From assembly GCA_028554795.2 (NCBI GenBank), contig CM068838.1, forward strand, positions 131,697,428 to 131,761,427: a DNA stretch of 64,000 nucleotides. Reading direction: 5' to 3'. This DNA is from Sinohyriopsis cumingii. Taxonomy: Eukaryota; Mollusca; Bivalvia; Unionida; Unionidae. Shown one piece after another: positions 1-64,000 of this stretch. The number at the start of each line of letters is the position of its first letter. Position 1 is the stretch's first letter. Made by a program: the position numbers and the translations under genes. Below the pieces are notes generated by a model. That model did no database searches and had not been told where the DNA came from. It saw nothing but the letters and a program-made list of their open reading frames with translations.

Positions 1-920
1 CACATCATTGTCTATTCTTAACCATATTATATTATATTTTATTGAACCACCTGTTTTTGCATTCTCTCGTGAAATTACATGCCCTATATTTCGGTTTCTG
101 TTTGTACTCAATAACATTCATCACGAATTCTCTATTGTTATAGATAATGTGTACGCATCTACTTTTATTTATCAGAAAGAAAAAGAAATATACATCCAAT
201 GCTTTTCCTTTCTTTGTACGGACTATATTATATACTTTGTAGTGGACGCCTGCACATGTGATATTCTAAATATTGAATAAAAATCTATGAAAAAAATAAT
301 AATTAAATCATGTATTTCAACCCTGACTGGGTCAAAGCAGAAATATATAAAATACAAAGTTTTCTAGAAAATCAAAATAAATCCACGCTGCAGTTTGTAT
401 AATCATCTGTAGAAAATACAGCAAAGGTAACTTTATATAATTCCTGAAACATATATCTATAAGATTGGAACGTATTGGAACGCAGAATTCTCATACTCGA
501 CGTTTGGAGTTCGAATCATGTGACTGACAACTGTCAATTTTTCATTACTAGATGGGGCGAAGCACCATGCTCAACAGACAAGCACACCCTCCTACCGTGT
601 CACCACGTGGTGGGTATTCTTTTGCACTCTCCCGAGGTTGATTATGGGGTATGCAAAAATCTGTTGAACGTAGAGAAGGCCCCTGTATATGTATTGTGCC
701 GTCCTTAGAATTAAGTTAATAGGTTAAGGATGTCCTGTCCTTATAATTAAGTGATAGGATTGAGACTATATATGTATCCATTGAGCATGCTAGATTGTCG
801 TTCGGCAATCTAAAGTTCCACATAGAAGTTTTGTCGTCCAAAGCAAAAACCGGTCGTTGTTTGTTTAAAAAACAGCCAGAGATGACCTAATATATTTTAT
901 TTTAAATATATATTTATTAT
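1..920. other. AT-rich DNA without a recognisable gene
   Basis: No open frame here resembles a protein I know. The only structure seen is an imperfect direct repeat at about 700-760 (a GTCCTTA-AATTAAGT block occurring twice, about 33 bp apart). The stretch just before 924 is almost pure A/T and could serve as a promoter for the next small ORF. Confidence 0.4.
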
Positions 921-923
921 ATA

Positions 924-1226
924 ATGAATTATGAAAATGTTAATGACATTATTTCTGCAATAAAAAAGTTAAAAAGATGGTATAAAATTAAACTTGATCA
1001 AGAAAAAATTATTTGTGATTTTGAATCATTGCAAACACGTAAATTTGAAGATAGATATACACTACCAGCAGAATACAGATTTATAAAGCTCATCCAGCAG
1101 GCTATGTTCAAACATTTGGCTGTTGTGAAAGATACGGAAGTTAAAAAATTCGTAGCTCTCTCTAGCGTGATCAAAAAAATTAGATTAGAATTAGCTCACG
1201 AACACGAAACAAAAAAAAATTATTAA
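924..1226 (+). CDS. small lysine-rich hypothetical protein
   Basis: An ATG-started frame of 100 codons encoding a charged, lysine-rich, probably helical protein with no signal peptide or membrane segment. I do not recognise the family. It is followed after 26 bp by a second small acidic ORF on the same strand, and both run towards the minus-strand genes of the virus-like fossil that starts near 2.1 kb, so they may be its opposite-strand genes. The region directly upstream is A/T-only with TATA-like runs. AT-rich composition means an ORF of this length could still be accidental. Confidence 0.35.
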   Translation: MNYENVNDIISAIKKLKRWYKIKLDQEKIICDFESLQTRKFEDRYTLPAEYRFIKLIQQAMFKHLAVVKDTEVKKFVALSSVIKKIRLELAHEHETKKNY

Positions 1227-1252
1227 CACGCGCGAGACAGTTGAGAACCATT

Positions 1253-1435
1253 ATGTCAGATCGCGAAAACGAAAACAATAACAAAGTTATTAGTGAAAGT
1301 AGTGACGAAAGTGAAAATAGTAAAGAAGATTTTGATATTGAAAGTATTGACAACGTCACTGAAAAAGATGAAAGTTATGGCAATGTCGTGGTCAATTATC
1401 CTCTGACTTTTATTCTACCTAAGAAATATTTTTAA
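1253..1435 (+). CDS. small acidic hypothetical protein
   Basis: About 60 codons from the ATG at 1253, rich in Glu, Asp, Asn and Ser and strongly acidic, ending PLTFILPKKYF. A frame is open a little further upstream, but only with a non-ATG start. Not recognised. It lies 26 bp after the lysine-rich ORF and just before the A/T-rich tandem repeats at 1441. A basic and an acidic small protein side by side is suggestive of a pair, but that is inference only. Confidence 0.25.
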   Translation: MSDRENENNNKVISESSDESENSKEDFDIESIDNVTEKDESYGNVVVNYPLTFILPKKYF

Positions 1436-1440
1436 AAAAT

Positions 1441-2105
1441 CTGTTATAATATATTTGTTTGGTGTTCGCTTTGACTTTGTCAAGGATTATTATGTAATTT
1501 TTTTCTTCTGTTTTTGATGAGATTTTCGTTATTTTCAGTAACTATCACTCCATCAAAATTATCAAATCTAACTGATTTTCATTATTTTAGTACCACTAAA
1601 CCCATCAATTTTATGAAATTATTTGATAATCTGAAAAAATATGGGTAATATACCCCATCAAATTATAAAATCTAACTGATGGTCATTCATTCTGTAAATA
1701 TATTTATTTGTTATTTGCTTTGACTTTGTCATGGAATATTATGCAATGTTTTATTTTTTCTGTTTTCAGTAGGATTTCAACAATTTTGAGTAGCATAATT
1801 GGATAATCTGACTGATTTTCATTAGTTTAAGTACTATTTACATGAAAACTGTACGAGAATTAGTTTAAAAAATTTCTGTTATAATATATTTATTTGTTTC
1901 TTGACAAAGTCAAGGATTATTTTATTTTTTTATTTTCGATGAGATTCTTTTTATTATTTTGAGTATTATTTACCCCGTCAATTTGATGAAATTGACTAAA
2001 AATCAGAAAAATTATGGTAATATATACCCATTAATTTAATGAAATTGTTTGATAATCTGAAACGTTATGGGTAATATACCCATCAATTTGATGAAATCCA
2101 ATTTT
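1441..2105. repeat. three degenerate ~200-bp tandem units
   Basis: Three imperfect copies begin near 1441, 1691 and 1876. Each opens with CTGT(TATA/A)ATATATTT-TTTGTT, continues with CTTTGAC.TTTGTCA(A/T)GGA, then TTTTTCTGTTTT-GATGAGATT, and closes with blocks like CCCATCAA(T)TTGATGAAAT and ATGGGTAATAT. Spacing is uneven (about 250, 185 and 230 bp), so the array is old. It lies at the edge of the virus-like fossil and could be its terminal region. Confidence 0.6.
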
Positions 2106-2457
2106 TTATTCAGAGCTAGACAATATTGTTAAGCTTATCTAATTCAATACAGAAATGTGCATAATTCAGAATCTGATCTCTATCACACGTAATCATATGT
2201 TCTAGCTGCATTTCATTTAACTGTTCCTGCGTCAATCAAATATTTTCATTGCCGTATTCATCAATAATTATATTAACACTAAATTTTTCTGTATTGACTG
2301 GAGGCGGTGTCATCATTGTTCTGACGGCGTTTTCAAGTACCTCTTTGTCGTGTATAAAAACTCACACATGTTGGTACATTATATAATACCTCTTGATTAA
2401 ATAATCAATTGTAAAACACTCTACAAAAATATCTTACCAAGAGATTTATATTCAAAA

Positions 2458-2880
2458 TTATATTGCGTAAATCAAGTAACTGTCCGGATTGGTCAGTAAG
2501 TTAGAATTGTATCCTTGATAAGAGCGGATTATGACATCGCAAATAGACCGGATTAATCGGTTCTTGTACGATCGAATATCCAGGATTGACTTGACGTGTA
2601 AATGTGCATAAAATATATCCATGTTGAGCCTGGCAAGATTTTTCAAGATCTATTTGTCAGCTGCCATCAATTGCATCACATACAAGATTGACTGCGATTG
2701 TTCATGTTATATTTACAATTCCTGGTGAAATATATATGCTGCCACCGTACGGATCATTATTATGTATGAGAATATTTGATGAAGAGGTTATTTGTTTCCA
2801 TGCATCAACAATTTTTGGAAAATGTTCATTGATAATATCATTGACCCGTATTTTAGTTCGTCCGTATTAAATCCAGGTAA
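2458..2880 (-). pseudogene. possible penton-like minor capsid segment (fossil 1)
   Basis: Minus-strand reading here contains a stretch like SRIQF.LTDQSGQLLDLRN, reminiscent of the C-terminal jelly-roll strands of Polinton penton/minor capsid proteins (a polar 'L-T-D-x-x-G-x-x-L-D' strand pair). The match is by pattern only. It fits the position at the end of a capsid-gene cluster. Broken; no function can be expected. Confidence 0.25.
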
Positions 2881-3106
2881 AATAAATTTAGTAAATCTGT
2901 TTCATCTACTTTATAATATCTAGAAAATATTTTCTTTATTATTACTATTATTTCTTCCCCTCATGACTAATTGACACAGAACCAACATTTATACGCCTAA
3001 TAATAATTCGGTTAGCACAATCAAGATCTGATACAATTTGATTTAAATGTCTTGTTTCAATGATTTTCCTTTTTAGATTGCTAATAGGATACTCCAAAAT
3101 ATAATT

Positions 3107-3637
3107 TTAAAATAAATTTACTAATGTCGTGGACATAGCTATATGTTCAGTTTTAATTCTATTAGCCATTGATCTAATTTCTTCTTCATTAACAACAAAA
3201 TTATTACAGCTTATTTGATCACGTTTGTGTAAAGTAAAATAATAACGAGGATCAGAATTCCATGGCCACATATTTCGATATTGTGGTTCATTTAAATATA
3301 ATTTTAAAAAATCGTTAATAGAGAAATTATCTTCTTGAGGTTCCGGTGGTCCTTGATGAACAGGTGCTATCTCAGGCCACTTTAACACACTTCTGATAGA
3401 TGATTGATAAATATCTGCAGCATAATCTAGAGAGTTTATTTCAATGGCAGCTGATAACGTTGGTTCGTGCACTGTTATATCTATTTTGGATTCTATTCCA
3501 GTTACAGATTTAATTCTGCGCTGAAATTCATCAATGATTTGTTCAATCTGGTATTCCAACAACCTGCCAATCGGAAGTTCCGTCATCTTTATTATTATTT
3601 GCAAACACACGCGAATTATTTGCTGACAATCGACCAA
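3107..3637 (-). CDS. unidentified protein of fossil 1
   Basis: An open frame of about 176 codons. The first part looks helical (RLLEYQIEQIIDEFQRR), the middle is proline-rich (APVHQGPPEPQED) and the C-terminal third contains an aromatic block (PQYRNMWPWNSDPRYYFTL). I do not recognise the family. It lies in the same direction as the neighbouring fossil genes and shares their AT-rich composition, so it is probably one of the element's own structural or accessory genes. Confidence 0.4.
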   Translation of the reverse strand: MVDCQQIIRVCLQIIIKMTELPIGRLLEYQIEQIIDEFQRRIKSVTGIESKIDITVHEPTLSAAIEINSLDYAADIYQSSIRSVLKWPEIAPVHQGPPEPQEDNFSINDFLKLYLNEPQYRNMWPWNSDPRYYFTLHKRDQISCNNFVVNEEEIRSMANRIKTEHIAMSTTLVNLF

Positions 3638-3785
3638 ATCATTTTGATCTGATAGTTGGCCAACTATAATGCACTGGTAATTGTGCTAGCGCTATTTCTT
3701 TTGCTTGAATTGCGGCTGGAAAATTAACACTGAATTCTGGATCAGTTGACCTCATTGATATCATTGTAGTTTTGATGGAGTTGTA

Positions 3786-4016
3786 TTAACGACAATCTGA
3801 TGAAGTAGCTCGTTTGAAGTTGACATTCTTATTTAAATCCTGATTTTCTAAATCAGGCGTGGATTCTATCAGAGTCATTACTTCCCTATAAATTTTAATC
3901 ATCTCCGTGAACTCAAAATCTGATATTTTTCCATCACTAAGACTTGTTGATAATAACGAGGATAATTTGGAATATGCTACCGTCGCTGTCTGTAATTTTA
4001 TTATATAATCATGCAA
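3786..4016 (-). CDS. small helical protein of fossil 1
   Basis: About 76 codons, helical with alternating hydrophobic residues (TVAYSKLSSLLSTSLSDGKISDFEFTEMIKIYREV). It overlaps the start-proximal membrane protein gene by a few bases, an arrangement usual in compact viral-type gene clusters. It is not assigned to a family; its pairing with the adjacent two-helix membrane protein suggests they act together, which is inference. Confidence 0.35.
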   Translation of the reverse strand: MHDYIIKLQTATVAYSKLSSLLSTSLSDGKISDFEFTEMIKIYREVMTLIESTPDLENQDLNKNVNFKRATSSDCR

Positions 4017-4312
4017 TTTTGTGTTTGTGCACGTGCATATTTTTTTGCGATAATATTAAAAAGGCTAGCAATCGTTGTTGCAGCTGAAACACAAATTGTT
4101 ACAACTGCTGGTGATGTCATTGTTATTGTTGATAATAATACGCCGGTTCCAGCAATAACAGCAGACACTGAATATACAATGACGTCAACAACTACGCGTC
4201 TGCGATATTTCTTTACTTTAACTGTATCCTCGTCAATGATACTTTTTAGTTTTGTGTGCCATTCACGTGCTTGATTGTATTTTAAACGTTGAACATTGAT
4301 TGGGGAGCTCAT
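4001..4312 (-). CDS. small two-helix membrane protein of fossil 1
   Basis: About 103 codons. An N-terminal helical, charged part (residues ~10-45, ending KKYRRR) is followed by two hydrophobic segments (residues ~45-65 and ~68-88) and a basic C-terminus (IAKKYARA). Proteins of this kind, a helical head followed by a VVVDVIVYS-type hydrophobic hairpin, are known to me as companions of Polinton-like capsid genes in invertebrate genomes, without an assigned role. Confidence 0.45.
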   Translation of the reverse strand: MSSPINVQRLKYNQAREWHTKLKSIIDEDTVKVKKYRRRVVVDVIVYSVSAVIAGTGVLLSTITMTSPAVVTICVSAATTIASLFNIIAKKYARAQTQNCMII

Positions 4313-4621
4313 TATATTTTAAGTAGATGGTAGTTTAGCAATTAATTCAAGACACCATCAATGCAACACGGGGTTACATTTTTCTTCCGGTTCCACCACG
4401 AATATTGCCTCGTCGTTTTGATCTAGTGCTACTAGCATATATCCAGAGCATCCAGTTAGTGGAAAACGCCGTGAAATTGTAGTAGGTATTGTATATGTGG
4501 TAGTGCCAAGTATTGAAAATCTGCATAACCCGGTAACCTCAGCGCGATATTTAATGGTTTTATTAAGTGGTGACCATAAAGCTTGTTAAGACGCTACTGT
4601 ATATACTATACGATCTGTAAT

Positions 4622-5050
4622 TTATTTTATGTCAGAGAGTTTAATATCAACAACCGCTGGACTTCCCAAAAATTCGCTAATGGCTCTATTTGCGTTTCTA
4701 CAAAAAAAAAATTTAAAGCCGTTCATTTGAACAGTATAATTAGATCTAAATGTAGTCATTCCATCATTGATTGTTATTAACGAGTTCATCATCGGAATGT
4801 GGCTGTCATCGACGTATGTCTTCGTTACAGCGTCATCGCTTGATTCTGGTTCTCCAAGACCTGTAGTTTTATTACTAGTCATATTGAGAGAACCAGTTAT
4901 TGTATTACCTGTGGTTAATAAACGATCATTGATCTCAGTTCTGATCATGCTGTTGTTGCTGTCTACATATATTTTTGTTACTACATTATCATCTGATTTT
5001 GGTTCTCTCACATTAATAATTGTATTTTTACTCATACATAATATCTCCAA
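4622..5050 (-). CDS. fibre-like protein with VTKxYVD repeats (fossil 1)
   Basis: The frame carries two copies of a motif of the form EP-S-DD-VTK-YVD separated by about 55 residues, with Asn/Thr/Ser-rich beta-type sequence between them (LLTTGNTITGSLNMTSNK). This 'VTKxYVD' repeat is familiar from tail-fibre and other trimeric fibre proteins of phages and also occurs in Polinton-like elements of animals. A second short frame directly upstream (5028-5267) has matching beta-rich composition and may be part of the same coding region. Role inferred: a virion surface fibre. Confidence 0.5.
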   Translation of the reverse strand: MEILCMSKNTIINVREPKSDDNVVTKIYVDSNNSMIRTEINDRLLTTGNTITGSLNMTSNKTTGLGEPESSDDAVTKTYVDDSHIPMMNSLITINDGMTTFRSNYTVQMNGFKFFFCRNANRAISEFLGSPAVVDIKLSDIK

Positions 5051-5378
5051 TTCTTCTTATACGTCCAGCAATTTCTCCCATGATTGATAGAATTGATTCA
5101 TCTGATTTTTTAATTTTGCCGTTTTTAGTAAACACCACTAAGTTATCTTCTGTTGCATCTGTTACCCGCAGAATAATATCTGTCAGCGGGATATTACTCG
5201 TCTTTAATCGTCCTTGTTTATCCTGAAAACCGACGACTTCATTTTGGTCCACATTTGTAAGACTCAAAAGATTAGCGAGTTCATTCTTAACCTCGTCAAG
5301 GGTTGCATATTTAGATAAGTCGCCTTACTGAGTCTTACTCAGGCGAGAAGATCTTCCGTAAATATCTACCATTATACG

Positions 5379-5726
5379 TTAAGATCTGTTTAAAACGACG
5401 CGGTTACTTCTATACTCGTGTATGACTTTATGAAGTGCATCGGAAGATTTTGAAATATTATCAAGAACAGAAATTACTTCACGACCACATATTGGCAGAT
5501 CTGTTATTGTTTGTGTTGGTAGTGTTGAATACCAGACTGGAGTTTTTATTTTGTTTAGGTACATCATAAATTCTTTTAGTGGAGCCAACCTATATGAATC
5601 AAAATAAACAATTCCACGCAGATCAATCGCGTATGCAACCAAATGAGTACAAGGACCAGAACTATTATCAAGATTAATGATACCTGTTTCAACATTGTTT
5701 GGCTTGAAACATAATTGATCACGCAT
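5379..5726 (-). CDS. adenain-like cysteine protease (fossil 1)
   Basis: The frame contains G-P-C-THLVAYAID followed by YFDSYRLAPLKEFMMYL. This matches the adenovirus/Polinton maturation protease (C5 family) pattern in which a T-H motif supplies the catalytic His and the following YFDS motif the acidic residue, before a P-P/L-x-x-x-x-x-Y helix. In that family the enzyme cleaves capsid precursor proteins. It sits between the fibre-like gene and the core-type protein, a context consistent with virion maturation. Assignment is from motif and context. Confidence 0.6.
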   Translation of the reverse strand: MRDQLCFKPNNVETGIINLDNSSGPCTHLVAYAIDLRGIVYFDSYRLAPLKEFMMYLNKIKTPVWYSTLPTQTITDLPICGREVISVLDNISKSSDALHKVIHEYRSNRVVLNRS

Positions 5727-5739
5727 AAAAACATCTCTA

Positions 5740-6060
5740 AAAAAATATATTTAACTTTTTAGCAACATCAAATAAATCAAAATTTGACATTGGACGGATT
5801 AACGAAGAGTTCCTGGAAGTCTCAGACCTTTTCCTTATCGAAATCGAATTCCTGGTAAATTTAGACCTTTCTCTCTTTTTTAAATCCTTGCCTTTTGCTT
5901 TCTTTAATGCCATACAAGCAGCAGTTCCAACAGCAACAAGTGCAGCTGCTTTTGCTACAGCTGGAGCTGCACCAGCTAGTAATGCTGGTATAGCTGCAAG
6001 AAGTGGAAATAAACCGCCTGTTTTAATTGAGTCTTTAATAGAACTCAGAGAAAGATGAAG
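5740..6060 (-). pseudogene. basic, Ala/Gly-hydrophobic core-type protein (fossil 1)
   Basis: Minus-strand reading gives a glycine/alanine-rich hydrophobic stretch (GGLFPLLAAIPALLAGAAP) followed by an Ala-rich helix and a Lys/Arg-rich tail. Short proteins with this hydrophobic-plus-basic make-up are the pX/mu-like proteins of adenoviruses and Polintons, which help to condense the genome inside the virion. No clean start is visible; the copy is a fossil. Confidence 0.45.
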
Positions 6061-6422
6061 TTGAACTCCGGATTTTGATTAAAAAGCCTTATTAAAATGT
6101 TTAAGGTAGGTATTGATTAATGATAATTTGTTTGGACCACCGTTAGAAACGCTATTTTTGTTCCGCATTTACTTACTTAGTTTTTATTGTATTTTTTCAC
6201 CTGACCGGAAGTCAGAGCGACATTAACGTGACTATATGACATCATAAGTATCATGAGCGATTTAATTACATGTTTTCTACTGAAGCATCAATAACTCTCA
6301 TTCGTCCACCAACAACCTTCAAATAGCATTGCTTTGTCTGAGAGTATAACAGTGATTGCTCTGTAACCACCAGCAGGCAGTCGTCGAGCTACACGGGCTC
6401 GCACATGTATATCAACGACAGA

Positions 6423-7654
6423 TTACCTGAATAAATCTAAATATTCCAACCAAAAGTAATAAATTGGATATAATGTTGTAAAATCCCGCTTAGATATCTG
6501 CAAACCAGTGTCAATATTTTGATCACGCCCCATAAATGTCATCAACCGATGATAAGCACGTGCAAAATAATTTTGTTCAAAATTTAAGAAAACTTCTTCA
6601 GAAGGTTCTTGATGTCCATTTATCCTCAAAGCAACTTCAGAAACTCCATGTGTGTCAAATAACATTGGATTTCGTTGCTGTGAATCTATTCTAGCATTTT
6701 CCTGAAATGCAATGAATATATGTCGTGGTGCAGAAACTATTTGCTGTGATGCTATCTGCCATGTGAATAACCCAGCTGCATTACTTTGAACGCTATCTGT
6801 AGTCATTGTCAACATGATAACAATGATTTACCACCTTAATTCATAAAAGCAAGTAGTTTTGTTTCTTCAGTAAGCGATGGAGTCATTACCGGCATCCACA
6901 ATGACAGTTTTGTTAATATTACTTTACCAGCATCAACTGCGTTAGGTCGCCAGATTGCATCATTTTCAGTGCCTTTTCTTACAAGTATCACAGTATGTTT
7001 AGCTCCAAATATAACTTTTCTAATATTTCTACAAAATCCAAATGTATGTGATAATGGAATCGCACATGAAAAATTTTCTTCTCCATTTAACATTTGTCTA
7101 CGTGTGGAAAATCCTAAGTTGAAATTGTCATTCATCGATGCAACTGCGTCCCCATCTCAGATGCCTTTAGTCTCACGTTGCTACTGTCGGTGTGATCAGT
7201 GGTATAATTTGCAAACATTACTGACGGACCAGCTGATCTTGAGTAATCATCGCTGTATCTTGCTAGACCCAATATCGTCGAAGCAATATCAACATTTTCG
7301 AGACACGATTAAATATTTGTTTCCGTCAATCATGTATATAGCACTGTTAAATAATGCCATGACACCATTATTAACAAAACTAGGTCGATCTAAAAGTTTG
7401 TATGCTGTATCATCTGCTTTCAAAAGCCTTCCTTCTACTTCAATAAACGCTTCAGCAGGTAAACAATATATACTTGTATCTTGAACTTGTAATTCGATTC
7501 GACCACGCTGATTTGGTACACGTACGTCATAAGAATAATACTGATAATTGCGTATAGATTCATTTTTAAGAATTAGTGCATCCATATCAAATGCTGGATC
7601 GGATATACGTTTAAACATCTTATTATAACTATCTTCTTCTAACACGAGGACCAC
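6423..7654 (-). pseudogene. major capsid-like protein region, interrupted (fossil 1)
   Basis: Three successive minus-strand stretches (within 7289-7654, 6836-7135 and 6423-6815) look like parts of one double-jelly-roll capsid protein: an N-terminal segment with beta-strand spacing, a middle with FGAKHTVILVRKG, and a C-terminal part with SAPRHIFIAFQ and a receptor-like tail QISKRDFTTLYPIYYF. The order fits a Polinton-class major capsid protein. The coding region is broken more than once. It is only distantly similar to the capsid protein of the second element at 46.9-48.2 kb. Confidence 0.55.
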
Positions 7655-7689
7655 TTCCTGTTATCAGACTAGCAGTTATATTTTTTTTT

Positions 7690-8090
7690 ACTTTTCTTTT
7701 TTTATATGGGAACACCGGCCAACTCTGCTAGTTTTTTTATTTGCAGCTTGATTTATAATTTAATAACATTTGCAGGCATAATTTCAGTGCTGGCCAGTTT
7801 TACTGGTGATTGTGGTTTTCTTCGTACTAATCGAGTTAATCATTCTTTGATTGATGAAAATGCTTTACCAGCAACATCACCAAGAGCACTGATACCTTTA
7901 TCGCGAATAGCGTCAATAAGTTTCAGCCCTATTTATTTTGCAATCGGTATTGCTTTTGGAGTTATTCTCTTAAATAAACTTTGAACAACATCACCAAGTC
8001 CATCTCCGTAAATCGCTTTGTAAGTTGGCAATTGTGAATGTATCACTCTGATCATGATCGGTCCACGATAAGCATTATGTACGATCATCT
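7690..8090 (-). pseudogene. pVI-like minor capsid protein (fossil 1)
   Basis: Minus-strand reading begins with a motif of the form RGP-MIRV..AQLPTYK-like followed by YGDGLGDVVQSLFKRITP and an amphipathic helix, ending with a basic tail. The GLGD + S-x-F-x-R-x-x-P pattern recurs in the pVI-like gene of the young Polinton in this window (48195-48611), so the two are homologous by pattern. Adenovirus pVI links hexons to the core and lyses membranes; that role is extrapolated. Confidence 0.5.
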
Positions 8091-8104
8091 TATTTGTTTT
8101 TTAT

Positions 8105-8290
8105 TTATCTAATCCCTGTGATAATCATCATCGATTTCATCAATGAGAGATCGATAAAAATTAATGTACATGATACCGCCTGTAAATAATTTTCGACAAA
8201 TATCAGAAATTTCATTAATAATTTCTGAAGAATTGTTTCCTGCTCGGTTTCCTCCAATCAGAATTTCTAATCAATCTACGTCAGAAATGA
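8105..8290 (-). pseudogene. conserved small protein with AGNNS motif (fossil 1)
   Basis: Minus-strand reading gives EILIGGNRAGNNSSEIINE followed by an amphipathic helix. The pattern 'L-I-x-G-x-x-x-A-G-N-N-S-x-E-x-x-N-E' is one I associate with small proteins next to capsid genes of invertebrate Polinton-like elements; no function is known to me. Located immediately upstream of the pVI-like gene. Confidence 0.4.
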
Positions 8291-8734
8291 TGTTGTCAGG
8301 TCAAAAAATAAAACTACTTCCTTGAGTCGAAAAACCACTTCCAGTGGAGATGATGCCATGATCTGTATCTCACTTGCTGTTCTGCCAGTTGCTCCTTCTT
8401 CTTCACTTGTTGTTCTTCTAATTGCCCCTTCTTCCTCACTTGTTGTTATATTCGTTTTTTTTCTTCAATAGTGAAGAGCGTAATTTCTCCCGCCTTTTAG
8501 TTTTTTTCTTTCTTCTGTTTTTGATTTTCCCAATTGTTGTTTTATTTCTTCTTTCTATTGCACTTGGGATAACGGAGAAATCCTGCCAGTCATTAAATAT
8601 TCATTTATGCAAATATGCAAATGACTTTGTTGAAACGATGGTTTTCATTGGACATTGTGGTTTTTAGAAAATAACATTGACGTTTCCCTAATCCAATCAC
8701 CGGGTTTTATAGTTTTAACATATTCTGGTTTTCA

Positions 8735-9039
8735 TTATTTTTCTCTTTCATCATATCCAAACGCAGCAATATCAATTGCTTTGACTTGGTCCTTGATAAT
8801 GTCAATACCATTAGGCGTAAATGTATCCATAATTTTAGTTTTGACTCTTATTAAAGGTTGTGGCTCATCTTCAGGTTGTGGTTGACGAGGTTGCTGGGGT
8901 GGTGGTTGAGCTGCTTGAAGACGGCCAGCAACACCAAAAGGCAATGTCTCAAGTGTATTTTGAGCCGCCTCAGTTGCTGTAACAATTTTTTTGGTTGGTT
9001 CGACAATTGGTTTAAATAATTTTTCTGTGCCTTCTGCAT
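8735..9039 (-). pseudogene. Pro/Gln-rich protein fragment (fossil 1)
   Basis: A frame with a Gln/Pro run (AQPPPQQPRQPQPEDEPQP) between two ordinary-looking segments, the second reading TFTPNGIDIIKDQVKAIDIAAFGYDE. I do not recognise the family. It is in line with the other minus-strand fossil genes and close to the divergent plus-strand ORF at 9169. Confidence 0.3.
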
Positions 9040-9168
9040 ATTCAGCTCGTTCGTGTTTTTCTTTATTTTTGTATGTGCGTTCGTTTACCCACCGGACGTT
9101 TCATTGAGGTCGCACCCTCTCTGCTGCTATAAATATATGAATAATTTAGTCATTATTATATCAGTAAT

Positions 9169-9316
9169 GGCACCAGCTATGAAGTCGTATGCTGCTATAT
9201 TAGCTAGAGAAAGATTAGAAGCAATTAGAAAGTATTTCCTGTTCGTGATTCTGTCAAACAGAAACTGCAGTTATCTGTTCACAAAGTTACTGCTACACGC
9301 AGCTCTTATATTCTAG
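9169..9316 (+). CDS. start of a divergent small gene, fossil 1
   Basis: A CTATAAATATA box at about 9128-9138 is followed by an ATG at 9169 and a short frame reading MAPAMKSYAAILARERLEAI, then less convincing sequence. It points away from the minus-strand gene cluster, as an element's opposite-strand gene would. Only the start is persuasive; the rest looks decayed. Confidence 0.25.
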
Positions 9317-9785
9317 TTAAGCATTGCAAATTTATCACATTTTGAATGCCTTTTTTAAAGCTTTTTCCTAATCGCGAAAACCTATTTTGAACGCGGGGTA
9401 AGCTATTATCTGACATAAATTTTATTTAGTGAGCGATCTGAGCGGTAGCTCTCAACTTGTATAAAAAATAAAGGAGAAGAGTTATAGTCAAATCGCAGAC
9501 TTCTGATTTTGAAATATCACGCTTACATGTCTACAATACGAGCCACTTATTTTTTTAAACGTACAAGCTAACAACCCTTTATACTTGCTTGAGACGCCCC
9601 CTACAATTATTGGGGGTGGGGGTGGGCAAAATGTAGTGGTCAGCTATTAAGTTTTACGGATATATGCCAAAACATGTTTAGAGGTGAAATGGGGGAGGGG
9701 ACGCAAGAGGCCACCCCACATTTTTAACCATACGTGCGGGCGCATATGATAGTTGAAGAGTACAAAGATTTCTAGAAGGGGCAAC

Positions 9786-9795
9786 ACCATTCAGA

Positions 9796-9799
<4 letters not shown>
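9786..9799 (+). repeat. target site duplication, left copy
   Basis: The 14 bp ACCATTCAGACATT here are repeated exactly at 11895-11908, flanking the retroposed unit between them. The left copy directly abuts the poly(T) run, which is the poly(A) tail of a minus-strand insertion. Confidence 0.9.
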
Positions 9800-9837
<38 letters not shown>

Positions 9838-9969
9838 GAGGGTTCTCTCTCCTTTTTGATCTTCACAGACCAGTTAGGGAGGCCCTCCTGCCCTACATGT
9901 TATGATTGGTATTCTGTATGTTTAGCTATTGTGTTATTGCTTTTTTTTTAAAGTATAATTTTTTTTTTT

Positions 9970-10026
<57 letters not shown>

Positions 10027-11894
10027 TTAAATTCCATACTTTCTTTCAATGTATTCAGTGTAGCTGAACATAGGTTTTTCTTCTGTCTCTTTTTGACTTT
10101 TTCTCCTTTCTTGTCTTTTCATTTTTGGCTTATTTCGAAGTGCTTTCCTTAAATCTAGGCTTGTTTCCATTCGTTGTGACAATTCTGGATCTTCATTTGA
10201 ATTTTGCTGCGGTATCCTGTTTGTTTGGGGTGTTTCTAATAATCTAGGTGTTTGTGTTTTCTGAATCTGTTGTAATTTGAAAGCTGTAACTTCTGAGTCA
10301 TTTTCTTGTAATAATGGCTGTACTGGTATCCCTTCTTTTTCTTGTAGACTTCGTTTTGTTTGCTTTGGGTGTAGTTTGCTTTCTAGTTGTTGCCCAGGTT
10401 CAATATCTTGTTGGATTAGCTTGTTATTTTCTTGTTGACTTTCTTGTATTTGCATTTGTATTTGATGTTGTTGTTGTTTACATCCCTGTGATTCGTTTTC
10501 TGGAGGCTGATCTGTTGGTATTGTTGTCGTTGTTGTTGCCCCTTGTAGTTCTAAGTTTCCTTGTTGCTGTTGTGATTTTATTTCCTGTTGTTGCTTTGTT
10601 TGTTGTTGTTGCTGTTGTTGTTGCCCTTGTTGTTCATTTCCTCTTGTTTGTTTGGGTTGCTGCAGTAGGATTTTTGGCCCTTTTTTATTGTTTTCAATTT
10701 CTTTCTGTAGTATAGTTTCTCTCTCTTGTTGTTGTTGTTGTTGTATTTGTTCTATCCTTTGCTTTTCTCCTACTTGTTTCTGTATTTCCTGTTCTTGTTT
10801 TTGTTTTTGTTGTCCTTGTTCTTGTAACTGCTGTTGTTGTTGTTGTTGCTGCTGCTCATCTCTTTGTTGTTGTATTTGTTCTATCTTTTCTGCTGCTTGT
10901 TTCGGTATTTCTTGTTCTTGTATTTGTTTTCCCTGTTCTTGTAACTGCTGCTGTTGTTGTTGCTGCTGCTCATCTTGTGTATTTTGTTGTTGTTGTTGTT
11001 GTGGCTGCATATTTCCTATTTGTCTGCTGATTGTTTTTGTAGATGTCATTGTTGGTCCTATATTTTCCGAGTTCTGGGGACATTTGAATGGTGTGTGACC
11101 TGTATTCCCACATCTATTGCATGTTCTGTCAAAAATGCATCCTTTGTACCACGTCTTTGCTAAGAATCCGAATATGTAAAAGGCTCTCTTTACTTTCTTC
11201 AAGTTACTGCTTTCTATTTCTAATATCCGTGTTCCATCTAAAATCGATGTTGTTTCTATTGTTCTATTCCTTGCTGAGATAACCGGGATATTGAATTTTT
11301 CCTCAAAGCGCTTAACTATTTCTTCTATTGGAATTTCCAGCGGGATGTCTGTAACATGTAATTCTCCTGATCGTTTTTTTATCTCTCTTAGCAATGGTTC
11401 TGGTTCCTTTATTGTCACTCTTTCTTTCCCAATATGTATTTCCCCATATGGTAAGATTGGTTTTTTCCCTTTTGGTCTTATTATGTAGCCTTTGTATCCA
11501 TTAGGGTTTATGGAGTATACTCTCTCCATACATTCTGGATGGGCTATTTTCATGGCTATCATTACTGTGGTTAGACAAGGTATGTTTTCCCTTTGTATGT
11601 GCCTCATGTCTATTTCTTGCGTTCCTTCCCTGTATTTACATTGTAGGTAGCTTTTGTCATGCATCACTATTCTTTCCAGCTTGAAGAATTTCTCCAGGTA
11701 TTTGATTTCTTTTCTCGTCGCCATATTGCCTCGTGTTTCTCGCATTCTGTTTTCGATGTCACGTTTTTCCATGTTGTTTTCCATTTGTTTGTTGATTATT
11801 TTCTTTTGGATTAATTAATTTGTGTAATATGATTCTTCTTACTCTTTTTGAGCTTCGGAGTCCGTAGTGGACAGTTCAGATAGTCCTGTGGGGG
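9800..11894 (-). mobile_element. complete retroposed LINE-ORF1-only element
   Basis: Bounded by a perfect 14-bp target duplication. On the minus strand it starts with CCCCCACAGGAC at 11894, has about 110 bp of leader, one long intact ORF, a 53-nt A run (T at 9972-10024) just after the stop, about 135 bp of further sequence, and a terminal ~37-nt A tail ending at 9800. The hallmarks (target duplication, poly(A), no introns) are those of target-primed reverse transcription. It encodes only an ORF1-type protein and no reverse transcriptase. It resembles the mammalian HAL1 'half-LINE' situation or, less likely, a processed copy of a host CCHC gene. The intact ORF and perfect duplication indicate recent insertion. 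Confidence 0.85.
10027..11784 (-). CDS. LINE ORF1-like protein, CCHC knuckle and poly-Gln
   Basis: 585 intact codons. Residues ~25-135 form a conserved-looking N-terminal domain; ~138-215 read like an RRM/L1-ORF1-type fold (GELHVTDIPLEIPIEEIVKRF, then an aromatic strand). A single zinc knuckle follows at residues 222-235 (C-x2-C-x4-H-x4-C, sequence CNRCGNTGHTPFKC). From ~255 to ~470 the protein is dominated by Gln runs, and the C-terminus is Lys/Arg-rich. ORF1/Gag-type proteins bind element RNA as chaperones; this role is inferred from the knuckle. The stop lies in TAAATAAAA, so an AATAAA poly(A) signal overlaps the end of the gene. No ORF2 follows. The LINE clade cannot be named from ORF1 alone. 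Confidence 0.8.
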   Translation of the reverse strand: MENNMEKRDIENRMRETRGNMATRKEIKYLEKFFKLERIVMHDKSYLQCKYREGTQEIDMRHIQRENIPCLTTVMIAMKIAHPECMERVYSINPNGYKGYIIRPKGKKPILPYGEIHIGKERVTIKEPEPLLREIKKRSGELHVTDIPLEIPIEEIVKRFEEKFNIPVISARNRTIETTSILDGTRILEIESSNLKKVKRAFYIFGFLAKTWYKGCIFDRTCNRCGNTGHTPFKCPQNSENIGPTMTSTKTISRQIGNMQPQQQQQQNTQDEQQQQQQQQLQEQGKQIQEQEIPKQAAEKIEQIQQQRDEQQQQQQQQQLQEQGQQKQKQEQEIQKQVGEKQRIEQIQQQQQQERETILQKEIENNKKGPKILLQQPKQTRGNEQQGQQQQQQQQTKQQQEIKSQQQQGNLELQGATTTTTIPTDQPPENESQGCKQQQHQIQMQIQESQQENNKLIQQDIEPGQQLESKLHPKQTKRSLQEKEGIPVQPLLQENDSEVTAFKLQQIQKTQTPRLLETPQTNRIPQQNSNEDPELSQRMETSLDLRKALRNKPKMKRQERRKSQKETEEKPMFSYTEYIERKYGI

Positions 11895-11908
11895 ACCATT
11901 CAGACATT
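11895..11908 (+). repeat. target site duplication, right copy
   Basis: Exact second copy of ACCATTCAGACATT, at the 5' end of the retroposed unit. Beyond it host sequence continues with GCAACAG, and the bases GCAAC also precede the left copy. Confidence 0.9.
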
Positions 11909-12473
11909 GCAACAGTAGTCTCGTGTACAACTCGCTAAAGCGATACAACAAAATTGTCTCATATTGTAGCATTTAACTTATATTTAGAATTGCCTCCAAA
12001 AATGAGTTGTCTTGTACACGTATAGTGTCTATAAAAGGCAACCAATGCAAGTTCGCACGGAGGAATACATGTCACCTCAACGATGATACGTTTTTTATTT
12101 TGTTTTTAGAGATTTTCAGCAAAAACGAATTGAGAATTTCATATTGTTAAATATATTCTCCGATGCTTACTGAAAACCCATGGGTCGTGTATTGTGCACA
12201 ATAATCATATCAATTTGTATACACTGGTGTGTGTGATGGATTTTTTCTTTTTTAAAGAAAACATTTACAACTAGCTGTCTTATTAAAGAACATTTCCAAA
12301 TAGTATCGTAGTCATGTTATTTTCACTATGTTCAATTTGATTTCTTCAATTCTCGCACACTGTACGTCACATAGTGAATGTTATCTTTGTTAATACTTTT
12401 TGTTATTTGTTTGTTGGACTGCAGTTAGGCTTATTGAAAATATTCTGACCATCTATATAATGAACCAACAGTC
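11909..12473. other. non-coding AT-rich DNA
   Basis: No convincing coding frame, RNA gene or ordered repeat was seen between the target duplication and the SINE that starts near 12474. Confidence 0.4.
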
Positions 12474-12800
12474 ATTATGTGCATGTGTGTGTTTTGGATT
12501 TTTAACGTAGTTCTAACAATTTTTCAGTCATATCGTTACGATGTCTGCAGTGTGACAGTTTATAGTGATGTCTAGCACTGGGGCATCATGCCGCAGTCAT
12601 GTAGCATGATGTCCCACCCAGTCACATTATTCTGACACCAGGCCAACCAGTCCTAACATTAACCTCTTAATGCTGAGCGCCAAGCGAGGCAGCTGTTAGT
12701 ACCATTTTTAAAAGTCTTTGGCATGACTCGGCCGGGGAACGAACCCACGACCTCCCGCATCCGAGGCGGACGCTCTAACCACTAGGCCACCGGAGCGGTA
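12474..12800 (-). mobile_element. tRNA-headed SINE, family A, near full length
   Basis: On the minus strand the 5' head reads GGTGGCCTAGTGGTTAGAGC (box A) and GGTCGTGGGTTCGTTCC (box B), a tRNA-like promoter for RNA polymerase III. A central part contains GGACATCATGCTACATG and its near mirror GGCATGATGCC, and the 3' end carries CAATTTTT and a CA-rich tail. Three other copies are at 29918-30093, 39611-39940 and 41032-41240. It is non-coding and mobilised in trans by a LINE. Confidence 0.8.
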
Positions 12801-13019
12801 TACCTACAGTTATTGTACTTTATATACAGCAGGAACACGACAATTCCTTGCTTTAAAAGGAAAGCCACTCACACGTACGTGAGGTTTTAAGAATGATTCT
12901 GATCTTAATTCTGAATGGAAATTAAACCCGGGCGCATCATTGTATTCCAACAGAATGACAGATGTCCGAGTAAAATATTGATGAGAACGTTGTTGATCAA
13001 CCAGCTGTTGAAAGACTGG

Positions 13020-13400
13020 ATGATTGGAACCCACAAAGATCTTAAATGAGCTGCATTAACTTCAATTAAAATGATCAAGGTTCTGGGCGAGGAAACTAAA
13101 AGGGATGAGCCAGAATTGAAATAAATTCTTGTCCATACAGAACCGTGAGAATTTCCTGTGGGACAGAAAAATGGGGATGAGAACACATGCATCCTGGAGG
13201 TCAACAGAAACTGCTCAGACGTTAGACCGTATCGCATTCTTTACTGGAACTGCCGTCTCCATCTTGAAAAAGGCTCTTTCCGAATAATCGTGTTTAAGGA
13301 GGGAAAGATACATGAAGAGGCAAATAATTTCCTCTGTTTTGTTCAACAAATATGGACGACCCGGAAATGGAATCCTGGACTTTTGAGTGCCTAAAACACT
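13020..13400 (-). mobile_element. DIRS-type reverse transcriptase fragment (fossil)
   Basis: Minus-strand reading shows FKMETAV..KNAIRSNV, then DLQDACVLIPIFLSHRKFSR and an FQFWLIPFSF block. This is the DIRS reverse transcriptase pattern 'FKMET..I...L....W.VS.DL.DAYFHIPIHP.HRKFLRF'. Only this part of the element is recognisable; it is broken several times. A fuller relative lies at 22.5-27.3 kb on the same strand. Confidence 0.6.
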
Positions 13401-13685
13401 CTCTACCGTCCCTTTCTTTAGAAGGGTGTAAACTTTATCTTAAAGATTCCCGACTGGACTGGTGAAAATACATAGGTGTTCTTGAATAGGTGTTCTTGAT
13501 AGAGATCAAGGATTCAGGATGTCACAATGGGGATTAAAACAAAACAAGATTCCGCATCCAGTGGGTCCGCCCTTGATAGATTTTTGCTGTGGTCACACTA
13601 CACAAAGATGTAGCTCTGCCAACAGTGCTATCAGCAGCTTGAGTGACTGTCTTGTTGTTCTGGTTATGAGATCCAGGAGCAGGGG

Positions 13686-13872
13686 CCCTCGGTGGCCGAG
13701 TGGTCTAAAGTATCCGCCTTTACCGATCACTGCCATCTCAACTCTGTCTGCGTTGGTTCGAGTCTCTGTCTCGGCTAATATGGTTATGTGAGAAAGCTTC
13801 CCATAGGTCAGTGGTTCTTACCGGGGTCTTCCCTGAGCTCTTCCTCAACCAGTTTTAAAGATCACCATGAAC
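13686..13872 (+). mobile_element. tRNA-headed SINE, family B
   Basis: Starts with GGTGGCCGAGTGGTCTAAAG (box A like) and has GTTGGTTCGAGTCTC (box B like) about 55 bp later, followed by GTGAGAAAGCTTCCC and GTGGTTCTTACCGGGGTCTT. The same order of blocks recurs on the minus strand at 29030-29250. Differs from family A in head and body. The GTGGTTCT-CCGGG block resembles the central domain of V-type SINEs, a weak suggestion. Confidence 0.65.
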
Positions 13873-15640
13873 AGGAACTCGTGTGCTGAAAAATGAGGTT
13901 AACACAGAATAGCATCAACAGCTCCAGGGGTCTCTGTAAAATAACCGGAAGCAAAAACTCCTCCCTTAGTAAGTTTTAAAAAATGGATGAAAAGACAACA
14001 CATAAGACAACGGCGACACAAGTGCGCTCTTTAAGCTACCAAACCTCAAGTATCTTAACAGGTATGTTTGCCATGGTCCCCGCGTAAATACCCATTTAGG
14101 ATGCTTCAGACACCACAGGCCAAAGGTAGCAAAGGACTGACCAATCCATCGTTTGCCTCTTGGCCTTGTGCCAATCTTTGAGCAATATCCTTTACCATGT
14201 CTAATGAGGAAAAAAAGAAAAAACAGAATATGGTCTTAATTTTTTATCCTAAAGAGTCTTCAAAGTATCGGACACAGATCTGGGGGAAGACAGCAGTAGA
14301 TTTGTTGAATGCCTTGCAAAAAATCCAAAGATCCTCCTCTTCCGTCGCTTGCCCGGTGTGCAACAAGACGAGGAATCAACTTGGGGAGAAAGTATCTACT
14401 CAAATGGTGACTCAAACTCATGAGAGTACATCCAAATGGGCGAGACTGGGCTGTCTAGTCCTCTTTCCTCTGAGAACTGGAATGGGAATCACGTTCGATT
14501 GAGTTGTGCCCTCCCCCCCCACACACACACACACACACCTTTTTGGGTCGATAACGAACCTGAAGGGACTGAGGACGGACAAGGCATATGGACCACCCCG
14601 TCCGCTAATCAGTGGGAACAAGAACTCATCCATGATGCCATGGGGGAAATGCAAAGATCCAGGTTCACCACCCAATGATAGGAATCCCCAAGCCCCATAC
14701 GAGTTAAAAGGAAACATTGGACGATGTTCTCGACTCAAGTCCCTTCCCCAGATCAGGAGGGACACTACCCGGGATGACTAGAATTTTACCTACTCGGTAA
14801 CTCATATCCGATGGGCAGAGCCCAGGAGCTATACCTGGTTCTCAGTAACTGGTACATGTAACTTTAATCCATGCCTGGTGACTCGATATGGTACCCGGTG
14901 CCCAGTCACCAGTCAAGTGACAAAGATTTTGGAGAGAAATGTATTTCAGAACCCGAACAGGAGACAATAGACAATCAAGACACCTTAGAAGACAACCCCT
15001 TTCCCGAAGTAAGACGGGCAAGACCTGTTCTGGAGTTATCAGTGACCTACTGAAACGATATCCACCCAGGATTGTTGAGTTTGTGACTTAATTGCACCAG
15101 TAAGTGCTCGTGACCCCTCTCTGAAATGAGGGGATTAAGCATTCATGAAGAGGAAAAATAAAATACAATTCAATCTTCAGACTTTTGTAAGCGTAACAGC
15201 CCTCCACTAAATTCCACATTAGCTATAAGGTGCAGCCACTGAGTGTTCACATCTAATAAACATCAGGGGTGGTGTTCAGTGATGTCTTCTTGTGACCACA
15301 CTTGCCCATTTGTTGTTGCATTGCTAACAGGGATGAAAGAAATTGCGGTCAACAAAACAAAAATTATAAGCAAGCCTAATATAACTTATCTGGCTTATAG
15401 AACAGTCCAGCTGACCAGTCACTAAGCAGGCTTTTGTAGTATTGTAAGAGCATATCCTATGTAAAGTATCTCCCAAACTTTCTATCATGTTGCTTTTAAC
15501 TATTTCACTACATATTCATAAGTATTCTTTTTATAGGACATAATTATTATGCAGTCTCTGTGATAATAATGTAATTAAATCTTAATGATAGTAAACACAA
15601 CCGATGCAAAATATAGCTTTAAGAGTTTTAATTAGATGAC
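13873..15640. other. non-coding or decayed repeat DNA with a CA run
   Basis: Several short open frames exist on both strands, but none resembles a known protein and they overlap one another. A (CA)n microsatellite with a preceding C run is at about 14513-14540. Base composition is higher in GC than the flanks, so this may be the remnant of a repeat I cannot identify, possibly upstream parts of the DIRS fragment at 13.0-13.4 kb. Confidence 0.3.
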
Positions 15641-15644
15641 AGTC

Positions 15645-16330
15645 ATTCTGATGCAAGATCACTCCATTAATTTGTGTGGATCCTACTTACTAACCAAACT
15701 GCCTAATATCTTGATAAGCCGTCAGCAAAATTGGACCAGAATTAGTTTCCAAAGTGGTAATAAGCTCAGACAGATTCAAGATCAATTCATTCATGTGTGT
15801 GTCTTGATCACTGTCAAATTTGTACAAGATGTTGGTGATATAAGCAGTTCAAGTTTCATCAAAATCAGATATGCAATAAAGTCTCCAGAGCAGCAAGATG
15901 ATTGGCCATCCGATGCAAGGTCGGTACCTAATCAGTATGTGGATCTTATTTATTACCGAGATTCGAGGATTTAAGAATGTATTCAATGTTTGTTCAAATT
16001 CAGATGCAAAGACCACCTCATTATTTTGCACGGATCTTGGTCATTATCATCTTGCAAAATGATCTTTACAATAAGCATTTATTAAAAGTTTCATTTTAAT
16101 TGGATCAGAAATGTGGCCTGCAGATTGGCAACAAGCTCAGCCAATTTGATGCATGACCACCTCAACAGTTTTTTTTAACTTGTTCATTATCAAACTCTCT
16201 TAAATAATAAAGCATATATTTCAAGTCTTTTCAAAGCTGGATCAGAAGTATGACCTCCAGAGTGGTAACAAGGATGCAAGATCACCTCTTTAACATGCAT
16301 GGATCTCACTCATTACTAACTTATTCAAAG
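15645..16330. repeat. degenerate interspersed repeat with recurring blocks
   Basis: Blocks of the form GATGCAAGATCACCTCATTAA, (G/A)TGGATCT.A.TTATTAC and GG(A/T)CAGAA-TGTGGCCTCC-AGAGTGGTAACAAG recur at about 15651, 15912, 16001, 16153 and 16275, in the same order but with irregular spacing. This block vocabulary is one I associate with tandem-core repeats common in bivalve genomes (pearl/Helitron-like elements). Family assignment is tentative. Confidence 0.45.
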
Positions 16331-19300
16331 ACTCTGATGATAGACAACCATATCCCAAAGTCAGAAATATGGATTCCTGAGTGACAGAATTCAACTGTTG
16401 ACAGATGAACATATGGCAGATAATGGATGATGCAAGCCAGATGCATGGCCATACAATAAAGTTCACTTGGCCTTACATCCTGGTGAGAAAAGACAGGAAG
16501 AAAAATGTCAGAGGCAAAACTAAGTCTAACGGGTTAAATTTATGGGAGTACAGCTAATTATATTGACAACAAGGCTAGAAGTCAACATTATAGAACATTT
16601 TATTAAAACTTTTAAAATGTAGGCAAGTAAATCAGTGTGAACAGTATATTCACAATATGTACAGTTTATCAATTCAATAGATGGGTCATACAATTAACTG
16701 ATGATTAAGGGATTCCTAATCCAATAGAAAAGTCAAGAACATGCTTGAATTTTTGTAATTGCTCTTAGTTCTGACATTAAATGTAATATAAAGATATGCA
16801 TTGGCATGACCTGCAATAACCCCAACATACAATACACAATGATCCAACCTGGCAATACAGCCCATAGACAATTAGTACAGCAACACACATAGGTTATTTA
16901 GTGTCCAGTCATTCAAATTAAAGCGCCTTACCCATGGACACACCATGGTTGCTGACCTGGGCTGATAATGTTTGAATTCCAACCAGCACTATTTCTGTTG
17001 CAAGTTTGGTACACTAATGACTGAGCCACCACAACTCCCTGCATTTTAATTACAAAGTTGCTTCTCATATTCTACTGAAATAATATAACATCTCTATATT
17101 GTTCCTGTCCCGATATATGATGTTTGATCAGCATATTTATTCTTGACTAAAAACATTAGGCCTTCACTTAAACATAATAAGCAAATACCTAAGGTTGAAT
17201 ATCACTATTTAAGTTTTGGCATGAAGCATGTTACGTCTGAACTGTTAACGGATAATTAGTTCAGGTAATGCTCCACGTCATTCTATTAAATAATTGTAGA
17301 ATTCAACATCTGACTACAAAAATAAGCATTTACATGCACATAAGAGGTTCTTTGGCTGAACAGATTGATTATATTGATCCACTGCAGATAGATTCTGTCT
17401 GGATAAATGGTAGTATCAGAAATTTTTGCAGGGGACCAATTTTCATGTTTCTTGCTGTTGTACCAAACCACGAATATAAAGACTCAACAACATATTTGCC
17501 ATGCCCCCCCCCTTATGTTTTGTTCCTACAGATTAACAATGTTACTAATATTTGATAAATCAACATTAATACTGTTATCTGGTAACAGAATATTAGCTTT
17601 CACTCATTGCTGCATGAGCTGCAATTATCCAGCATGAATCTGCTTCATTCATAGGATGCAAGATTCACTAATAAAGTACACTGATCATCATCAGTAACAT
17701 CTTCCTTTCACATGATGGCCTCCATGACCAGTTTAGCATACCAGCTGTTAAATTCTGGTTTTATTTCTTCTTTGTACTCTTTATTTATTGTCAAATCTAG
17801 TGATTGAAGTTTGTACTTGAAGCAGGCACATAAAAAAGATTCCATGGTCCTTCAATTTAGTTATCTTTGCACTTTGGTGGTGTTGGTTTCCTTTGATGTT
17901 GAGCACCAAGATGAAAACACCATGCAATTGATTAATCTTGACAGGCATTGCGTGTTCATAAGGTGGTAGTACTGTTTGTGTTACTGGCTGTACCAGCATT
18001 CACTGATGTTATTCACTTGGATGAAAACAGTACATGTAGTGAACTTGTCAGGCTGTTAATATTTACTAATACATGTGGTAGTACTGTATTAAATAGTTAA
18101 GTGACCACTGTATGTGTCTGCATAGTTCTATTCGTTTGCATTCTTTATTTGGGTATTTGTACAGGTCAAACTGAGAAATGAAATGCCTCCTAATATGCAG
18201 ACAGGCAAAATGACAAATTCAAGTACCCACCAAAATGTCATTTTTTTAAATTACAAAACCATGAAAATTACCCTCCACACAAATAAATAATAATACAGTA
18301 ACTAAAAAAAATTAAACAGCTACATAAAATATTCACTGGATACTTTGTTAATATCCATGACCAAGAAGTCCAGAAAAAAATGGCTGTATAATCATGGTTT
18401 TACTGCACATCGCATAAGGGTCTGACCATTTAAAGAGAGGTGGGCTGTTTTATTTTTTCCAAACAAAATGTAGGACTCCAAAACTTGCTATAAACAAAAT
18501 CCTGGTTCGGATGTACAACCCATACCCCATCCCCCCCAATATTAAATGTTCTGAAATATTTGTTGAATGACCTTCAACAACTGTAACACCAATCAGCACA
18601 TTTATCTTCATATTTTCTAAGTAATTCAAGAAAATTAAATTCAATCTAAAATGCTTATCTTTACATTTAATAATATACTGACATACAGACTAAACCAAAC
18701 ATTGCTGCCATGTACACAGTCCATTGTGTGGATAACTGAATAAAGCACATTTCTGGATTTCTATAATAGGGACATATAAAAAGAGAAGCTTCTTCAAATA
18801 ATGCTATTGCACATCACATGGGAACAAATAGTCTACAAATTACTGTCAAAATATGATAACACTAAACCAAGTAAATAAACAAAGACAAAAATCTCTGTGG
18901 AAATCAAGAAACTAAAAAAATAATTGTATTAAAGCTTGAATATTTTGGTATATTTGTGTCTTAATAATAATGATATCACCTAAACTAAATATTGTGAAAA
19001 ACAAAAGACATATAATGACATAACAAGAGTACAGTGAATGACATTATACGCCCACCCCATGTTTGCCAGTTATTTACACAGGTACTAGTAGGGCAGGATG
19101 ACTCTGGAGATTACTGACCAATGACCCCAATCTTTGGTCAAGGTATGTGGTCTTCAACCAAACTTACTGTGCAGAAACCCTTATTTTCATTACACAATTT
19201 ACTTAGCAAGATGCTGCCAATGATCCTTTTAAAATGCTAGTGGCAGTAGACAGGTTGGCAGGGTATAAACACAACTTTTAAGCATAATTTGCTAAGATAG

Positions 19301-20685
19301 TGACTAAATCAATGACTAACACCTTAGCATCAATTATTTTTCAGCAATGTCTACATATGGTTGATATTTTCTTTACTGGATAGCGTAAACCAATTAACTG
19401 GCACAATTACCTGGCACTGGTGGTTTAGATAAATTCCATTTGGTTGTATTGACAGGGTTTTATTAACTTGGCTTATAGGTATACAAAAAGGAAGTCCCTA
19501 GGCTATCCAGTGGTAGTTTTCTGGGCAAACTGGAGCAGATGTTGGGTGTGTAATATGCCAGGACAACTATTAACAGAAACCCTGTTAAACATACAACTTC
19601 AGACCAAATTTGATTGGAATCCATGAAATCCCTCAAACGTTACTGAGCCAGAATTTGCAATGGATATGACATGACCAGCAGACATGGGGTCAATGTAATT
19701 GATTACTTCAAAATAATGTTTGAAAATTTTGTTAGTGCTGAGGCAATCTGAATCAAGTGCTTTGCACATTGGTACACCAGGTAGCTGACCAGTGTTGCTC
19801 CAATGAGAGGAGTCAAGCCAAAACCATTTTCAGTTTGGTGTCAGCACACTGACCACTGCACTACCATTAGCCAATCCTTCATCTGTTGCCACTTCATACA
19901 TGCAGAAAAGTCCAGCAGGTCTATTCTAAATGAATTATCTTAGCTTTAGAATGACTCATTCCAAGTATAAAGAAAATCCATGAAAGGTTAGGAATATCAA
20001 CAAATAAAGAAACTTTAGCTAAAACCATTAACACAAATTTTTAACCAAAAGTCAAAAGGGACAAGCACATGTCATAAAATGTATTGCCTAAGTTTCATAA
20101 TAATTCATGCGATGAAAGAAAAAAATGAAAGAGTTTAGAAAATATAAGCAGATGAAAAAACCCTAAACCAAAACCTCACTGCAAAGTTTCATGGATTTTG
20201 ACTTTGAACCCCAAGGTCACAGGTGCTAGTGAAAGAGAAAGAATTTATTATCTTAGATTCAAAATCTTTCACACCAGGTATGATGAGAATCTATCGTATG
20301 GTTTAGGAAATATAAGTAAATGAAATATTTCAACAAAAACCGTAACTACTGTGTGCTCAACAAAAAATGAATCACATCTGTATCTTAAGATATCACAGAT
20401 TTAAACAGCTGTTTTTACAAAAGAATTTGTAAACTGAAATTTGTAAACATCAACCATTTACAAAATGACTCAATGATTGCTTCACAAGTACAGACACTTT
20501 CAATGGAATCTTCCAGATATACACTAATGTATGTAATTAAAGTATTCCATGGCAACCCCAGAAAGAAGAGTCCTTCAAACAAAATGATGCTCTACTGTCA
20601 AAAAAGAATTTCCAGGAATACATGATACGATTCTTTTTTCTTTTTTTTTACTACCGAGTGTTGAAATCATGTTTGCTATTCTTGA
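16331..20685. other. intergenic DNA downstream of HERPUD, no gene seen
   Basis: AT-rich sequence without a convincing coding exon on either strand. Around 16925-17045 and 19770-19870 minus-strand stretches resemble tRNA-type SINE heads (GTGGTGGCTCAGTCATTAG and AATGGTAGTGCAGTGGTCAG), too decayed to classify. Around 19920-20330 a repeat phrase (ATTTAGGAAATATAAG.A.ATGAAA.A.CCCTAAACCAAAACC) occurs two or three times in degenerate form. Confidence 0.35.
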
Positions 20686-20689
20686 GTGA

Positions 20690-21640
20690 TAACAAGGTTT
20701 ATAAGTCGGCGATCATGTCAACTATTTTCATTACAAGATTGGCATAATTTTCATTTATTAAATGATTAGGTGAAAACCTCATAATGAAACAACATTTTGT
20801 TTAGAACATACGAGTTTCAAAATGGCTGCCATTGTGACCATATCAGATGTCAGATTAGCACCATTTTCAACTACACATTATCTTAAGTCTTTTTGTGAAA
20901 AATTGTCAACATAATCATCAAACTAGGAGTAGCAGGGGAAGAAAAAAACATTTTTTTTCCAAACTGGCCACCAATGATGACATATTTGAGGTCAGATTGG
21001 TATTGTTTTCACTTAAAACCAATCTGACACCATTAGAAGTCTTCTGATGAAAACCATATACCTATATAAAATTCCATTTAGGAACAGCAATAACATGAAT
21101 TTCAAGATGGGTGCCATAGTGGTCATACTAGATGTTAGATGGGAACCATATTCATCTACAAGCAGCTAGACATCAAAGTGAAAATAGCATGTTCATATGA
21201 TCATCCATCAAGGGGGAGTAGCAATAACAAGTTTCAAGATGATAAACATGGTGGTAATATTTGAGGTCACTTCAGCACCATTATCACTTAGGACCAACTA
21301 GACATCAAAAAACTCATCTGGCGAAAACCCCATATCAATATGACTTTCAATTTTGGAGTAGCTCTGATAACAATATTTTCAAGACAGCACTCATAGTGTG
21401 ACCATTAAGTGCTTCAGATTGGCATAATTTTCATTTCTGACAATTAGACAGCTTAAAAAGGTGCTTACAGAAAACTCGATGTTGACAGTCCATCCATTCA
21501 GAGGGAGTAGCATTAAGATTTCCAAGACTGCCATTGTGGTGGCCACATTGGATGCCCAAATGGCACCATTTCATTTATACTAGGCCTTGGGGTGAACGTG
21601 AATGTAAAGTTTCATGGCAAACCACCATGTAGTTTTTGTT
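20690..21640. repeat. decayed tandem array, ~140-bp unit, about seven copies
   Basis: Unit landmarks TTTCAA(G/A)ATGGCTGCCAT recur at about 20815, 20957, 21100, 21233, 21381 and 21520, with one more degenerate unit before them, i.e. a period of 133-148 bp. Within each unit the order is GTAGCAATAACA, the TTTCAAGATGG block, GAGGTCAGATTGGCACCATT, TTCA(C/T)TTA, AACTAGACATC and GATGAAAACC. It begins about 300 bp past the HERPUD stop codon, so part of it may be in the 3' UTR. Confidence 0.7.
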
Positions 21641-21829
21641 GGTGTAGCAGCTATAACAAATATGTGCTAATGAACAGATGGATGACACAGGTTCTTCTAA
21701 AAAATTATTTCAAGCACCATTTTAATCTGGGTGGTAACACAAGCCGATTAAGGAAGTCTGCATGCATATGGTCTGGAACTCAAAACTTCTGTGCATCTAA
21801 ACTGAGAGGTCTTCCAAAAATCTGGAAGA

Positions 21830-21835
21830 TTTAAT
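21830..21835 (-). promoter_or_regulatory. possible HERPUD poly(A) signal ATTAAA
   Basis: ATTAAA on the minus strand, 105 nt beyond the HERPUD stop codon. Variant signals of this kind are common, but AT-rich DNA produces them by chance. A canonical AATAAA occurs further on near 20755, inside the tandem array. Confidence 0.2.
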
Positions 21836-21940
21836 AAACATTTTACAATTATTATGTTTGGCACTGTTGAGATTCCAAGCTCCATAAGCAACAGCTTCAG
21901 GATTTCTTCTCAGTTAAAAACAATTGTAAAACTTGGCTCT

Positions 21941-22102
21941 TCAGTTTGCATTCACTGCTGGAGGTTGCTGTGGCACTAGCGACAGAAAGAATGTTGAAAT
22001 AAAAGTCCACATTATGGACAGGACACTAGGACCTGCAGGGACTGAAGGTGTGTTTGGTTGTGCCAAAGAATCATTCTCCTCACTTTCTGTTGGATTTTCT
22101 CT
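21941..22102 (-). CDS. HERPUD2: HERPUD coding exon 8 with stop
   Basis: 54 codons including TGA at 21943-21941. Acceptor CTTGTATTGCAG. The residues PSVLSIMWTFISTFFLSLVP match the vertebrate HERP C-terminus (PGLMASAWSFITTFFTSLIP), which makes the assignment of this exon to the same gene secure despite a 6.2-kb intron that contains the DIRS fossil. Confidence 0.92.
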   Translation of the reverse strand, partial: RENPTESEENDSLAQPNTPSVPAGPSVLSIMWTFISTFFLSLVPQQPPAVNAN

Positions 22103-25100
22103 CTGCAATACAAGAAAACCAAGAATACATCAAAGTAGGTATAGTAAAACCTGATGTGAGCAAATGCCACTCATTTATGACCAAAATTATCATGCAATTT
22201 CACTGCTGTGAACTACCACCTGATAAGTAACCTTAAGTTTTTTGGCAAAGTATGTTTCAGCACTGCCATCAATGCTAATATTTGTTAAAACTTAAATCTG
22301 AACCAACAATGTTGCTGGATTCTAGACTTGTGCTCATTGATTATACAATGAAATGTATACAAGACCTTATTTGATGTATGACCTGGTGAAAATCAAATCT
22401 TCATCTTTTCTGTTGTGGAAAACCCACGATATTTCAATGTCATACTGACACAAGAGCATCACATTAACAACATATATTATATTCATATCTTTGTTTCATA
22501 GTCCTCTATGTAGAGATGGCAGAAAGCAAATTTTTAAGTAAATTAAATTTCTCCGAGAATACTTACCCAATACATTATGCTAAATATATTTGCCTGCTAC
22601 CTCGTGAATCCAGCCCAACTAAAAGAACAAAATCATCTTTCCCTGTCAATATCAATAGATAAAGGGTAATAACTTTAGCCCATTACCTCCCCTTGACACC
22701 AACAGGTGTCAACAGTTTTTAGCTGAGCAATATACTAATAAGGATGCTCACATGGCAGGGTGGTTGGTTAAGTTTTTAAGTTATGTGATTGGATAAGTAT
22801 TCTTGAAGAAGAAGAATTTTCTAAAAAATTTGCTTTCTCCTTCAAATACATTTCCCAATCACATTATGTTATGAGAATAAGTAACAGGAGGGGATGCTGA
22901 GCATCTGACCTCTTCCTAGTGTATACTTCTAGTGAAGAATAGTCGATTACCCAGGTGAACGATAACCTCATCTCCTAATTACATAAGCAATACAGATTGT
23001 GGCCACTTGACCTGTGACCCTAACATACGGTTAAAGTTGAATATTGAAATCTTACCTACAAAAACTTCACCCACAAATCCAGCGAAGCTACAGGCTGTGT
23101 TGATTGATCCAGTTGGGTCTGGTGATGGTCTGTGCTGACATCACTAGACCTACCAGATTCTGAGACGAAGGCTCGTAAAAGTTGATTCTGCATGACAGCC
23201 AACAGTAATATCTTGGATCGAAACATTGCGCTTTAACGCGAGGCCTGCACAGATGGCTTGAAACTTCTGAGCAGTAATCTTTGTGAGGTGACTATCTGGT
23301 GAGACCTCAGAACACACCAAGAGTACAACCCACTTTAGTTAGAGTGGGCTTGAAGGGTGATATTGTTCCAGCTAACACCAGAAGGATGAGGCCTTTGTAC
23401 GTAAAACAACTTACACGTGTGTTGCAAGTACCGCTTGAAAGCGCAAACAGGACCTGGCATGGCTGCTGTTCTCGACCTGTCTATGGAAGAGAGCAAGCAA
23501 GTGGTGACTCCTTGTTTACTAACAGAAGGTAATCTATTTTAGACTACAAAGTCTGTGTTGATAGAACCACCAAACCCTCTGATCTGAAGAGAGTTTTGGT
23601 CAACATAAAGGGCATGCAGCTTACTTACCGTGCATGCAGAAGCTAATGCCATCAGGAAATGTAATAGTGACTTTAGTAAAGTGTAGGCTAGAAGTTCTAA
23701 TGAATTCGAATTGTGCCATGTTAAACCCAGAATTGTTTCCATCTGGAAACTGAATAAGGAATTTTGGTCAACTGAGACCAAAACTGTCTAAAGATCTGAC
23801 AGATCTATATCCTGTTAAAAAATCATGTCTGCCACGATGCCAGAATGCCCAATATCATGGATGGGTAGCCTTTGATAGAGATTGTGGCCAACTATTTCTA
23901 CTAAAAGAGCCAGAGAAAAAAATCTGAGGGATTGAGACTTGCAGAGAGATGATGTTGGTATGGCACAAATCCCTGAAAACATGCTACTTACTAGAGAAAG
24001 CCTTCAGAGTGCAGGGCCTCCTGCTCTCGAGATTCACTCCACAATTGAAGGTTTTAATTGTTTGACTTACAAGGCTGTCCTGATAAGAACCAAGTGTATA
24101 GAAGAAGAGGATGGTCTGGGCAAGGAAGGACCACCCCTGACCATGGTTACTGGAGAAGATTCAGGTTGGGCGGAATCTTCCTGGGCATATCTATCGCTAG
24201 AACATGTACACTGGTGACCCAGGACTTATCCCATCGGAGAGGATCTATCAGAATCATCTTGCCATTCTGACCCCATTACTTCTGGATTATTTTCGGTCTC
24301 AGCAGTGGGAGGGGATTGACAGTGCATCCACAGCCCAAACTTTTGGGTCTGGAGCTGGAGATTAAGGTGGGTAGTTTGTAAATCCACGTGAAGACCAATG
24401 GATAGCGGAACCATTGTGTAAAGGAAATGACCTATTCTGGATAGTGAAAGGCTTGATAACAGCCTTTATTTCTAGGAAGTTGATGTGTAGAGGCTGTTCC
24501 CCTGGCTCACATTTGACACTGATAGTAGTGTAGATTGGTAACAGGTGGGTATCCCCACTGTGAGCACTGGCATTGGTACCTAACGTTATTTCCACTTGGG
24601 GCTTCTCCAGTGGGATTCCCATGGTCTGCCAACCTGGGCTGCATCACTGATGCAGGAATGATCATGACTGTTTGATCAAGGGGAGTTGAAAATTGTGCTC
24701 ACACTGTCTATATAAAACGAACAGCCAAGCAGGATCAAGTCCACTGCTGCACTTAATCAGTCACACCAGACTATGATTGGTTAAAATTCCAGATGGACAA
24801 AATTCTGAGATGGATGGAGGTCCAACTTTTCCCAGTTCACCAGAAAGCCTGGATGACCTAAAAAAGAGGAGATCATTCCAGCCTTGGGGTATAATTCTAT
24901 TCTAACTATAGTCTGGAAAGATCTCTCTCTGTACCATAAGTTTCTGATGGATGTGTTCCATGTACGCTGTCGACTGGAACAGGGTGATGACATAATCCAT
25001 AATCTCAGTAAAAACCTGAAGGGCTGATGTTGAAACCAAAGGATAACTTTGAATTGATAAACAGTGTTGTTGTAAGGAAAATGGAGAAAATGTTTGTGAC

Positions 25101-28100
25101 AAAGGGTGGATAGAGATGTGAAAATATGTGTCACTCAAATCGAGATGGATAGCATACTCGGCCCATTAAAAGAAAAATCTGCTTTCAGAAGAAAAACATC
25201 GCCTTGAATAAAACCATGGGGACTGTGATATTTGCACAAGCTCCACCAATTTTTTTTATTCTAATGAGCAACTCTATCTCCTGTTCTAGATAGGCATCCT
25301 TCTACCGATCTGACAGTGCATCCTTAAAGAGGAGAGAAGGGAAGTAGAAGGATTGGATGAACAAAATACAAAGCCCCTCCAAAATGACCTGGATCACCCA
25401 TCTAGTTTGAGAGTAGAGGGAGATCCAGTAAGCCCGATAACACAGTAGATGGCTGCCCAGTGGTAAGCTGCTTGCAGGTGGTGGGAAAGTATGTCATTAT
25501 CTCCAGTTTGGAGGCTTTCGTTAAAGTCTGTTTCTTCCCGTCTCTGTACGATTGCCTCATGGTTTGGCTGTGGTCTCCTGGCTTTGGGTTGGGATTTTTG
25601 GTGCTGGTGTATATCTACTGAGGAAATCAGGGCCGCTGAGCATCCCTTTGCAGTGGCAAGGGCTGAGACGGTCCAAACGCTTGTGCAGGGGAAGCGGCAA
25701 GTTGGAGAGGCAGTTCCTGAGCTGCCTACATTTAAACTTCTTTGATCTGTACTCCAAAAAGCAGCTAATACCCAAACAGGGTCGTCCCTAAAGCAAGAGT
25801 ATGGTGCAGTTTAAGCCACATTGACTGCAGACATATATCATGTCAGATTAGGTCTAAATTGGCTGAAGCCATCAAGACATTGATCATGTACCCGAGTGAT
25901 CCTGACCATTGCATCCCAGTCGTAGCTATTTTTGGATTGTTCAGCGAGCCAGAAGATAGCCAATTGGGCCAAATCTAACAGAAAACGATGCCACGATGTT
26001 CTGAACCAGCTTAGACATCGCATGGAACACATTCTTACCCATTCTGTAATACAATGGAGCCAAATGTGGATGGCTGCCACATTCTTGTTGAGAGTTGGAA
26101 GGTGTTGCAGTGCGTCTGATACCAGTGAGAAGAGGAAGTCGCTGGAACATGGCTTTCCAAGAAGAATACCTTAGAGTTCCCCATGACACCAATCTGACCT
26201 GAAAGCCAGTAGTTAATCTCTTCAATCTTGCCAATTGGGGAATGAGCCAGAAAGAATGTCTCTTCTTCCCCAAAATCAACTAACAACTTTACTTTGTAAT
26301 CATGGGTAATTATAGGGTACGGTGGGCATTCTGAATAGATTTCCTCGATTGTGGTTTGAAAGCTGATTAGATGTAAACAAGATGGGTTTCCCGGCATCTC
26401 ATCACAATTACAGTGTGCCAGGTCCTCATCCAGGTTGGCTTGTAGTTCTGCACATGTCATGCCTGGTGGCATTGATAACTCTGGCCAGTCATATTTGCCA
26501 ATGTCACTAGCTCTCTCGTGAGGGTAGGCAGTGAGTACATGAAATAATGACTACTGGCTATGTGAACAGTGTCTGGTCAGCCCGGGTGCTGGTGCTATAA
26601 GATGGTCCGGCTATCACTGGTACTGGCTGCTCCAAAGGCCTGGTTGAATGGAGAGATTTCTCTGGCACAGAAGTGATAAGACACCAACGGTGTGGCTATA
26701 TGGACAAATTTATCACTAAGATCCCCATATTTGGCTGGACCATTTCAACGAAAAGGTCCCCATGCTGGGATGGCTTTACTGCTCGTTTCGACTGGATGGC
26801 TGGTGATGACGGGATGGTCAGAAAAGTATGGCAATACAACAGATTCAGCACGAACACCGTGTGCCTTAACTTACAAGCTCCAAGCCACTTACACTCACTG
26901 GGCTGCCTAAAACTGGGGAATACTCTCCAATGACCAACAACAAACAGTAGGTTGCCTTCCTTGATTTATTCCAACTTTCATTCCCTTCAGTGCTACTACT
27001 AGTAATATTTTTTGAATTGACACAAAAATGGCTAATTGTCAGGTGATGAACAGTATGATGTGTGCTCTGTTCAGAAATGCTCAAACTAGCTACACCTTAG
27101 GGTGTAAAGAGAAGGTAATGAGCAAGAGTTACTGCCCTTTGTCTACTAAAATTCCAGAAAAAGATGATTTTACATCTTTTATTAGGGCTGGATTCACAAG
27201 GTAGAAGGCTAATATTCCTAATGTAACGTGATTGTGAAACATATTCAAAAGAGAAATTCTCTGGTGGGACAAAGGATCAATCATGGTTAGGGAAGGGAAA
27301 GGGGATGGGAGAGAATGGTGAATGATAGCCAATGTGTGACAAGATAAAGTGTATATGCATGCCGAATTTAAAACAAACATTTAATGATTCTATATCACTT
27401 CTTTGACAATCAGTATATAATTTGTCTACATATCTAACTCAAGTTTGCTCAGCTAGTAAAGATTCTTCTCTATTTTGTTATTACTCTTTTTCTTCAAAAT
27501 CTTTGCAAATGTAAAATCATGTATTGAACCCAACACCAAAAATTTGTATATTCACCAGTTTATTTACTGTATCAGATGTTACCTTGTTTCTCAGAGTAGT
27601 GTGAAGTTTGCTTTAAGTAATGAATCTCCAATCACAATCAGATTGGGAACAGATATTTAACAATGACTTGCAACACACACAAAAATGCACATCAACCTGA
27701 TACATTTTAAAGTTGTTTTTTTTTTGCTGTTGGTTTTAACAATACATTTATCACATTTTTGGTTAATATTATGCCAAGGAAATAGGAGCTGAATGATTTC
27801 CCAAAGACACAAAGACAGAGCCAACCCAGGCTAGCCAGAAAGGGTATATAATGATTTTGAATTTCTTCAACCACTGAAGAAAAAAAATCAATTTGTAAAA
27901 CAGTCAAATAGTGCAACATTCAAAAGTGATTATTCTCAAGTCCTGTTTGTGATATTCAGACCATGAAAAATTCTGTCTATGGGGAACAAAAAATATGTAG
28001 AGTACTATAATACAGATAGAAATTAGTAGTAGAAACGTCTTTCCCACCCTTGTCTTTTTCCAAAGAAAATAATGGCAGATGTGCCTAATAAATTTGTCCA

Positions 28101-29915
28101 AAAAAGTGTTGGTTTATTTTCTGACAAAGATATTCACAATAAATATTTGCAAATCGTTTTTAAAAAAATGCAGTCACATATCAGCAATCACATGATTATC
28201 ACTGGTTAAATACTGGAATTCACTAATGGAGCTTTTTCATTAAAAAGATATGAGTGGTTAAGTAAGAAATTAGAGAAAGGCATACATTTTCAACTGGTCG
28301 GTCACTTCCTTGTTGTGCCTGCTGATGTTGCTGATTTTGATTTTGTAGTTGTTGTTGCTGATTGTTGTTATTTTCCCTCCGCAATGGAAACCATCCTGCT
28401 TGATACCTATTAGAACAGAAAGTCACTTAAACCACAGTGTTACAAAATAATTAAACTATGCATCTTCAATAAAATAAAATAACTGAGTTTAGACCCACTG
28501 TTAAAGAAAGTCCATGTAAAAGCCCATACATTCAAGCATTAAAGACTTATGTAATTTAAGACTGACACACACTGCAAATCTCAAACTTTTGATAAGCATA
28601 AAACTTTCAAAGACTAATGAACTTTCCAAATGGCATTTATGTGGTGGCTGTTCCAGATAAAATTGTGTAGTGCATCTAATTTCATTTAAAAAAATGGTGA
28701 GGTAATTCAGAACATTCTAAAGAGTTTCATGTTGAAAACTCCAATTACATTTCTATTGGCGGTGGACTGTTCAAAAGAGTGCTTTCTGAAACTCCTCCCC
28801 CATATCACTTTTTTCTGGAAGAACCATAAGCAGGAACATAATTACACAATACACACATTATAGCCGAGTCAATGGTGGAAGTTTCATGTTGCAAGAACAA
28901 TGACTGGATCTAAAAAAAATCATATGATGCAATCGTCTCATGATTAGCAGTAAATTATTATTCACAACATAAAAGTAGCTTCAGTCACTGTCATTGTTGT
29001 TGCTGTTGATGGGTTTAATGGCATTTTTCAATACATGATAGGCTATACATGGCGGCCTGTATTAATGGGAGGAAGAACACAAGAAAACCCCGGAAAGAAC
29101 CACCAACCCACGAGAAGCTACTGGCAAGCTTTCTCACATACCCACATTGGCCAAATCCAATACTCAAACTCAAACTCATGCAGACAGAGGTGAGATGGCA
29201 GTGATCCATAACGGAGAGCGCTTTAGACCACTTGGCCACTGCTTCAGTCATTATAGCAAAGATCTAACTTAACATCAAAAAGAATTTTAAAAATCAATTA
29301 TAAATGGAAATATAAAATACAAACATTTCATCAATTGAACTTTGAAGATCTAGATCTACTTTGAGGAAAAAATGGTAAATAATCCAAAATTATCTCATTA
29401 TTCATTTATATACTTACAAGTATACTGCGAAGAAACACACTAGCACCATTAGGAAACGACTGGGTGTGGAATAGAAATACACAATGCTTATAAGAACTAG
29501 AAGTCTGGAGAAAGTATAGATATAGTCAAGCCAATCTCTCTGTCCAAATTCATCATCATTATCATCCATTACAGCAGCACCAGCACCTGCATCCATTCGA
29601 ACATTTTCATTGGCTGCGACTCTCTCATTATCTTGATTCTGATTGACTGGTTGGCCAGGAGTTGCTGGTGTGTTGGGAGGTGTCTGCTGCTGCTGTTGCC
29701 AGCCTGCTTGGTAACTATGAAAAACAAAAATGTTGTAAATACTCTAATTACATTGCATACTCACTTCTGTTACAGTTTGCTTTTGTAAGCCTAAAATTAT
29801 ACAGGGTCAGGCATATTTTGTACCTTGCACCCATTTAGCCACCAGAAAGTTCGCTTTAGGCTAAGACATTTAAGTCAGTGTATCCTAGCGGGCTATTATA
29901 TGTTTTTACGAATTA

Positions 29916-29952
<37 letters not shown>

Positions 29953-32900
29953 TTGAATTTTTAACACAGCTTTAACAATTTTTCAGTCATATCACTACGA
30001 TGTCTGCAGTTTGAGTTTATAGCAATGTCTAGCATGGGGGCATCATGCCAGACATGTAGCATCATATCCCACACAATCACATTATCCTGACAATATTTAT
30101 TCAAAACAAACCCACATAAAAATACTAAAGAAAGGATGATAAATGTTAAAGCATAGGAAGGTAAAAGTCTTGAAGTTCAAAATTTTGCCTTCTTTGCCTT
30201 TTTTCAAGGGTAATGAAATAAAGATGCACTACCAGACTCTTTTTCTAGCAGCTACTGGGTTACTACCAATCTGAAAGGTGTCTGACCCAGTTACATGACA
30301 TGTCTCAATTATAAAGTTACTTGTATCACTTTAATACATAAAATCATCAATAAAATGCAGCATTGACCTGTCACAGATTTTGTACATGTAAGTATGTGAT
30401 GTGGAGTGTATAAAGTGTGTCCTGTAATGCCACATTACTAGGTAAGTGTGCAATGTTAGAAATATTACAACTCATTTCTAGTTATAACAATGCTCATTTT
30501 TAAAAAAATTATGAAAACTGCTGAATGATTGCAATGGTTTGCAAGCTAATGGTCCCCCAAAATAAGCAAATTCAGTTAACTTTTGTACCCCATTTACCAT
30601 GGTTTGTCCCCCACCTACTAAAACCAAGTTTCGTCTCTTCAACTCAAATGGAAAGGAACGTTTAACAGAAATTTTTCTCCATATAAAACCATGATACTGC
30701 CCTTGACAATAGACCAATGTGGTGCACAATGCTCCTGCTAATGATGATATATGTTTAACAAGCTGCACCCATTAATCTTAACATTTACAGAGTAGTAAAG
30801 AAAGTGTTACAAAAAACATAAAATACTATGACCTTGAACTTCAGGACAAGAACCCAAATATGGTAGAAAATGCACCTTCTAGCAACGATACATGTAAGAA
30901 TGCCAAGTTCCATCCCTTACTCTAAAACAGATTTAAGGTTATAAAGCAGATGGGAGAGCGTAATGGAAAATTTAAAGTTCTGAGCAGTGATGACCTAGAT
31001 AGCACCTACAATGTGGTATGCAAGAAAGCTTTTAGTGATATGCAAACTCACCAAGTGTCATCCTTTAATCTCAAATTTATTGAGTGGCAAGAAAATTGTG
31101 ATAAAAACATGCAATATCAAGCCCCTGACCTTTGTCTTGAGGACTGGACCTCAAGGTGTTAAGCAACACACCTAATTATGATGTATAAATATGCCAAATT
31201 TCATCCCATGATCTAAAATGCCTTTAGAGTTACACAGCAAATGGAATTATGTGATGGAAAACAACAAATACTGAACCATGATTTTAACCTTAAACAGAGC
31301 ATCCCCAATGAAGTACGAGACATCTAGTAATGATCTAAAATTATACCAAGATTAAGCCCTTAAATTCAAATGTGATGGATGGATGGACAAATGGACAGAC
31401 TGAAAACATGGATACCATGCTCCCCCCACTTTTCTCTGAAAAAGTGGGGAACATTAAAGAAATAATTCAATCAGCATCATTAATTTCATTTAAAGTTCTG
31501 CTGTTATGGGCACAGACCCAGACTTGCCAACCCAGGCAAAAACCTTCTTAGTAAGGCAATCAGAATTCGTCTGCATTAGACCACTTTTAGTACGGTGTAA
31601 CAAAATATTTACTGCTAATGTCAACGTGAAACATGCATTAAAAAATTTCAATAGTGCGATCTGAGACTAATACAGAAAAGTCAAGCATTATGTTCAACTA
31701 CTTGACGTAAACTTTGGGTTATTTTGAAGCAATTTCAAGTGGTGAAAGCAATCTTTTCTACTGCTCTAAGGCATACTAAAAAAACCAAGATGTTTCATCT
31801 TTTGACAGACGTTTGTGTCCTTTCATCTTCATTTTTAGACAACTCTACCAACACCAGCTTGATCATGCAGGCATTGTGCATGACAAATGGGGGCAATTTA
31901 AAGTGTCCAATGTACTAACATAAAAGTTTGACCAATTAACTGACCAACACCATTGAATTTACTATGAAGCTCAGATCAGGATCAAACATGGACAAGCAAG
32001 TATCTGGATAAGACCACAATGATCATATTTCTTGAATTTTTGCTATAGTTCCAAGAATCCTTAACTATGGGTGATTTCAGCAAGATTTAGAGTGAAGCCA
32101 TAAGGGTTGGCAGGTCTGCAGACCAATGATACAATGGTACAGATTTCAAAAGACTACATAGAAATTGTTGACCTTCTGTATTGTGCTGATTATCTACTTC
32201 TTACCACTACCCCCTTGTTCATATGGTCTGGTTTAACAGGCGAGTCATTCTGTTGTTATTCACAATGTTGGACACTGGATTATACACTTGTGCTAAATTT
32301 TATCTGAACTTGCAGCATGATTACAAGGACATCATTTCTGTAAGTGGAAATCTAGCTCTTCAAACAAACAAAACACAGTTAATCTGAGCTGAATCAACCA
32401 TGTCCTACTAATCAAATCCTGGCAAGTTCCAAGCTTATATTTTTGGACTCAGTTGGAATAATGAAAGGAATTTTTTTAAAATCAAAAGTATTCAATTGCA
32501 GCAACAAATAAAAATTAAAAAAGTAAGAAACTGCATGAGTATAACACTGCATGTTTTACTTACTATTGTTGCATGTACTGTGCCATGTACTGGGCATAGA
32601 CCTGTTGCATGTACAAGTACTGTTCATGTGTGTACATCATTCCCGCTGCAGGCATCACTGGCACACTTGGATACTGAGGTATCTGTGGCATAGTGTGGCT
32701 GAAAATAAACAGATAAATCCACAATCAAATTTAAACTTAGTTTCAAATTGATTGCAAATAGGTTAAAGCCTATACAATGTACTCTTCACAGCAAATTTTG
32801 TGTGATATAACATTTGTTGTGGTGCAAATTGAAAAACTGAGGAAACTAATGACTCTGAATAGGTGTGCATGACTGTCGATACTTGTGCCTTTGCACATGT

Positions 32901-35649
32901 TGGTGCAAAACGTGATACCACTGTACAAGCAGACCCACGCACCCATTTTCAATTGATTTAAAATATATATAAATTACAATATTTATCACTCTGTAATTTC
33001 TTTTACCAAAAGTCTAAATAATGTTTGCTAACAATAAACTAACAAAAAAGAACATTTCTAAACAATATTGTAACCATCTTCTCAATTTTATGAATATATG
33101 CTCGTGAGGAACATTAGGGCATTTTTTTTTCTTTGACTTGTTGAAAGAGATCATATCAAATATGGAAAATATTATATGCAAACACCTAGGTTTAAAATAT
33201 TTCCTAACAGAGGTACTGATGTTTTGATTGATGGGTGAAATCTAAGAGTTAGACTCTTTTTAGAAAGTTTAAACTCATTCCTAGGTATCCTGACAAAGTT
33301 TAAATGAAGTAAACTGTACCTACCTGCTATTGCTACAGAACAAATCTGATTACAAACTGAACTCAAGCAATAATTTGTGAATTTCTGACCAAATCCTATG
33401 GATTTTCTTTCTATTGTCAACTCAACTGACTTAGAGAACTTACCCAGCATTTTGAGAATTCCCTGTGACTGTAGTAAAGGAACTCTGTGGGCCTCTGTAA
33501 CGTAAGCCATCTGATTCTAGAAAACTTGAGCTACCTGATGTTTCTCTTGGGCTCCACTTAGATTCCTGGATAAAACACAAAAAAACTGTTGATAACTCAC
33601 AGGCTTTCATGTTTAGTTAAGAACATAAAACCAATAAAATACCATCTAATATGAACCTGCAGGGAACAATTATGCGAGTACAAGGAGTTTAACAGCACAC
33701 CAGCATCACACTGGCAAAATGGTGCAGGATCTGCGAGAGATTCCCCATCATTCCAAGTCACATGTGACAACCCACTATGTTCATTTATCTCTTCTGGCTG
33801 CCTGTGTTGAGATTTCCTCTTCTTCCATTTGTATGCTTGGCTCAATCAGAACAGTGTGTAGGTTTGTTCACAACAGCAAGAAAATATTTAACTTGCACTT
33901 GCAGTGACTGGTTATGTAGATTTATGCATATTCATCAAAAATGAGGAAATTTCTGCACAAACAGCAATGGGTGATAAATGAGCTTAATGGATTGTCGCTT
34001 GTTGCAACAATGGACATCACTAAACTATACTTACGTTTTCACTGTTATGCCACAAGTAACAGTAAATACTGCACGTAAAATAAAAACTAATGAATTTTTT
34101 CACATCCTTGGTAGATGACCGAATTAAAATCTTCAGTATTGCAAATGATAATATAAATTTTTGGTCCACCAACCAAAATGCATTTGGAAAGCATGATGAT
34201 CTGATGGTGAAATTTTAAAAATAAATTCTATATTAATTTTCTGGTTAATTCAATGTTAAATGCAAGTTTGCATGTATCAAAGATTTCTCCTCAAAAACTT
34301 TATTGCCCTAAAAAGCTTGTTTGCATTTGGCTGTAAGAAATAAAATGTGTAGTCTTACAATCAAAAGATTATGTTAGTGTGGTCCAAATGGGAAGAAAAA
34401 AACAAAGCAAAAAGGAAGCTGTTCAGTTATGCATCATCCTGCTAATCAATGCAATTAATTTTACAATGCTCTCTTTCAGGAAATAATCATGGCCAAAAAT
34501 ATATACCGGTAGTGTATATTTATGGAAAATGTATCCAATTCTCACCTGTTTGTCTTTATCATGCATGTTTGAATTGTAGTTGTCTGAGTGGACTGATGGG
34601 GAACAAACCAGATGAACTGTGTGCCTGTTGCTTCCATCTTCATACTGGAAAATATACAAAATTGGAGTAAACATCATTGGCAACCAATATTATGTTTTTA
34701 CTGTCTCAACGATCCTTGTGCAGTTTAAGTCAATTATGTAAGACCTGGGTTTTTTTTCTGAGGTTGTCTATTAGCATTGATGCAAAATGCAAACAAATTT
34801 ATAAAAAAATATATGTCCTTTTGGGAACATTTTTTTCTTTTAACCAGATGTTAGAAATTTTCTAATTGTGTGAAACTGTTCACGTTGACAACTGTCAAAA
34901 TCACCATTATAAAAACTCATGTGGTGATTCATTTAGCTAAATACAACACATTTAGGAGTGACTAAAAATTTATGGATATAAACTATTGTTTGCAAATGTC
35001 TGCCTTGACGCTTCAGACACCTGCAAGTGTATTTTCGAGGTTGTACGAATGGACTAGAAAGGCAAAATTTATAAAGCAATATGCAGAAAAGCCAGACTTT
35101 AATAAGTCTGAAAAAAATAATTACAAAGAAAATACAAATGAATAATAGACAAGTTAAAATCTGTCAGGTCTGGAACAGTGGATTTCACAGGTCAGCCCTT
35201 TCTGTTATATTAGCTAAACAGACATATCAGAATATTTCAGTGCAAAATTTAGCAACAGGGCATGAATTTAAGCATATCACAAGGGGAAAAAAAATCTTAG
35301 TGTAACAAATCTTAAATGATTATTCTATGAGAAATTATATTATGGAATGAGACAGAGATTACCCTCAAATTTGTACTTGTTTTTCTCATAATGTGTGTAT
35401 TGCATGAATGGGCTGATGGGAAGTTTTAAGAGTCCTAATATAACATGATATGTTAATACAATATACTGTGACATCATATAAAGGTAGTTTCTCTTTTTTT
35501 TAAAGCAAGAAATTTGCTTTCCTATTTGAATCAGATCATAATAATAAAAAATAATACTGGAAGAAAGCTGATCAACTGTGCTCACTTTTAAGATCTTTTG
35601 TTACAGTACAGCTCACAGAGTTAATCAAAACCCCACACTTTGCTGCAGG

Positions 35650-35687
<38 letters not shown>

Positions 35688-38600
35688 ACAGGAAAGAATT
35701 AAAAAACAACAATCTGCTTGATCCAATGGAGTTGCATTGGTGTCTCATGAAAAGAACTATATACACCATGCTTCCTTGCAGAAGTTTATTACCCATGAAA
35801 GCATACGCTAAAGAGGTTCAGACAATAAGGGGAGGGACATTGATTTGTCTACATCGTTACCTCTTTCATATAATTACAATGCCTCACAAACTGTATTAAT
35901 ACTGCTTTTTGCACAATGAATCCATTTTTTTCTCCAAAACTAGATTATTGGAATGAACAGATGCATTCATGTTCTCATTTATGGCACAGTTTAAGCAATA
36001 GTTTAATGAACATATGCAAGTCAGTTATATTATAATCCCTACAGAAAATAGAGTGATACGATTTTATTAAGATTTCATATTTTAACTTTAATTTAAACTG
36101 TACTATTTTGTATTAATTATCAAAGTAGTGGTTTATTTTAATCACAAATGGTCACAAAAAGTCATCCTAGATACATGTAGGTAGACATATAAACATTCTG
36201 AACATAGGACAACCACAAATTTCCTTTTGAAGTATTCCAGTCAAAGCCATTTATTTACTGCTAATCAACAATAAAACAATACCATTTTCACAGATAATTA
36301 ATCGTGACAAGATTAAAATGCCACACATTAATAATTATCAGATCTCATGTTTACTCATGCAGACCTCATCTTAAAGTCTGTGAGGCCAAAAAAGCCATGC
36401 AGGCAACAGGGCAGTTGGTGGAGTAACTATAGTATGTCTAATTTTATTTGTCGATTGGAGCATGAAGCCTAAGGCAACAGCCTTGCTTGCCTAACTTTAA
36501 AGCCAGTCCTGTACTTGAGAAGCTAAAGTTCTGCTGTTCTACTTGACACCATTTTCAGATATTTGCATCTTTAGTCAACTATTGTTATTGGTTGCTAGGC
36601 AAAATGTATGTGAATAGACAGATCCTAAGTAATTAATTTGTATGCAGTACCTTTAAAGTCTGGTAACCATTAGCTATCAAACTGTTGAGAATTTACTTTA
36701 TATTTGTAAATGTTATTTTGATTGAATTTAATTTACAATCTTTGTTGGCAACGACTAGCGATGGCAGCCAAAAAAGTAACATGGCAAGTTTGTGCTTTCG
36801 AGTGTTGCTCATGAACAAACACCTGAGGCCCTGATGCAAGTCAGCAAGACAGCCCAAGCATTGCACCAAACATTGACCACAAGATTCCAACAAAAACCAC
36901 AGGTGAGTGCTTACAAGTTTTACACATGAAATGTTTTATTTGACAAAATGGCAAAATATTAATGTCATTCATTAATTACAAGTATTTCAATGCTAGAATA
37001 GCACCAACTGTTGAAACAATTACATCATTAAATAATTAAAATAATTCTAATTGTTAAATCCTTTAAGTTATAGAATTGTCCTTTGAAGATGCTGCAAGCT
37101 TACAAATTTTAAGTCTCTCACTTACATCTGACATGATTTATTATAATCAACATTAAAAGCAAAAACAAAATATAAACAACATATTTCTTCTTAGCCCAAT
37201 ATCATGTACATGTGACACTTATCAATGGCTACTTACTATAATATCAAAGGATCTGAATAAATGAATGGAGGTAGATTCAAGCATTCAATATGCCCAGGTA
37301 AATAAAGTGATCAAACTATGAAGCTTAACCCTTCCCTGACTTGTTTTATTGAAGGGAAAAAGCAATTGTCTTGGACGAGCACCTTGGATAATTTCACTTA
37401 TCCGAATTCAAAACGGATAGTCCTGGACATCAGGCCATGGGATTTGATCAGTCCTTAAGTGAAAGTATAAAATTATTGCAAAAGAAGTTGTTTTCTAAAT
37501 ATACATGTACTGAATATTCAAGACTTTTGAAATTATTTTTTTCTTGTCCAAATATATGATCAAAATAACGACCAATTCTTTGAGCAGTATCTAGTTGTAA
37601 AATACTCTTGACATCTATGTCTTTCCATTGGTAGTCTTCATTAACTGGCTGTTCAAATGGTGATAAATAATGTCTACCTTCTACATCCACAACAGAGTTG
37701 CTATCTGAGACACAGAAAATTGCTTAGGCAGGAGTCCTCTGTATACTTGTAAAAGGTGGCAGGCAAAATTCAAAGACTTGCCAGACCTGCTTTAGCCACC
37801 TTCTGAGTGGGAAATGTGATGATCAAAAGCTGTGCTGATATTTACAATGACAAAATTCAGTGGTTGAAAAACCCCATGATGAGCATGTTGCCATTATAAG
37901 ACTATATCAAATAAACATGATGCAATAGCTGGACAGCAAGTTCAAAGACATTAACTGGGTGCTTGGTGGGAAAATGTGCTGATATTGACAATGATTGAAT
38001 TCAGAGGCAGAAAGACCAAGAGATGTAAATGTAGTCAGTTTATAAGAGTACATCAAAATAAACAACTTTATCTTTCATTATTGTGTTCGTTTCGGAGTGT
38101 AGCTGAACAAGTAGTGCATGTGACCTCAAAATCAAGACATGCTGAGACTTAGACAAAATGCTATTTGCAAATATGGATAAGTATTTTGGCGTTAATCGGC
38201 AAAGATTGTAATGAGATTCAAAAGAGGCTAATGTTGCAAGAACTGAGAGTCTGGATGGGACATTATCCAACTGTAAGGAAGTGGGTGATGCCTGGCTTAG
38301 TGCTTGGAATAAGACCTTTCCTTGGATAGACAAAACTGACAAAATTCAGTCACACTCTGATGGACAAACAAGAGCTATATGTCAGTGTTATAAAGAATGT
38401 GTAAATTAAACTTCACAGAATCCAGCAGTTCTTCTAATCTGCAAAGCTCGCATCTTCTGGGAGGGGACTGCAACTTTTGTTGGTGGGACTCCGATTTTTA
38501 CCAAAATGGGAGTCCTGGCTCCCTAATTTTAAAATCCTAGTGAAACCTCTGCAGGGCATGGTGATTTGTAGGTATTTATCCCTCCACTGCAGAGTGAAAG

Positions 38601-41600
38601 AGGAAGGGATTAAATATCCACCAAAAACATGCTGAACAATTATAGGAGCTGTACTGGAGCTGAAGCGTTTTTCTTGGCAAGTTTCATCTACTTACCTTAT
38701 GTAGAATTTCTTTCAATGTTAAATCATCTTTAAGCAATTTTCCAGAATAGATCAGCTTTTGTTGATGCAATTTCTGGAATAAATAAAAAACAATGATATG
38801 AACCATGATAACTGTCAAAATATCCCTTTTTACTAAAAAAAATTTCCAGGAAATTTGAACACAAATGTGCCAGAAAAAAATAAAACCAGTGTGCATATAT
38901 TTAGCCTACAAAGTTTTCATAAAATCCATCAAGCACTATCTATGACATGCTCAATTCTCAAAATACCCTGATTCTGAACATATTACAAGAAATTCTCACA
39001 AAAATGGATCATAGGAAAAGAAAACTAAAACCTTATTACCCATCAGCACCAACCACATTTTTTTAACAGGAAAAAAATTTTAACAAGATAAAATAGACAA
39101 AAGGTGTAAAAAGGTACTTAACATCCAGAATTATAGACATTGTTTAACAATTTTTTTAAATTGTATATCCTTAGTGATTTTCATTTTTTTAAGCTGGTCC
39201 CCGACCAACTTAAAAAATTGAAAATCACTAAGGATATACATTTTTTAAAAAATACAACAGGAATCATTTTGTTCATTCTCTTGGATAAGTTCCAGATTTC
39301 ATTAACTATGGATGTTAAACAATTTCTAAAATTCTGGATGTTAAATACCTTTGTACACCTTTTGTCTATTTTATTTTGTTCAATTTTTTTTTCTGTTAAA
39401 AAAATTAAAGCTGGACATTGCAAATATTGGATGAAGATGACAAGTATCACCTTCTATGTATAACTGAAAATGGACTTTTCCAAAAAAATGGAAAAGGATA
39501 GGAAGCAGGTTTGTTGCTTACCATGAAAACATTCATTTGGTTTGAAATGCAATCACGACAATAGTGTTAGGGACTCTCGTGACAAGCAAGTTAGAAATTA
39601 AAAATGTTATGTCCACTCCGGTGGCTTAAGTAGTTTGAGCATCTGCCTCAGTTGCAGGAAGTCACAGGTACAAACACCAGCCATGTCATACCAAAGACTT
39701 ATAAAAATTGTACAAACAGCTGCCTTGCTTGGTGCTTAGCATTAAGAGAATAGTGTCAGGATTGGGTGATCTGGTGTCTGGATAATGTATCTAGGTGGGA
39801 GATCATGCTACATGTCTGTGGCATGATGCCTCAGTGTAAGACATCACTTTAAACTGCCACAATGCAGACACTGTAGTGATATGACTGAAAAATTGTTAAA
39901 GCTATGTCAAAAATCCAAATCACACACACACTTGCACATAAATTAATGAATGATGTGATAATATTTTGTGCAAAGTTTTTATATATCCCTTTTGCTTTTC
40001 TTTTTTAAAATTTGTAGGGGATATAATTAAAAAAAGGGAAGGTAGGTGAAAATACTACACAACTTAAAAAAAAAAAGTCTACAAGCAAGTGATGAACACG
40101 CGTGTTGTTAGGGTAAAAATGACTTAGGTGCAAAACCATAAAATGCCAAAACAGTGAAAGGAAAATTTGTATAGTTTATATGTCAGTGAATGAATATGTG
40201 TATGTGCTGATGTAATTAAGAAGTCTGGATGTTAACTTTTAAGAATCCTGAGAAGCTCTCCTGCAAAAGAAATCACTTAATATGCAAGGGCAATGAGCTA
40301 AAAAAGCCTAAATGGAATAAAGACCTCTCATTGTTTGGTGAAAATTACTGTGCCTATTGATAACTTTATTTTCAGTCAGCCAATGAGGAGGCAGTATTTT
40401 ATTCAGTACAGCTGCACTACCATATTAAGCTAGCACAATCATGGCCAAACCAAATGGCAGCATTGGAGAATGGCCTGGGATTGATGAAAGGTATGACAAC
40501 AAGTCAAACTTTGTTTAGGCATACACAGTCAAATGCTGGAGCTAAACATTGGTACCAAGTTTATAGTGCTATGCAAAGTGTGGGCAGTTCTCTGCATTGC
40601 TTTCTCATGATGTTTTATATATCTACCACAACATGTGACTATGCTATATAACAATATTAAAACCATGTTATCTGAATTTTATTAGTGTCATGTAATAACA
40701 GTGTTCGATTTTCGTACCAAGTTATTAAATTGTTCCTGCTCATGCTACTTGCGACCATAAGCATTTTATCATTTATGCCCCACCCAACAAGGCACAATTT
40801 GATGCCCCTGATTTAAGAGATGCGTCAGCAAATGTATCCAACACACTACATTTGTCTGAAAAAGAACATTTACCATTATTTATCCTCTTTTCTAGACTTT
40901 GTTCCTCATTTAAAATGAAGATGACATTTTTAAACTATATGGAATACATTCACTGTTTGACTCCAGGTGTGAAGTACTTTTGAACTCGTGTACATTAGAG
41001 TTAATTTTAACAATTACTCGACATTTTCTGTGTCAGACATGTAGCATGATGTCCCACCCAGTCACATTATCCTGATACCAGGCCGACCAGTCCTAACACT
41101 AACCTCTTAATGCTGAGCGCCAAGCAATGCACCCGTTAGTACCATTTTTAAAAGTCTTTGGTATGATTCAAACGGGCATCCAACCCATGACCTCCCGCAT
41201 CCAAGGCAGACGCTCTAGCCACTAGACCATCAGAGCAGTTTCCTCATTTTGTGTGTTCGTCTCATCTTTATTTACTTTAAAACACACAAGTTTGTGATAT
41301 ATATAGACTGAAAATGTGTAAATACACACTCTGGCTTCTCACAATCCTAAACTTACATTTTTATTTTATGTTCTGACCCATTTGCCATTTATCATACTGC
41401 CTAATTGAGTAAAATAATTACCAAGTGACTTTATTACGTGAATGTGCTAGAAATTGGTAAAATGTAATTAATATTAAAACAATTACAAGTGATAATATTT
41501 AGGTGTATAACATTATATATACAGAAAACATGCAAATGACTATTTCAGTGTGTATTTCGGTTGTTAAGCATATTTAGGCGTTTTTTGTAACCATAAATAT

Positions 41601-42133
41601 GGATCCTACATTGGTCAAGAAATTCCCATTCGGGAATGCAAACCTTATGACAGTGCTGGGGACTCCCTGATGACAATTTGGTTAGAAATATAAATGAATT
41701 AATAAAATGACTTCCTGGCGACAACTGGGTTAAAAAGTATAAATTAATGAATGAAATGACCAAGTTTTGTGCATTTTTTAAAGTATCAATGATACTTTTC
41801 CTTTTTAAAAGCAGTAGGGAGGTAAAAACAGCACAGTAAGTAATTGAATATTATAGTTGTATTCATCAAAATCGTTACCAATAATAAAAAGTAGTTTAAA
41901 AAAAAAAATGCCAACAGACTATACTATCAACTGTGACGTGATTTGTGACATGTATCATATCCTTTATAAACATGGCGGATGATATGTCATCAGCTTACTG
42001 GTTTACTAGGATAGACGTCCTGCAGATGTTGTTTCAACTTTCCAACTGTCCATCCAAGCATGCACTCAACAGTATGGTCCTCGAAACGCTGATTTGGCGC
42101 CTTTATAACCAATGTTACAGAATCTAGATCCAT
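21941..42133 (-). CDS. HERPUD2: HERPUD/HERP, ER-membrane ubiquitin-like protein, eight coding exons
   Basis: Coding exons on the minus strand, all with GT/AG borders and compatible phases: 42133-41999, 38773-38696, 34644-34546, 33565-33444, 32698-32564, 29714-29418, 28406-28286 and 22102-21941. Together they give 382 codons plus stop, close to the human HERPUD1/2 length of about 390-405. Residues ~5-85 form the ubiquitin-like domain; the middle is Pro/Gln/Tyr/Met-rich; ~254-296 holds the conserved RDWLDYIYTFSR stretch and membrane hairpin ending YQAGWFP; the C-terminus reads MWTFISTFFLSLVP-QQPP. HERP works in ER-associated degradation with the HRD1 ligase and is induced by the unfolded protein response. 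Whether this is the HERPUD1 or HERPUD2 type cannot be settled; invertebrates generally have one. The exon model was built by eye, but the fit is unambiguous. Confidence 0.93.
23150..23781 (-). pseudogene. tyrosine recombinase region of the DIRS fossil
   Basis: KSLLHFLMALASACTVSKLH matches the start of the DIRS recombinase catalytic part ('K..FLLALAS.RR.SELHAL'), and further on ALKRNVSIQDITVGCHAEST matches its end ('S...I...A.W.S..TF...YL'). These enzymes integrate a circular cDNA. Interrupted. Confidence 0.6.
24360..24622 (-). pseudogene. RNase H region of the DIRS fossil
   Basis: ITLGTNASAHSGDTH followed by GEQPLHINFLEIKAVIKPF corresponds to the DIRS RNase H pattern 'TDAS..GWGAHL ... LHINVLEL.AV..AL'. 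It follows the reverse transcriptase region as in intact DIRS elements. Interrupted. Confidence 0.6.
24780..25140 (-). pseudogene. reverse transcriptase region of the DIRS fossil
   Basis: Readings such as SDTYFHISIHPLSQTFSPFS and LGHPGFLVNWEKLDLHPSQN correspond to the DIRS/Ngaro reverse transcriptase motifs 'DAYFHIPIHP.HRKFLRF' and 'GF.VN..KS.L.PSQ...FLG'. Interrupted. Confidence 0.7.
26035..26472 (-). pseudogene. gag-like region of the DIRS fossil
   Basis: Begins MPPGMTCAELQANLDEDLAH and continues with Asp/Glu-rich and aromatic segments (VKLLVDFGEEETFFLAHSPI). It lies upstream of the reverse transcriptase, where DIRS elements encode their Gag. Assignment rests mainly on position. Confidence 0.4.
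28286..28406 (-). CDS. HERPUD2: HERPUD coding exon 7
   Basis: 121 nt: YQAGWFPLRREN completes the membrane hairpin's cytosolic edge, followed by an Asn/Gln-rich tail and DRPVEN. The donor is GTATGC, a less common but acceptable form; phase 0 into exon 8. Confidence 0.9.
29030..29250 (-). mobile_element. SINE family B copy in HERPUD intron 6
   Basis: Minus strand: AGTGGCCAAGTGGTCTAAAG head, GATCACTGCCATCTCACCTC, GTGAGAAAGCTTGCC and GTGGTTCTTTCCGGGGTTTT, colinear with the copy at 13686-13872. Full-length head and most of the body are kept. Confidence 0.65.
29418..29714 (-). CDS. HERPUD2: HERPUD coding exon 6, membrane region
   Basis: 297 nt. It begins with a Gln/Pro-rich stretch, has an acidic patch (MDDNDDEFG) and then the most conserved HERP block, RDWLDYIYTFSRLLVLISIV followed by a second hydrophobic run. 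Together these form the membrane-inserted hairpin that holds the protein in the ER with both ends cytosolic. Donor GTAAGT. Confidence 0.93.
29918..30093 (-). mobile_element. SINE family A, 5'-truncated copy in HERPUD intron 5
   Basis: Central and 3' parts only (GGCATGATGCCCC-like block, CAATTTTTCAGTCATATC on the plus strand). It adjoins a (TG)n run at 29921-29949, which is the expanded CA tail of the element. The tRNA head is missing, the usual 5' truncation of retroposed copies. Confidence 0.7.
30094..32500. other. HERPUD intron 5 remainder, with a mollusc-type repeat
   Basis: No coding exon was found apart from HERPUD exon 5 further on. About 30840-31440 is a degenerate interspersed repeat with phrases such as TGACCT-GACCTCAAGGT, CAACACACCTAATTATGATGTAT and GGATGGATGGACAAATGGAC. 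It ends in a hairpin CCCCACTTTT-ctctg-AAAAGTGGGG near 31427-31452. Such endings recall Helitron-like elements but no CTRR end was confirmed. Confidence 0.35.
32564..32698 (-). CDS. HERPUD2: HERPUD coding exon 5
   Basis: 135 nt encoding a Pro/Tyr/Met/Gln-rich segment (MPQIPQYPSVPVMPAA, then YAQYMAQYMQQ). It corresponds to the YAHQYYMQYQ region of vertebrate HERP. Acceptor TTATTTTCAG, donor GTAAGT, leaving TA of a Tyr codon. Confidence 0.9.
33444..33565 (-). CDS. HERPUD2: HERPUD coding exon 4
   Basis: 122 nt encoding a Ser/Thr-rich linker containing SDGLRYRGPQSS, comparable with SEGLRQR in vertebrate HERP. Acceptor TTTTATCCAG, donor GTAAGT, leaving two bases of a Gly codon. Confidence 0.88.
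34546..34644 (-). CDS. HERPUD2: HERPUD coding exon 3
   Basis: 33 codons beginning YEDGSNRHTVHLVCSPS, which completes the ubiquitin-like domain (HMVHLVC in vertebrates), then a polar linker. Acceptor TATTTTCCAG, donor GTGAGA, phase 0 on both sides. Confidence 0.93.
34647..38690. other. HERPUD intron 2
   Basis: No conserved exon recognised. Holds a (GA)n microsatellite at about 35653-35684. A minus-strand frame at 37448-37690 (DVEGRHYLSPFEQPVNEDYQ...) has an unusually protein-like composition and an acceptor-like TTCTGTGTCTCAG in front, but no family match and no phase-compatible role in HERPUD. Confidence 0.35.
38696..38773 (-). CDS. HERPUD2: HERPUD coding exon 2
   Basis: 26 codons (KLHQQKLIYSGKLLKDDLTL...) preceded by TTTATTCCAG and followed by GTAAGT. 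This is the central strand and loop of the ubiquitin-like domain, equivalent to DQRLVYSGRLLPDHLQL in vertebrate HERP. Phase 0 on both sides. Confidence 0.93.
39055..39408. repeat. long fold-back (inverted) repeat in HERPUD intron 1
   Basis: The left arm (39055-39200) and right arm (39204-39408) are complementary over most of their length. Inner arms of about 38 bp (TGTATATCCTTAGTGATTTT against its complement) meet at GGTCCCCGACC. Outer blocks CATCCAGAATTATAGACATTG and CACCTTTTGTCTATTTTAT pair across about 70 bp of unpaired sequence in the right arm. A transcript through the intron could form a long hairpin. Probable MITE or fold-back element. Confidence 0.75.
39611..39940 (+). mobile_element. 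SINE family A copy in HERPUD intron 1
   Basis: Plus strand, with tRNA-like head (ACTCCGGTGGCTTAAGTAG), the GAGATCATGCTACATGTCTG / GGCATGATGCC central block, GACTGAAAAATTGTTAAAGC and a CACACACACA tail. It is nearly complete but more diverged than the copy at 12474. Confidence 0.75.
41032..41240 (-). mobile_element. SINE family A copy lacking its 3' part
   Basis: Minus strand with head and centre (plus-strand GACATGTAGCATGATGTCCC to GACCATCAGAGCAG), ending inside the central block instead of running to the CA tail. Loss of the 3' part is unusual for retroposition and suggests a later deletion. Confidence 0.7.
41999..42133 (-). CDS. HERPUD2: HERPUD coding exon 1
   Basis: 45 codons beginning MDLDSVTLVIKAPNQRFED, the first half of the ubiquitin-like fold, ending DVYPSKP before the donor GTAAGC. 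Phase 0 at the junction. The ATG at 42133-42131 is the first in frame with the conserved VTLVIKAPNQ and matches the HERP N-terminus in length. Confidence 0.93.
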
Positions 42134-42640
42134 TCTATCTACACAAAATAACCTAACCTCAAAACTTTCAATCAGATCCCTTCTACTTCTGAGGCCTTTT
42201 CGGTTCCAGAAAGCGAAGCAAGCAATGGACTTCCTGCCTATTCTGCCTTGAAGTATGAAACGACAAATAATTCTCTTTCCTATTTGATGATGAATAATTC
42301 TTCTTCACACTGGCTACTTTTTGCGCTGTTCTTCCAGAAATTCGTGTTGCAAATAAACAACTGCCGACGTTCGTTTTGGTTTCTATCTATTCGGAAGTAG
42401 TCAATGATGACGTTTAGTCATGTGTCTGCATGGACTATTTGGCGAAATCTGATTGGTTAATAAAAAATATAGAGAATATTATCGGGTTATGAGGGCGCTC
42501 TACGGTTATTGTGTACTTCTGAGAGAGTGACATGTGTCAGGAGAAGTTGTTTACAGTTGCAACATTGACAAAGGAGAGAACGTTAGCATACCTCTAGATT
42601 ACTTTCACGTAATGTGACTGAAATTTCTTTGGATATTGTA
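42134..42640 (-). promoter_or_regulatory. HERPUD2: HERPUD 5' UTR and promoter region
   Basis: The ~270 bp upstream of the ATG contain no strong splice acceptor and are probably 5' UTR. GATGACGT (42406-42413), the core of ATF6/XBP1 and CRE-type sites, is followed upstream on the coding strand by CCAAT-N9-CCAAA (42456-42438). The vertebrate HERPUD1 promoter is driven by the ER stress element CCAAT-N9-CCACG, so this is a partial match (second half 3 of 5). Transcription start not determinable by eye. Confidence 0.4.
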
Positions 42641-43690
42641 CTTCTGGAATTTATACAGGATTTAAGCACACCCATATAAGTAGTCATATAATATACTACA
42701 TAACACATGTTACTTTTGTTTTGCACTACATACGTATCTGCGTCGGAGTCTTACATGTAGGACTATAGTCTGACTCTACATCCCCGTTTGTTTGTATCTA
42801 TTTTAAAAAGAGAAGGCATAAAGTCTATAACAAGGCACAAAACGTCATTTTATATATTGATTTAAAGTTCCAACCTGATTGTCACCAGGATGTCCCAAAC
42901 ACTGTCAACTTGCTGGCGTTTCGAATCGCACGGAAGTTTCTTTAGCAACACGGTCGCCATATTTGCTGGGGCAGGTGTGTTGTTCCCTGTCTTTAAAGGT
43001 CTCATTAATTTCGTAAATTCTAGATTTTCATCTCTTTGAACACGTGCATATAGGAGTTCCTCCTGTTTCACTGCACAATCTGTTTTAGAGATATTAAAAC
43101 TAGAGATCTCGAATACTGGACACATATGAGTGTTTACTAGAATATTCTAGAAGAATGCTGGCCGATTCGGCCAAATTATGGACTGATTCGAACCAATTGA
43201 AATATAAGAAAAGCCATGGAACACACAATCATGATTGGTTTAGGTGTTATTCCTGTATTCGCAAACAGAATGTAAAAGTTTGATCTTCAGCTTTAAATTA
43301 AGTGAGATATTTGTTACTACATTTCATGCTGAAATCAGAACAAAAGTGATATGAAGTATAGCATTAAGATATTTTGAAAACCAAAATATTGAAAATATAT
43401 AGGTATGTTTTGAATATATTTTATAAATCGGGCTAGTGTAGCCACTTCCTACAATATCAAATAGTAATGCACATAGATTTATCCATGATTTTCACTGATT
43501 CCTCGTGCAAGTCGTGCTTTCATCCGTAAAAAAAAAGTTGGTCAAGCGTACTTTACCGCTCTCGTTGAATTTGTATCTTTTGAATAAAGTCTCTTGTGGA
43601 CACACAGCAGCACCGTCCCAAAACATATAACTGGTTAGAGCTTCAGGGCTGCCACTTCAATGATTTAAATATAACGGAGTTTTTTTTTGT
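42641..43690. other. spacer between HERPUD and the Polinton
   Basis: Mostly non-coding. A minus-strand ATG in the context CAAATATGGCGACC at about 42962 opens a short frame reading MATVLLKKLPCDSKRQQVDS that ends by 42862, with a possible donor CAG-GTTGGA near its end. It could be a first exon of an unknown gene, but nothing supports it further. Confidence 0.3.
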
Positions 43691-43696
43691 GTTATT
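43691..43696 (+). repeat. Polinton target duplication, left
   Basis: GTTATT directly before the left terminal repeat; an identical hexamer directly follows the right terminal repeat. Confidence 0.9.
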
Positions 43697-44075
43697 AGTA
43701 GTAAATGGGGGCACCCTAGCGACAATGGGAATTAGCATTACAAGACCCCTTGGGCAACTCTAGCGACAATGGAAAATTAACATGGAGAAAAATCGTGGGA
43801 CAATCTGGCGACAAGGGAAATTAACATGGAGAAAAATCGTGGGTCACTCTAGCGACAAGGGGAATTTAACATGGAACTATAGTGTGGGTCTGTCTAGCGA
43901 CAAGGGGAAATTAACATGGGAATAGAGTTTGGGTTTGTCTAGGGACAAGGGGAATTGAATATGGGATTTTTTTTTTAAATTTAAATTTAAATTTAAAAAA
44001 AGGGGTAGGCAATGGAAAGGCTATCTCTTTTCGAGAAATATGGCTGGCCCTGAAAAGGGCCTTTGGGTTTTCTTC
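43697..44075 (+). repeat. Polinton left terminal inverted repeat
   Basis: Contains six head-to-tail subrepeats of 44-45 bp marked by CTAGCGACAAGGGGAA (near 43717, 43761, 43806, 43850, 43895 and 43940), then an AAATTTAAATTTAAATTTAAA palindrome-like run (about 43977-43998). The inner end carries the histone-type 3'-end signal described separately. The right repeat is its near-identical complement, with only a few substitutions and a short indel. Confidence 0.92.
44024..44061 (-). terminator. histone-type mRNA 3' end A (in left TIR)
   Basis: On the minus strand: CCCAAA, then the stem-loop GGCCCTTTTCAGGGCC (44061-44046), then AGCCA, then the purine-rich CGAAAAGAGA (HDE-like, about 44033-44024). 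Starts 31 nt after the stop codon of the 44093-44479 gene. It fits the metazoan replication-dependent histone 3' end (A-rich lead, 6-bp stem with UUUC loop, cleavage sequence near ACCCA, U7-binding element). Confidence 0.85.
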
Positions 44076-44092
44076 TTCTTCTTCTTCTGCTT

Positions 44093-44479
44093 CTAATTTC
44101 TTCTTTTTCTCCACCAAGTTCTTATTTTATCTCCAACACTCTTTCTCTTCTTCTCTTTCTTTTTCTCCTGCTCTTCTTTCTTCTTCTCTTCCTCCTCTTC
44201 TTTCTTCCTCTTCTCATTTTCTTCTTCTTTTTCAATCTTTTCGTTCCATTTGCTTATTCTTATTCTTTCCTCTTCATCCTCCTTCTCCTCCTTTATCTCT
44301 TTCATGACACCACTAATCTTGTCCTTTACCTTTTTTAAGTTATTAATTTCCATCTTTACACGATGGGGACTATAGGAATAATGGTCTTCAACCAGTCTTA
44401 TTAACATCTGCTCCATCATTCCTAAGTTGTCTAAAACGTCTTGTAATGTTTGTATTTTGTCCATTTGGTTAGAAGCCAT
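44093..44479 (-). CDS. coiled-coil accessory protein 3 (Polinton left end)
   Basis: 128 codons. N-terminal ~65 residues are helical (MDKIQTLQDVLDNLGMMEQM...), followed by a long Lys/Glu coiled coil (residues ~65-115) and a basic C-terminus (IRTWWRKRRN). Shares layout with the next two genes: short helical head, charged coiled coil. No known family. Upstream: TATA-like AGTATAAGAA at about 44530-44540 and the shared element GGGGATGTTTTCCTTCACG (44541-44570, second copy 44611-44640). Its mRNA would end at the histone-type signal in the terminal repeat. Confidence 0.75.
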   Translation of the reverse strand: MASNQMDKIQTLQDVLDNLGMMEQMLIRLVEDHYSYSPHRVKMEINNLKKVKDKISGVMKEIKEEKEDEEERIRISKWNEKIEKEEENEKRKKEEEEEKKKEEQEKKKEKKRKSVGDKIRTWWRKRRN

Positions 44480-44540
44480 CTTCTTTTTTTATTCTTTGCA
44501 GAATGGTTTGAACGACGAATACTATGGGTTCTTATACTTA

Positions 44541-44640
44541 AAGCGCGTACGTGAAGGAAAACATCCCCCTAAAACGTAAAATTGATCTTACCTAGATCAT
44601 GACCAAACAACGCGCGAACGTGAAGGAAAACATCCCCCTA
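44541..44640 (-). promoter_or_regulatory. shared upstream promoter element, two copies
   Basis: Plus-strand CGTGAAGGAAAACATCCCC, preceded by a GCGCG core, occurs at 44541-44570 and again at 44611-44640. The ~60 bp between (AAATTGATCTTACCTAGATC and ATGACCAAA) are also kept in the promoter of the next gene (45658-45750). It lies directly upstream of the TATA box. Confidence 0.75.
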
Positions 44641-44716
44641 CTTTTTCATTTCATATAATAAAACCGAAACTATACTTTCTAATTTCATATAATAAAAACC
44701 CAAACTATACTCTCCA

Positions 44717-45066
44717 CATACGCTAAGAAACAATAAACAAAATCCATAATCTACTATCCACACAATCTTACGTGAGCGCTTACAAAACCCAAACTATACT
44801 CTTCACATACGCTAAGAACAATAAACAAATCCATAATCTACTATTCACACAATCGTACGTGAGCGGGTACAAACACAAACACAAACACACAAACACATAC
44901 GCTAAGAACAATAAACTAATCCATAATCTACTATCCACACAATCGTACGTGAGCGCTTACAGAACCCTAACTATACTCTTCACCTACGCTAAGAAACAAT
45001 AAAGAAATCCATAATCTACTATTCCCACAAACATACCTGAGCTCTTACAAGCACCAACACACAAAC
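44717..45066. repeat. four ~87-bp tandem units
   Basis: Units begin with ACATACGCTAAGAA at about 44717, 44805, 44895 and 44982 and contain AATCCATAATCTACTAT, CACACAATCGTACGTGAGCG and a variable CA/AC-rich end. Non-coding spacer between accessory cassettes 2 and 3. The regular GTACGTGAGCG site suggests a protein-binding array rather than simple filler. Confidence 0.75.
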
Positions 45067-45149
45067 ACATACCCTCACACTATCTTAAAAAAGAGTTAGT
45101 GTTTATAATCACACTACTCTACCTACACACATTGGCAAATCGATCGTTA

Positions 45150-45187
45150 TTTCTTTTCTAGAGTATTGGGTAGCCCTGAAAAGGGCT
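45150..45187 (-). terminator. histone-type mRNA 3' end B
   Basis: Minus strand: AAACCC, stem-loop AGCCCTTTTCAGGGCT (45187-45172), exact ACCCA (45171-45167), and purine-rich AGAAAAGAAA (45159-45150). Starts 33 nt after the stop of the 45221-45595 gene. The outermost base pair is A-U in place of G-C; the second G that SLBP recognises is kept. Confidence 0.85.
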
Positions 45188-45220
45188 GGGTTTTTTTTTT
45201 TGAACTTCATGGACACCTGG

Positions 45221-45595
45221 TTAATGGTGGCACCTTCCAGGCCTAGCGCCACATACACATCTTATCCCCCAGTTACTTTTTACCTTTTTGGGGGAGAGAG
45301 CAGAGGCAGGATATGTCGTTTCAGAATCCCAATTTTCGCTCTCTGGGATTCTGAAATTTCTTCTTCTCTCCTTTTCCTCCTCCTCCTCTTCTTTGCATCT
45401 TCTCTCCTCCTCTTTGTATCTTCTTTCCTCTTCTTCTTTATATCTTCTCTCCTCCTCTTCTTTGTTTCTTCTTTCCTCCTCCTCTCTTATCCTTCCCTCC
45501 TCCACAATGGCTTCCGCGGCCAATTCATTTAATATGCGCCTGGCATATTCCAGATGCACATGAAGTTCCAACAGTTTCTCCAGTCTCGTGTTCAT
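45221..45595 (-). CDS. coiled-coil accessory protein 2
   Basis: 124 codons: helical head (LEKLLELHVHLEYARRILNE), then a Glu/Arg/Lys coiled coil built of repeated EEEERRYKE units (residues ~40-75), then a non-repetitive tail ending CVCGARPGRCHH. The head resembles those of the two neighbouring genes (L-x-x-L-x-x-x-x-x-L-x-x-x-R), so the three are probably paralogues that diverged in the coiled coil. TATA-like CAGTATAAATT at about 45645-45656 with the shared element just upstream. Confidence 0.75.
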   Translation of the reverse strand: MNTRLEKLLELHVHLEYARRILNELAAEAIVEEGRIREEEERRNKEEEERRYKEEEERRYKEEERRCKEEEEEEKERRRNFRIPESENWDSETTYPASALSPKKVKSNWGIRCVCGARPGRCHH

Positions 45596-45657
45596 TTTTG
45601 GTGTTGATCAATCAACAAGGGTAGCTGGACTGCCGAACGAGTTTCAATTTATACTGA

Positions 45658-45750
45658 AAGCGCGGACGTGAAGGAAAACATCCCCTAAAAACATAAAATT
45701 GATCTTACCTACATCATGACCAAAAAACAACAACGCGCGGACCTAAAAGA
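45658..45750 (-). promoter_or_regulatory. shared upstream promoter element, cassette 2
   Basis: Plus-strand AAAGCGCGGACGTGAAGG followed by AAAACATCCCC, then AAATTGATCTTACCTACATC, ATGACCAAAA and a second partial GCGCGGAC core. Colinear with 44541-44640. Confidence 0.75.
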
Positions 45751-45932
45751 AACACTCACTTTTTATGCTACCCATCACTATTTTAAAATTTTTTATAAAT
45801 CACTTCAATAGACTATCCACATACGCAAAGCAATCCAATCTAACCCCAAATTTACACCTCAAACACCAAAAAAAAGACATCATTTTAATCTACTATCCAT
45901 ACCAACTTACTTAACCACTTACAAACACAAAC

Positions 45933-46062
45933 ACACAAACACATACCCTCACATTTTTTAAAAAAAGAGTTAGTGTTTATTTTCACACTACTCTACCTAC
46001 ACACATTGGCAAATCGATTGTTATTTCTTTTCTGGAGTATTGGGTAGCCCTGAAAAGGGCTG
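45933..46062. repeat. direct repeat of the cassette 3' flank (~130 bp)
   Basis: 45933-46062 and 45060-45188 agree almost throughout: CACATACCCTCACA, GAGTTAGTGTTTAT, CACACTACTCTACCTACACAC and ATTGGCAAATCGAT, then the histone-type 3' end. The duplication shows the cassettes, including the 3'-end signal, spread by copying. Confidence 0.8.
46024..46061 (-). terminator. histone-type mRNA 3' end C
   Basis: Minus strand: AGCCCTTTTCAGGGCT (46061-46046), ACCCA (46045-46041), then AGAAAAGAAA (46033-46024). Starts 28 nt after the stop of the 46090-46446 gene. Same variant as site B. Confidence 0.85.
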
Positions 46063-46089
46063 TTTTTTTTGTTTGCTATGGCATTCTTT

Positions 46090-46446
46090 TTAGTTTCTAA
46101 GAATGCGATGTCCTCTGAGGATAGACTTTCTGGCGATAGGTCTGCTTCTTCGGAAAGAGAAGAAGAACTCTTTGGTGTCGATACGACAATCGACAAAGCC
46201 TCTGTCAGCTTCAGGTTGCTGCTGCTGCTCTTGTTGTTGTTGTTGCTGCTGTCTCTGAAGTCTGTACTTCTCTGTCCATTCTTCTTTTTCCCTGTTCATT
46301 TCTTCTCTGAAGAGCTCTTCTATCAGGTCTTCAGTGATTTTTAACATTCTCACATTCTCTATTTCTTCTGGCTTCGGTATCAGACTGTGTCTGACCCTAT
46401 GCAAATTCACGTAGGCTTCGTTGAGCTTAGCTAGTTTGGAGCACAT
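46090..46446 (-). CDS. coiled-coil accessory protein 1
   Basis: Start chosen at 46446 (MCSKLAKLNEAYVNLHRVRH) because the longer frame runs through the shared promoter element at 46497. 118 codons: helical head, a helix with EELFREEMNREKEEWTEKY, a Gln run (residues ~74-88) and an Arg-rich end (RRSRPIARKSILRGHR). Related in layout to the other two left-end genes. Function unknown. Confidence 0.7.
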   Translation of the reverse strand: MCSKLAKLNEAYVNLHRVRHSLIPKPEEIENVRMLKITEDLIEELFREEMNREKEEWTEKYRLQRQQQQQQQEQQQQPEADRGFVDCRIDTKEFFFSFRRSRPIARKSILRGHRILRN

Positions 46447-46496
46447 CTTCTTAGGAGGATGAGTCGACAATGGAAACAACCCGGTTCTTAAAGTCA

Positions 46497-46525
46497 AAGC
46501 GCGGACGTGAAGGAAAACATCCCCC
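46497..46525 (-). promoter_or_regulatory. shared upstream promoter element, cassette 1
   Basis: Plus-strand AAAGCGCGGACGTGAAGG followed by AAAACATCCCCC, as in cassettes 2 and 3. TTTAAGAAC lies downstream of it in the TATA position (about 46485-46494). Confidence 0.75.
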
Positions 46526-46630
46526 ACACGGTTTTTGAGTCGCAACGTTTAGTGAGTGTCATGAGAGGGATAGTAAGAAATGAAAGAGCATCAATCCAAC
46601 AATCTTATAGCTAAACAAAAGACAAAGGCA

Positions 46631-46815
46631 TTTTTTTCAAAACACAACATTTTTTATTCAAAAATCACTTAACACTAAACAACAACTCTAACATTTTTAA
46701 CAATAATCCAACAATATAACATCAAACAATTTTTTCAAAACACAACATTTTTTATTCAAAAATCACTTAACACTAAACAACAACAACTCTAACATTTTTT
46801 AACAACAATGCAACA
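46631..46815 (-). terminator. duplicated poly(A)-signal module after the capsid gene
   Basis: Two copies (46631-46713 and 46730-46815) of an ~83-bp block, each with one minus-strand AATAAA (46658-46653 and 46756-46751) in the setting TTTTTGAATAAAAAATGTTG. They follow the major capsid stop at 46865. The capsid cluster therefore seems to end by ordinary polyadenylation, unlike the adjacent accessory genes. Confidence 0.7.
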
Positions 46816-46864
46816 CTAAAAGTTTCTCCACTAGGTAAAGAGGGATAACAGTCTTCCATGGTTT

Positions 46865-48178
46865 CTAGTAATCTAGGATGACTTCTCTCAAACTGTTGAT
46901 TTCTATGGTATTATCGAATTCTGCATACAGGATGACGTTCACCGTTTCATCAGGGTCTCGGTCTTTAAACTGAATTTCCACACGAATCTGGCCGGATTTT
47001 ATAGGGTGGAAATGTCCCTCGTCGCTGCCTTGGTCTGGAGTGAAATCGAAAGCCCACAAAGCGTAGCCTCCTGCATAATCCTCGTACGTAATACCGTGAC
47101 TGGTATTGGTTCCTAACTGTCCGGTGGCTTCGTACAAGGACAAGTACGATCTCAAGTAATTCTTCTTTTTAAAGTCAGGTTCGAAAGGTCGGGTACACAA
47201 GGTCTTGCCATCGCGACTGACTTCGATTTTGGACACGCCAAAGTGTTGAAAGTAGAAAGGATTTTTTTCGGCAGCTCCGTTGAAGGCTGTATTCTCGACG
47301 ATACCAACGATCAAACGTTTGGGTAACTGTCCTTGGAACAGATGATCTTCGATCATGGATCGCTGTTCCTTGGGAATGGTGAAGGTTTTCACTTCCACGC
47401 GTCGTATGGGATACTTGGCGGTCGTTCTGCTCAACGTCTGACTGATGTCGTTTCCCACTTTAGGTAACACTTCCACACGGCGTACGTAGAGTCTGGCTTC
47501 TAGGATTTTGGTTTTGTAACCGTCACTATCAGCCATCAAATGGAAAGCGGCACTGCTACGATTCAGTCTCAGGCGGACATCCACCCCGTTCAGCAAATAC
47601 TTTTCTTGCAACCACATGTCCAAATGCAAACGATCCATCAGTTCTAAACTTGTGTCGGCTCCCGTGATTCTCTTTCTTCGTTCTAGAAATCCATCATTGT
47701 TGTCTTTCTTTTCATCAGTTTCCAATATTTCAAACTTGGTAGGTTCGTCAGCTTCCCATACCACACAGGCATTGAGATGAGTGTTCTTGGCATCTATTCC
47801 GTACGTCAAGAGATTTTCCAGGTAGGCACGATAAGGGTAAGTATCCATGCTGCTACTGACCAGTTTGTTATTCAAATACAAGTCCACTCCACTGAACAAG
47901 GAATGCATGAAATTGTTGACGGGAGCTACTGCTTCATCGTCTATAGCACCTCCAGTCTTATCTAGAATTTTGACTTTCAGGTACAAGTAACTGCTATTCA
48001 GATCGATGTAATCTTCGGGCTGTCCTTTGATTTCAAACTCGATGGGAGCGGAATCGGTCAGTGAGGAGACGGGGTGAAATTCCACCCACTGGGATTCTTG
48101 CATCGTCATCATCGTGGGGGGCATGGCAAACAGGTCCAGTTCCGTCTTGGAACAAGCGCAAGATTCTCGGTGCATCAT
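46865..48178 (-). CDS. Polinton major capsid protein
   Basis: 437 codons. The N-terminal KTELDLFAMPPTMMTMQESQ and WVEFHPVSSLTDSAPIEFEI with the following DYIDL are typical of the double-jelly-roll major capsid protein of Polintons/adintoviruses. Motifs such as NNKLVSSSMDTYPYRAYLE lie around residue 105 and the C-terminus ends SLREVILDY. It would form the hexameric capsomers of an icosahedral particle. It looks whole and is tightly packed behind the pVI-like gene (16-bp gap). Confidence 0.92.
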   Translation of the reverse strand: MMHRESCACSKTELDLFAMPPTMMTMQESQWVEFHPVSSLTDSAPIEFEIKGQPEDYIDLNSSYLYLKVKILDKTGGAIDDEAVAPVNNFMHSLFSGVDLYLNNKLVSSSMDTYPYRAYLENLLTYGIDAKNTHLNACVVWEADEPTKFEILETDEKKDNNDGFLERRKRITGADTSLELMDRLHLDMWLQEKYLLNGVDVRLRLNRSSAAFHLMADSDGYKTKILEARLYVRRVEVLPKVGNDISQTLSRTTAKYPIRRVEVKTFTIPKEQRSMIEDHLFQGQLPKRLIVGIVENTAFNGAAEKNPFYFQHFGVSKIEVSRDGKTLCTRPFEPDFKKKNYLRSYLSLYEATGQLGTNTSHGITYEDYAGGYALWAFDFTPDQGSDEGHFHPIKSGQIRVEIQFKDRDPDETVNVILYAEFDNTIEINSLREVILDY

Positions 48179-48194
48179 TTTTTTGTCTCTTTTC

Positions 48195-48611
48195 TCAATA
48201 ATCGAAAACGTCTAAGTCTCGAACGGTTCTTCTTTTCTTGGCCTTTCTCGCTTGAAGTCTGGTGAAAGGGTGTTTTCTTCGTCGTCTCTTTCTGCCTTGT
48301 CCTTGTTGAATGCCTGACTCGGTAGCGTGCAGGGCATTTATAGGTGTTTCTCGTTGGCCTAAAATGTCTTTGCCCGTTTGCAGCAAGACATTTTTGCCTG
48401 CCCTCATGAAGGCTTCTTTAGGGTTTTGTTTGTCGATGATGACATTTTGGAGAAATTCTTTGCCTTGCGTCAGTGCCGCATCTTTCAAGGCGTGCAATCT
48501 GCGTGTCACCATCGGTTTCAACACCGGGGCCACCGAACGAAAGGCCGATTTTAACATATCTCCTAAGCCGTGTCCTCGCTGTTGAGCAACCCCTCGGTAC
48601 ACTGGATACAT
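48195..48611 (-). CDS. pVI-like minor capsid protein
   Basis: 138 codons. Begins MYPVYRGVAQQRGHGLGDML with an amphipathic helix (SAFRSVAPVLKPMVTRRLHA), an Ala/Leu-rich middle and a strongly basic C-terminus (GRKRRRRKHPFTRLQARKAKK). The RG-x-GHGLGD-x-x-x-S-x-F-R-x-x-x-P pattern is that of the Polinton minor capsid protein compared with adenovirus pVI. It lies 3 bp downstream of the penton gene. A homologous region occurs in fossil 1 (7690-8090). Confidence 0.8.
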   Translation of the reverse strand: MYPVYRGVAQQRGHGLGDMLKSAFRSVAPVLKPMVTRRLHALKDAALTQGKEFLQNVIIDKQNPKEAFMRAGKNVLLQTGKDILGQRETPINALHATESGIQQGQGRKRRRRKHPFTRLQARKAKKRRTVRDLDVFDY

Positions 48612-48614
48612 GAC

Positions 48615-49538
48615 TTAAGAGTCGTGAGAGAACCGTTTTCGAAAATGGAGTTTCACCGTGACTTTTCCTTTGGTGAATGCAATATTTTGTCCCAGATCTC
48701 CTTTTATAGCAATGTTGACCGTGTCCAAATACGACTTACTGACAGGCAAATAGTGAGGATGGACAAATTCGCGGTGGACGTGGTAAGTGTTTCCACCTTC
48801 CTCGTCAGTGTTCGTGGCAGAATCCACTTTGAAAGGAATGACACCCAGTAACGGTACGGAGGTGTGTCCCACCACGTTGTACTCCACCACATCGGAATAC
48901 ACGAACATCAAATTCAGTCCTTGGTTCAGTTCTACCGGGGCACGAAATAACTTGCTAAAAGACTCGTTGTCGTAAACGATGGGTAATTCGTTTTTCTTCA
49001 TCATGGTCTTTCTCATGTCCATGTCTCCGCCCAACATGTCATACAATTCAGGACAAAATAAAATGGACAGGATTTTACTCCGTTCAAATTTCATCAAGAA
49101 GCGACGAGCTGTTTTGTGGTATTCCATGGTGACACTTTTTTTGCCACTTTCCAAAGCTTTCAGAAACACGACATTAAACCTGGAGGTTGAGGTGCTGACC
49201 AAATGTTGACCACTAAAATAATAGCCTGGGGGAATGAACAAGTGATAGGTGGTGTACTTTTGTGTACGGGTTTTCTTGTCATATTTGACATTGCTATCCA
49301 TCCACTGTTGCATTTGCTCGTCATGAACTTCCACATCAAAAAAATTTTGATTGGGAAGGACATTGAGGACTTGGGTCGGGTGAATCATTTCTACTAAAGC
49401 CACTTCCCAATGGGCTTCGTGATCTAACTGGATGGCCTGAGGTAATTTGGCCGTGTAACAGCACAACGTGTTCTTGGGAAACACCTCCATGGAACTGTCA
49501 CTGGGTAAAGTTAAGTAAAATTGGTTTTGGTGACTCAT
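48615..49538 (-). CDS. penton (single jelly-roll minor capsid protein)
   Basis: 307 codons. The start MSHQNQFYLTLPSDSSMEVF and the following NTLCCYTAKLPQAI then WEVALVEMIHP are the recognised N-terminal strands of Polinton penton proteins; the end GKVTVKLHFRKRF is the last beta strand. Pentamers would close the capsid vertices. The stop codon region overlaps the next upstream gene's end by 4 nt (49535-49538), typical of compact viral-type operons. Appears whole. Confidence 0.88.
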   Translation of the reverse strand: MSHQNQFYLTLPSDSSMEVFPKNTLCCYTAKLPQAIQLDHEAHWEVALVEMIHPTQVLNVLPNQNFFDVEVHDEQMQQWMDSNVKYDKKTRTQKYTTYHLFIPPGYYFSGQHLVSTSTSRFNVVFLKALESGKKSVTMEYHKTARRFLMKFERSKILSILFCPELYDMLGGDMDMRKTMMKKNELPIVYDNESFSKLFRAPVELNQGLNLMFVYSDVVEYNVVGHTSVPLLGVIPFKVDSATNTDEEGGNTYHVHREFVHPHYLPVSKSYLDTVNIAIKGDLGQNIAFTKGKVTVKLHFRKRFSHDS

Positions 49539-49960
49539 AATTCCAGAGTTCTGTGGCTGTCCGAGGGGTTACTGGACGTCAGAGGCGTGTCTCCGTCTAA
49601 AATGGGGTTCTGGTTGTGATTGAAGTGGTGACTGGCACTGGCACTGGACACAAGGTTCCCTGGGTTCCCGTTCGAGGTGAATTTCAGGGAGGGATTAGGA
49701 AGCAGGTAACCGATGCAACTGCTCAATAAAATGGTCCACAATTGTTTGTCTCCTTGTTGCAAACTCAAATTGGCGATGGCTGCCCCGATGACACAATACA
49801 CCACGAAGATTTGGCAGAAAAAGACGATTTGCGTTTTAGGCACACGTTCTCCACACCACACCCACAAGGGTTGTTTTTGTAAATCTTGCACAGAAGAACT
49901 AGGTGAAGGAGGATTGGTCGACGTAGCTGCGTCTGCTGTGTGAAAGGGCATGATGGTCAC
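49535..49960 (-). CDS. conserved small membrane protein of Polintons
   Basis: 141 codons. Two hydrophobic helices: IVFFCQIFVVYCVIGAAIAN (residues ~45-65) and LWTILLSSCIGYLLPNPSLK (~73-92), with polar Ser/Pro-rich ends. The 'F-x-x-Q-x-x-x-x-Y-x-V...N-L-S-L...LW-x-x-L-L-S-S-C-x-G-Y-L-L-P-x-P' pattern is one I recognise from small proteins next to capsid genes in invertebrate Polintons; role unknown. Overlaps both neighbours by 4 nt. Confidence 0.7.
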   Translation of the reverse strand: MTIMPFHTADAATSTNPPSPSSSVQDLQKQPLWVWCGERVPKTQIVFFCQIFVVYCVIGAAIANLSLQQGDKQLWTILLSSCIGYLLPNPSLKFTSNGNPGNLVSSASASHHFNHNQNPILDGDTPLTSSNPSDSHRTLEL

Positions 49961-51066
49961 TTCTTTTTATAGTCGATGACTTGCGAAGCGTCGATCCAAG
50001 AATCAAAACTGGGTGGATATCCTTTCCAACGTACTTTGACTTCTTTGACACGTCGTTTGCCCACTTTACGGGTTCTGCGTTCGAAAATGCTTTCGATGTC
50101 GTACACGTCGTCTTCTTTTTTGGTGACACGTTGTAACTCGGGCAAATAAAACGTTCCTTTGAGCACTTCTCCGTTCATGTCTTCCAATTTATAGACGGCA
50201 GGATGACGGCCATGCACTCGTCCAGTGACGCGAAACAATTCGGTCGTCCAGTTAGGTAAGTAACCTTTGTCGAAAGTGCGTTTGGTTTTGCCAATGCGCA
50301 CCCAATCTCCTACGGCCAACTCTCCACTTTTCTTGGGGACAGCCCTCGTCGGGGACGTACCAAACAGGCGCTCAAACACCAACACTTCGTTCTCGGGAGT
50401 CACGTCTTGCGAGGCACGTCCGATGCTTCGATGGTAAGATTGGTTGTACGCTTGCACCAGGTGCGGTAAGATGTCGATGTACTTCAGAGTGTGGTGATGC
50501 GTAAAATATTTCCACATGCGTTCTTTCAAAGTGCGTTGAAAACGTTCCACGATGCTGGCTTTGGTTTCGGGATTCTCGGTGGTAAAAAAATGAATGTCAC
50601 GTTTCTTTAATTCTTTTTGGAAAGCTTGGTTCAGAAATTCGGTGCCTTTGTCCGTTTGCCATCGAAGAGGGTGACGACCGCTTTGTTTCAACACCCGTTG
50701 CAGGGCTCGCACTAACTCGCTGCTCGATTTGGAAGTCAAGGGCACGACCCAGGCAAATTTGGAAAAGACGTCGATGACACAAAACAAATATTTGTAGCCA
50801 CGATTGTAGCTGGCCAAATGAGAGACATCGGCTAAATCGGCTTGCCATTGATGATCGATGCCTTGCACTCGGGTGCGACTTCTGGCAAACTTGCGTCGAA
50901 TGGGTTTGTGTAAAGTGTAGGTAGCTTGTTCTTGTAACCATCGTTGCACTTGAGGTAAACGGAGACTTTTCAGTCGCGTTTTGGCAGCACGATACAATTT
51001 TTGAACTCCTGCGTAACCTGCAGGATGGGAGGGATCGTAGTAAATGCTGGCTAAGACTTTTTCCAT
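49957..51066 (-). CDS. Polinton integrase with chromodomain
   Basis: 369 codons. The retroviral-type integrase core has the acidic triad at about D77 (WQADLADVSHL), D139 (WQTDKGTEFLNQ) and E174 (KASIVERFQRTLKERM). An SH3-like DNA-binding part follows (GELAVGDWVRIGKTK), and a C-terminal chromodomain at ~320-366 (VKVRWKGYPPSFDSWIDASQ). Chromodomains can direct insertion to particular histone marks. The enzyme joins the element ends to target DNA with 6-bp staggered cuts, consistent with the GTTATT duplication seen. Looks whole. Confidence 0.93.
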   Translation of the reverse strand: MEKVLASIYYDPSHPAGYAGVQKLYRAAKTRLKSLRLPQVQRWLQEQATYTLHKPIRRKFARSRTRVQGIDHQWQADLADVSHLASYNRGYKYLFCVIDVFSKFAWVVPLTSKSSSELVRALQRVLKQSGRHPLRWQTDKGTEFLNQAFQKELKKRDIHFFTTENPETKASIVERFQRTLKERMWKYFTHHHTLKYIDILPHLVQAYNQSYHRSIGRASQDVTPENEVLVFERLFGTSPTRAVPKKSGELAVGDWVRIGKTKRTFDKGYLPNWTTELFRVTGRVHGRHPAVYKLEDMNGEVLKGTFYLPELQRVTKKEDDVYDIESIFERRTRKVGKRRVKEVKVRWKGYPPSFDSWIDASQVIDYKKK

Positions 51067-51087
51067 TTTTTTGTGCTGGTTGGTGTG

Positions 51088-51723
51088 TTAATAAGACACC
51101 CACTCTTGGAGGATGCTACTCTTTTTCTCTTGGGGTATTTTCTTGGATTGCAATGCTTTGCGTGTGCGACGAGCAATAGGTGTCGAAGAGGAGAAGGATG
51201 TCTGAGCGGGGGATATCGGTTCTTGTTTCACTTCTGTCTTCACTTCTGTCTTCACTTTCTTTTTCTCTTCTGAGGAAGAAGGGGTGGCCATCATCTTTTT
51301 AATCCATCCAATTCTGGAGGTAGGTGGTGTTGTTAACTTGCGTACTTTTTCTGGCGGAGTTTGAAACCCTTCCTCTTCTCCTTTTTCTGTCTTGGTCACG
51401 GGTACTGGTGGTACTGGTACTGGTACTGGTGATGGTGCTGGACTTTTCATCAAGGTCTTAAAATCTTTCAGAGTGGGTAGAGCTGTTTCGTCTAAAGCTT
51501 TCTGGTGAAAGAGTTGCAGTCGTTGCAAGAGTTGACCGTACTTTTGCGATTTTTCTGTTTCGGACAAATCTTGGCGATCCATCAAAGACTGCAGTTCGTG
51601 TTGTAACTGGGACATCTCGCTCAAATGGGGATTGGGAGGTAAATGCGGGGTGTGTTGTTCTTGCCACCGATGGTATTCCATCCATCGTTTGTAAGGCACT
51701 AAAGCTAGTTTTCGTCCTTCCAT
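51088..51723 (-). CDS. conserved Polinton protein of unknown role
   Basis: 211 codons. N-terminus MEGRKLALVPYKRWMEYHRW, a helix with LSETEKSQKYGQLLQRLQLF (residues ~54-73), a Pro/Val-rich linker (PAPSPVPVPVPPVPV) and a Lys/Ser-rich C-terminal part. 'ALVP' plus the 'L-x-x-x-E-K-x-x-x-Y-x-x-L-L-x-R' helix recurs in unassigned Polinton proteins usually encoded near the integrase. TATA-like GATAAAAAGG about 45 bp upstream (near 51768). Confidence 0.6.
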   Translation of the reverse strand: MEGRKLALVPYKRWMEYHRWQEQHTPHLPPNPHLSEMSQLQHELQSLMDRQDLSETEKSQKYGQLLQRLQLFHQKALDETALPTLKDFKTLMKSPAPSPVPVPVPPVPVTKTEKGEEEGFQTPPEKVRKLTTPPTSRIGWIKKMMATPSSSEEKKKVKTEVKTEVKQEPISPAQTSFSSSTPIARRTRKALQSKKIPQEKKSSILQEWVSY

Positions 51724-51771
51724 GGGGTTGTCAGGGGTCGATTCTGAGATCTTGGAACTTCCGAGGCCTTT

Positions 51772-52158
51772 TTATCTTGCTCCCACCAGTCCTCCCAACA
51801 TGGTTCCCAAGACTCCTTTCAGTATGGGGCCTAACAAGAGAGGTAAAATACCTCCACGTTGCACTAACATCTTCTTTTTTTGACGAATGGGAATTTTCTT
51901 TTGAACCATTTGGCGAAGAACGTGACGATGTTTGCCTAAGCATTGTTTCTGGTGTTTGGACAAAGGGATCGTGCCTTTCAAAACGTTTAAACAACATTCG
52001 CACACGTTATCGATGACCTCTTTGGAGGCTGTTTGAATGAGTTTTTTTCGTAGGGGTGGAGAAGCTTTGGACAGGACAGATAACATGTCCCCATGTTTGG
52101 CTAAACGTGGTGGCAGTCCTTTCCTTTTCTTTCCTTGGGGTTTTCTGGAGGGTGACAT
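51772..52158 (-). CDS. PX-like core protein
   Basis: Start placed at 52158 (MSPSRKPQGKKRKGLPPRL), because the longer frame would translate the TATA box TATAAAAAAG at about 52213-52221. 128 codons: basic head, a helical ASKEVIDNVCECCLNVLKGT segment, a Lys-rich stretch and a Gly/Leu hydrophobic C-terminus (RGGILPLLLGPILKGVLGTM). This is the well-known Polinton protein with an adenovirus pX/mu-like hydrophobic end. It probably binds DNA in the virion core. The downstream gene 52218-53138 looks like a paralogue. Confidence 0.75.
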   Translation of the reverse strand: MSPSRKPQGKKRKGLPPRLAKHGDMLSVLSKASPPLRKKLIQTASKEVIDNVCECCLNVLKGTIPLSKHQKQCLGKHRHVLRQMVQKKIPIRQKKKMLVQRGGILPLLLGPILKGVLGTMLGGLVGAR

Positions 52159-52217
52159 CTTTGAGTCTTCAGGAGCACCAAAAAAACACTGATACCCGAC
52201 TTGGTCACAGGCCTTTT

Positions 52218-53138
52218 TTATACTGGAACGCGTCGCCACTGATTGTCTTTACGTCGTATCAGTTTGAGGACAGGCATGACACGTCGTGCAGGGGTACGTA
52301 ACGGACTAAATCGAGCCAGTTCTTGCTTGGACAAATCCAGTAAACTTTGTAACATGCCCGATCTTTCTTGAACTTTGATTTTGGGAGAAGGTACTTTGTG
52401 AGCAGCAGCCACTGCCACTAAATTGGAAGGTCCTGCCACTGGGGAAGTTCTTTTGGGGGTCATCAACGGAGAAGTTCTTGGTGTGATCAACGTCTCCAAG
52501 TACTCTTCAGTTCTGGGTGTCATTAACGGAGAAGTGGACAAACGTGAAGCTGCCGGAGACGCAGTCACCGCCGTGGCAGGTCGTGGTTTGCGAGTGTAAG
52601 GTTGCGTCCTGGCCGAAGTGCCTCTCTTGCGACTAGTTTTCTGTGGACTTTTCTTTTTCTGGGGGCTTCTTTTCTTTTTCCGGGGTGGTGGTGGTGTCTG
52701 GTCAGAGGAGGGTCCTGCCACTGGAGAAGTTCTCCTTGGGGACCTGGTCTTTTTCTTCTTGGGGCTTCGTTGGACTTTTGTCTTGGGTATAACTTTGGGG
52801 GCATTAGGATCCCATCTTAAGAGTGAGCGAATGATGACCCCTCCTAGAGTACCGCTCCCTCCAGGTTTCAAAATGATTTGTTTTTTGGTTTGAGTGTCGA
52901 TGCGGGGATCGGCCAGTTGGACCAAAGCGACTTTGTTTCGATCAAAAAAGCGTTTGGTTTGATGAGGAATCTGAATGATTCCTTGGAGTAATTGACGTGC
53001 CGTCACCGTGAACCATCGTAAGACTTCTTTGAGACTAGCTTCTAAGACACGAGCTCGTGTTTGTGGATTTTTTTCTCGACTGATGCCATACAAGGCACGA
53101 ATCAATTTGACGGGAAGATGCGACTGAAGGGACGTCAT
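52218..53138 (-). CDS. long basic core protein, paralogue of the PX-like gene
   Basis: 306 codons. Residues ~12-105 follow the same order as the PX-like neighbour: R-x-R-x-L-E-A-S-L-K-E-V, L-L-Q-G-I-I, K-K-Q-I-I-L-K-P-G-G, then a hydrophobic end. The rest is a Lys/Arg/Ser/Pro-rich domain with repeated TSPLMTP and RRTSPVAGPS phrases and an Arg-rich C-terminus. Likely a DNA-binding virion protein comparable in style to adenovirus core proteins. TATA CTATAAAAACC at about 53177-53187. Confidence 0.65.
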   Translation of the reverse strand: MTSLQSHLPVKLIRALYGISREKNPQTRARVLEASLKEVLRWFTVTARQLLQGIIQIPHQTKRFFDRNKVALVQLADPRIDTQTKKQIILKPGGSGTLGGVIIRSLLRWDPNAPKVIPKTKVQRSPKKKKTRSPRRTSPVAGPSSDQTPPPPRKKKRSPQKKKSPQKTSRKRGTSARTQPYTRKPRPATAVTASPAASRLSTSPLMTPRTEEYLETLITPRTSPLMTPKRTSPVAGPSNLVAVAAAHKVPSPKIKVQERSGMLQSLLDLSKQELARFSPLRTPARRVMPVLKLIRRKDNQWRRVPV

Positions 53139-53190
53139 GTTCGCACTGTATGAGACAGACGAAAAAGGGTCTGAGGTTTTTATAGATTTT

Positions 53191-53903
53191 TTATGGGGAG
53201 TGAAATGAAGTCGAGGACGGAGACGTGTACAGGACAGGCCCTCCGTCTTGGCACCAGTGGTGAAACAAGTGGGTACGAAATCGCAAATCCTCGGGAGTCG
53301 TAGGTTTCAAATCGACGAGTAAATAGGCGTGTGGCGTTTGAGTGGCATCGTCGTACGCCTGAGTCAGCCAAGGCGTTCCTAACTGTTTGGCTAAGACTTG
53401 CACTTGCGATTTATCTCGAGGGCTTTTAAACAAGACCACGTAATGCGCATTGAGACTGATGGTGCGATGGGCTTTACTTTGTTGAAACAAATTTTGGGTG
53501 ATGTAAACGACACTGGCATTACGGTGATGCCCTTTGCGCGTGAACCACAGTTTAATTTCTTCTTCGTCTTCTCCTAATATGTCGTCGAAAATGACCAAAT
53601 GGGTTTGACGGGAATGCCTTCCACAAACACGATGGAATCGCCTTGACTTTCTCGCAAGAGGCTGTACGCCGATTGCCACTCTTTGTAACACCACACGATC
53701 CGTTGAGGGGGCCGATCGATCAAATGATGTTTATGTTCGATCAAACGTTTGACGAATTCAGTTTTGCCAGAACCGCTAGGTCCAGCAATCAGCATGTTAA
53801 AGGGATGGCGAAGATACAAAGCCTCCCAACTGACACGATCTAAGTGTTCGTCGATGACTTTGACAGTAGAGGAAGAGGGAGCAGAGACAGTAGAGGTAGC
53901 CAT
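53191..53903 (-). pseudogene. A32/FtsK-type packaging ATPase, interrupted
   Basis: Start taken at 53903 (MATSTVSAPSSSTVK), with a TATA box GTATATAAACTC about 50 bp upstream. Walker A GPSGSGKTEF and Walker B HLVIFDDILGE are present in the expected order, with the later part containing VVLFKSPRDKSQVQVLAKQL and HAYLLVDLKP. This family pumps DNA into the capsid. The coding region is broken about once. Confidence 0.8.
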
Positions 53904-53974
53904 GGTGTGAGGAATGTCACTTGTGACACGAAAAAACAAACAAGACAAGAGTTTATATACTTTTTCAGAACACG

Positions 53975-54397
53975 TTTATTGAATGTTTTTTTCAAACATG
54001 AATACGAAAGACAAAAATACATAAAAGCCAAAGGCTTAAGTACAAGAATAAAAGGCACATGAACGTGGAATAAAAAACAAGTGTCTGTACAACAACCACA
54101 TGTTTTGGGTAACGTTCTAACCAGTTCTATAGTAGGGGGTAAGGTCACACAAGTGTCCTCCCGAAAGGGTCTTTCAGGCCTGTCCACGACAGTCCTGTCC
54201 TGAGTGACGGGTTCTTCTGGCACCGTCACTAACACAGGTTGAAAAGTAACTTTTTTCCTTGAATAACTCTCGTGCATACTGGGCCACCTCTTGTGTCCAA
54301 GCCTCAAAACCCTGGTCTCAGTGATGTCCAACATTTGACTCCTAACCAATCTGGTTTCTTCTTCGTCAACGACATGGTAAGTTACTTCAATGAACAA
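53975..54397 (-). other. possible small gene between ATPase and polymerase
   Basis: A TATA box (GCATATAAAAAGG, about 54423-54435) and an AATAAA (53980-53975) frame about 450 bp. The open frame within it (EETRLVRSQMLDITETRVLR ... TCGCCTDTCFLFHVHVPFIL) has no ATG at its upstream end and continues past the poly(A) signal, so the true coding part is uncertain. Transcription signals suggest a real transcript. Confidence 0.35.
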
Positions 54398-54506
54398 TGA
54401 ACTATTGGTCTTGGACGTTGTCCCTTTTTATATGCTGACCAATATCGATGTGACCGTACGGCAACGTAAAGTGATTGGGAAGTCTCACTCGCTTCTGGTA
54501 CACGAT

Positions 54507-57500
54507 TCAATAGATTTTTTCCAGGGGCCGACTGACGATGTGGTGAGTGGGTAAACGTACAATCTTGTTCGGTTGATAAGTGGTCACTTTAAAGTTTCCA
54601 TCCTCTCCCGATTGCAAGGCTTCTTTCAATACCCCAAAGTTGACCACTCGACTGGTACGATGATTCAGAGTCAGTCCTTTCACTTTGCACGTCGTGTGCA
54701 CTTCTCCTTGTTTGTCCCGGTATTCGTAGCCGTAATTTTTGGGACCACCACTGACGAAACTTAGAATCTTGTCGTCGGGATGCTCGTCTGTCCAGGCTCC
54801 TAAACGGTCTTCTTCGATGTCAGGGTGCTGTTGAATCGGGTGATGGATGTAAATGCAACTGTCCGTGTCAAAGTACAGGACGCGTTCTTCTAACAGTTCT
54901 AAAGCTTCGTACAATTTTAAGCGAGCATGGGCTGTCACGTAAGCCGCAATGATGACATTTCCAAAAGGGTCGTCTTGTACAAAGTCCAGATCTTCTTCGT
55001 AATTGACCAAGATCAAATCCTCTCGAACGACGTCCACGTGTTTCATGTATTTGGTTTTGTCGTGAATCATCTGGAAGTAGTGGGAAGGTTCTGTCAAATA
55101 TTCCGTCTTGGGTAAACACGGTCGTTGTGCCATTTTACCCCACAAGCAATTTAACATCACTTTGGCAAACGATCGCCTGCCTTCGTTTTTTTCGATGTGG
55201 TCTAAAGAGATGCCTTCTTGTGCGTAGTATTTCTCTTAGAATTGTATTTGGTCTTCGGGAGTGTGACACCAGGAAGGATAGCCGCTGGCTTCTTGTTTCA
55301 GTTTCAAAAAGGCATCCACGTAGTCGGCGAAAATGCCTTTCTGAGTAGGGTCACCCTTGTGGTACTGTTGTGTCTTGGGAAAGTGGCAAATTTCGTACAC
55401 TTTTAACAGTTGGTATCCCATGTCCAGAGCTTTGAACAATTCCACGCTGACCCAGGTTCCCGTCAAGGCACGTTCTTCCTGGCTGTGATGGCAAGGTTGG
55501 TCCTGATTGCACGTTTCGGCACAAGTACGGCACAAGGGAAACATCAGTTTGCCTTGACAATGGTGAGGTAAGACGGGATGGTATAGGTTCGTGGGATGCA
55601 AAACTTTACACTTGATCAAGCCTTCGTATTGTCGAATGTTTTTCAGGTCGATGTGTTCCGTGAACAATTGCGGGTGCCCTACAGGAAAGCGACAATATTT
55701 GCACACGTAGGGATACATCGAACACACGTCCAAGTATTTGATTTCTTCTCCTTTCTCTTCGTCGGCATGGTACAGCAAACAGGTGGCATTGGTCCTTCCT
55801 CCGTACAAACTATCCCTCGGGTTCAGCGGGTCCATGAACTGGTAACTTTCCACGAGGCGTTTAAACTCGGGATCGGTTTTCAAACGGTGATCGTACTCGT
55901 GTTCCCACATTTCCACCACTTGGTATCCTTGCTGTTCTAACTTTAGGCGTCGCTGACAAGTGTCCTGGTACAAGTCTTCCGTGGTTCGTTGCAAAAACTG
56001 ATTTTTAGTGTCACGGTCAGGGTAACAGATGGGACATCCGTGAAATAAGCAACCGTTAAACTCGTACACGATCTTGGGGTTTTCTAAGTCACAGCCTTCT
56101 ACCTAATACGTTCTGATGGTCTTTTCGCCGCCTCCGTTGCGGGCATGCTGAATCCATTTGTCTTCCTTGTCGCACAAGTAATGTAACCAACGTAGGGCTT
56201 TGACCGAGTATTGACGCTTGACATAGTGGGTCGTTTGAGGACTGATGACAGCCACGGTGTTTTCAGGCATGAATTGTTGGCGGTACACTAAGGAACACGC
56301 TTTGGCAATGGTGCAAGCTTCTTTCAAAGGATCGACCCCTCCGTGTTCCATGAACAGTTCTCGAAATTTTCCACAGCAACGTCGTAAAATGTCCACGTCG
56401 GAACGACAATACTTTAACATTTCTTCCTGAAAGTCGAAGGGGTCAGAGGCATGAGCCTGGTACCAAGCGTAGAAAGCTTCTCGTTGTTCGGTACGCATGT
56501 TGTCGGGGTCGTAATAGTGAGCCTCAGGTAAATGGGGTAGAACGGCATGTTGATTGGCTTCCGTATTGAAAAAGTGTGGAAAGTACCCTTTAGCCATTTC
56601 TGTCATTCCAAACGTTTTAGGCATTCGACTCAAAGGCATGGCCAAGTAACTCATCGAATCTTTAAACTGTACTTGTCCCACTTGCATGAAAATGATTTTG
56701 GCTCCGTTCAAAGTGACTTTAGGACGTTCGGTGCCTTGTTCCGTATAGTATCTGAGAAGAAACTGTCCATCGTATCCGGAGAAATTGTGAGCCATCACCG
56801 TGGCATGACGATGACAATCTCCGTAACGTTCGATGTCCTCTTTGCTCCATGTCTTGTCGATGGGGTCTAAGACCCATTGGGCAAAATCGGCTAACGTGTT
56901 TGGTCCTCGAAAGATTTTTTTCACGTCCTCCAGGAATGTTGCTGCAGTGAGGGCAATGACTGAAGATAGGTTCTTGAATGCACTTCTTGCACGCTCGATG
57001 AGCCACGCAGAAATTAGGAATGTGAATGCCAGTCTCTTGCATGCATTCGAAATCGAAAAAGATGAAATTGCCTTTCTTCTTGTGACCGTCCTCTTCCTCT
57101 GGTGGGGGTTGGTATTTTTGCACGTAACATTCGTGTTCCAAGTCCACGATGTGGTGACAAATGTGACATTTTTTCTTTCCTCGACATACGTGTGCCTTGG
57201 TACTATTGGTACGTATGCCTTGTCCACACGTAGGGCACAATCTCAGGAGTTGACAAGCACATTTCTTCTGTGAACCTTGTGTTTTCAAATGTTGCTGGTA
57301 ACAGGTAGGGCTGACAAACGTGCGCAGACAAGTTGAACAAGGCACTGGTTCTTCGCTCAGACAGGGTGGAGAGGCCAAACATCCTGGGCATTTCCATCCA
57401 CAAGACTTGTGTTGCTCTCGATTGTTATAACCATAATCACATTTCTCACAATAATAACTGTATCCCAGGAATCCAGTGATACTGGTAATGGTATCGAAAT

Positions 57501-58468
57501 GTTCATCGTGATAATAGACATGAATGTATTTTCCGTCCTTAAAATCTTGGCCTCGAAACAACAGAGTTCCGCGCATTTCTTGAGGGTGCACTTTCAAGGT
57601 GTAGCGTGGAGCTAGGGCATCTTGCAATTTTTGCATCTCAGGAATGCCACAGGGTGTGTCTTTGGACAGTCCGGCTTGTTGTAACAGGAGTTCTGCTTCA
57701 TTTCGTTGTTTGGCTCGATCGGATTGTTGAATAGTTTTCCAGGTTCTTTTCCATTCTACCGTGTCGTTCTTGTTGGCATAGGTTAGTTCCACCACGATGG
57801 CACGGGCTAAACACATCTGGTCTTGAGGGTGTGAATTCGGACGAGACTTGTTTTGGTGTTGCGAAGGTTGTCCACCAATAACATCTTTTTGCGTCCTGTC
57901 CCTTGAGGAAGAGAGACGTGGGCCATTTTCAGTGTGGCTTTACCATCGGTGATGTCAAACTGGTCATATTAGATTGTTGTACGTGTTGAATCTTGTCCAT
58001 GATTTTGGAAGGGGTTAGTTCTGCCGGTCTGCTAAACTCGATCCAAACAGGGGATTTCAAACCGTCGTGATCTATGGATAGTGTCAAGCGATCGTCTTCT
58101 TTGGGTTGACATTGTCGCTTGAGTGAGGTGAGCAAAGAATCCCACATCTCGGTGATAAACCCTTCTGCTTTCTCCAAGGGTACGTCGGCCTTGAAATCTT
58201 TAAACTTAACCGTGTAGGTGTAAGCCGTGGTTCTAAATTTTCTAGAGGAGCGCTTTTCCGTCTCTCGAATGGAATAGTACTTTTCAGGGTTGACTAAGGG
58301 TGGTGAACTTGGTTTAGAGGGTTCGGATTCTGGTTCACTCATGTCCTCTTCAAAATCACTGGCATGAATTTGTGCCAAGATTTCAGCCCTGGTACGAGGC
58401 GATAGATCACGTTTCTGCCTCTTACTTTCTTCTTCTTCTTTCTTCTCGAATGAATAGGATCGTTTCAT
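54507..58468 (-). pseudogene. protein-primed DNA polymerase B, interrupted
   Basis: Over ~4 kb all the expected parts are seen in order: an N-terminal region (57929-58468), Cys-rich knuckles, exonuclease motifs (FIFFDFECMQ; AHNFSGYDGQF; YCRSDVDIL), polymerase motif A (YLDVCSMYPYV), motif B (MLNCLWGKMAQ) and motif C (YFDTDSCIY). These define the Polinton-type pPolB that replicates the linear element from a terminal protein. The coding region has about three breaks. A TATA-like CTATAAATTAG lies upstream near 58515-58525, in a divergent promoter shared with the zinc-knuckle gene. Confidence 0.88.
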
Positions 58469-58601
58469 CTAGAGTGCAAAACGTCAAATGACTCAAGTTC
58501 AAACACCATAGACTAATTTATAGTCGTGGCAAACCAGCGTATATAAAAAGGGTGTGTCTTGTCCTTTCACTATTCATTTCACTCTCAAACCGAGGAGAAC
58601 G
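58469..58601. promoter_or_regulatory. divergent promoter, polymerase / zinc-knuckle gene
   Basis: Minus-strand TATA (CGACTATAAATTAGTC, about 58512-58527) faces the polymerase; plus-strand TATA (GTATATAAAAAGGG, about 58538-58551) faces the zinc-knuckle gene whose ATG is at 58602. Both boxes have ordinary spacing to their genes. Confidence 0.6.
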
Positions 58602-59187
58602 ATGGAAGAGACTAGCCAAATCGAACGTTTCGTCAGAGCTTTGCGAGGGGTCATTAGAAAATTCTCTTCAGAGCAGCCGACAGACTACTCTCCTTCCTTT
58701 CGAGATAAGAGTCAGGATACTTGCTATATCTGTCAGAAGAAAGGGCATTGGTCTTCAGAGTGTCCAGACCGTCAAAAAAGAAAAAAAAAACAGGGGCTAA
58801 AAAAGACAAAAGTCAAGATACCTGTTATTATTGTAAAGAAAAAGGACATTGGTCTCCAGATTGCCCAAAAAAGAAACAAGAGGAGTCAGAAGAAAAGAAG
58901 GATTCTTCAGAAGAAGAGAGGGATTCTTTGGAAGAAGAGAGGGATTCTTAGAAAGAAGAGAGGGATTCTTCAGAGGAAGAAAGAAGACAATTCTATTTAA
59001 AAGAAGCAAAGAAACAGGAGAAGAAAAGAAGAAGGGAAGAAAATGAGGAAAAAACGGTGAAGAAATTCAAAAAACAGAGAGACTAAACAAGGAGAAAGAA
59101 GAAGTCAATGAACTTTTAATTAAAGTGTTGTGCTGTGAATTGGATTGTAAAAAATGGATAAAAGAATACATGAATGATATAAGGTAA
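58602..59187 (+). pseudogene. CCHC zinc-knuckle protein of the Polinton, interrupted
   Basis: Starts MEETSQIERFVRALRGVIRK. Two retroviral-type knuckles are recognisable, CYICQKKGHWSSEC and CYYCKEKGHWSPDC (C-x2-C-x4-H-x4-C), within near-duplicate stretches of DNA, followed by a long Lys/Glu repeat of EEERDSLEE type and an end like NELLIKVLCCELDCKKWIKE. Knuckles of this sort bind single-stranded nucleic acid. Interrupted about twice, in repetitive or homopolymer-rich DNA. No histone-type 3' end follows it. Confidence 0.6.
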
Positions 59188-59307
59188 GTGTCTTTGAGTT
59201 TTGATTTTAAAATAAGAAGCTACACTCACGCACTCATACACAGACACGTACTATAAGGGTAAAATGGGTGGGGTTTGTTTTTGAGTTATTGGCAAATTGA
59301 AATTGTA

Positions 59308-59345
59308 TTTCTTTTCGAGAAATGTGGGTGGCCCTGAAAAGGGCC
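59308..59345 (-). terminator. histone-type mRNA 3' end D (best match)
   Basis: Minus strand: AAAAAGG lead, stem-loop GGCCCTTTTCAGGGCC (59345-59330), ACCCA (59329-59325), then CGAAAAGAAA (59317-59308). Starts 25 nt after the stop of the 59371-59931 gene. All parts fit the consensus of metazoan replication-dependent histone mRNAs. Confidence 0.9.
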
Positions 59346-59370
59346 TTTTTATTTTGGTGTAGGGGTGAGT

Positions 59371-59931
59371 TTAACCAATCAACTTTAACTGCCTTAAGCC
59401 TTTGCCACGGCCAAGGCCTACTTCTGATGATTGGGTTGAAATCACTAAGGGTGGTACGATAGGCTTAGTCACAGGGTTGGCGTGTTTAGCTCGGGAAGGT
59501 CGTATTCTCTTCGGTCGTGATAAAGAAGTCTGATACATTTGTTTCAGACTTCTTAACTCCGCTAAAATGTCCAACAGTACCGTAGCCGTTTGATTTTCAC
59601 CCTCTTGTTTCTTTGCTGCTACTTCTTCTTGCTGTTGTTGCTGTTGTTTTTTTCTTACCTCTTCTTGTTGCTGTTGCTGTTGCTGTAGGAGAAAAGCTTG
59701 TTCCGCTTCCTTTTGTCGTTGCATAAATTTCTCCAATTCTTCTTTCTGTCTCTGTCTAAAATTCTCCACTTGCGGTAATGAAGAAGGTAACGAAGGTTCC
59801 GGAACAAATTCTTGCGAGGTAAGAAAATCCACAAAATCCCAATGTACCTCTTCTGAAAGTAAGTCCGGGTTCCCTTGGGCAGTCTCCCCTGCTGGTGCAC
59901 CCCAATGGATCGTTTTCTGAGTTTCCGTCAT
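59371..59931 (-). CDS. Gln/Glu coiled-coil accessory protein 4 (right end)
   Basis: 186 codons: acidic head (HWDFVDFLTSQEFVPEPSLP), a coiled coil rich in Arg/Gln/Glu (FRQRQKEELEKFMQRQKEAE) with two Gln runs, a helix LLDILAELRSLKQMYQ and a basic tail (SRPKRIRPSRAKHA). Unknown family; similar in style but not clearly related to the left-end proteins. Shares a divergent promoter with the plus-strand gene at 60151; its transcript would end at the histone-type signal D. Confidence 0.75.
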   Translation of the reverse strand: MTETQKTIHWGAPAGETAQGNPDLLSEEVHWDFVDFLTSQEFVPEPSLPSSLPQVENFRQRQKEELEKFMQRQKEAEQAFLLQQQQQQQEEVRKKQQQQQQEEVAAKKQEGENQTATVLLDILAELRSLKQMYQTSLSRPKRIRPSRAKHANPVTKPIVPPLVISTQSSEVGLGRGKGLRQLKLIG

Positions 59932-60150
59932 GTTGAATCACTGTCGCATAGATTGACTGCACACAAGCGCTAACGAATCTATATAGACCACGTGACGTCA
60001 CAGACTGCTCTTTTCGGATTGGATGCGAGCTGACTGAATTTTGTAACGCGTGTTCGGATTGGTGAATGAATTCAATCCGTTTCAATCCTTCCTGTACCTA
60101 TAAATAAGCGCAGTTCACTGCATTGATTCACCTATTCTCGTCGCTTCAAG
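59932..60150. promoter_or_regulatory. divergent promoter with CRE and CCAAT boxes
   Basis: TATA for the minus gene (CTATATAG, 59979-59986), TATA for the plus gene (CTATAAATAAG, about 60098-60108), a perfect palindromic CRE TGACGTCA (59993-60000) and two inverted CCAAT boxes in the repeated setting TCGGATTGG (about 60014-60022 and 60054-60062). CCAAT and CRE-type sites with TATA are also usual in animal histone gene promoters. Confidence 0.65.
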
Positions 60151-60387
60151 ATGTGGACCACAGTTGAGTCATCTACCCTTGTGTCTTCCATGATGTTTAG
60201 GACGGACATGCTCATGTATGTCAGGTCCAAGTGGACTGTTGTTGATAGGACAGATACTAGTCAATGGATGAGGAGAGTTTACATAGAAAGACAAGGATGT
60301 CTCAAGAGGGTACTTGTGTATGGACCGGCAGTTAGAAGGAGTTTAAGAAGAAGAAGAAGAAGATGTGACAGATGCCATCTATGTTAA
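60151..60387 (+). CDS. small Arg-rich accessory protein 5 (right end)
   Basis: 78 codons, ATG at 60151 about 45 bp after the TATA box. N-terminal 45 residues mixed; the C-terminus RRSLRRRRRRCDRCHLC combines an Arg block with a C-x2-C-x2-C cluster, suggesting binding to nucleic acid. Not recognised. Its stop falls in a perfect palindrome ATGTTAATATTAATATTAAC... (60381-60402), and the histone-type 3' end E follows in the terminal repeat. Confidence 0.65.
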   Translation: MWTTVESSTLVSSMMFRTDMLMYVRSKWTVVDRTDTSQWMRRVYIERQGCLKRVLVYGPAVRRSLRRRRRRCDRCHLC

Positions 60388-60399
60388 TATTAATATTAA

Positions 60400-60782
60400 C
60401 ATAAACCCAAAGGCCCTTTTCAGGGCCAGCCATATTTCTCGAAAAGAGATAGCCTTTCCATTGCCTACCCCTTTTTTTAAATTTAAATTTAAATTTAAAT
60501 TTTAAAAAAAAATCCCATATTCAATTCCCCTTGTCCCTAGACAAACCCAAACTCTATTCCCATGTTAATTTCCCCTTGTCGCTAGACAGACCCACACTAT
60601 ATTTCCATGTTAAATTCCCCTTGTCGCTAGAGTGACCCACGATTTTTCTCCATGTTAATTTCCCTTGTCGCCAGATTGTCCCACGATTTTTCTCCATGTT
60701 AATTTTCCATTGTCGCTAGAGTTGCCCAAGGGTTCTTGTAATGCTAATTCCCATTGTCGCTAGGGTGCCCCCATTTACTACT
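60400..60782 (-). repeat. Polinton right terminal inverted repeat
   Basis: Near-identical complement of 43697-44075, with the same six 44-45-bp subrepeats, the AT run and the histone-type signal. Ends CCCCCATTTACTACT directly before GTTATT. Confidence 0.92.
60412..60449 (+). terminator. histone-type mRNA 3' end E (in right TIR)
   Basis: Plus strand: ACCCAAA lead, GGCCCTTTTCAGGGCC (60412-60427), AGCCA (60428-60432) and CGAAAAGAGA (60440-60449). Starts 24 nt after the stop of the 60151-60387 gene. It is the mirror copy of site A, because both lie in the terminal repeats; the outermost gene at each end therefore reads outward into it. Confidence 0.88.
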
Positions 60783-60788
60783 GTTATT
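60783..60788 (+). repeat. Polinton target duplication, right
   Basis: GTTATT, identical to 43691-43696. Confidence 0.9.
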
Positions 60789-61148
60789 ATCCATTAAATC
60801 CATTTTCCTGATATTTATTATTTTTCAGAAGAAAAAAAAAAAGAATTGTTTGGAAATGGAAATTTGATGTCTGTTTTTTTTTGGTTGTTTTTTATATAAA
60901 TTTGTTTCCTGCTAAGAATGATTCAGTTTTAGGTTTCAAGGCCCGTACTTCCTTGCCTTCATGCATTTTGACTAGTTAAACCAGTTTACATGCTTTTTTA
61001 TCTTTCGTTTTCCGATTTTCTGTTCGTCAGTGACATCTGCTAATGTTTAATAAAGAAAAAGGATGTATTCTATGTTGTGTTATCTCGTTCTCTGTTTGAT
61101 ACAGAAAAAAAATCATTTGTGTTACGTTGTTGGTGCATACATTTATAT

Positions 61149-61214
<66 letters not shown>

Positions 61215-61426
61215 GCAGGATCTCGAAGTAGTAAACTAACATATTACATAATTTTAATATTGACCTTTGAATCATTTTTAAAACATTCATTTCAGGCACA
61301 GATTTACGGAATAGACAATATAAACATAAATTGTACATAAATCTAATAAATCTAACAAAAGCATAAACTTGCCCAGACCTAACACCTCTATATGTAAACA
61401 AAAATAATGCAAAGCATTAACAAGTT

Positions 61427-61513
<87 letters not shown>

Positions 61514-64000
61514 GAGAGAGAGAGAAGTAGTATATGGGGGTATATGGGACTTGTATCTTAAAAGAGGTGGTTTGCACTTGGAGGTCAGTGGGAATTTAAC
61601 ATGGGAATGGCACCTGGGGTCAATGGGAATTCATGACGTGGTGGGTTTATAGGGTCAGAACTATTTGTATGGTGAAATGCATTTACAGAGACAAAGGGTT
61701 GATAGGGATAAACATAGACATTCAGAAACAAACAAATACACATCCAAACTAAGAAGATGGAAACAGAAAAGAGAACATAGATGATCCAAAGAAAGACACA
61801 TATAGAATAGAGACTCCAATAAGAAAAGTCGTGTATAAACTAGGGCATTATTACAAGCCATGTGTGTGATCTCTAAACATTGCCGCAGGCTAGCGATAAT
61901 CTTTTATGCAAGGTTACCGTGACCCGCAGGATGACCTGAAGCTGGAATTGGTGTAGGCGATCGCTTGCGTCATTTGACAGACTGCGAGAAGGACATTGTC
62001 CGATAAGTTTGATTGGATCGGTTGACACCGATATCCAATCGGAATTGAGATAGAGGATGTGATAACAATTTAGATCCGAATTATAACTTTCAGAACTCCA
62101 AGGAAAAAATTAGTATTCGCCTTGACTGATTGTTGATCAATAGGGTTACTCCGAGAACGAAGCCACTCGTAATTTGGCAGTAAAACTTATAGAGAAGATT
62201 CTAAGGAAAGATAAAGCTTCGAAAAGGCCAGTGAGTTATTTTTTCGATTTTTACAGAATATTACGGCATCATAATTGTAATTATTTTAGTATGTATACCT
62301 AATTACTAGCATCATTTAGCATGTAGAATTACCTTTTTAGTGTTTCATTTACATGCGTATTTGATGAAGGGGCTTGAATATTACGTAGAGAATTGTGTAG
62401 ATTGTTAGCTTGTAGTCAGAATTAATTTGTAATTCACTATTAGGTTACTTCCCAGTAAACCAGTACATGTATTAATGTGTTCTGATAGAATTTACACATG
62501 CTTGAATTGTGAGTTTGGAAAATGGTTGATGTAAGTAAAATTAATCACTATGGACGTATGAGTATATCAGAGCATGGATATTTGAATATTTGTGTACTTT
62601 GTATGAATTGTAAAGTAAAGAAATGCGTCTGATTATTGTGATATTGTTTAGTATAATGGGATTAGGAATATGTACTGATGTGACGCAATTTATTGATGTA
62701 TGTATAAGAAGTAATTGATACCGTGCTTTTATTATGACGTCGTTTTACCATACAAGAATGTATGAGTATTTCGATGTGAATGAATGCGTGACCCAAGAAA
62801 TTTAATAGCCGTTATCTGATGATAGGCTGTGTGCAGTGTGAGATGGGAGGGCTAAGGACAATTATTGTACCGTCTATGTGTTTTCAGAGGAAGCTTTTTT
62901 TGGAGGCAGAACTTCCTGATCATTTGAGTCCCGAGTCTCTAGGAGAGGGAGATGGAAGTGAGACTAACAGAGCAGTCGGAGTCGGCAAAGTCTAGTTGGT
63001 GGAGAGAAGGTAAATAGAAGGTGGAGGAGGAGGAAAAGTAGTCTGGAGGGGAAAGTGGAGGATGAGGTAAAGGAGTATAGAGAAGTCTAGGAGGAAAATT
63101 GAGAATTTTGAATCACTTGCCTATTGAATTGTTATTAAATTGTTATTCGTTGAATTTCACTTTTTTATATTCACTCATTTAACCGTCGGCAGTGCTGACT
63201 CGAGACTCGGAGCTTTACATCTATCTTTCACAAATTCAGTTCCAACCTAAATCGAACCTGGGTGGGACTTCTATAATAATTTAAATAAAGTATTGGGAGC
63301 ATCCCACCCAAACCATAACAACCCTCACAATATTGTATTGGTACAAAACATTTGGTCATGTATATACATGGACTGTCTGGCCTTTAAATTATATATAAAC
63401 ACGACATTAAATCTGCAGACTGATATTACGCCAAAATCATGGGAAATAAGAAGAATTAATTGATGAAATCTCGACCATATATAAACCCATATGGCAATAT
63501 ATTGCAATATTTCCTACTCCATCCATGTCGCAATACTTCCAATGTGACATGTCCCGATACTCCATGTCACAATAGAACCCACCTGACGAAACCATCCAAA
63601 AGGAAATCACCCCAAATTTGTACGAGTAAAACTCGTAAACGCCTATTTATAGCTTATGTGCCATTTAGAGTGATGCGCCAAAAGTAAAAGACACAATATA
63701 GATACACTTAACAGTACAAATTCTCAAGGATCAGGGTCAAAACGGACCGGTACCAAAAAGGTCCATGACCAAAACGGACTAGTGGTTAAAAGGCACAACC
63801 CATAAAGGCCCATTTATGTATCAATTACTAATTACTAGTATCATGTATACTAAAAGTAACTAATACGTAAATATCAAATCCTTGTTTTACTGTGAAATGT
63901 CTAAAAATAATGTGCAGTAGAGAATCATTGTGTAGTATGTCACAATCGAACGTCATGTGATCATGAAATTAGTTGCGACACGCTGCTAGTTGTTCTTCAA
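60789..64000. other. host DNA right of the Polinton, microsatellites only
   Basis: No convincing exon on either strand. (CT)n at about 61150-61211 and (AT)n at about 61430-61508 are long and uninterrupted. Around 63730-63810 short phrases CAAAACGGAC, AAAAAGGTCCATGAC and CAAAACGGACTAGTGG repeat loosely. The stretch 61861-63300 has a higher GC content and purine-rich runs but no feature I can name. Confidence 0.4.

Follow-up and report, generated by a model that had tools for sequence, protein, structure and literature searches.

A Polinton in the genome of Sinohyriopsis cumingii carries, behind five small accessory genes, 3' ends of the kind found on metazoan replication-dependent histone mRNAs. 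Judged from sequence comparisons, the accessory mRNAs of this Polinton lineage probably end via the host's replication-dependent histone route, a reading to which we give a probability of roughly 80%. To our knowledge, histone-type 3' ends are held to be nearly private to histone genes.

The element lies within a window of 64 kb, the whole stretch of DNA that was analysed (Table 1). The hallmarks of Polintons/Mavericks are present, namely terminal inverted repeats (TIRs), a retrovirus-type integrase and a family B DNA polymerase. Two of the polymerase reading frames match Pfam DNA_pol_B_2 above the cut-off (55236-55910 and 56103-56795) and the third (56719-57816) has no Pfam match, while polymerase copies at other genomic loci form long open frames. 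The 437-aa protein is presumably the Polinton major capsid protein, and its gene has a 3' side of the ordinary poly(A) type, without a hairpin. FtsK (22.9 bits) and Pox_A32 (20.5 bits) matches in the element both stay below the Pfam cut-off, and no protease was identified in it. This Polinton group has at least 150 near-identical copies in the host genome.

Table 1. Features of the Polinton and its histone-type 3' ends (window positions; RF00032 scores in bits).
Feature	Position	Strand	Remarks
Left terminal inverted repeat	43697..44070	.	99% and 100% complementary to 60403-60782 (repeat search)
P0002 histone-type 3' end	44021..44066	-	RF00032 35.6; CCAAA, hairpin 44061-44046, AGCCA, GAAAAGAGA
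Accessory gene P0002	44093..44479	-	128 aa, charged, helical-looking
P0003 histone-type 3' end	45147..45192	-	RF00032 27.1; AGCCC-stem variant, ACCCA, GAAAAGAAA
Accessory gene P0003	45221..45595	-	124 aa
P0004 histone-type 3' end	46021..46066	-	RF00032 30.9; AGCCC-stem variant, ACCCA, GAAAAGAAA
Accessory gene P0004	46090..46446	-	118 aa
Two AATAAA signals	46756-46751, 46658-46653	-	In tandem 98-nt repeat (46653..46756) after 437-aa gene
437-aa protein	46865..48178	-	By name in F54H12.2-like set of bivalves
Integrase with chromodomain	49957..51066	-	Pfam rve 53.8 bits, Chromo 29.3 bits, both above cut-off
Family B DNA polymerase region	55236..57816	-	Split into three reading frames in window copy
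P0005 histone-type 3' end	59306..59350	-	RF00032 41.2; hairpin 59345-59330, ACCCA, GAAAAGAAA
Accessory gene P0005	59371..59931	-	186 aa, Q/E-rich, basic PKRIRPSRAK stretch
Accessory gene P0001	60151..60387	+	78 aa, pI 11.2, C-terminus Arg-rich and Cys-bearing
Right terminal inverted repeat	60403..60782	.	Repeat search
P0001 histone-type 3' end	60407..60452	+	RF00032 35.6; CCAAA, hairpin 60412-60427, AGCCA, GAAAAGAGA

The five accessory proteins show no mutual similarity by BLAST, yet the same type of 3' end is common to all of them. No Pfam histone was found in P0001-P0005, and P0002 has no Pfam match above the cut-off; the predicted structure of P0001 (mean pLDDT 62.8, pTM 0.44) was too low in confidence for a structure search. 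Each 3' end consists of a 16-nt hairpin with a 6-bp stem and a 4-nt loop, ACCCA or AGCCA, and a GAAAAGA[A/G]A block that starts exactly 13 nt past the hairpin in all five cases. A sequence-only reading of the window had placed five such sites after accessory genes, and every one was recovered at its place and on its strand. The hairpins begin 31, 33, 28, 25 and 24 nt past the stop codons of P0002, P0003, P0004, P0005 and P0001, within the 24-33 nt first proposed, and all five are in the coding orientation. With up to two mismatches allowed, RGCCCTTTTCAGGGCY matches the 64 kb five times, at these sites and with no mismatch, against a mean of 0.06 and a maximum of 2 in dinucleotide shuffles; a chance origin was rejected. 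An ORF on the plus strand (58602-59000) runs convergent to P0005, and the P0005 hairpin site lies between the two. The purine block could also be drawn as a hairpin of its own (TCTC-GAAA-AGAGA). Visual inspection spoke against this, as the base ahead of GAAAAGAGA can be C, T, A or G with no matching change.

The likeness to metazoan histone pre-mRNA 3' ends, as modelled in Rfam RF00032 (Histone3), covers the stem-loop sequence, the CCAAA or A-rich 5' flank, the ACCCA-type cleavage region and the purine block with its 13-nt spacing. Short 3' UTRs and single-ORF genes are further traits of metazoan histone genes that recur here, the 3' UTRs of the accessory genes being very short; the products, in contrast, are small accessory proteins instead of histones. 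A check with the covariance model, proposed by the same reading, came out in its favour at three of the five sites. The P0005, P0002 and P0001 ends score above the gathering threshold of 34, and the P0004 and P0003 ends fall below it (30.9 and 27.1, with E values of 2e-5 and 5.2e-4 in an 18.5-kb search).

All five sites are real, but they do not amount to five separate cases. The sites at 44024 and 60412 are two copies of one TIR, whose inner 97 nt are 100% complementary, and the P0002 site sits at the inner end of the left TIR. Those at 45150 and 46024 fall inside a 189-nt duplicated block of 88% identity. With one TIR pair and one duplicate pair, about three independent cases therefore remain; over 54 nt, the 59308 module shares 87% with that of the TIR.

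Beyond the window, an RF00032 search of the host genome points to the same genes. Every one of the 75 matches listed falls in a locus of this Polinton group and scores above gathering. By tblastn, 73 of the 75 listed loci were assigned to P0001, P0002, P0003 or P0005, and the other two were assigned via an ORF or a C-terminal peptide from another family, of coiled-coil type. Pfam gave no match above cut-off on the ORF of locus L038. Histone genes were rejected as a source of these listed matches, none of the 75 matching the core histones H2A, H2B, H3 or H4. Hairpin conservation in related copies, which the sequence-only reading had called for, was borne out: among hairpins independent of locus choice, 60/70 are of the exact class (P0001 23/24, P0003 16/20 and P0005 21/26, the last including one hairpin cut by the locus end). 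In six loci chosen through P0004, 12/12 hairpins are present, with the P0004 3' end in all six copies. P0002 homologues in the host genome directly adjoin a 3' hairpin, and the read-through tails of two homologues from public records, P0140 and P0007, match the module with scores of 59 and 61 against a shuffle maximum of 31. Across 165 collected ends, the purine-block spacing is 13 nt in 154 and 14 nt in 3. As modules have been copied within elements, some of these conserved copies depend on one another.

A close comparison is offered by the histone genes that the host itself carries in tandem (L086). They have GGCCCTTTTNAGGGCC stems with GAAAAG[AG] 13-14 nt past the stem, so that stem type, purine block and spacing are common to host histones and Polinton, in agreement with the histone-type signature first proposed. 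The flanks differ: 5' of the stem, host histones have AAAAC or CAAAC (one is of CAAA type) whereas the Polinton has CCAAA or AAAAA, and 3' of it they have ACA, ATA or ACT instead of ACCCA/AGCCA. Host U7 snRNA was found neither by RF00066, for which the control was equally silent, nor by two sequence patterns. The pattern CTCTTTTN{0,6}AATTTGTCTAG gave one site, as did its reversed control, and no strong stem lay behind it. A second pattern, TCTTTTCN{0,6}AATTTGTCTNG, gave 153 sites against 7 in the control; most of its sites, among 100 listed, belong to one repeat, common to the four copies examined and to L104, and five other places (L098, L100-L103) have no convincing U7 3' stem. One frame of a copy of this repeat (L095) looks integrase-like by eye (FCVIDVFSKFVWVVPL).

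Under the histone-route reading, transcripts of the small accessory genes near both element ends would carry an SLBP-type stem-loop, and the purine block 13 nt further would be a putative pairing site for host U7 snRNA. Cleavage right after ACCCA/AGCCA would then leave a short mRNA that lacks poly(A). Since cells produce and retain histone-type messages chiefly during DNA replication, the accessory proteins would appear in the host's S phase, while genes on the capsid side seem to rely on ordinary AATAAA signals. SLBP/U7 use, cleavage, S-phase timing and a benefit to the element are what we infer from this arrangement, which suggests that histone-type ends tie the accessory genes to the host's DNA-replication phase. 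With somewhat less assurance, we favour a movable histone-type 3'-end cassette that became fixed to at least four to five dissimilar accessory genes. These would form an early/regulatory set under S-phase control, with polyadenylated capsid genes, and would be the first natural non-histone SLBP/U7 client in a mobile element.

The histone machinery might instead process the module as a compact termination signal, without cell-cycle timing, which blocks run-on out of the element or into convergent genes. Both TIR copies face outward, the P0005 site separates that gene from the convergent ORF and the 3' UTRs are short, all as this would predict. However, AATAAA would serve equally well and is present in the element after the 437-aa gene. 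In addition, the stem-loop itself confers coordinate regulation in animals (PMC2781718), so timing would follow unless prevented. We therefore regard termination without timing as unlikely, though it is the strongest competitor of the histone-route reading.

Conservation and poly(A) signals bear on whether a histone 3' sequence was merely captured, spread by copying and carried without function on polyadenylated mRNAs. The partial copying of modules within the element would fit this, as would AATAAA within 170 nt at 17/48 P0005 3' ends, the window copy included (59353-59348). Of four gene families examined for it, however, three rarely have the signal (P0001 5/51, P0002 0/6, P0003 0/20). Conservation is centred on the stem and purine block (identity.94-.995 vs.59-.86 for the 60 nt beyond), and the change of stem pair 1 from G-C (125 of 165 ends) to A-T (34) keeps the pairing. 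The contrast is clear for P0001 and only moderate for the other genes, as the P0005 coding tail (.976) is about as conserved as its stem (.952) and the 60 nt past the P0003 module are well kept too (.862). We regard functionless capture as improbable. Least probable of all is that the hairpins work as DNA in a process such as replication, packaging or transposition, with the histone likeness secondary: each TIR does hold one, but the others are internal, 3' of a stop codon and in coding orientation, ACCCA and the purine block at a fixed 13 nt are needless for a DNA hairpin, and host histone genes share the arrangement.

Histone-type 3' ends are a mark of this Polinton lineage, and distant contigs lack the module. 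Among six distant Polinton contigs from bacterial MAGs, Histone3 was absent from the five scanned with Rfam (L012 was left out because of its size) and a relaxed histone-end pattern from all six, although contig ends may be missing; three tested for TIRs had none. Viral contigs yielded no relative via the PolB piece, the capsid-type protein or the capsid-type alignment, and two patterns brought up no exact histone end in them. Bivalve Polintons of the F54H12.2-like capsid set and adintoviruses have an integrase, a family B polymerase, TIRs and a capsid-type protein in common with the element, and no report of histone-type 3' ends in them was found. The sequence-only reading had pointed to no known report of such ends in Polintons or related viruses, and the literature search likewise gave no precedent. 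A Histone3 claim for SARS-CoV-2 (PMC7786107) also places an RF00032 match in a viral genome, but it scores 14.7 bits, far below gathering, and lies inside the coding region of an RNA virus and not at a gene end, unlike the Polinton sites. A 2009 SLBP paper states that no evidence existed of SLBP roles beyond histone biosynthesis (PMC2781718).

In summary, those refutation tests that were run came out in favour of the histone route, which appears supported at the level of sequence. The best Polinton 3' ends score above the host histone genes seen on the histone model itself (up to 45.6 vs 35.0-39.4 bits). Caution is also in order elsewhere, since a Histone3 match in an animal genome can belong to a transposon gene. 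If the histone-route reading is true, the SLBP/U7 pathway would have in the Polinton a natural client other than histone genes, and the element would have a concrete means of timing its gene expression to host DNA replication.

TIRs, an integrase with a chromodomain, pieces of a family B polymerase and an F54H12.2-like protein make the element in the window a Polinton. The last of these, a putative capsid protein, is 437 aa long and has named relatives in Mercenaria, Crassostrea, Ostrea and Saccostrea, which point to a bivalve host. The polymerase is split into three frames here, and copies with long open frames occur elsewhere in the host genome (2.9 Gb in 1138 contigs searched). Amplification of these copies is numerous and very recent: the polymerase piece has at least 150 genome matches, those listed at 98-100%, and accessory protein P0004 has at least 150, with 150/150 of those listed 100% identical in protein (candidates above 20000 for each).

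Histone-type 3' ends, consisting of a stem-loop hairpin, ACCCA or AGCCA and a purine block, follow five small accessory genes (P0001-P0005) at the positions where the sequence-only reading had placed them. Searched for with as many as two mismatches, the hairpin pattern occurs five times in the window, against a mean of 0.06 and a maximum of 2 in shuffles. In these single-ORF genes the hairpin begins 24-33 nt after the stop codon, and the start of the purine block lies 13 nt past the hairpin. The Rfam Histone3 model (RF00032, gathering score 34) reached gathering at three of the five sites; the other two fell below it, with E-values of 2e-5 and 5.2e-4 in an 18.5-kb search. All five cases are present, although they are less independent than was implied, as two hairpins sit one per arm of a single TIR and two belong to an 88% duplicate. 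The five proteins show no similarity to one another by BLAST at E 0.1; P0001 is a small protein of strongly basic character (pI 11.2).

Several other features accompany these genes. A 43-nt motif with core AAAGCGCGNACGTGAAGGAAAACATCCCCC precedes P0002, P0003 and P0004 and resembles an upstream promoter element common to the three genes. The AT-rich palindrome at the P0001 stop codon keeps its palindromy in other copies, though the letters differ.

Coordinates of Polinton genes and associated features in the window
Feature	Position	Strand
P0002 gene	44093-44479	-
43-nt motif before P0002	44527-44638	
P0003 gene	45221-45595	-
43-nt motif before P0003	45644-45686	
P0004 gene	46090-46446	-
43-nt motif before P0004	46483-46525	
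98-nt tandem duplication doubling an AATAAA signal, 3' region of 437-aa gene	46629-46784	
437-aa capsid-type gene	46865-48178	-
Zinc-knuckle ORF	58602-59000	+
Splice-donor-like AGGTAAGT, downstream of zinc-knuckle ORF	59180-59190	
P0005 gene	59371-59931	-
P0001 gene	60151-60387	+
AT-rich palindrome TATGTTAATATTAATATTAACATA, from P0001 stop codon, immediately ahead of hairpin	60379-60404	

The hairpins are kept in related copies of the element. Among unselected hairpins, which follow the second gene of loci brought in by another hairpin, the exact class was found after 23/24 P0001, 16/20 P0003 and 21/26 P0005 homologues; one P0005 miss is cut by the locus end and the other nine misses show small hairpin changes. 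In loci for which P0004 was the sole query (the first six of at least 150 matches), a hairpin follows P0004 in 6/6, and a second lies 0.8-0.9 kb further, at P0003's window position, also in 6/6; these loci are 95.9-97.4% identical to the window and add little evolutionary time. Within the unselected sets, the conservation contrast is strong for P0001 and weaker for P0003 and P0005.

Mean pairwise column identity in unselected hairpin sets
Set	Coding tail	Stem	ACCCA slot	Spacer	Purine block	Next 60 nt
P0001	.721	.995	.809	.877	.937	.588
P0003	.837	.944	.946	.755	.961	.862
P0005	.976	.952	.953	.868	.985	.736

Across 165 collected hairpins, a collection that includes model-picked cases and whose rule favours the known form, each stem pair is formed in 160-165, and at pair 1 there are 125 G-C and 34 A-T cases. 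A (G/A)AAAAG start follows the hairpin at 13 nt in 154, at 14 nt in 3 and was not found in 8. AATAAA lies no more than 170 nt from the end of the ORF in 5/51 P0001, 0/6 P0002, 0/20 P0003 and 17/48 P0005 cases.

Genome-wide, 75 loci were scored with RF00032 among 589472 first-look candidates, all above gathering (34.5-45.6 bits), and all were fetched for tblastn comparison. Polinton accessory proteins match 73 of them (P0001 52, P0002 12, P0003 20, P0005 51), P0004 matches none of the 75, and core histones match 0/75, a result that holds for these scored loci only. Because host histone genes at 35.0-39.4 bits are missing from them, these loci do not include all of the genome's best matches, and we claim no genome-wide Histone3 count.

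An H4 query for the host's own histone genes gave 114 genome matches, most of them arranged as tandem units roughly 8.3 kb long. One such unit, L086, holds five complete Histone3 matches, after H2A (39.4 bits), H2B (38.2), H4 (37.7), H3 (35.9) and a fifth gene (35.0), and a sixth cut by the locus end. Its purine blocks are GAAAAGA in four and GAAAAGG in H2A, spaced 13-14 nt (that of H4 was placed directly from the sequence, past an earlier A-run). Stem type and purine block are alike in host and Polinton; however, ACA, ATA or ACT directly follows the host stems, whereas the Polinton has ACCCA or AGCCA, and this difference argues against recent copying from genes of the L086 type.

Histone-type ends also follow a further, coiled-coil family, to which the remaining two of the 75 loci lead: L038 carries an ORF of this family and L067 ends in its C-terminal peptide. 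Twelve loci whose hairpin gene is not P0001, P0002 or P0005 were examined. Eight of their upstream ORFs are mutually related and unrelated to P0001-P0005 by BLAST, L025 and L067 share the family's C-terminus as judged by eye, and no upstream ORF was obtained for L008 and L056. Since the family's KIRGW C-terminal peptide resembles, by eye, that of P0002, a distant link between the two is possible. In L038, a 332-aa ORF ahead of the central hairpin seems, by eye, to join an adenovirus-type cysteine protease at its N-terminal side to this family; Pfam gave nothing above cut-off for the ORF.

Two homologues from public records, P0007 (of P0001, 77%) and P0140 (of P0005, 62%), extend beyond the usual end, and their extra peptides match the in-frame translated hairpin and purine block, scoring 61 and 59 against 12 reference loci, where 60 shuffles of each went no higher than 31. 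No such tail was found in P0006, nor in the other 18 P0005 homologues, full or part length.

Distant Polinton contigs showed no histone-type 3' end as far as scanned, but the three checked for TIRs yielded none, and the contig ends may be missing. These contigs (L009-L014) lie inside bacterial MAGs, including records titled symbionts of Escarpia and Bathymodiolus; they are probably of animal origin, and their presence there is likely host contamination.

According to a published account (PMC2781718), the histone stem-loop is retained by the mRNA and confers its coordinate regulation, the downstream element pairs with U7, and cleavage falls between the two. No report of a Polinton or transposon with a histone-type stem-loop or histone mRNA end was found in the open-access PMC literature. 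The best reading of these sequences is that the accessory mRNAs of the Polinton are probably made by the SLBP/U7 histone 3'-end pathway. S-phase timing of these mRNAs would follow from such processing.
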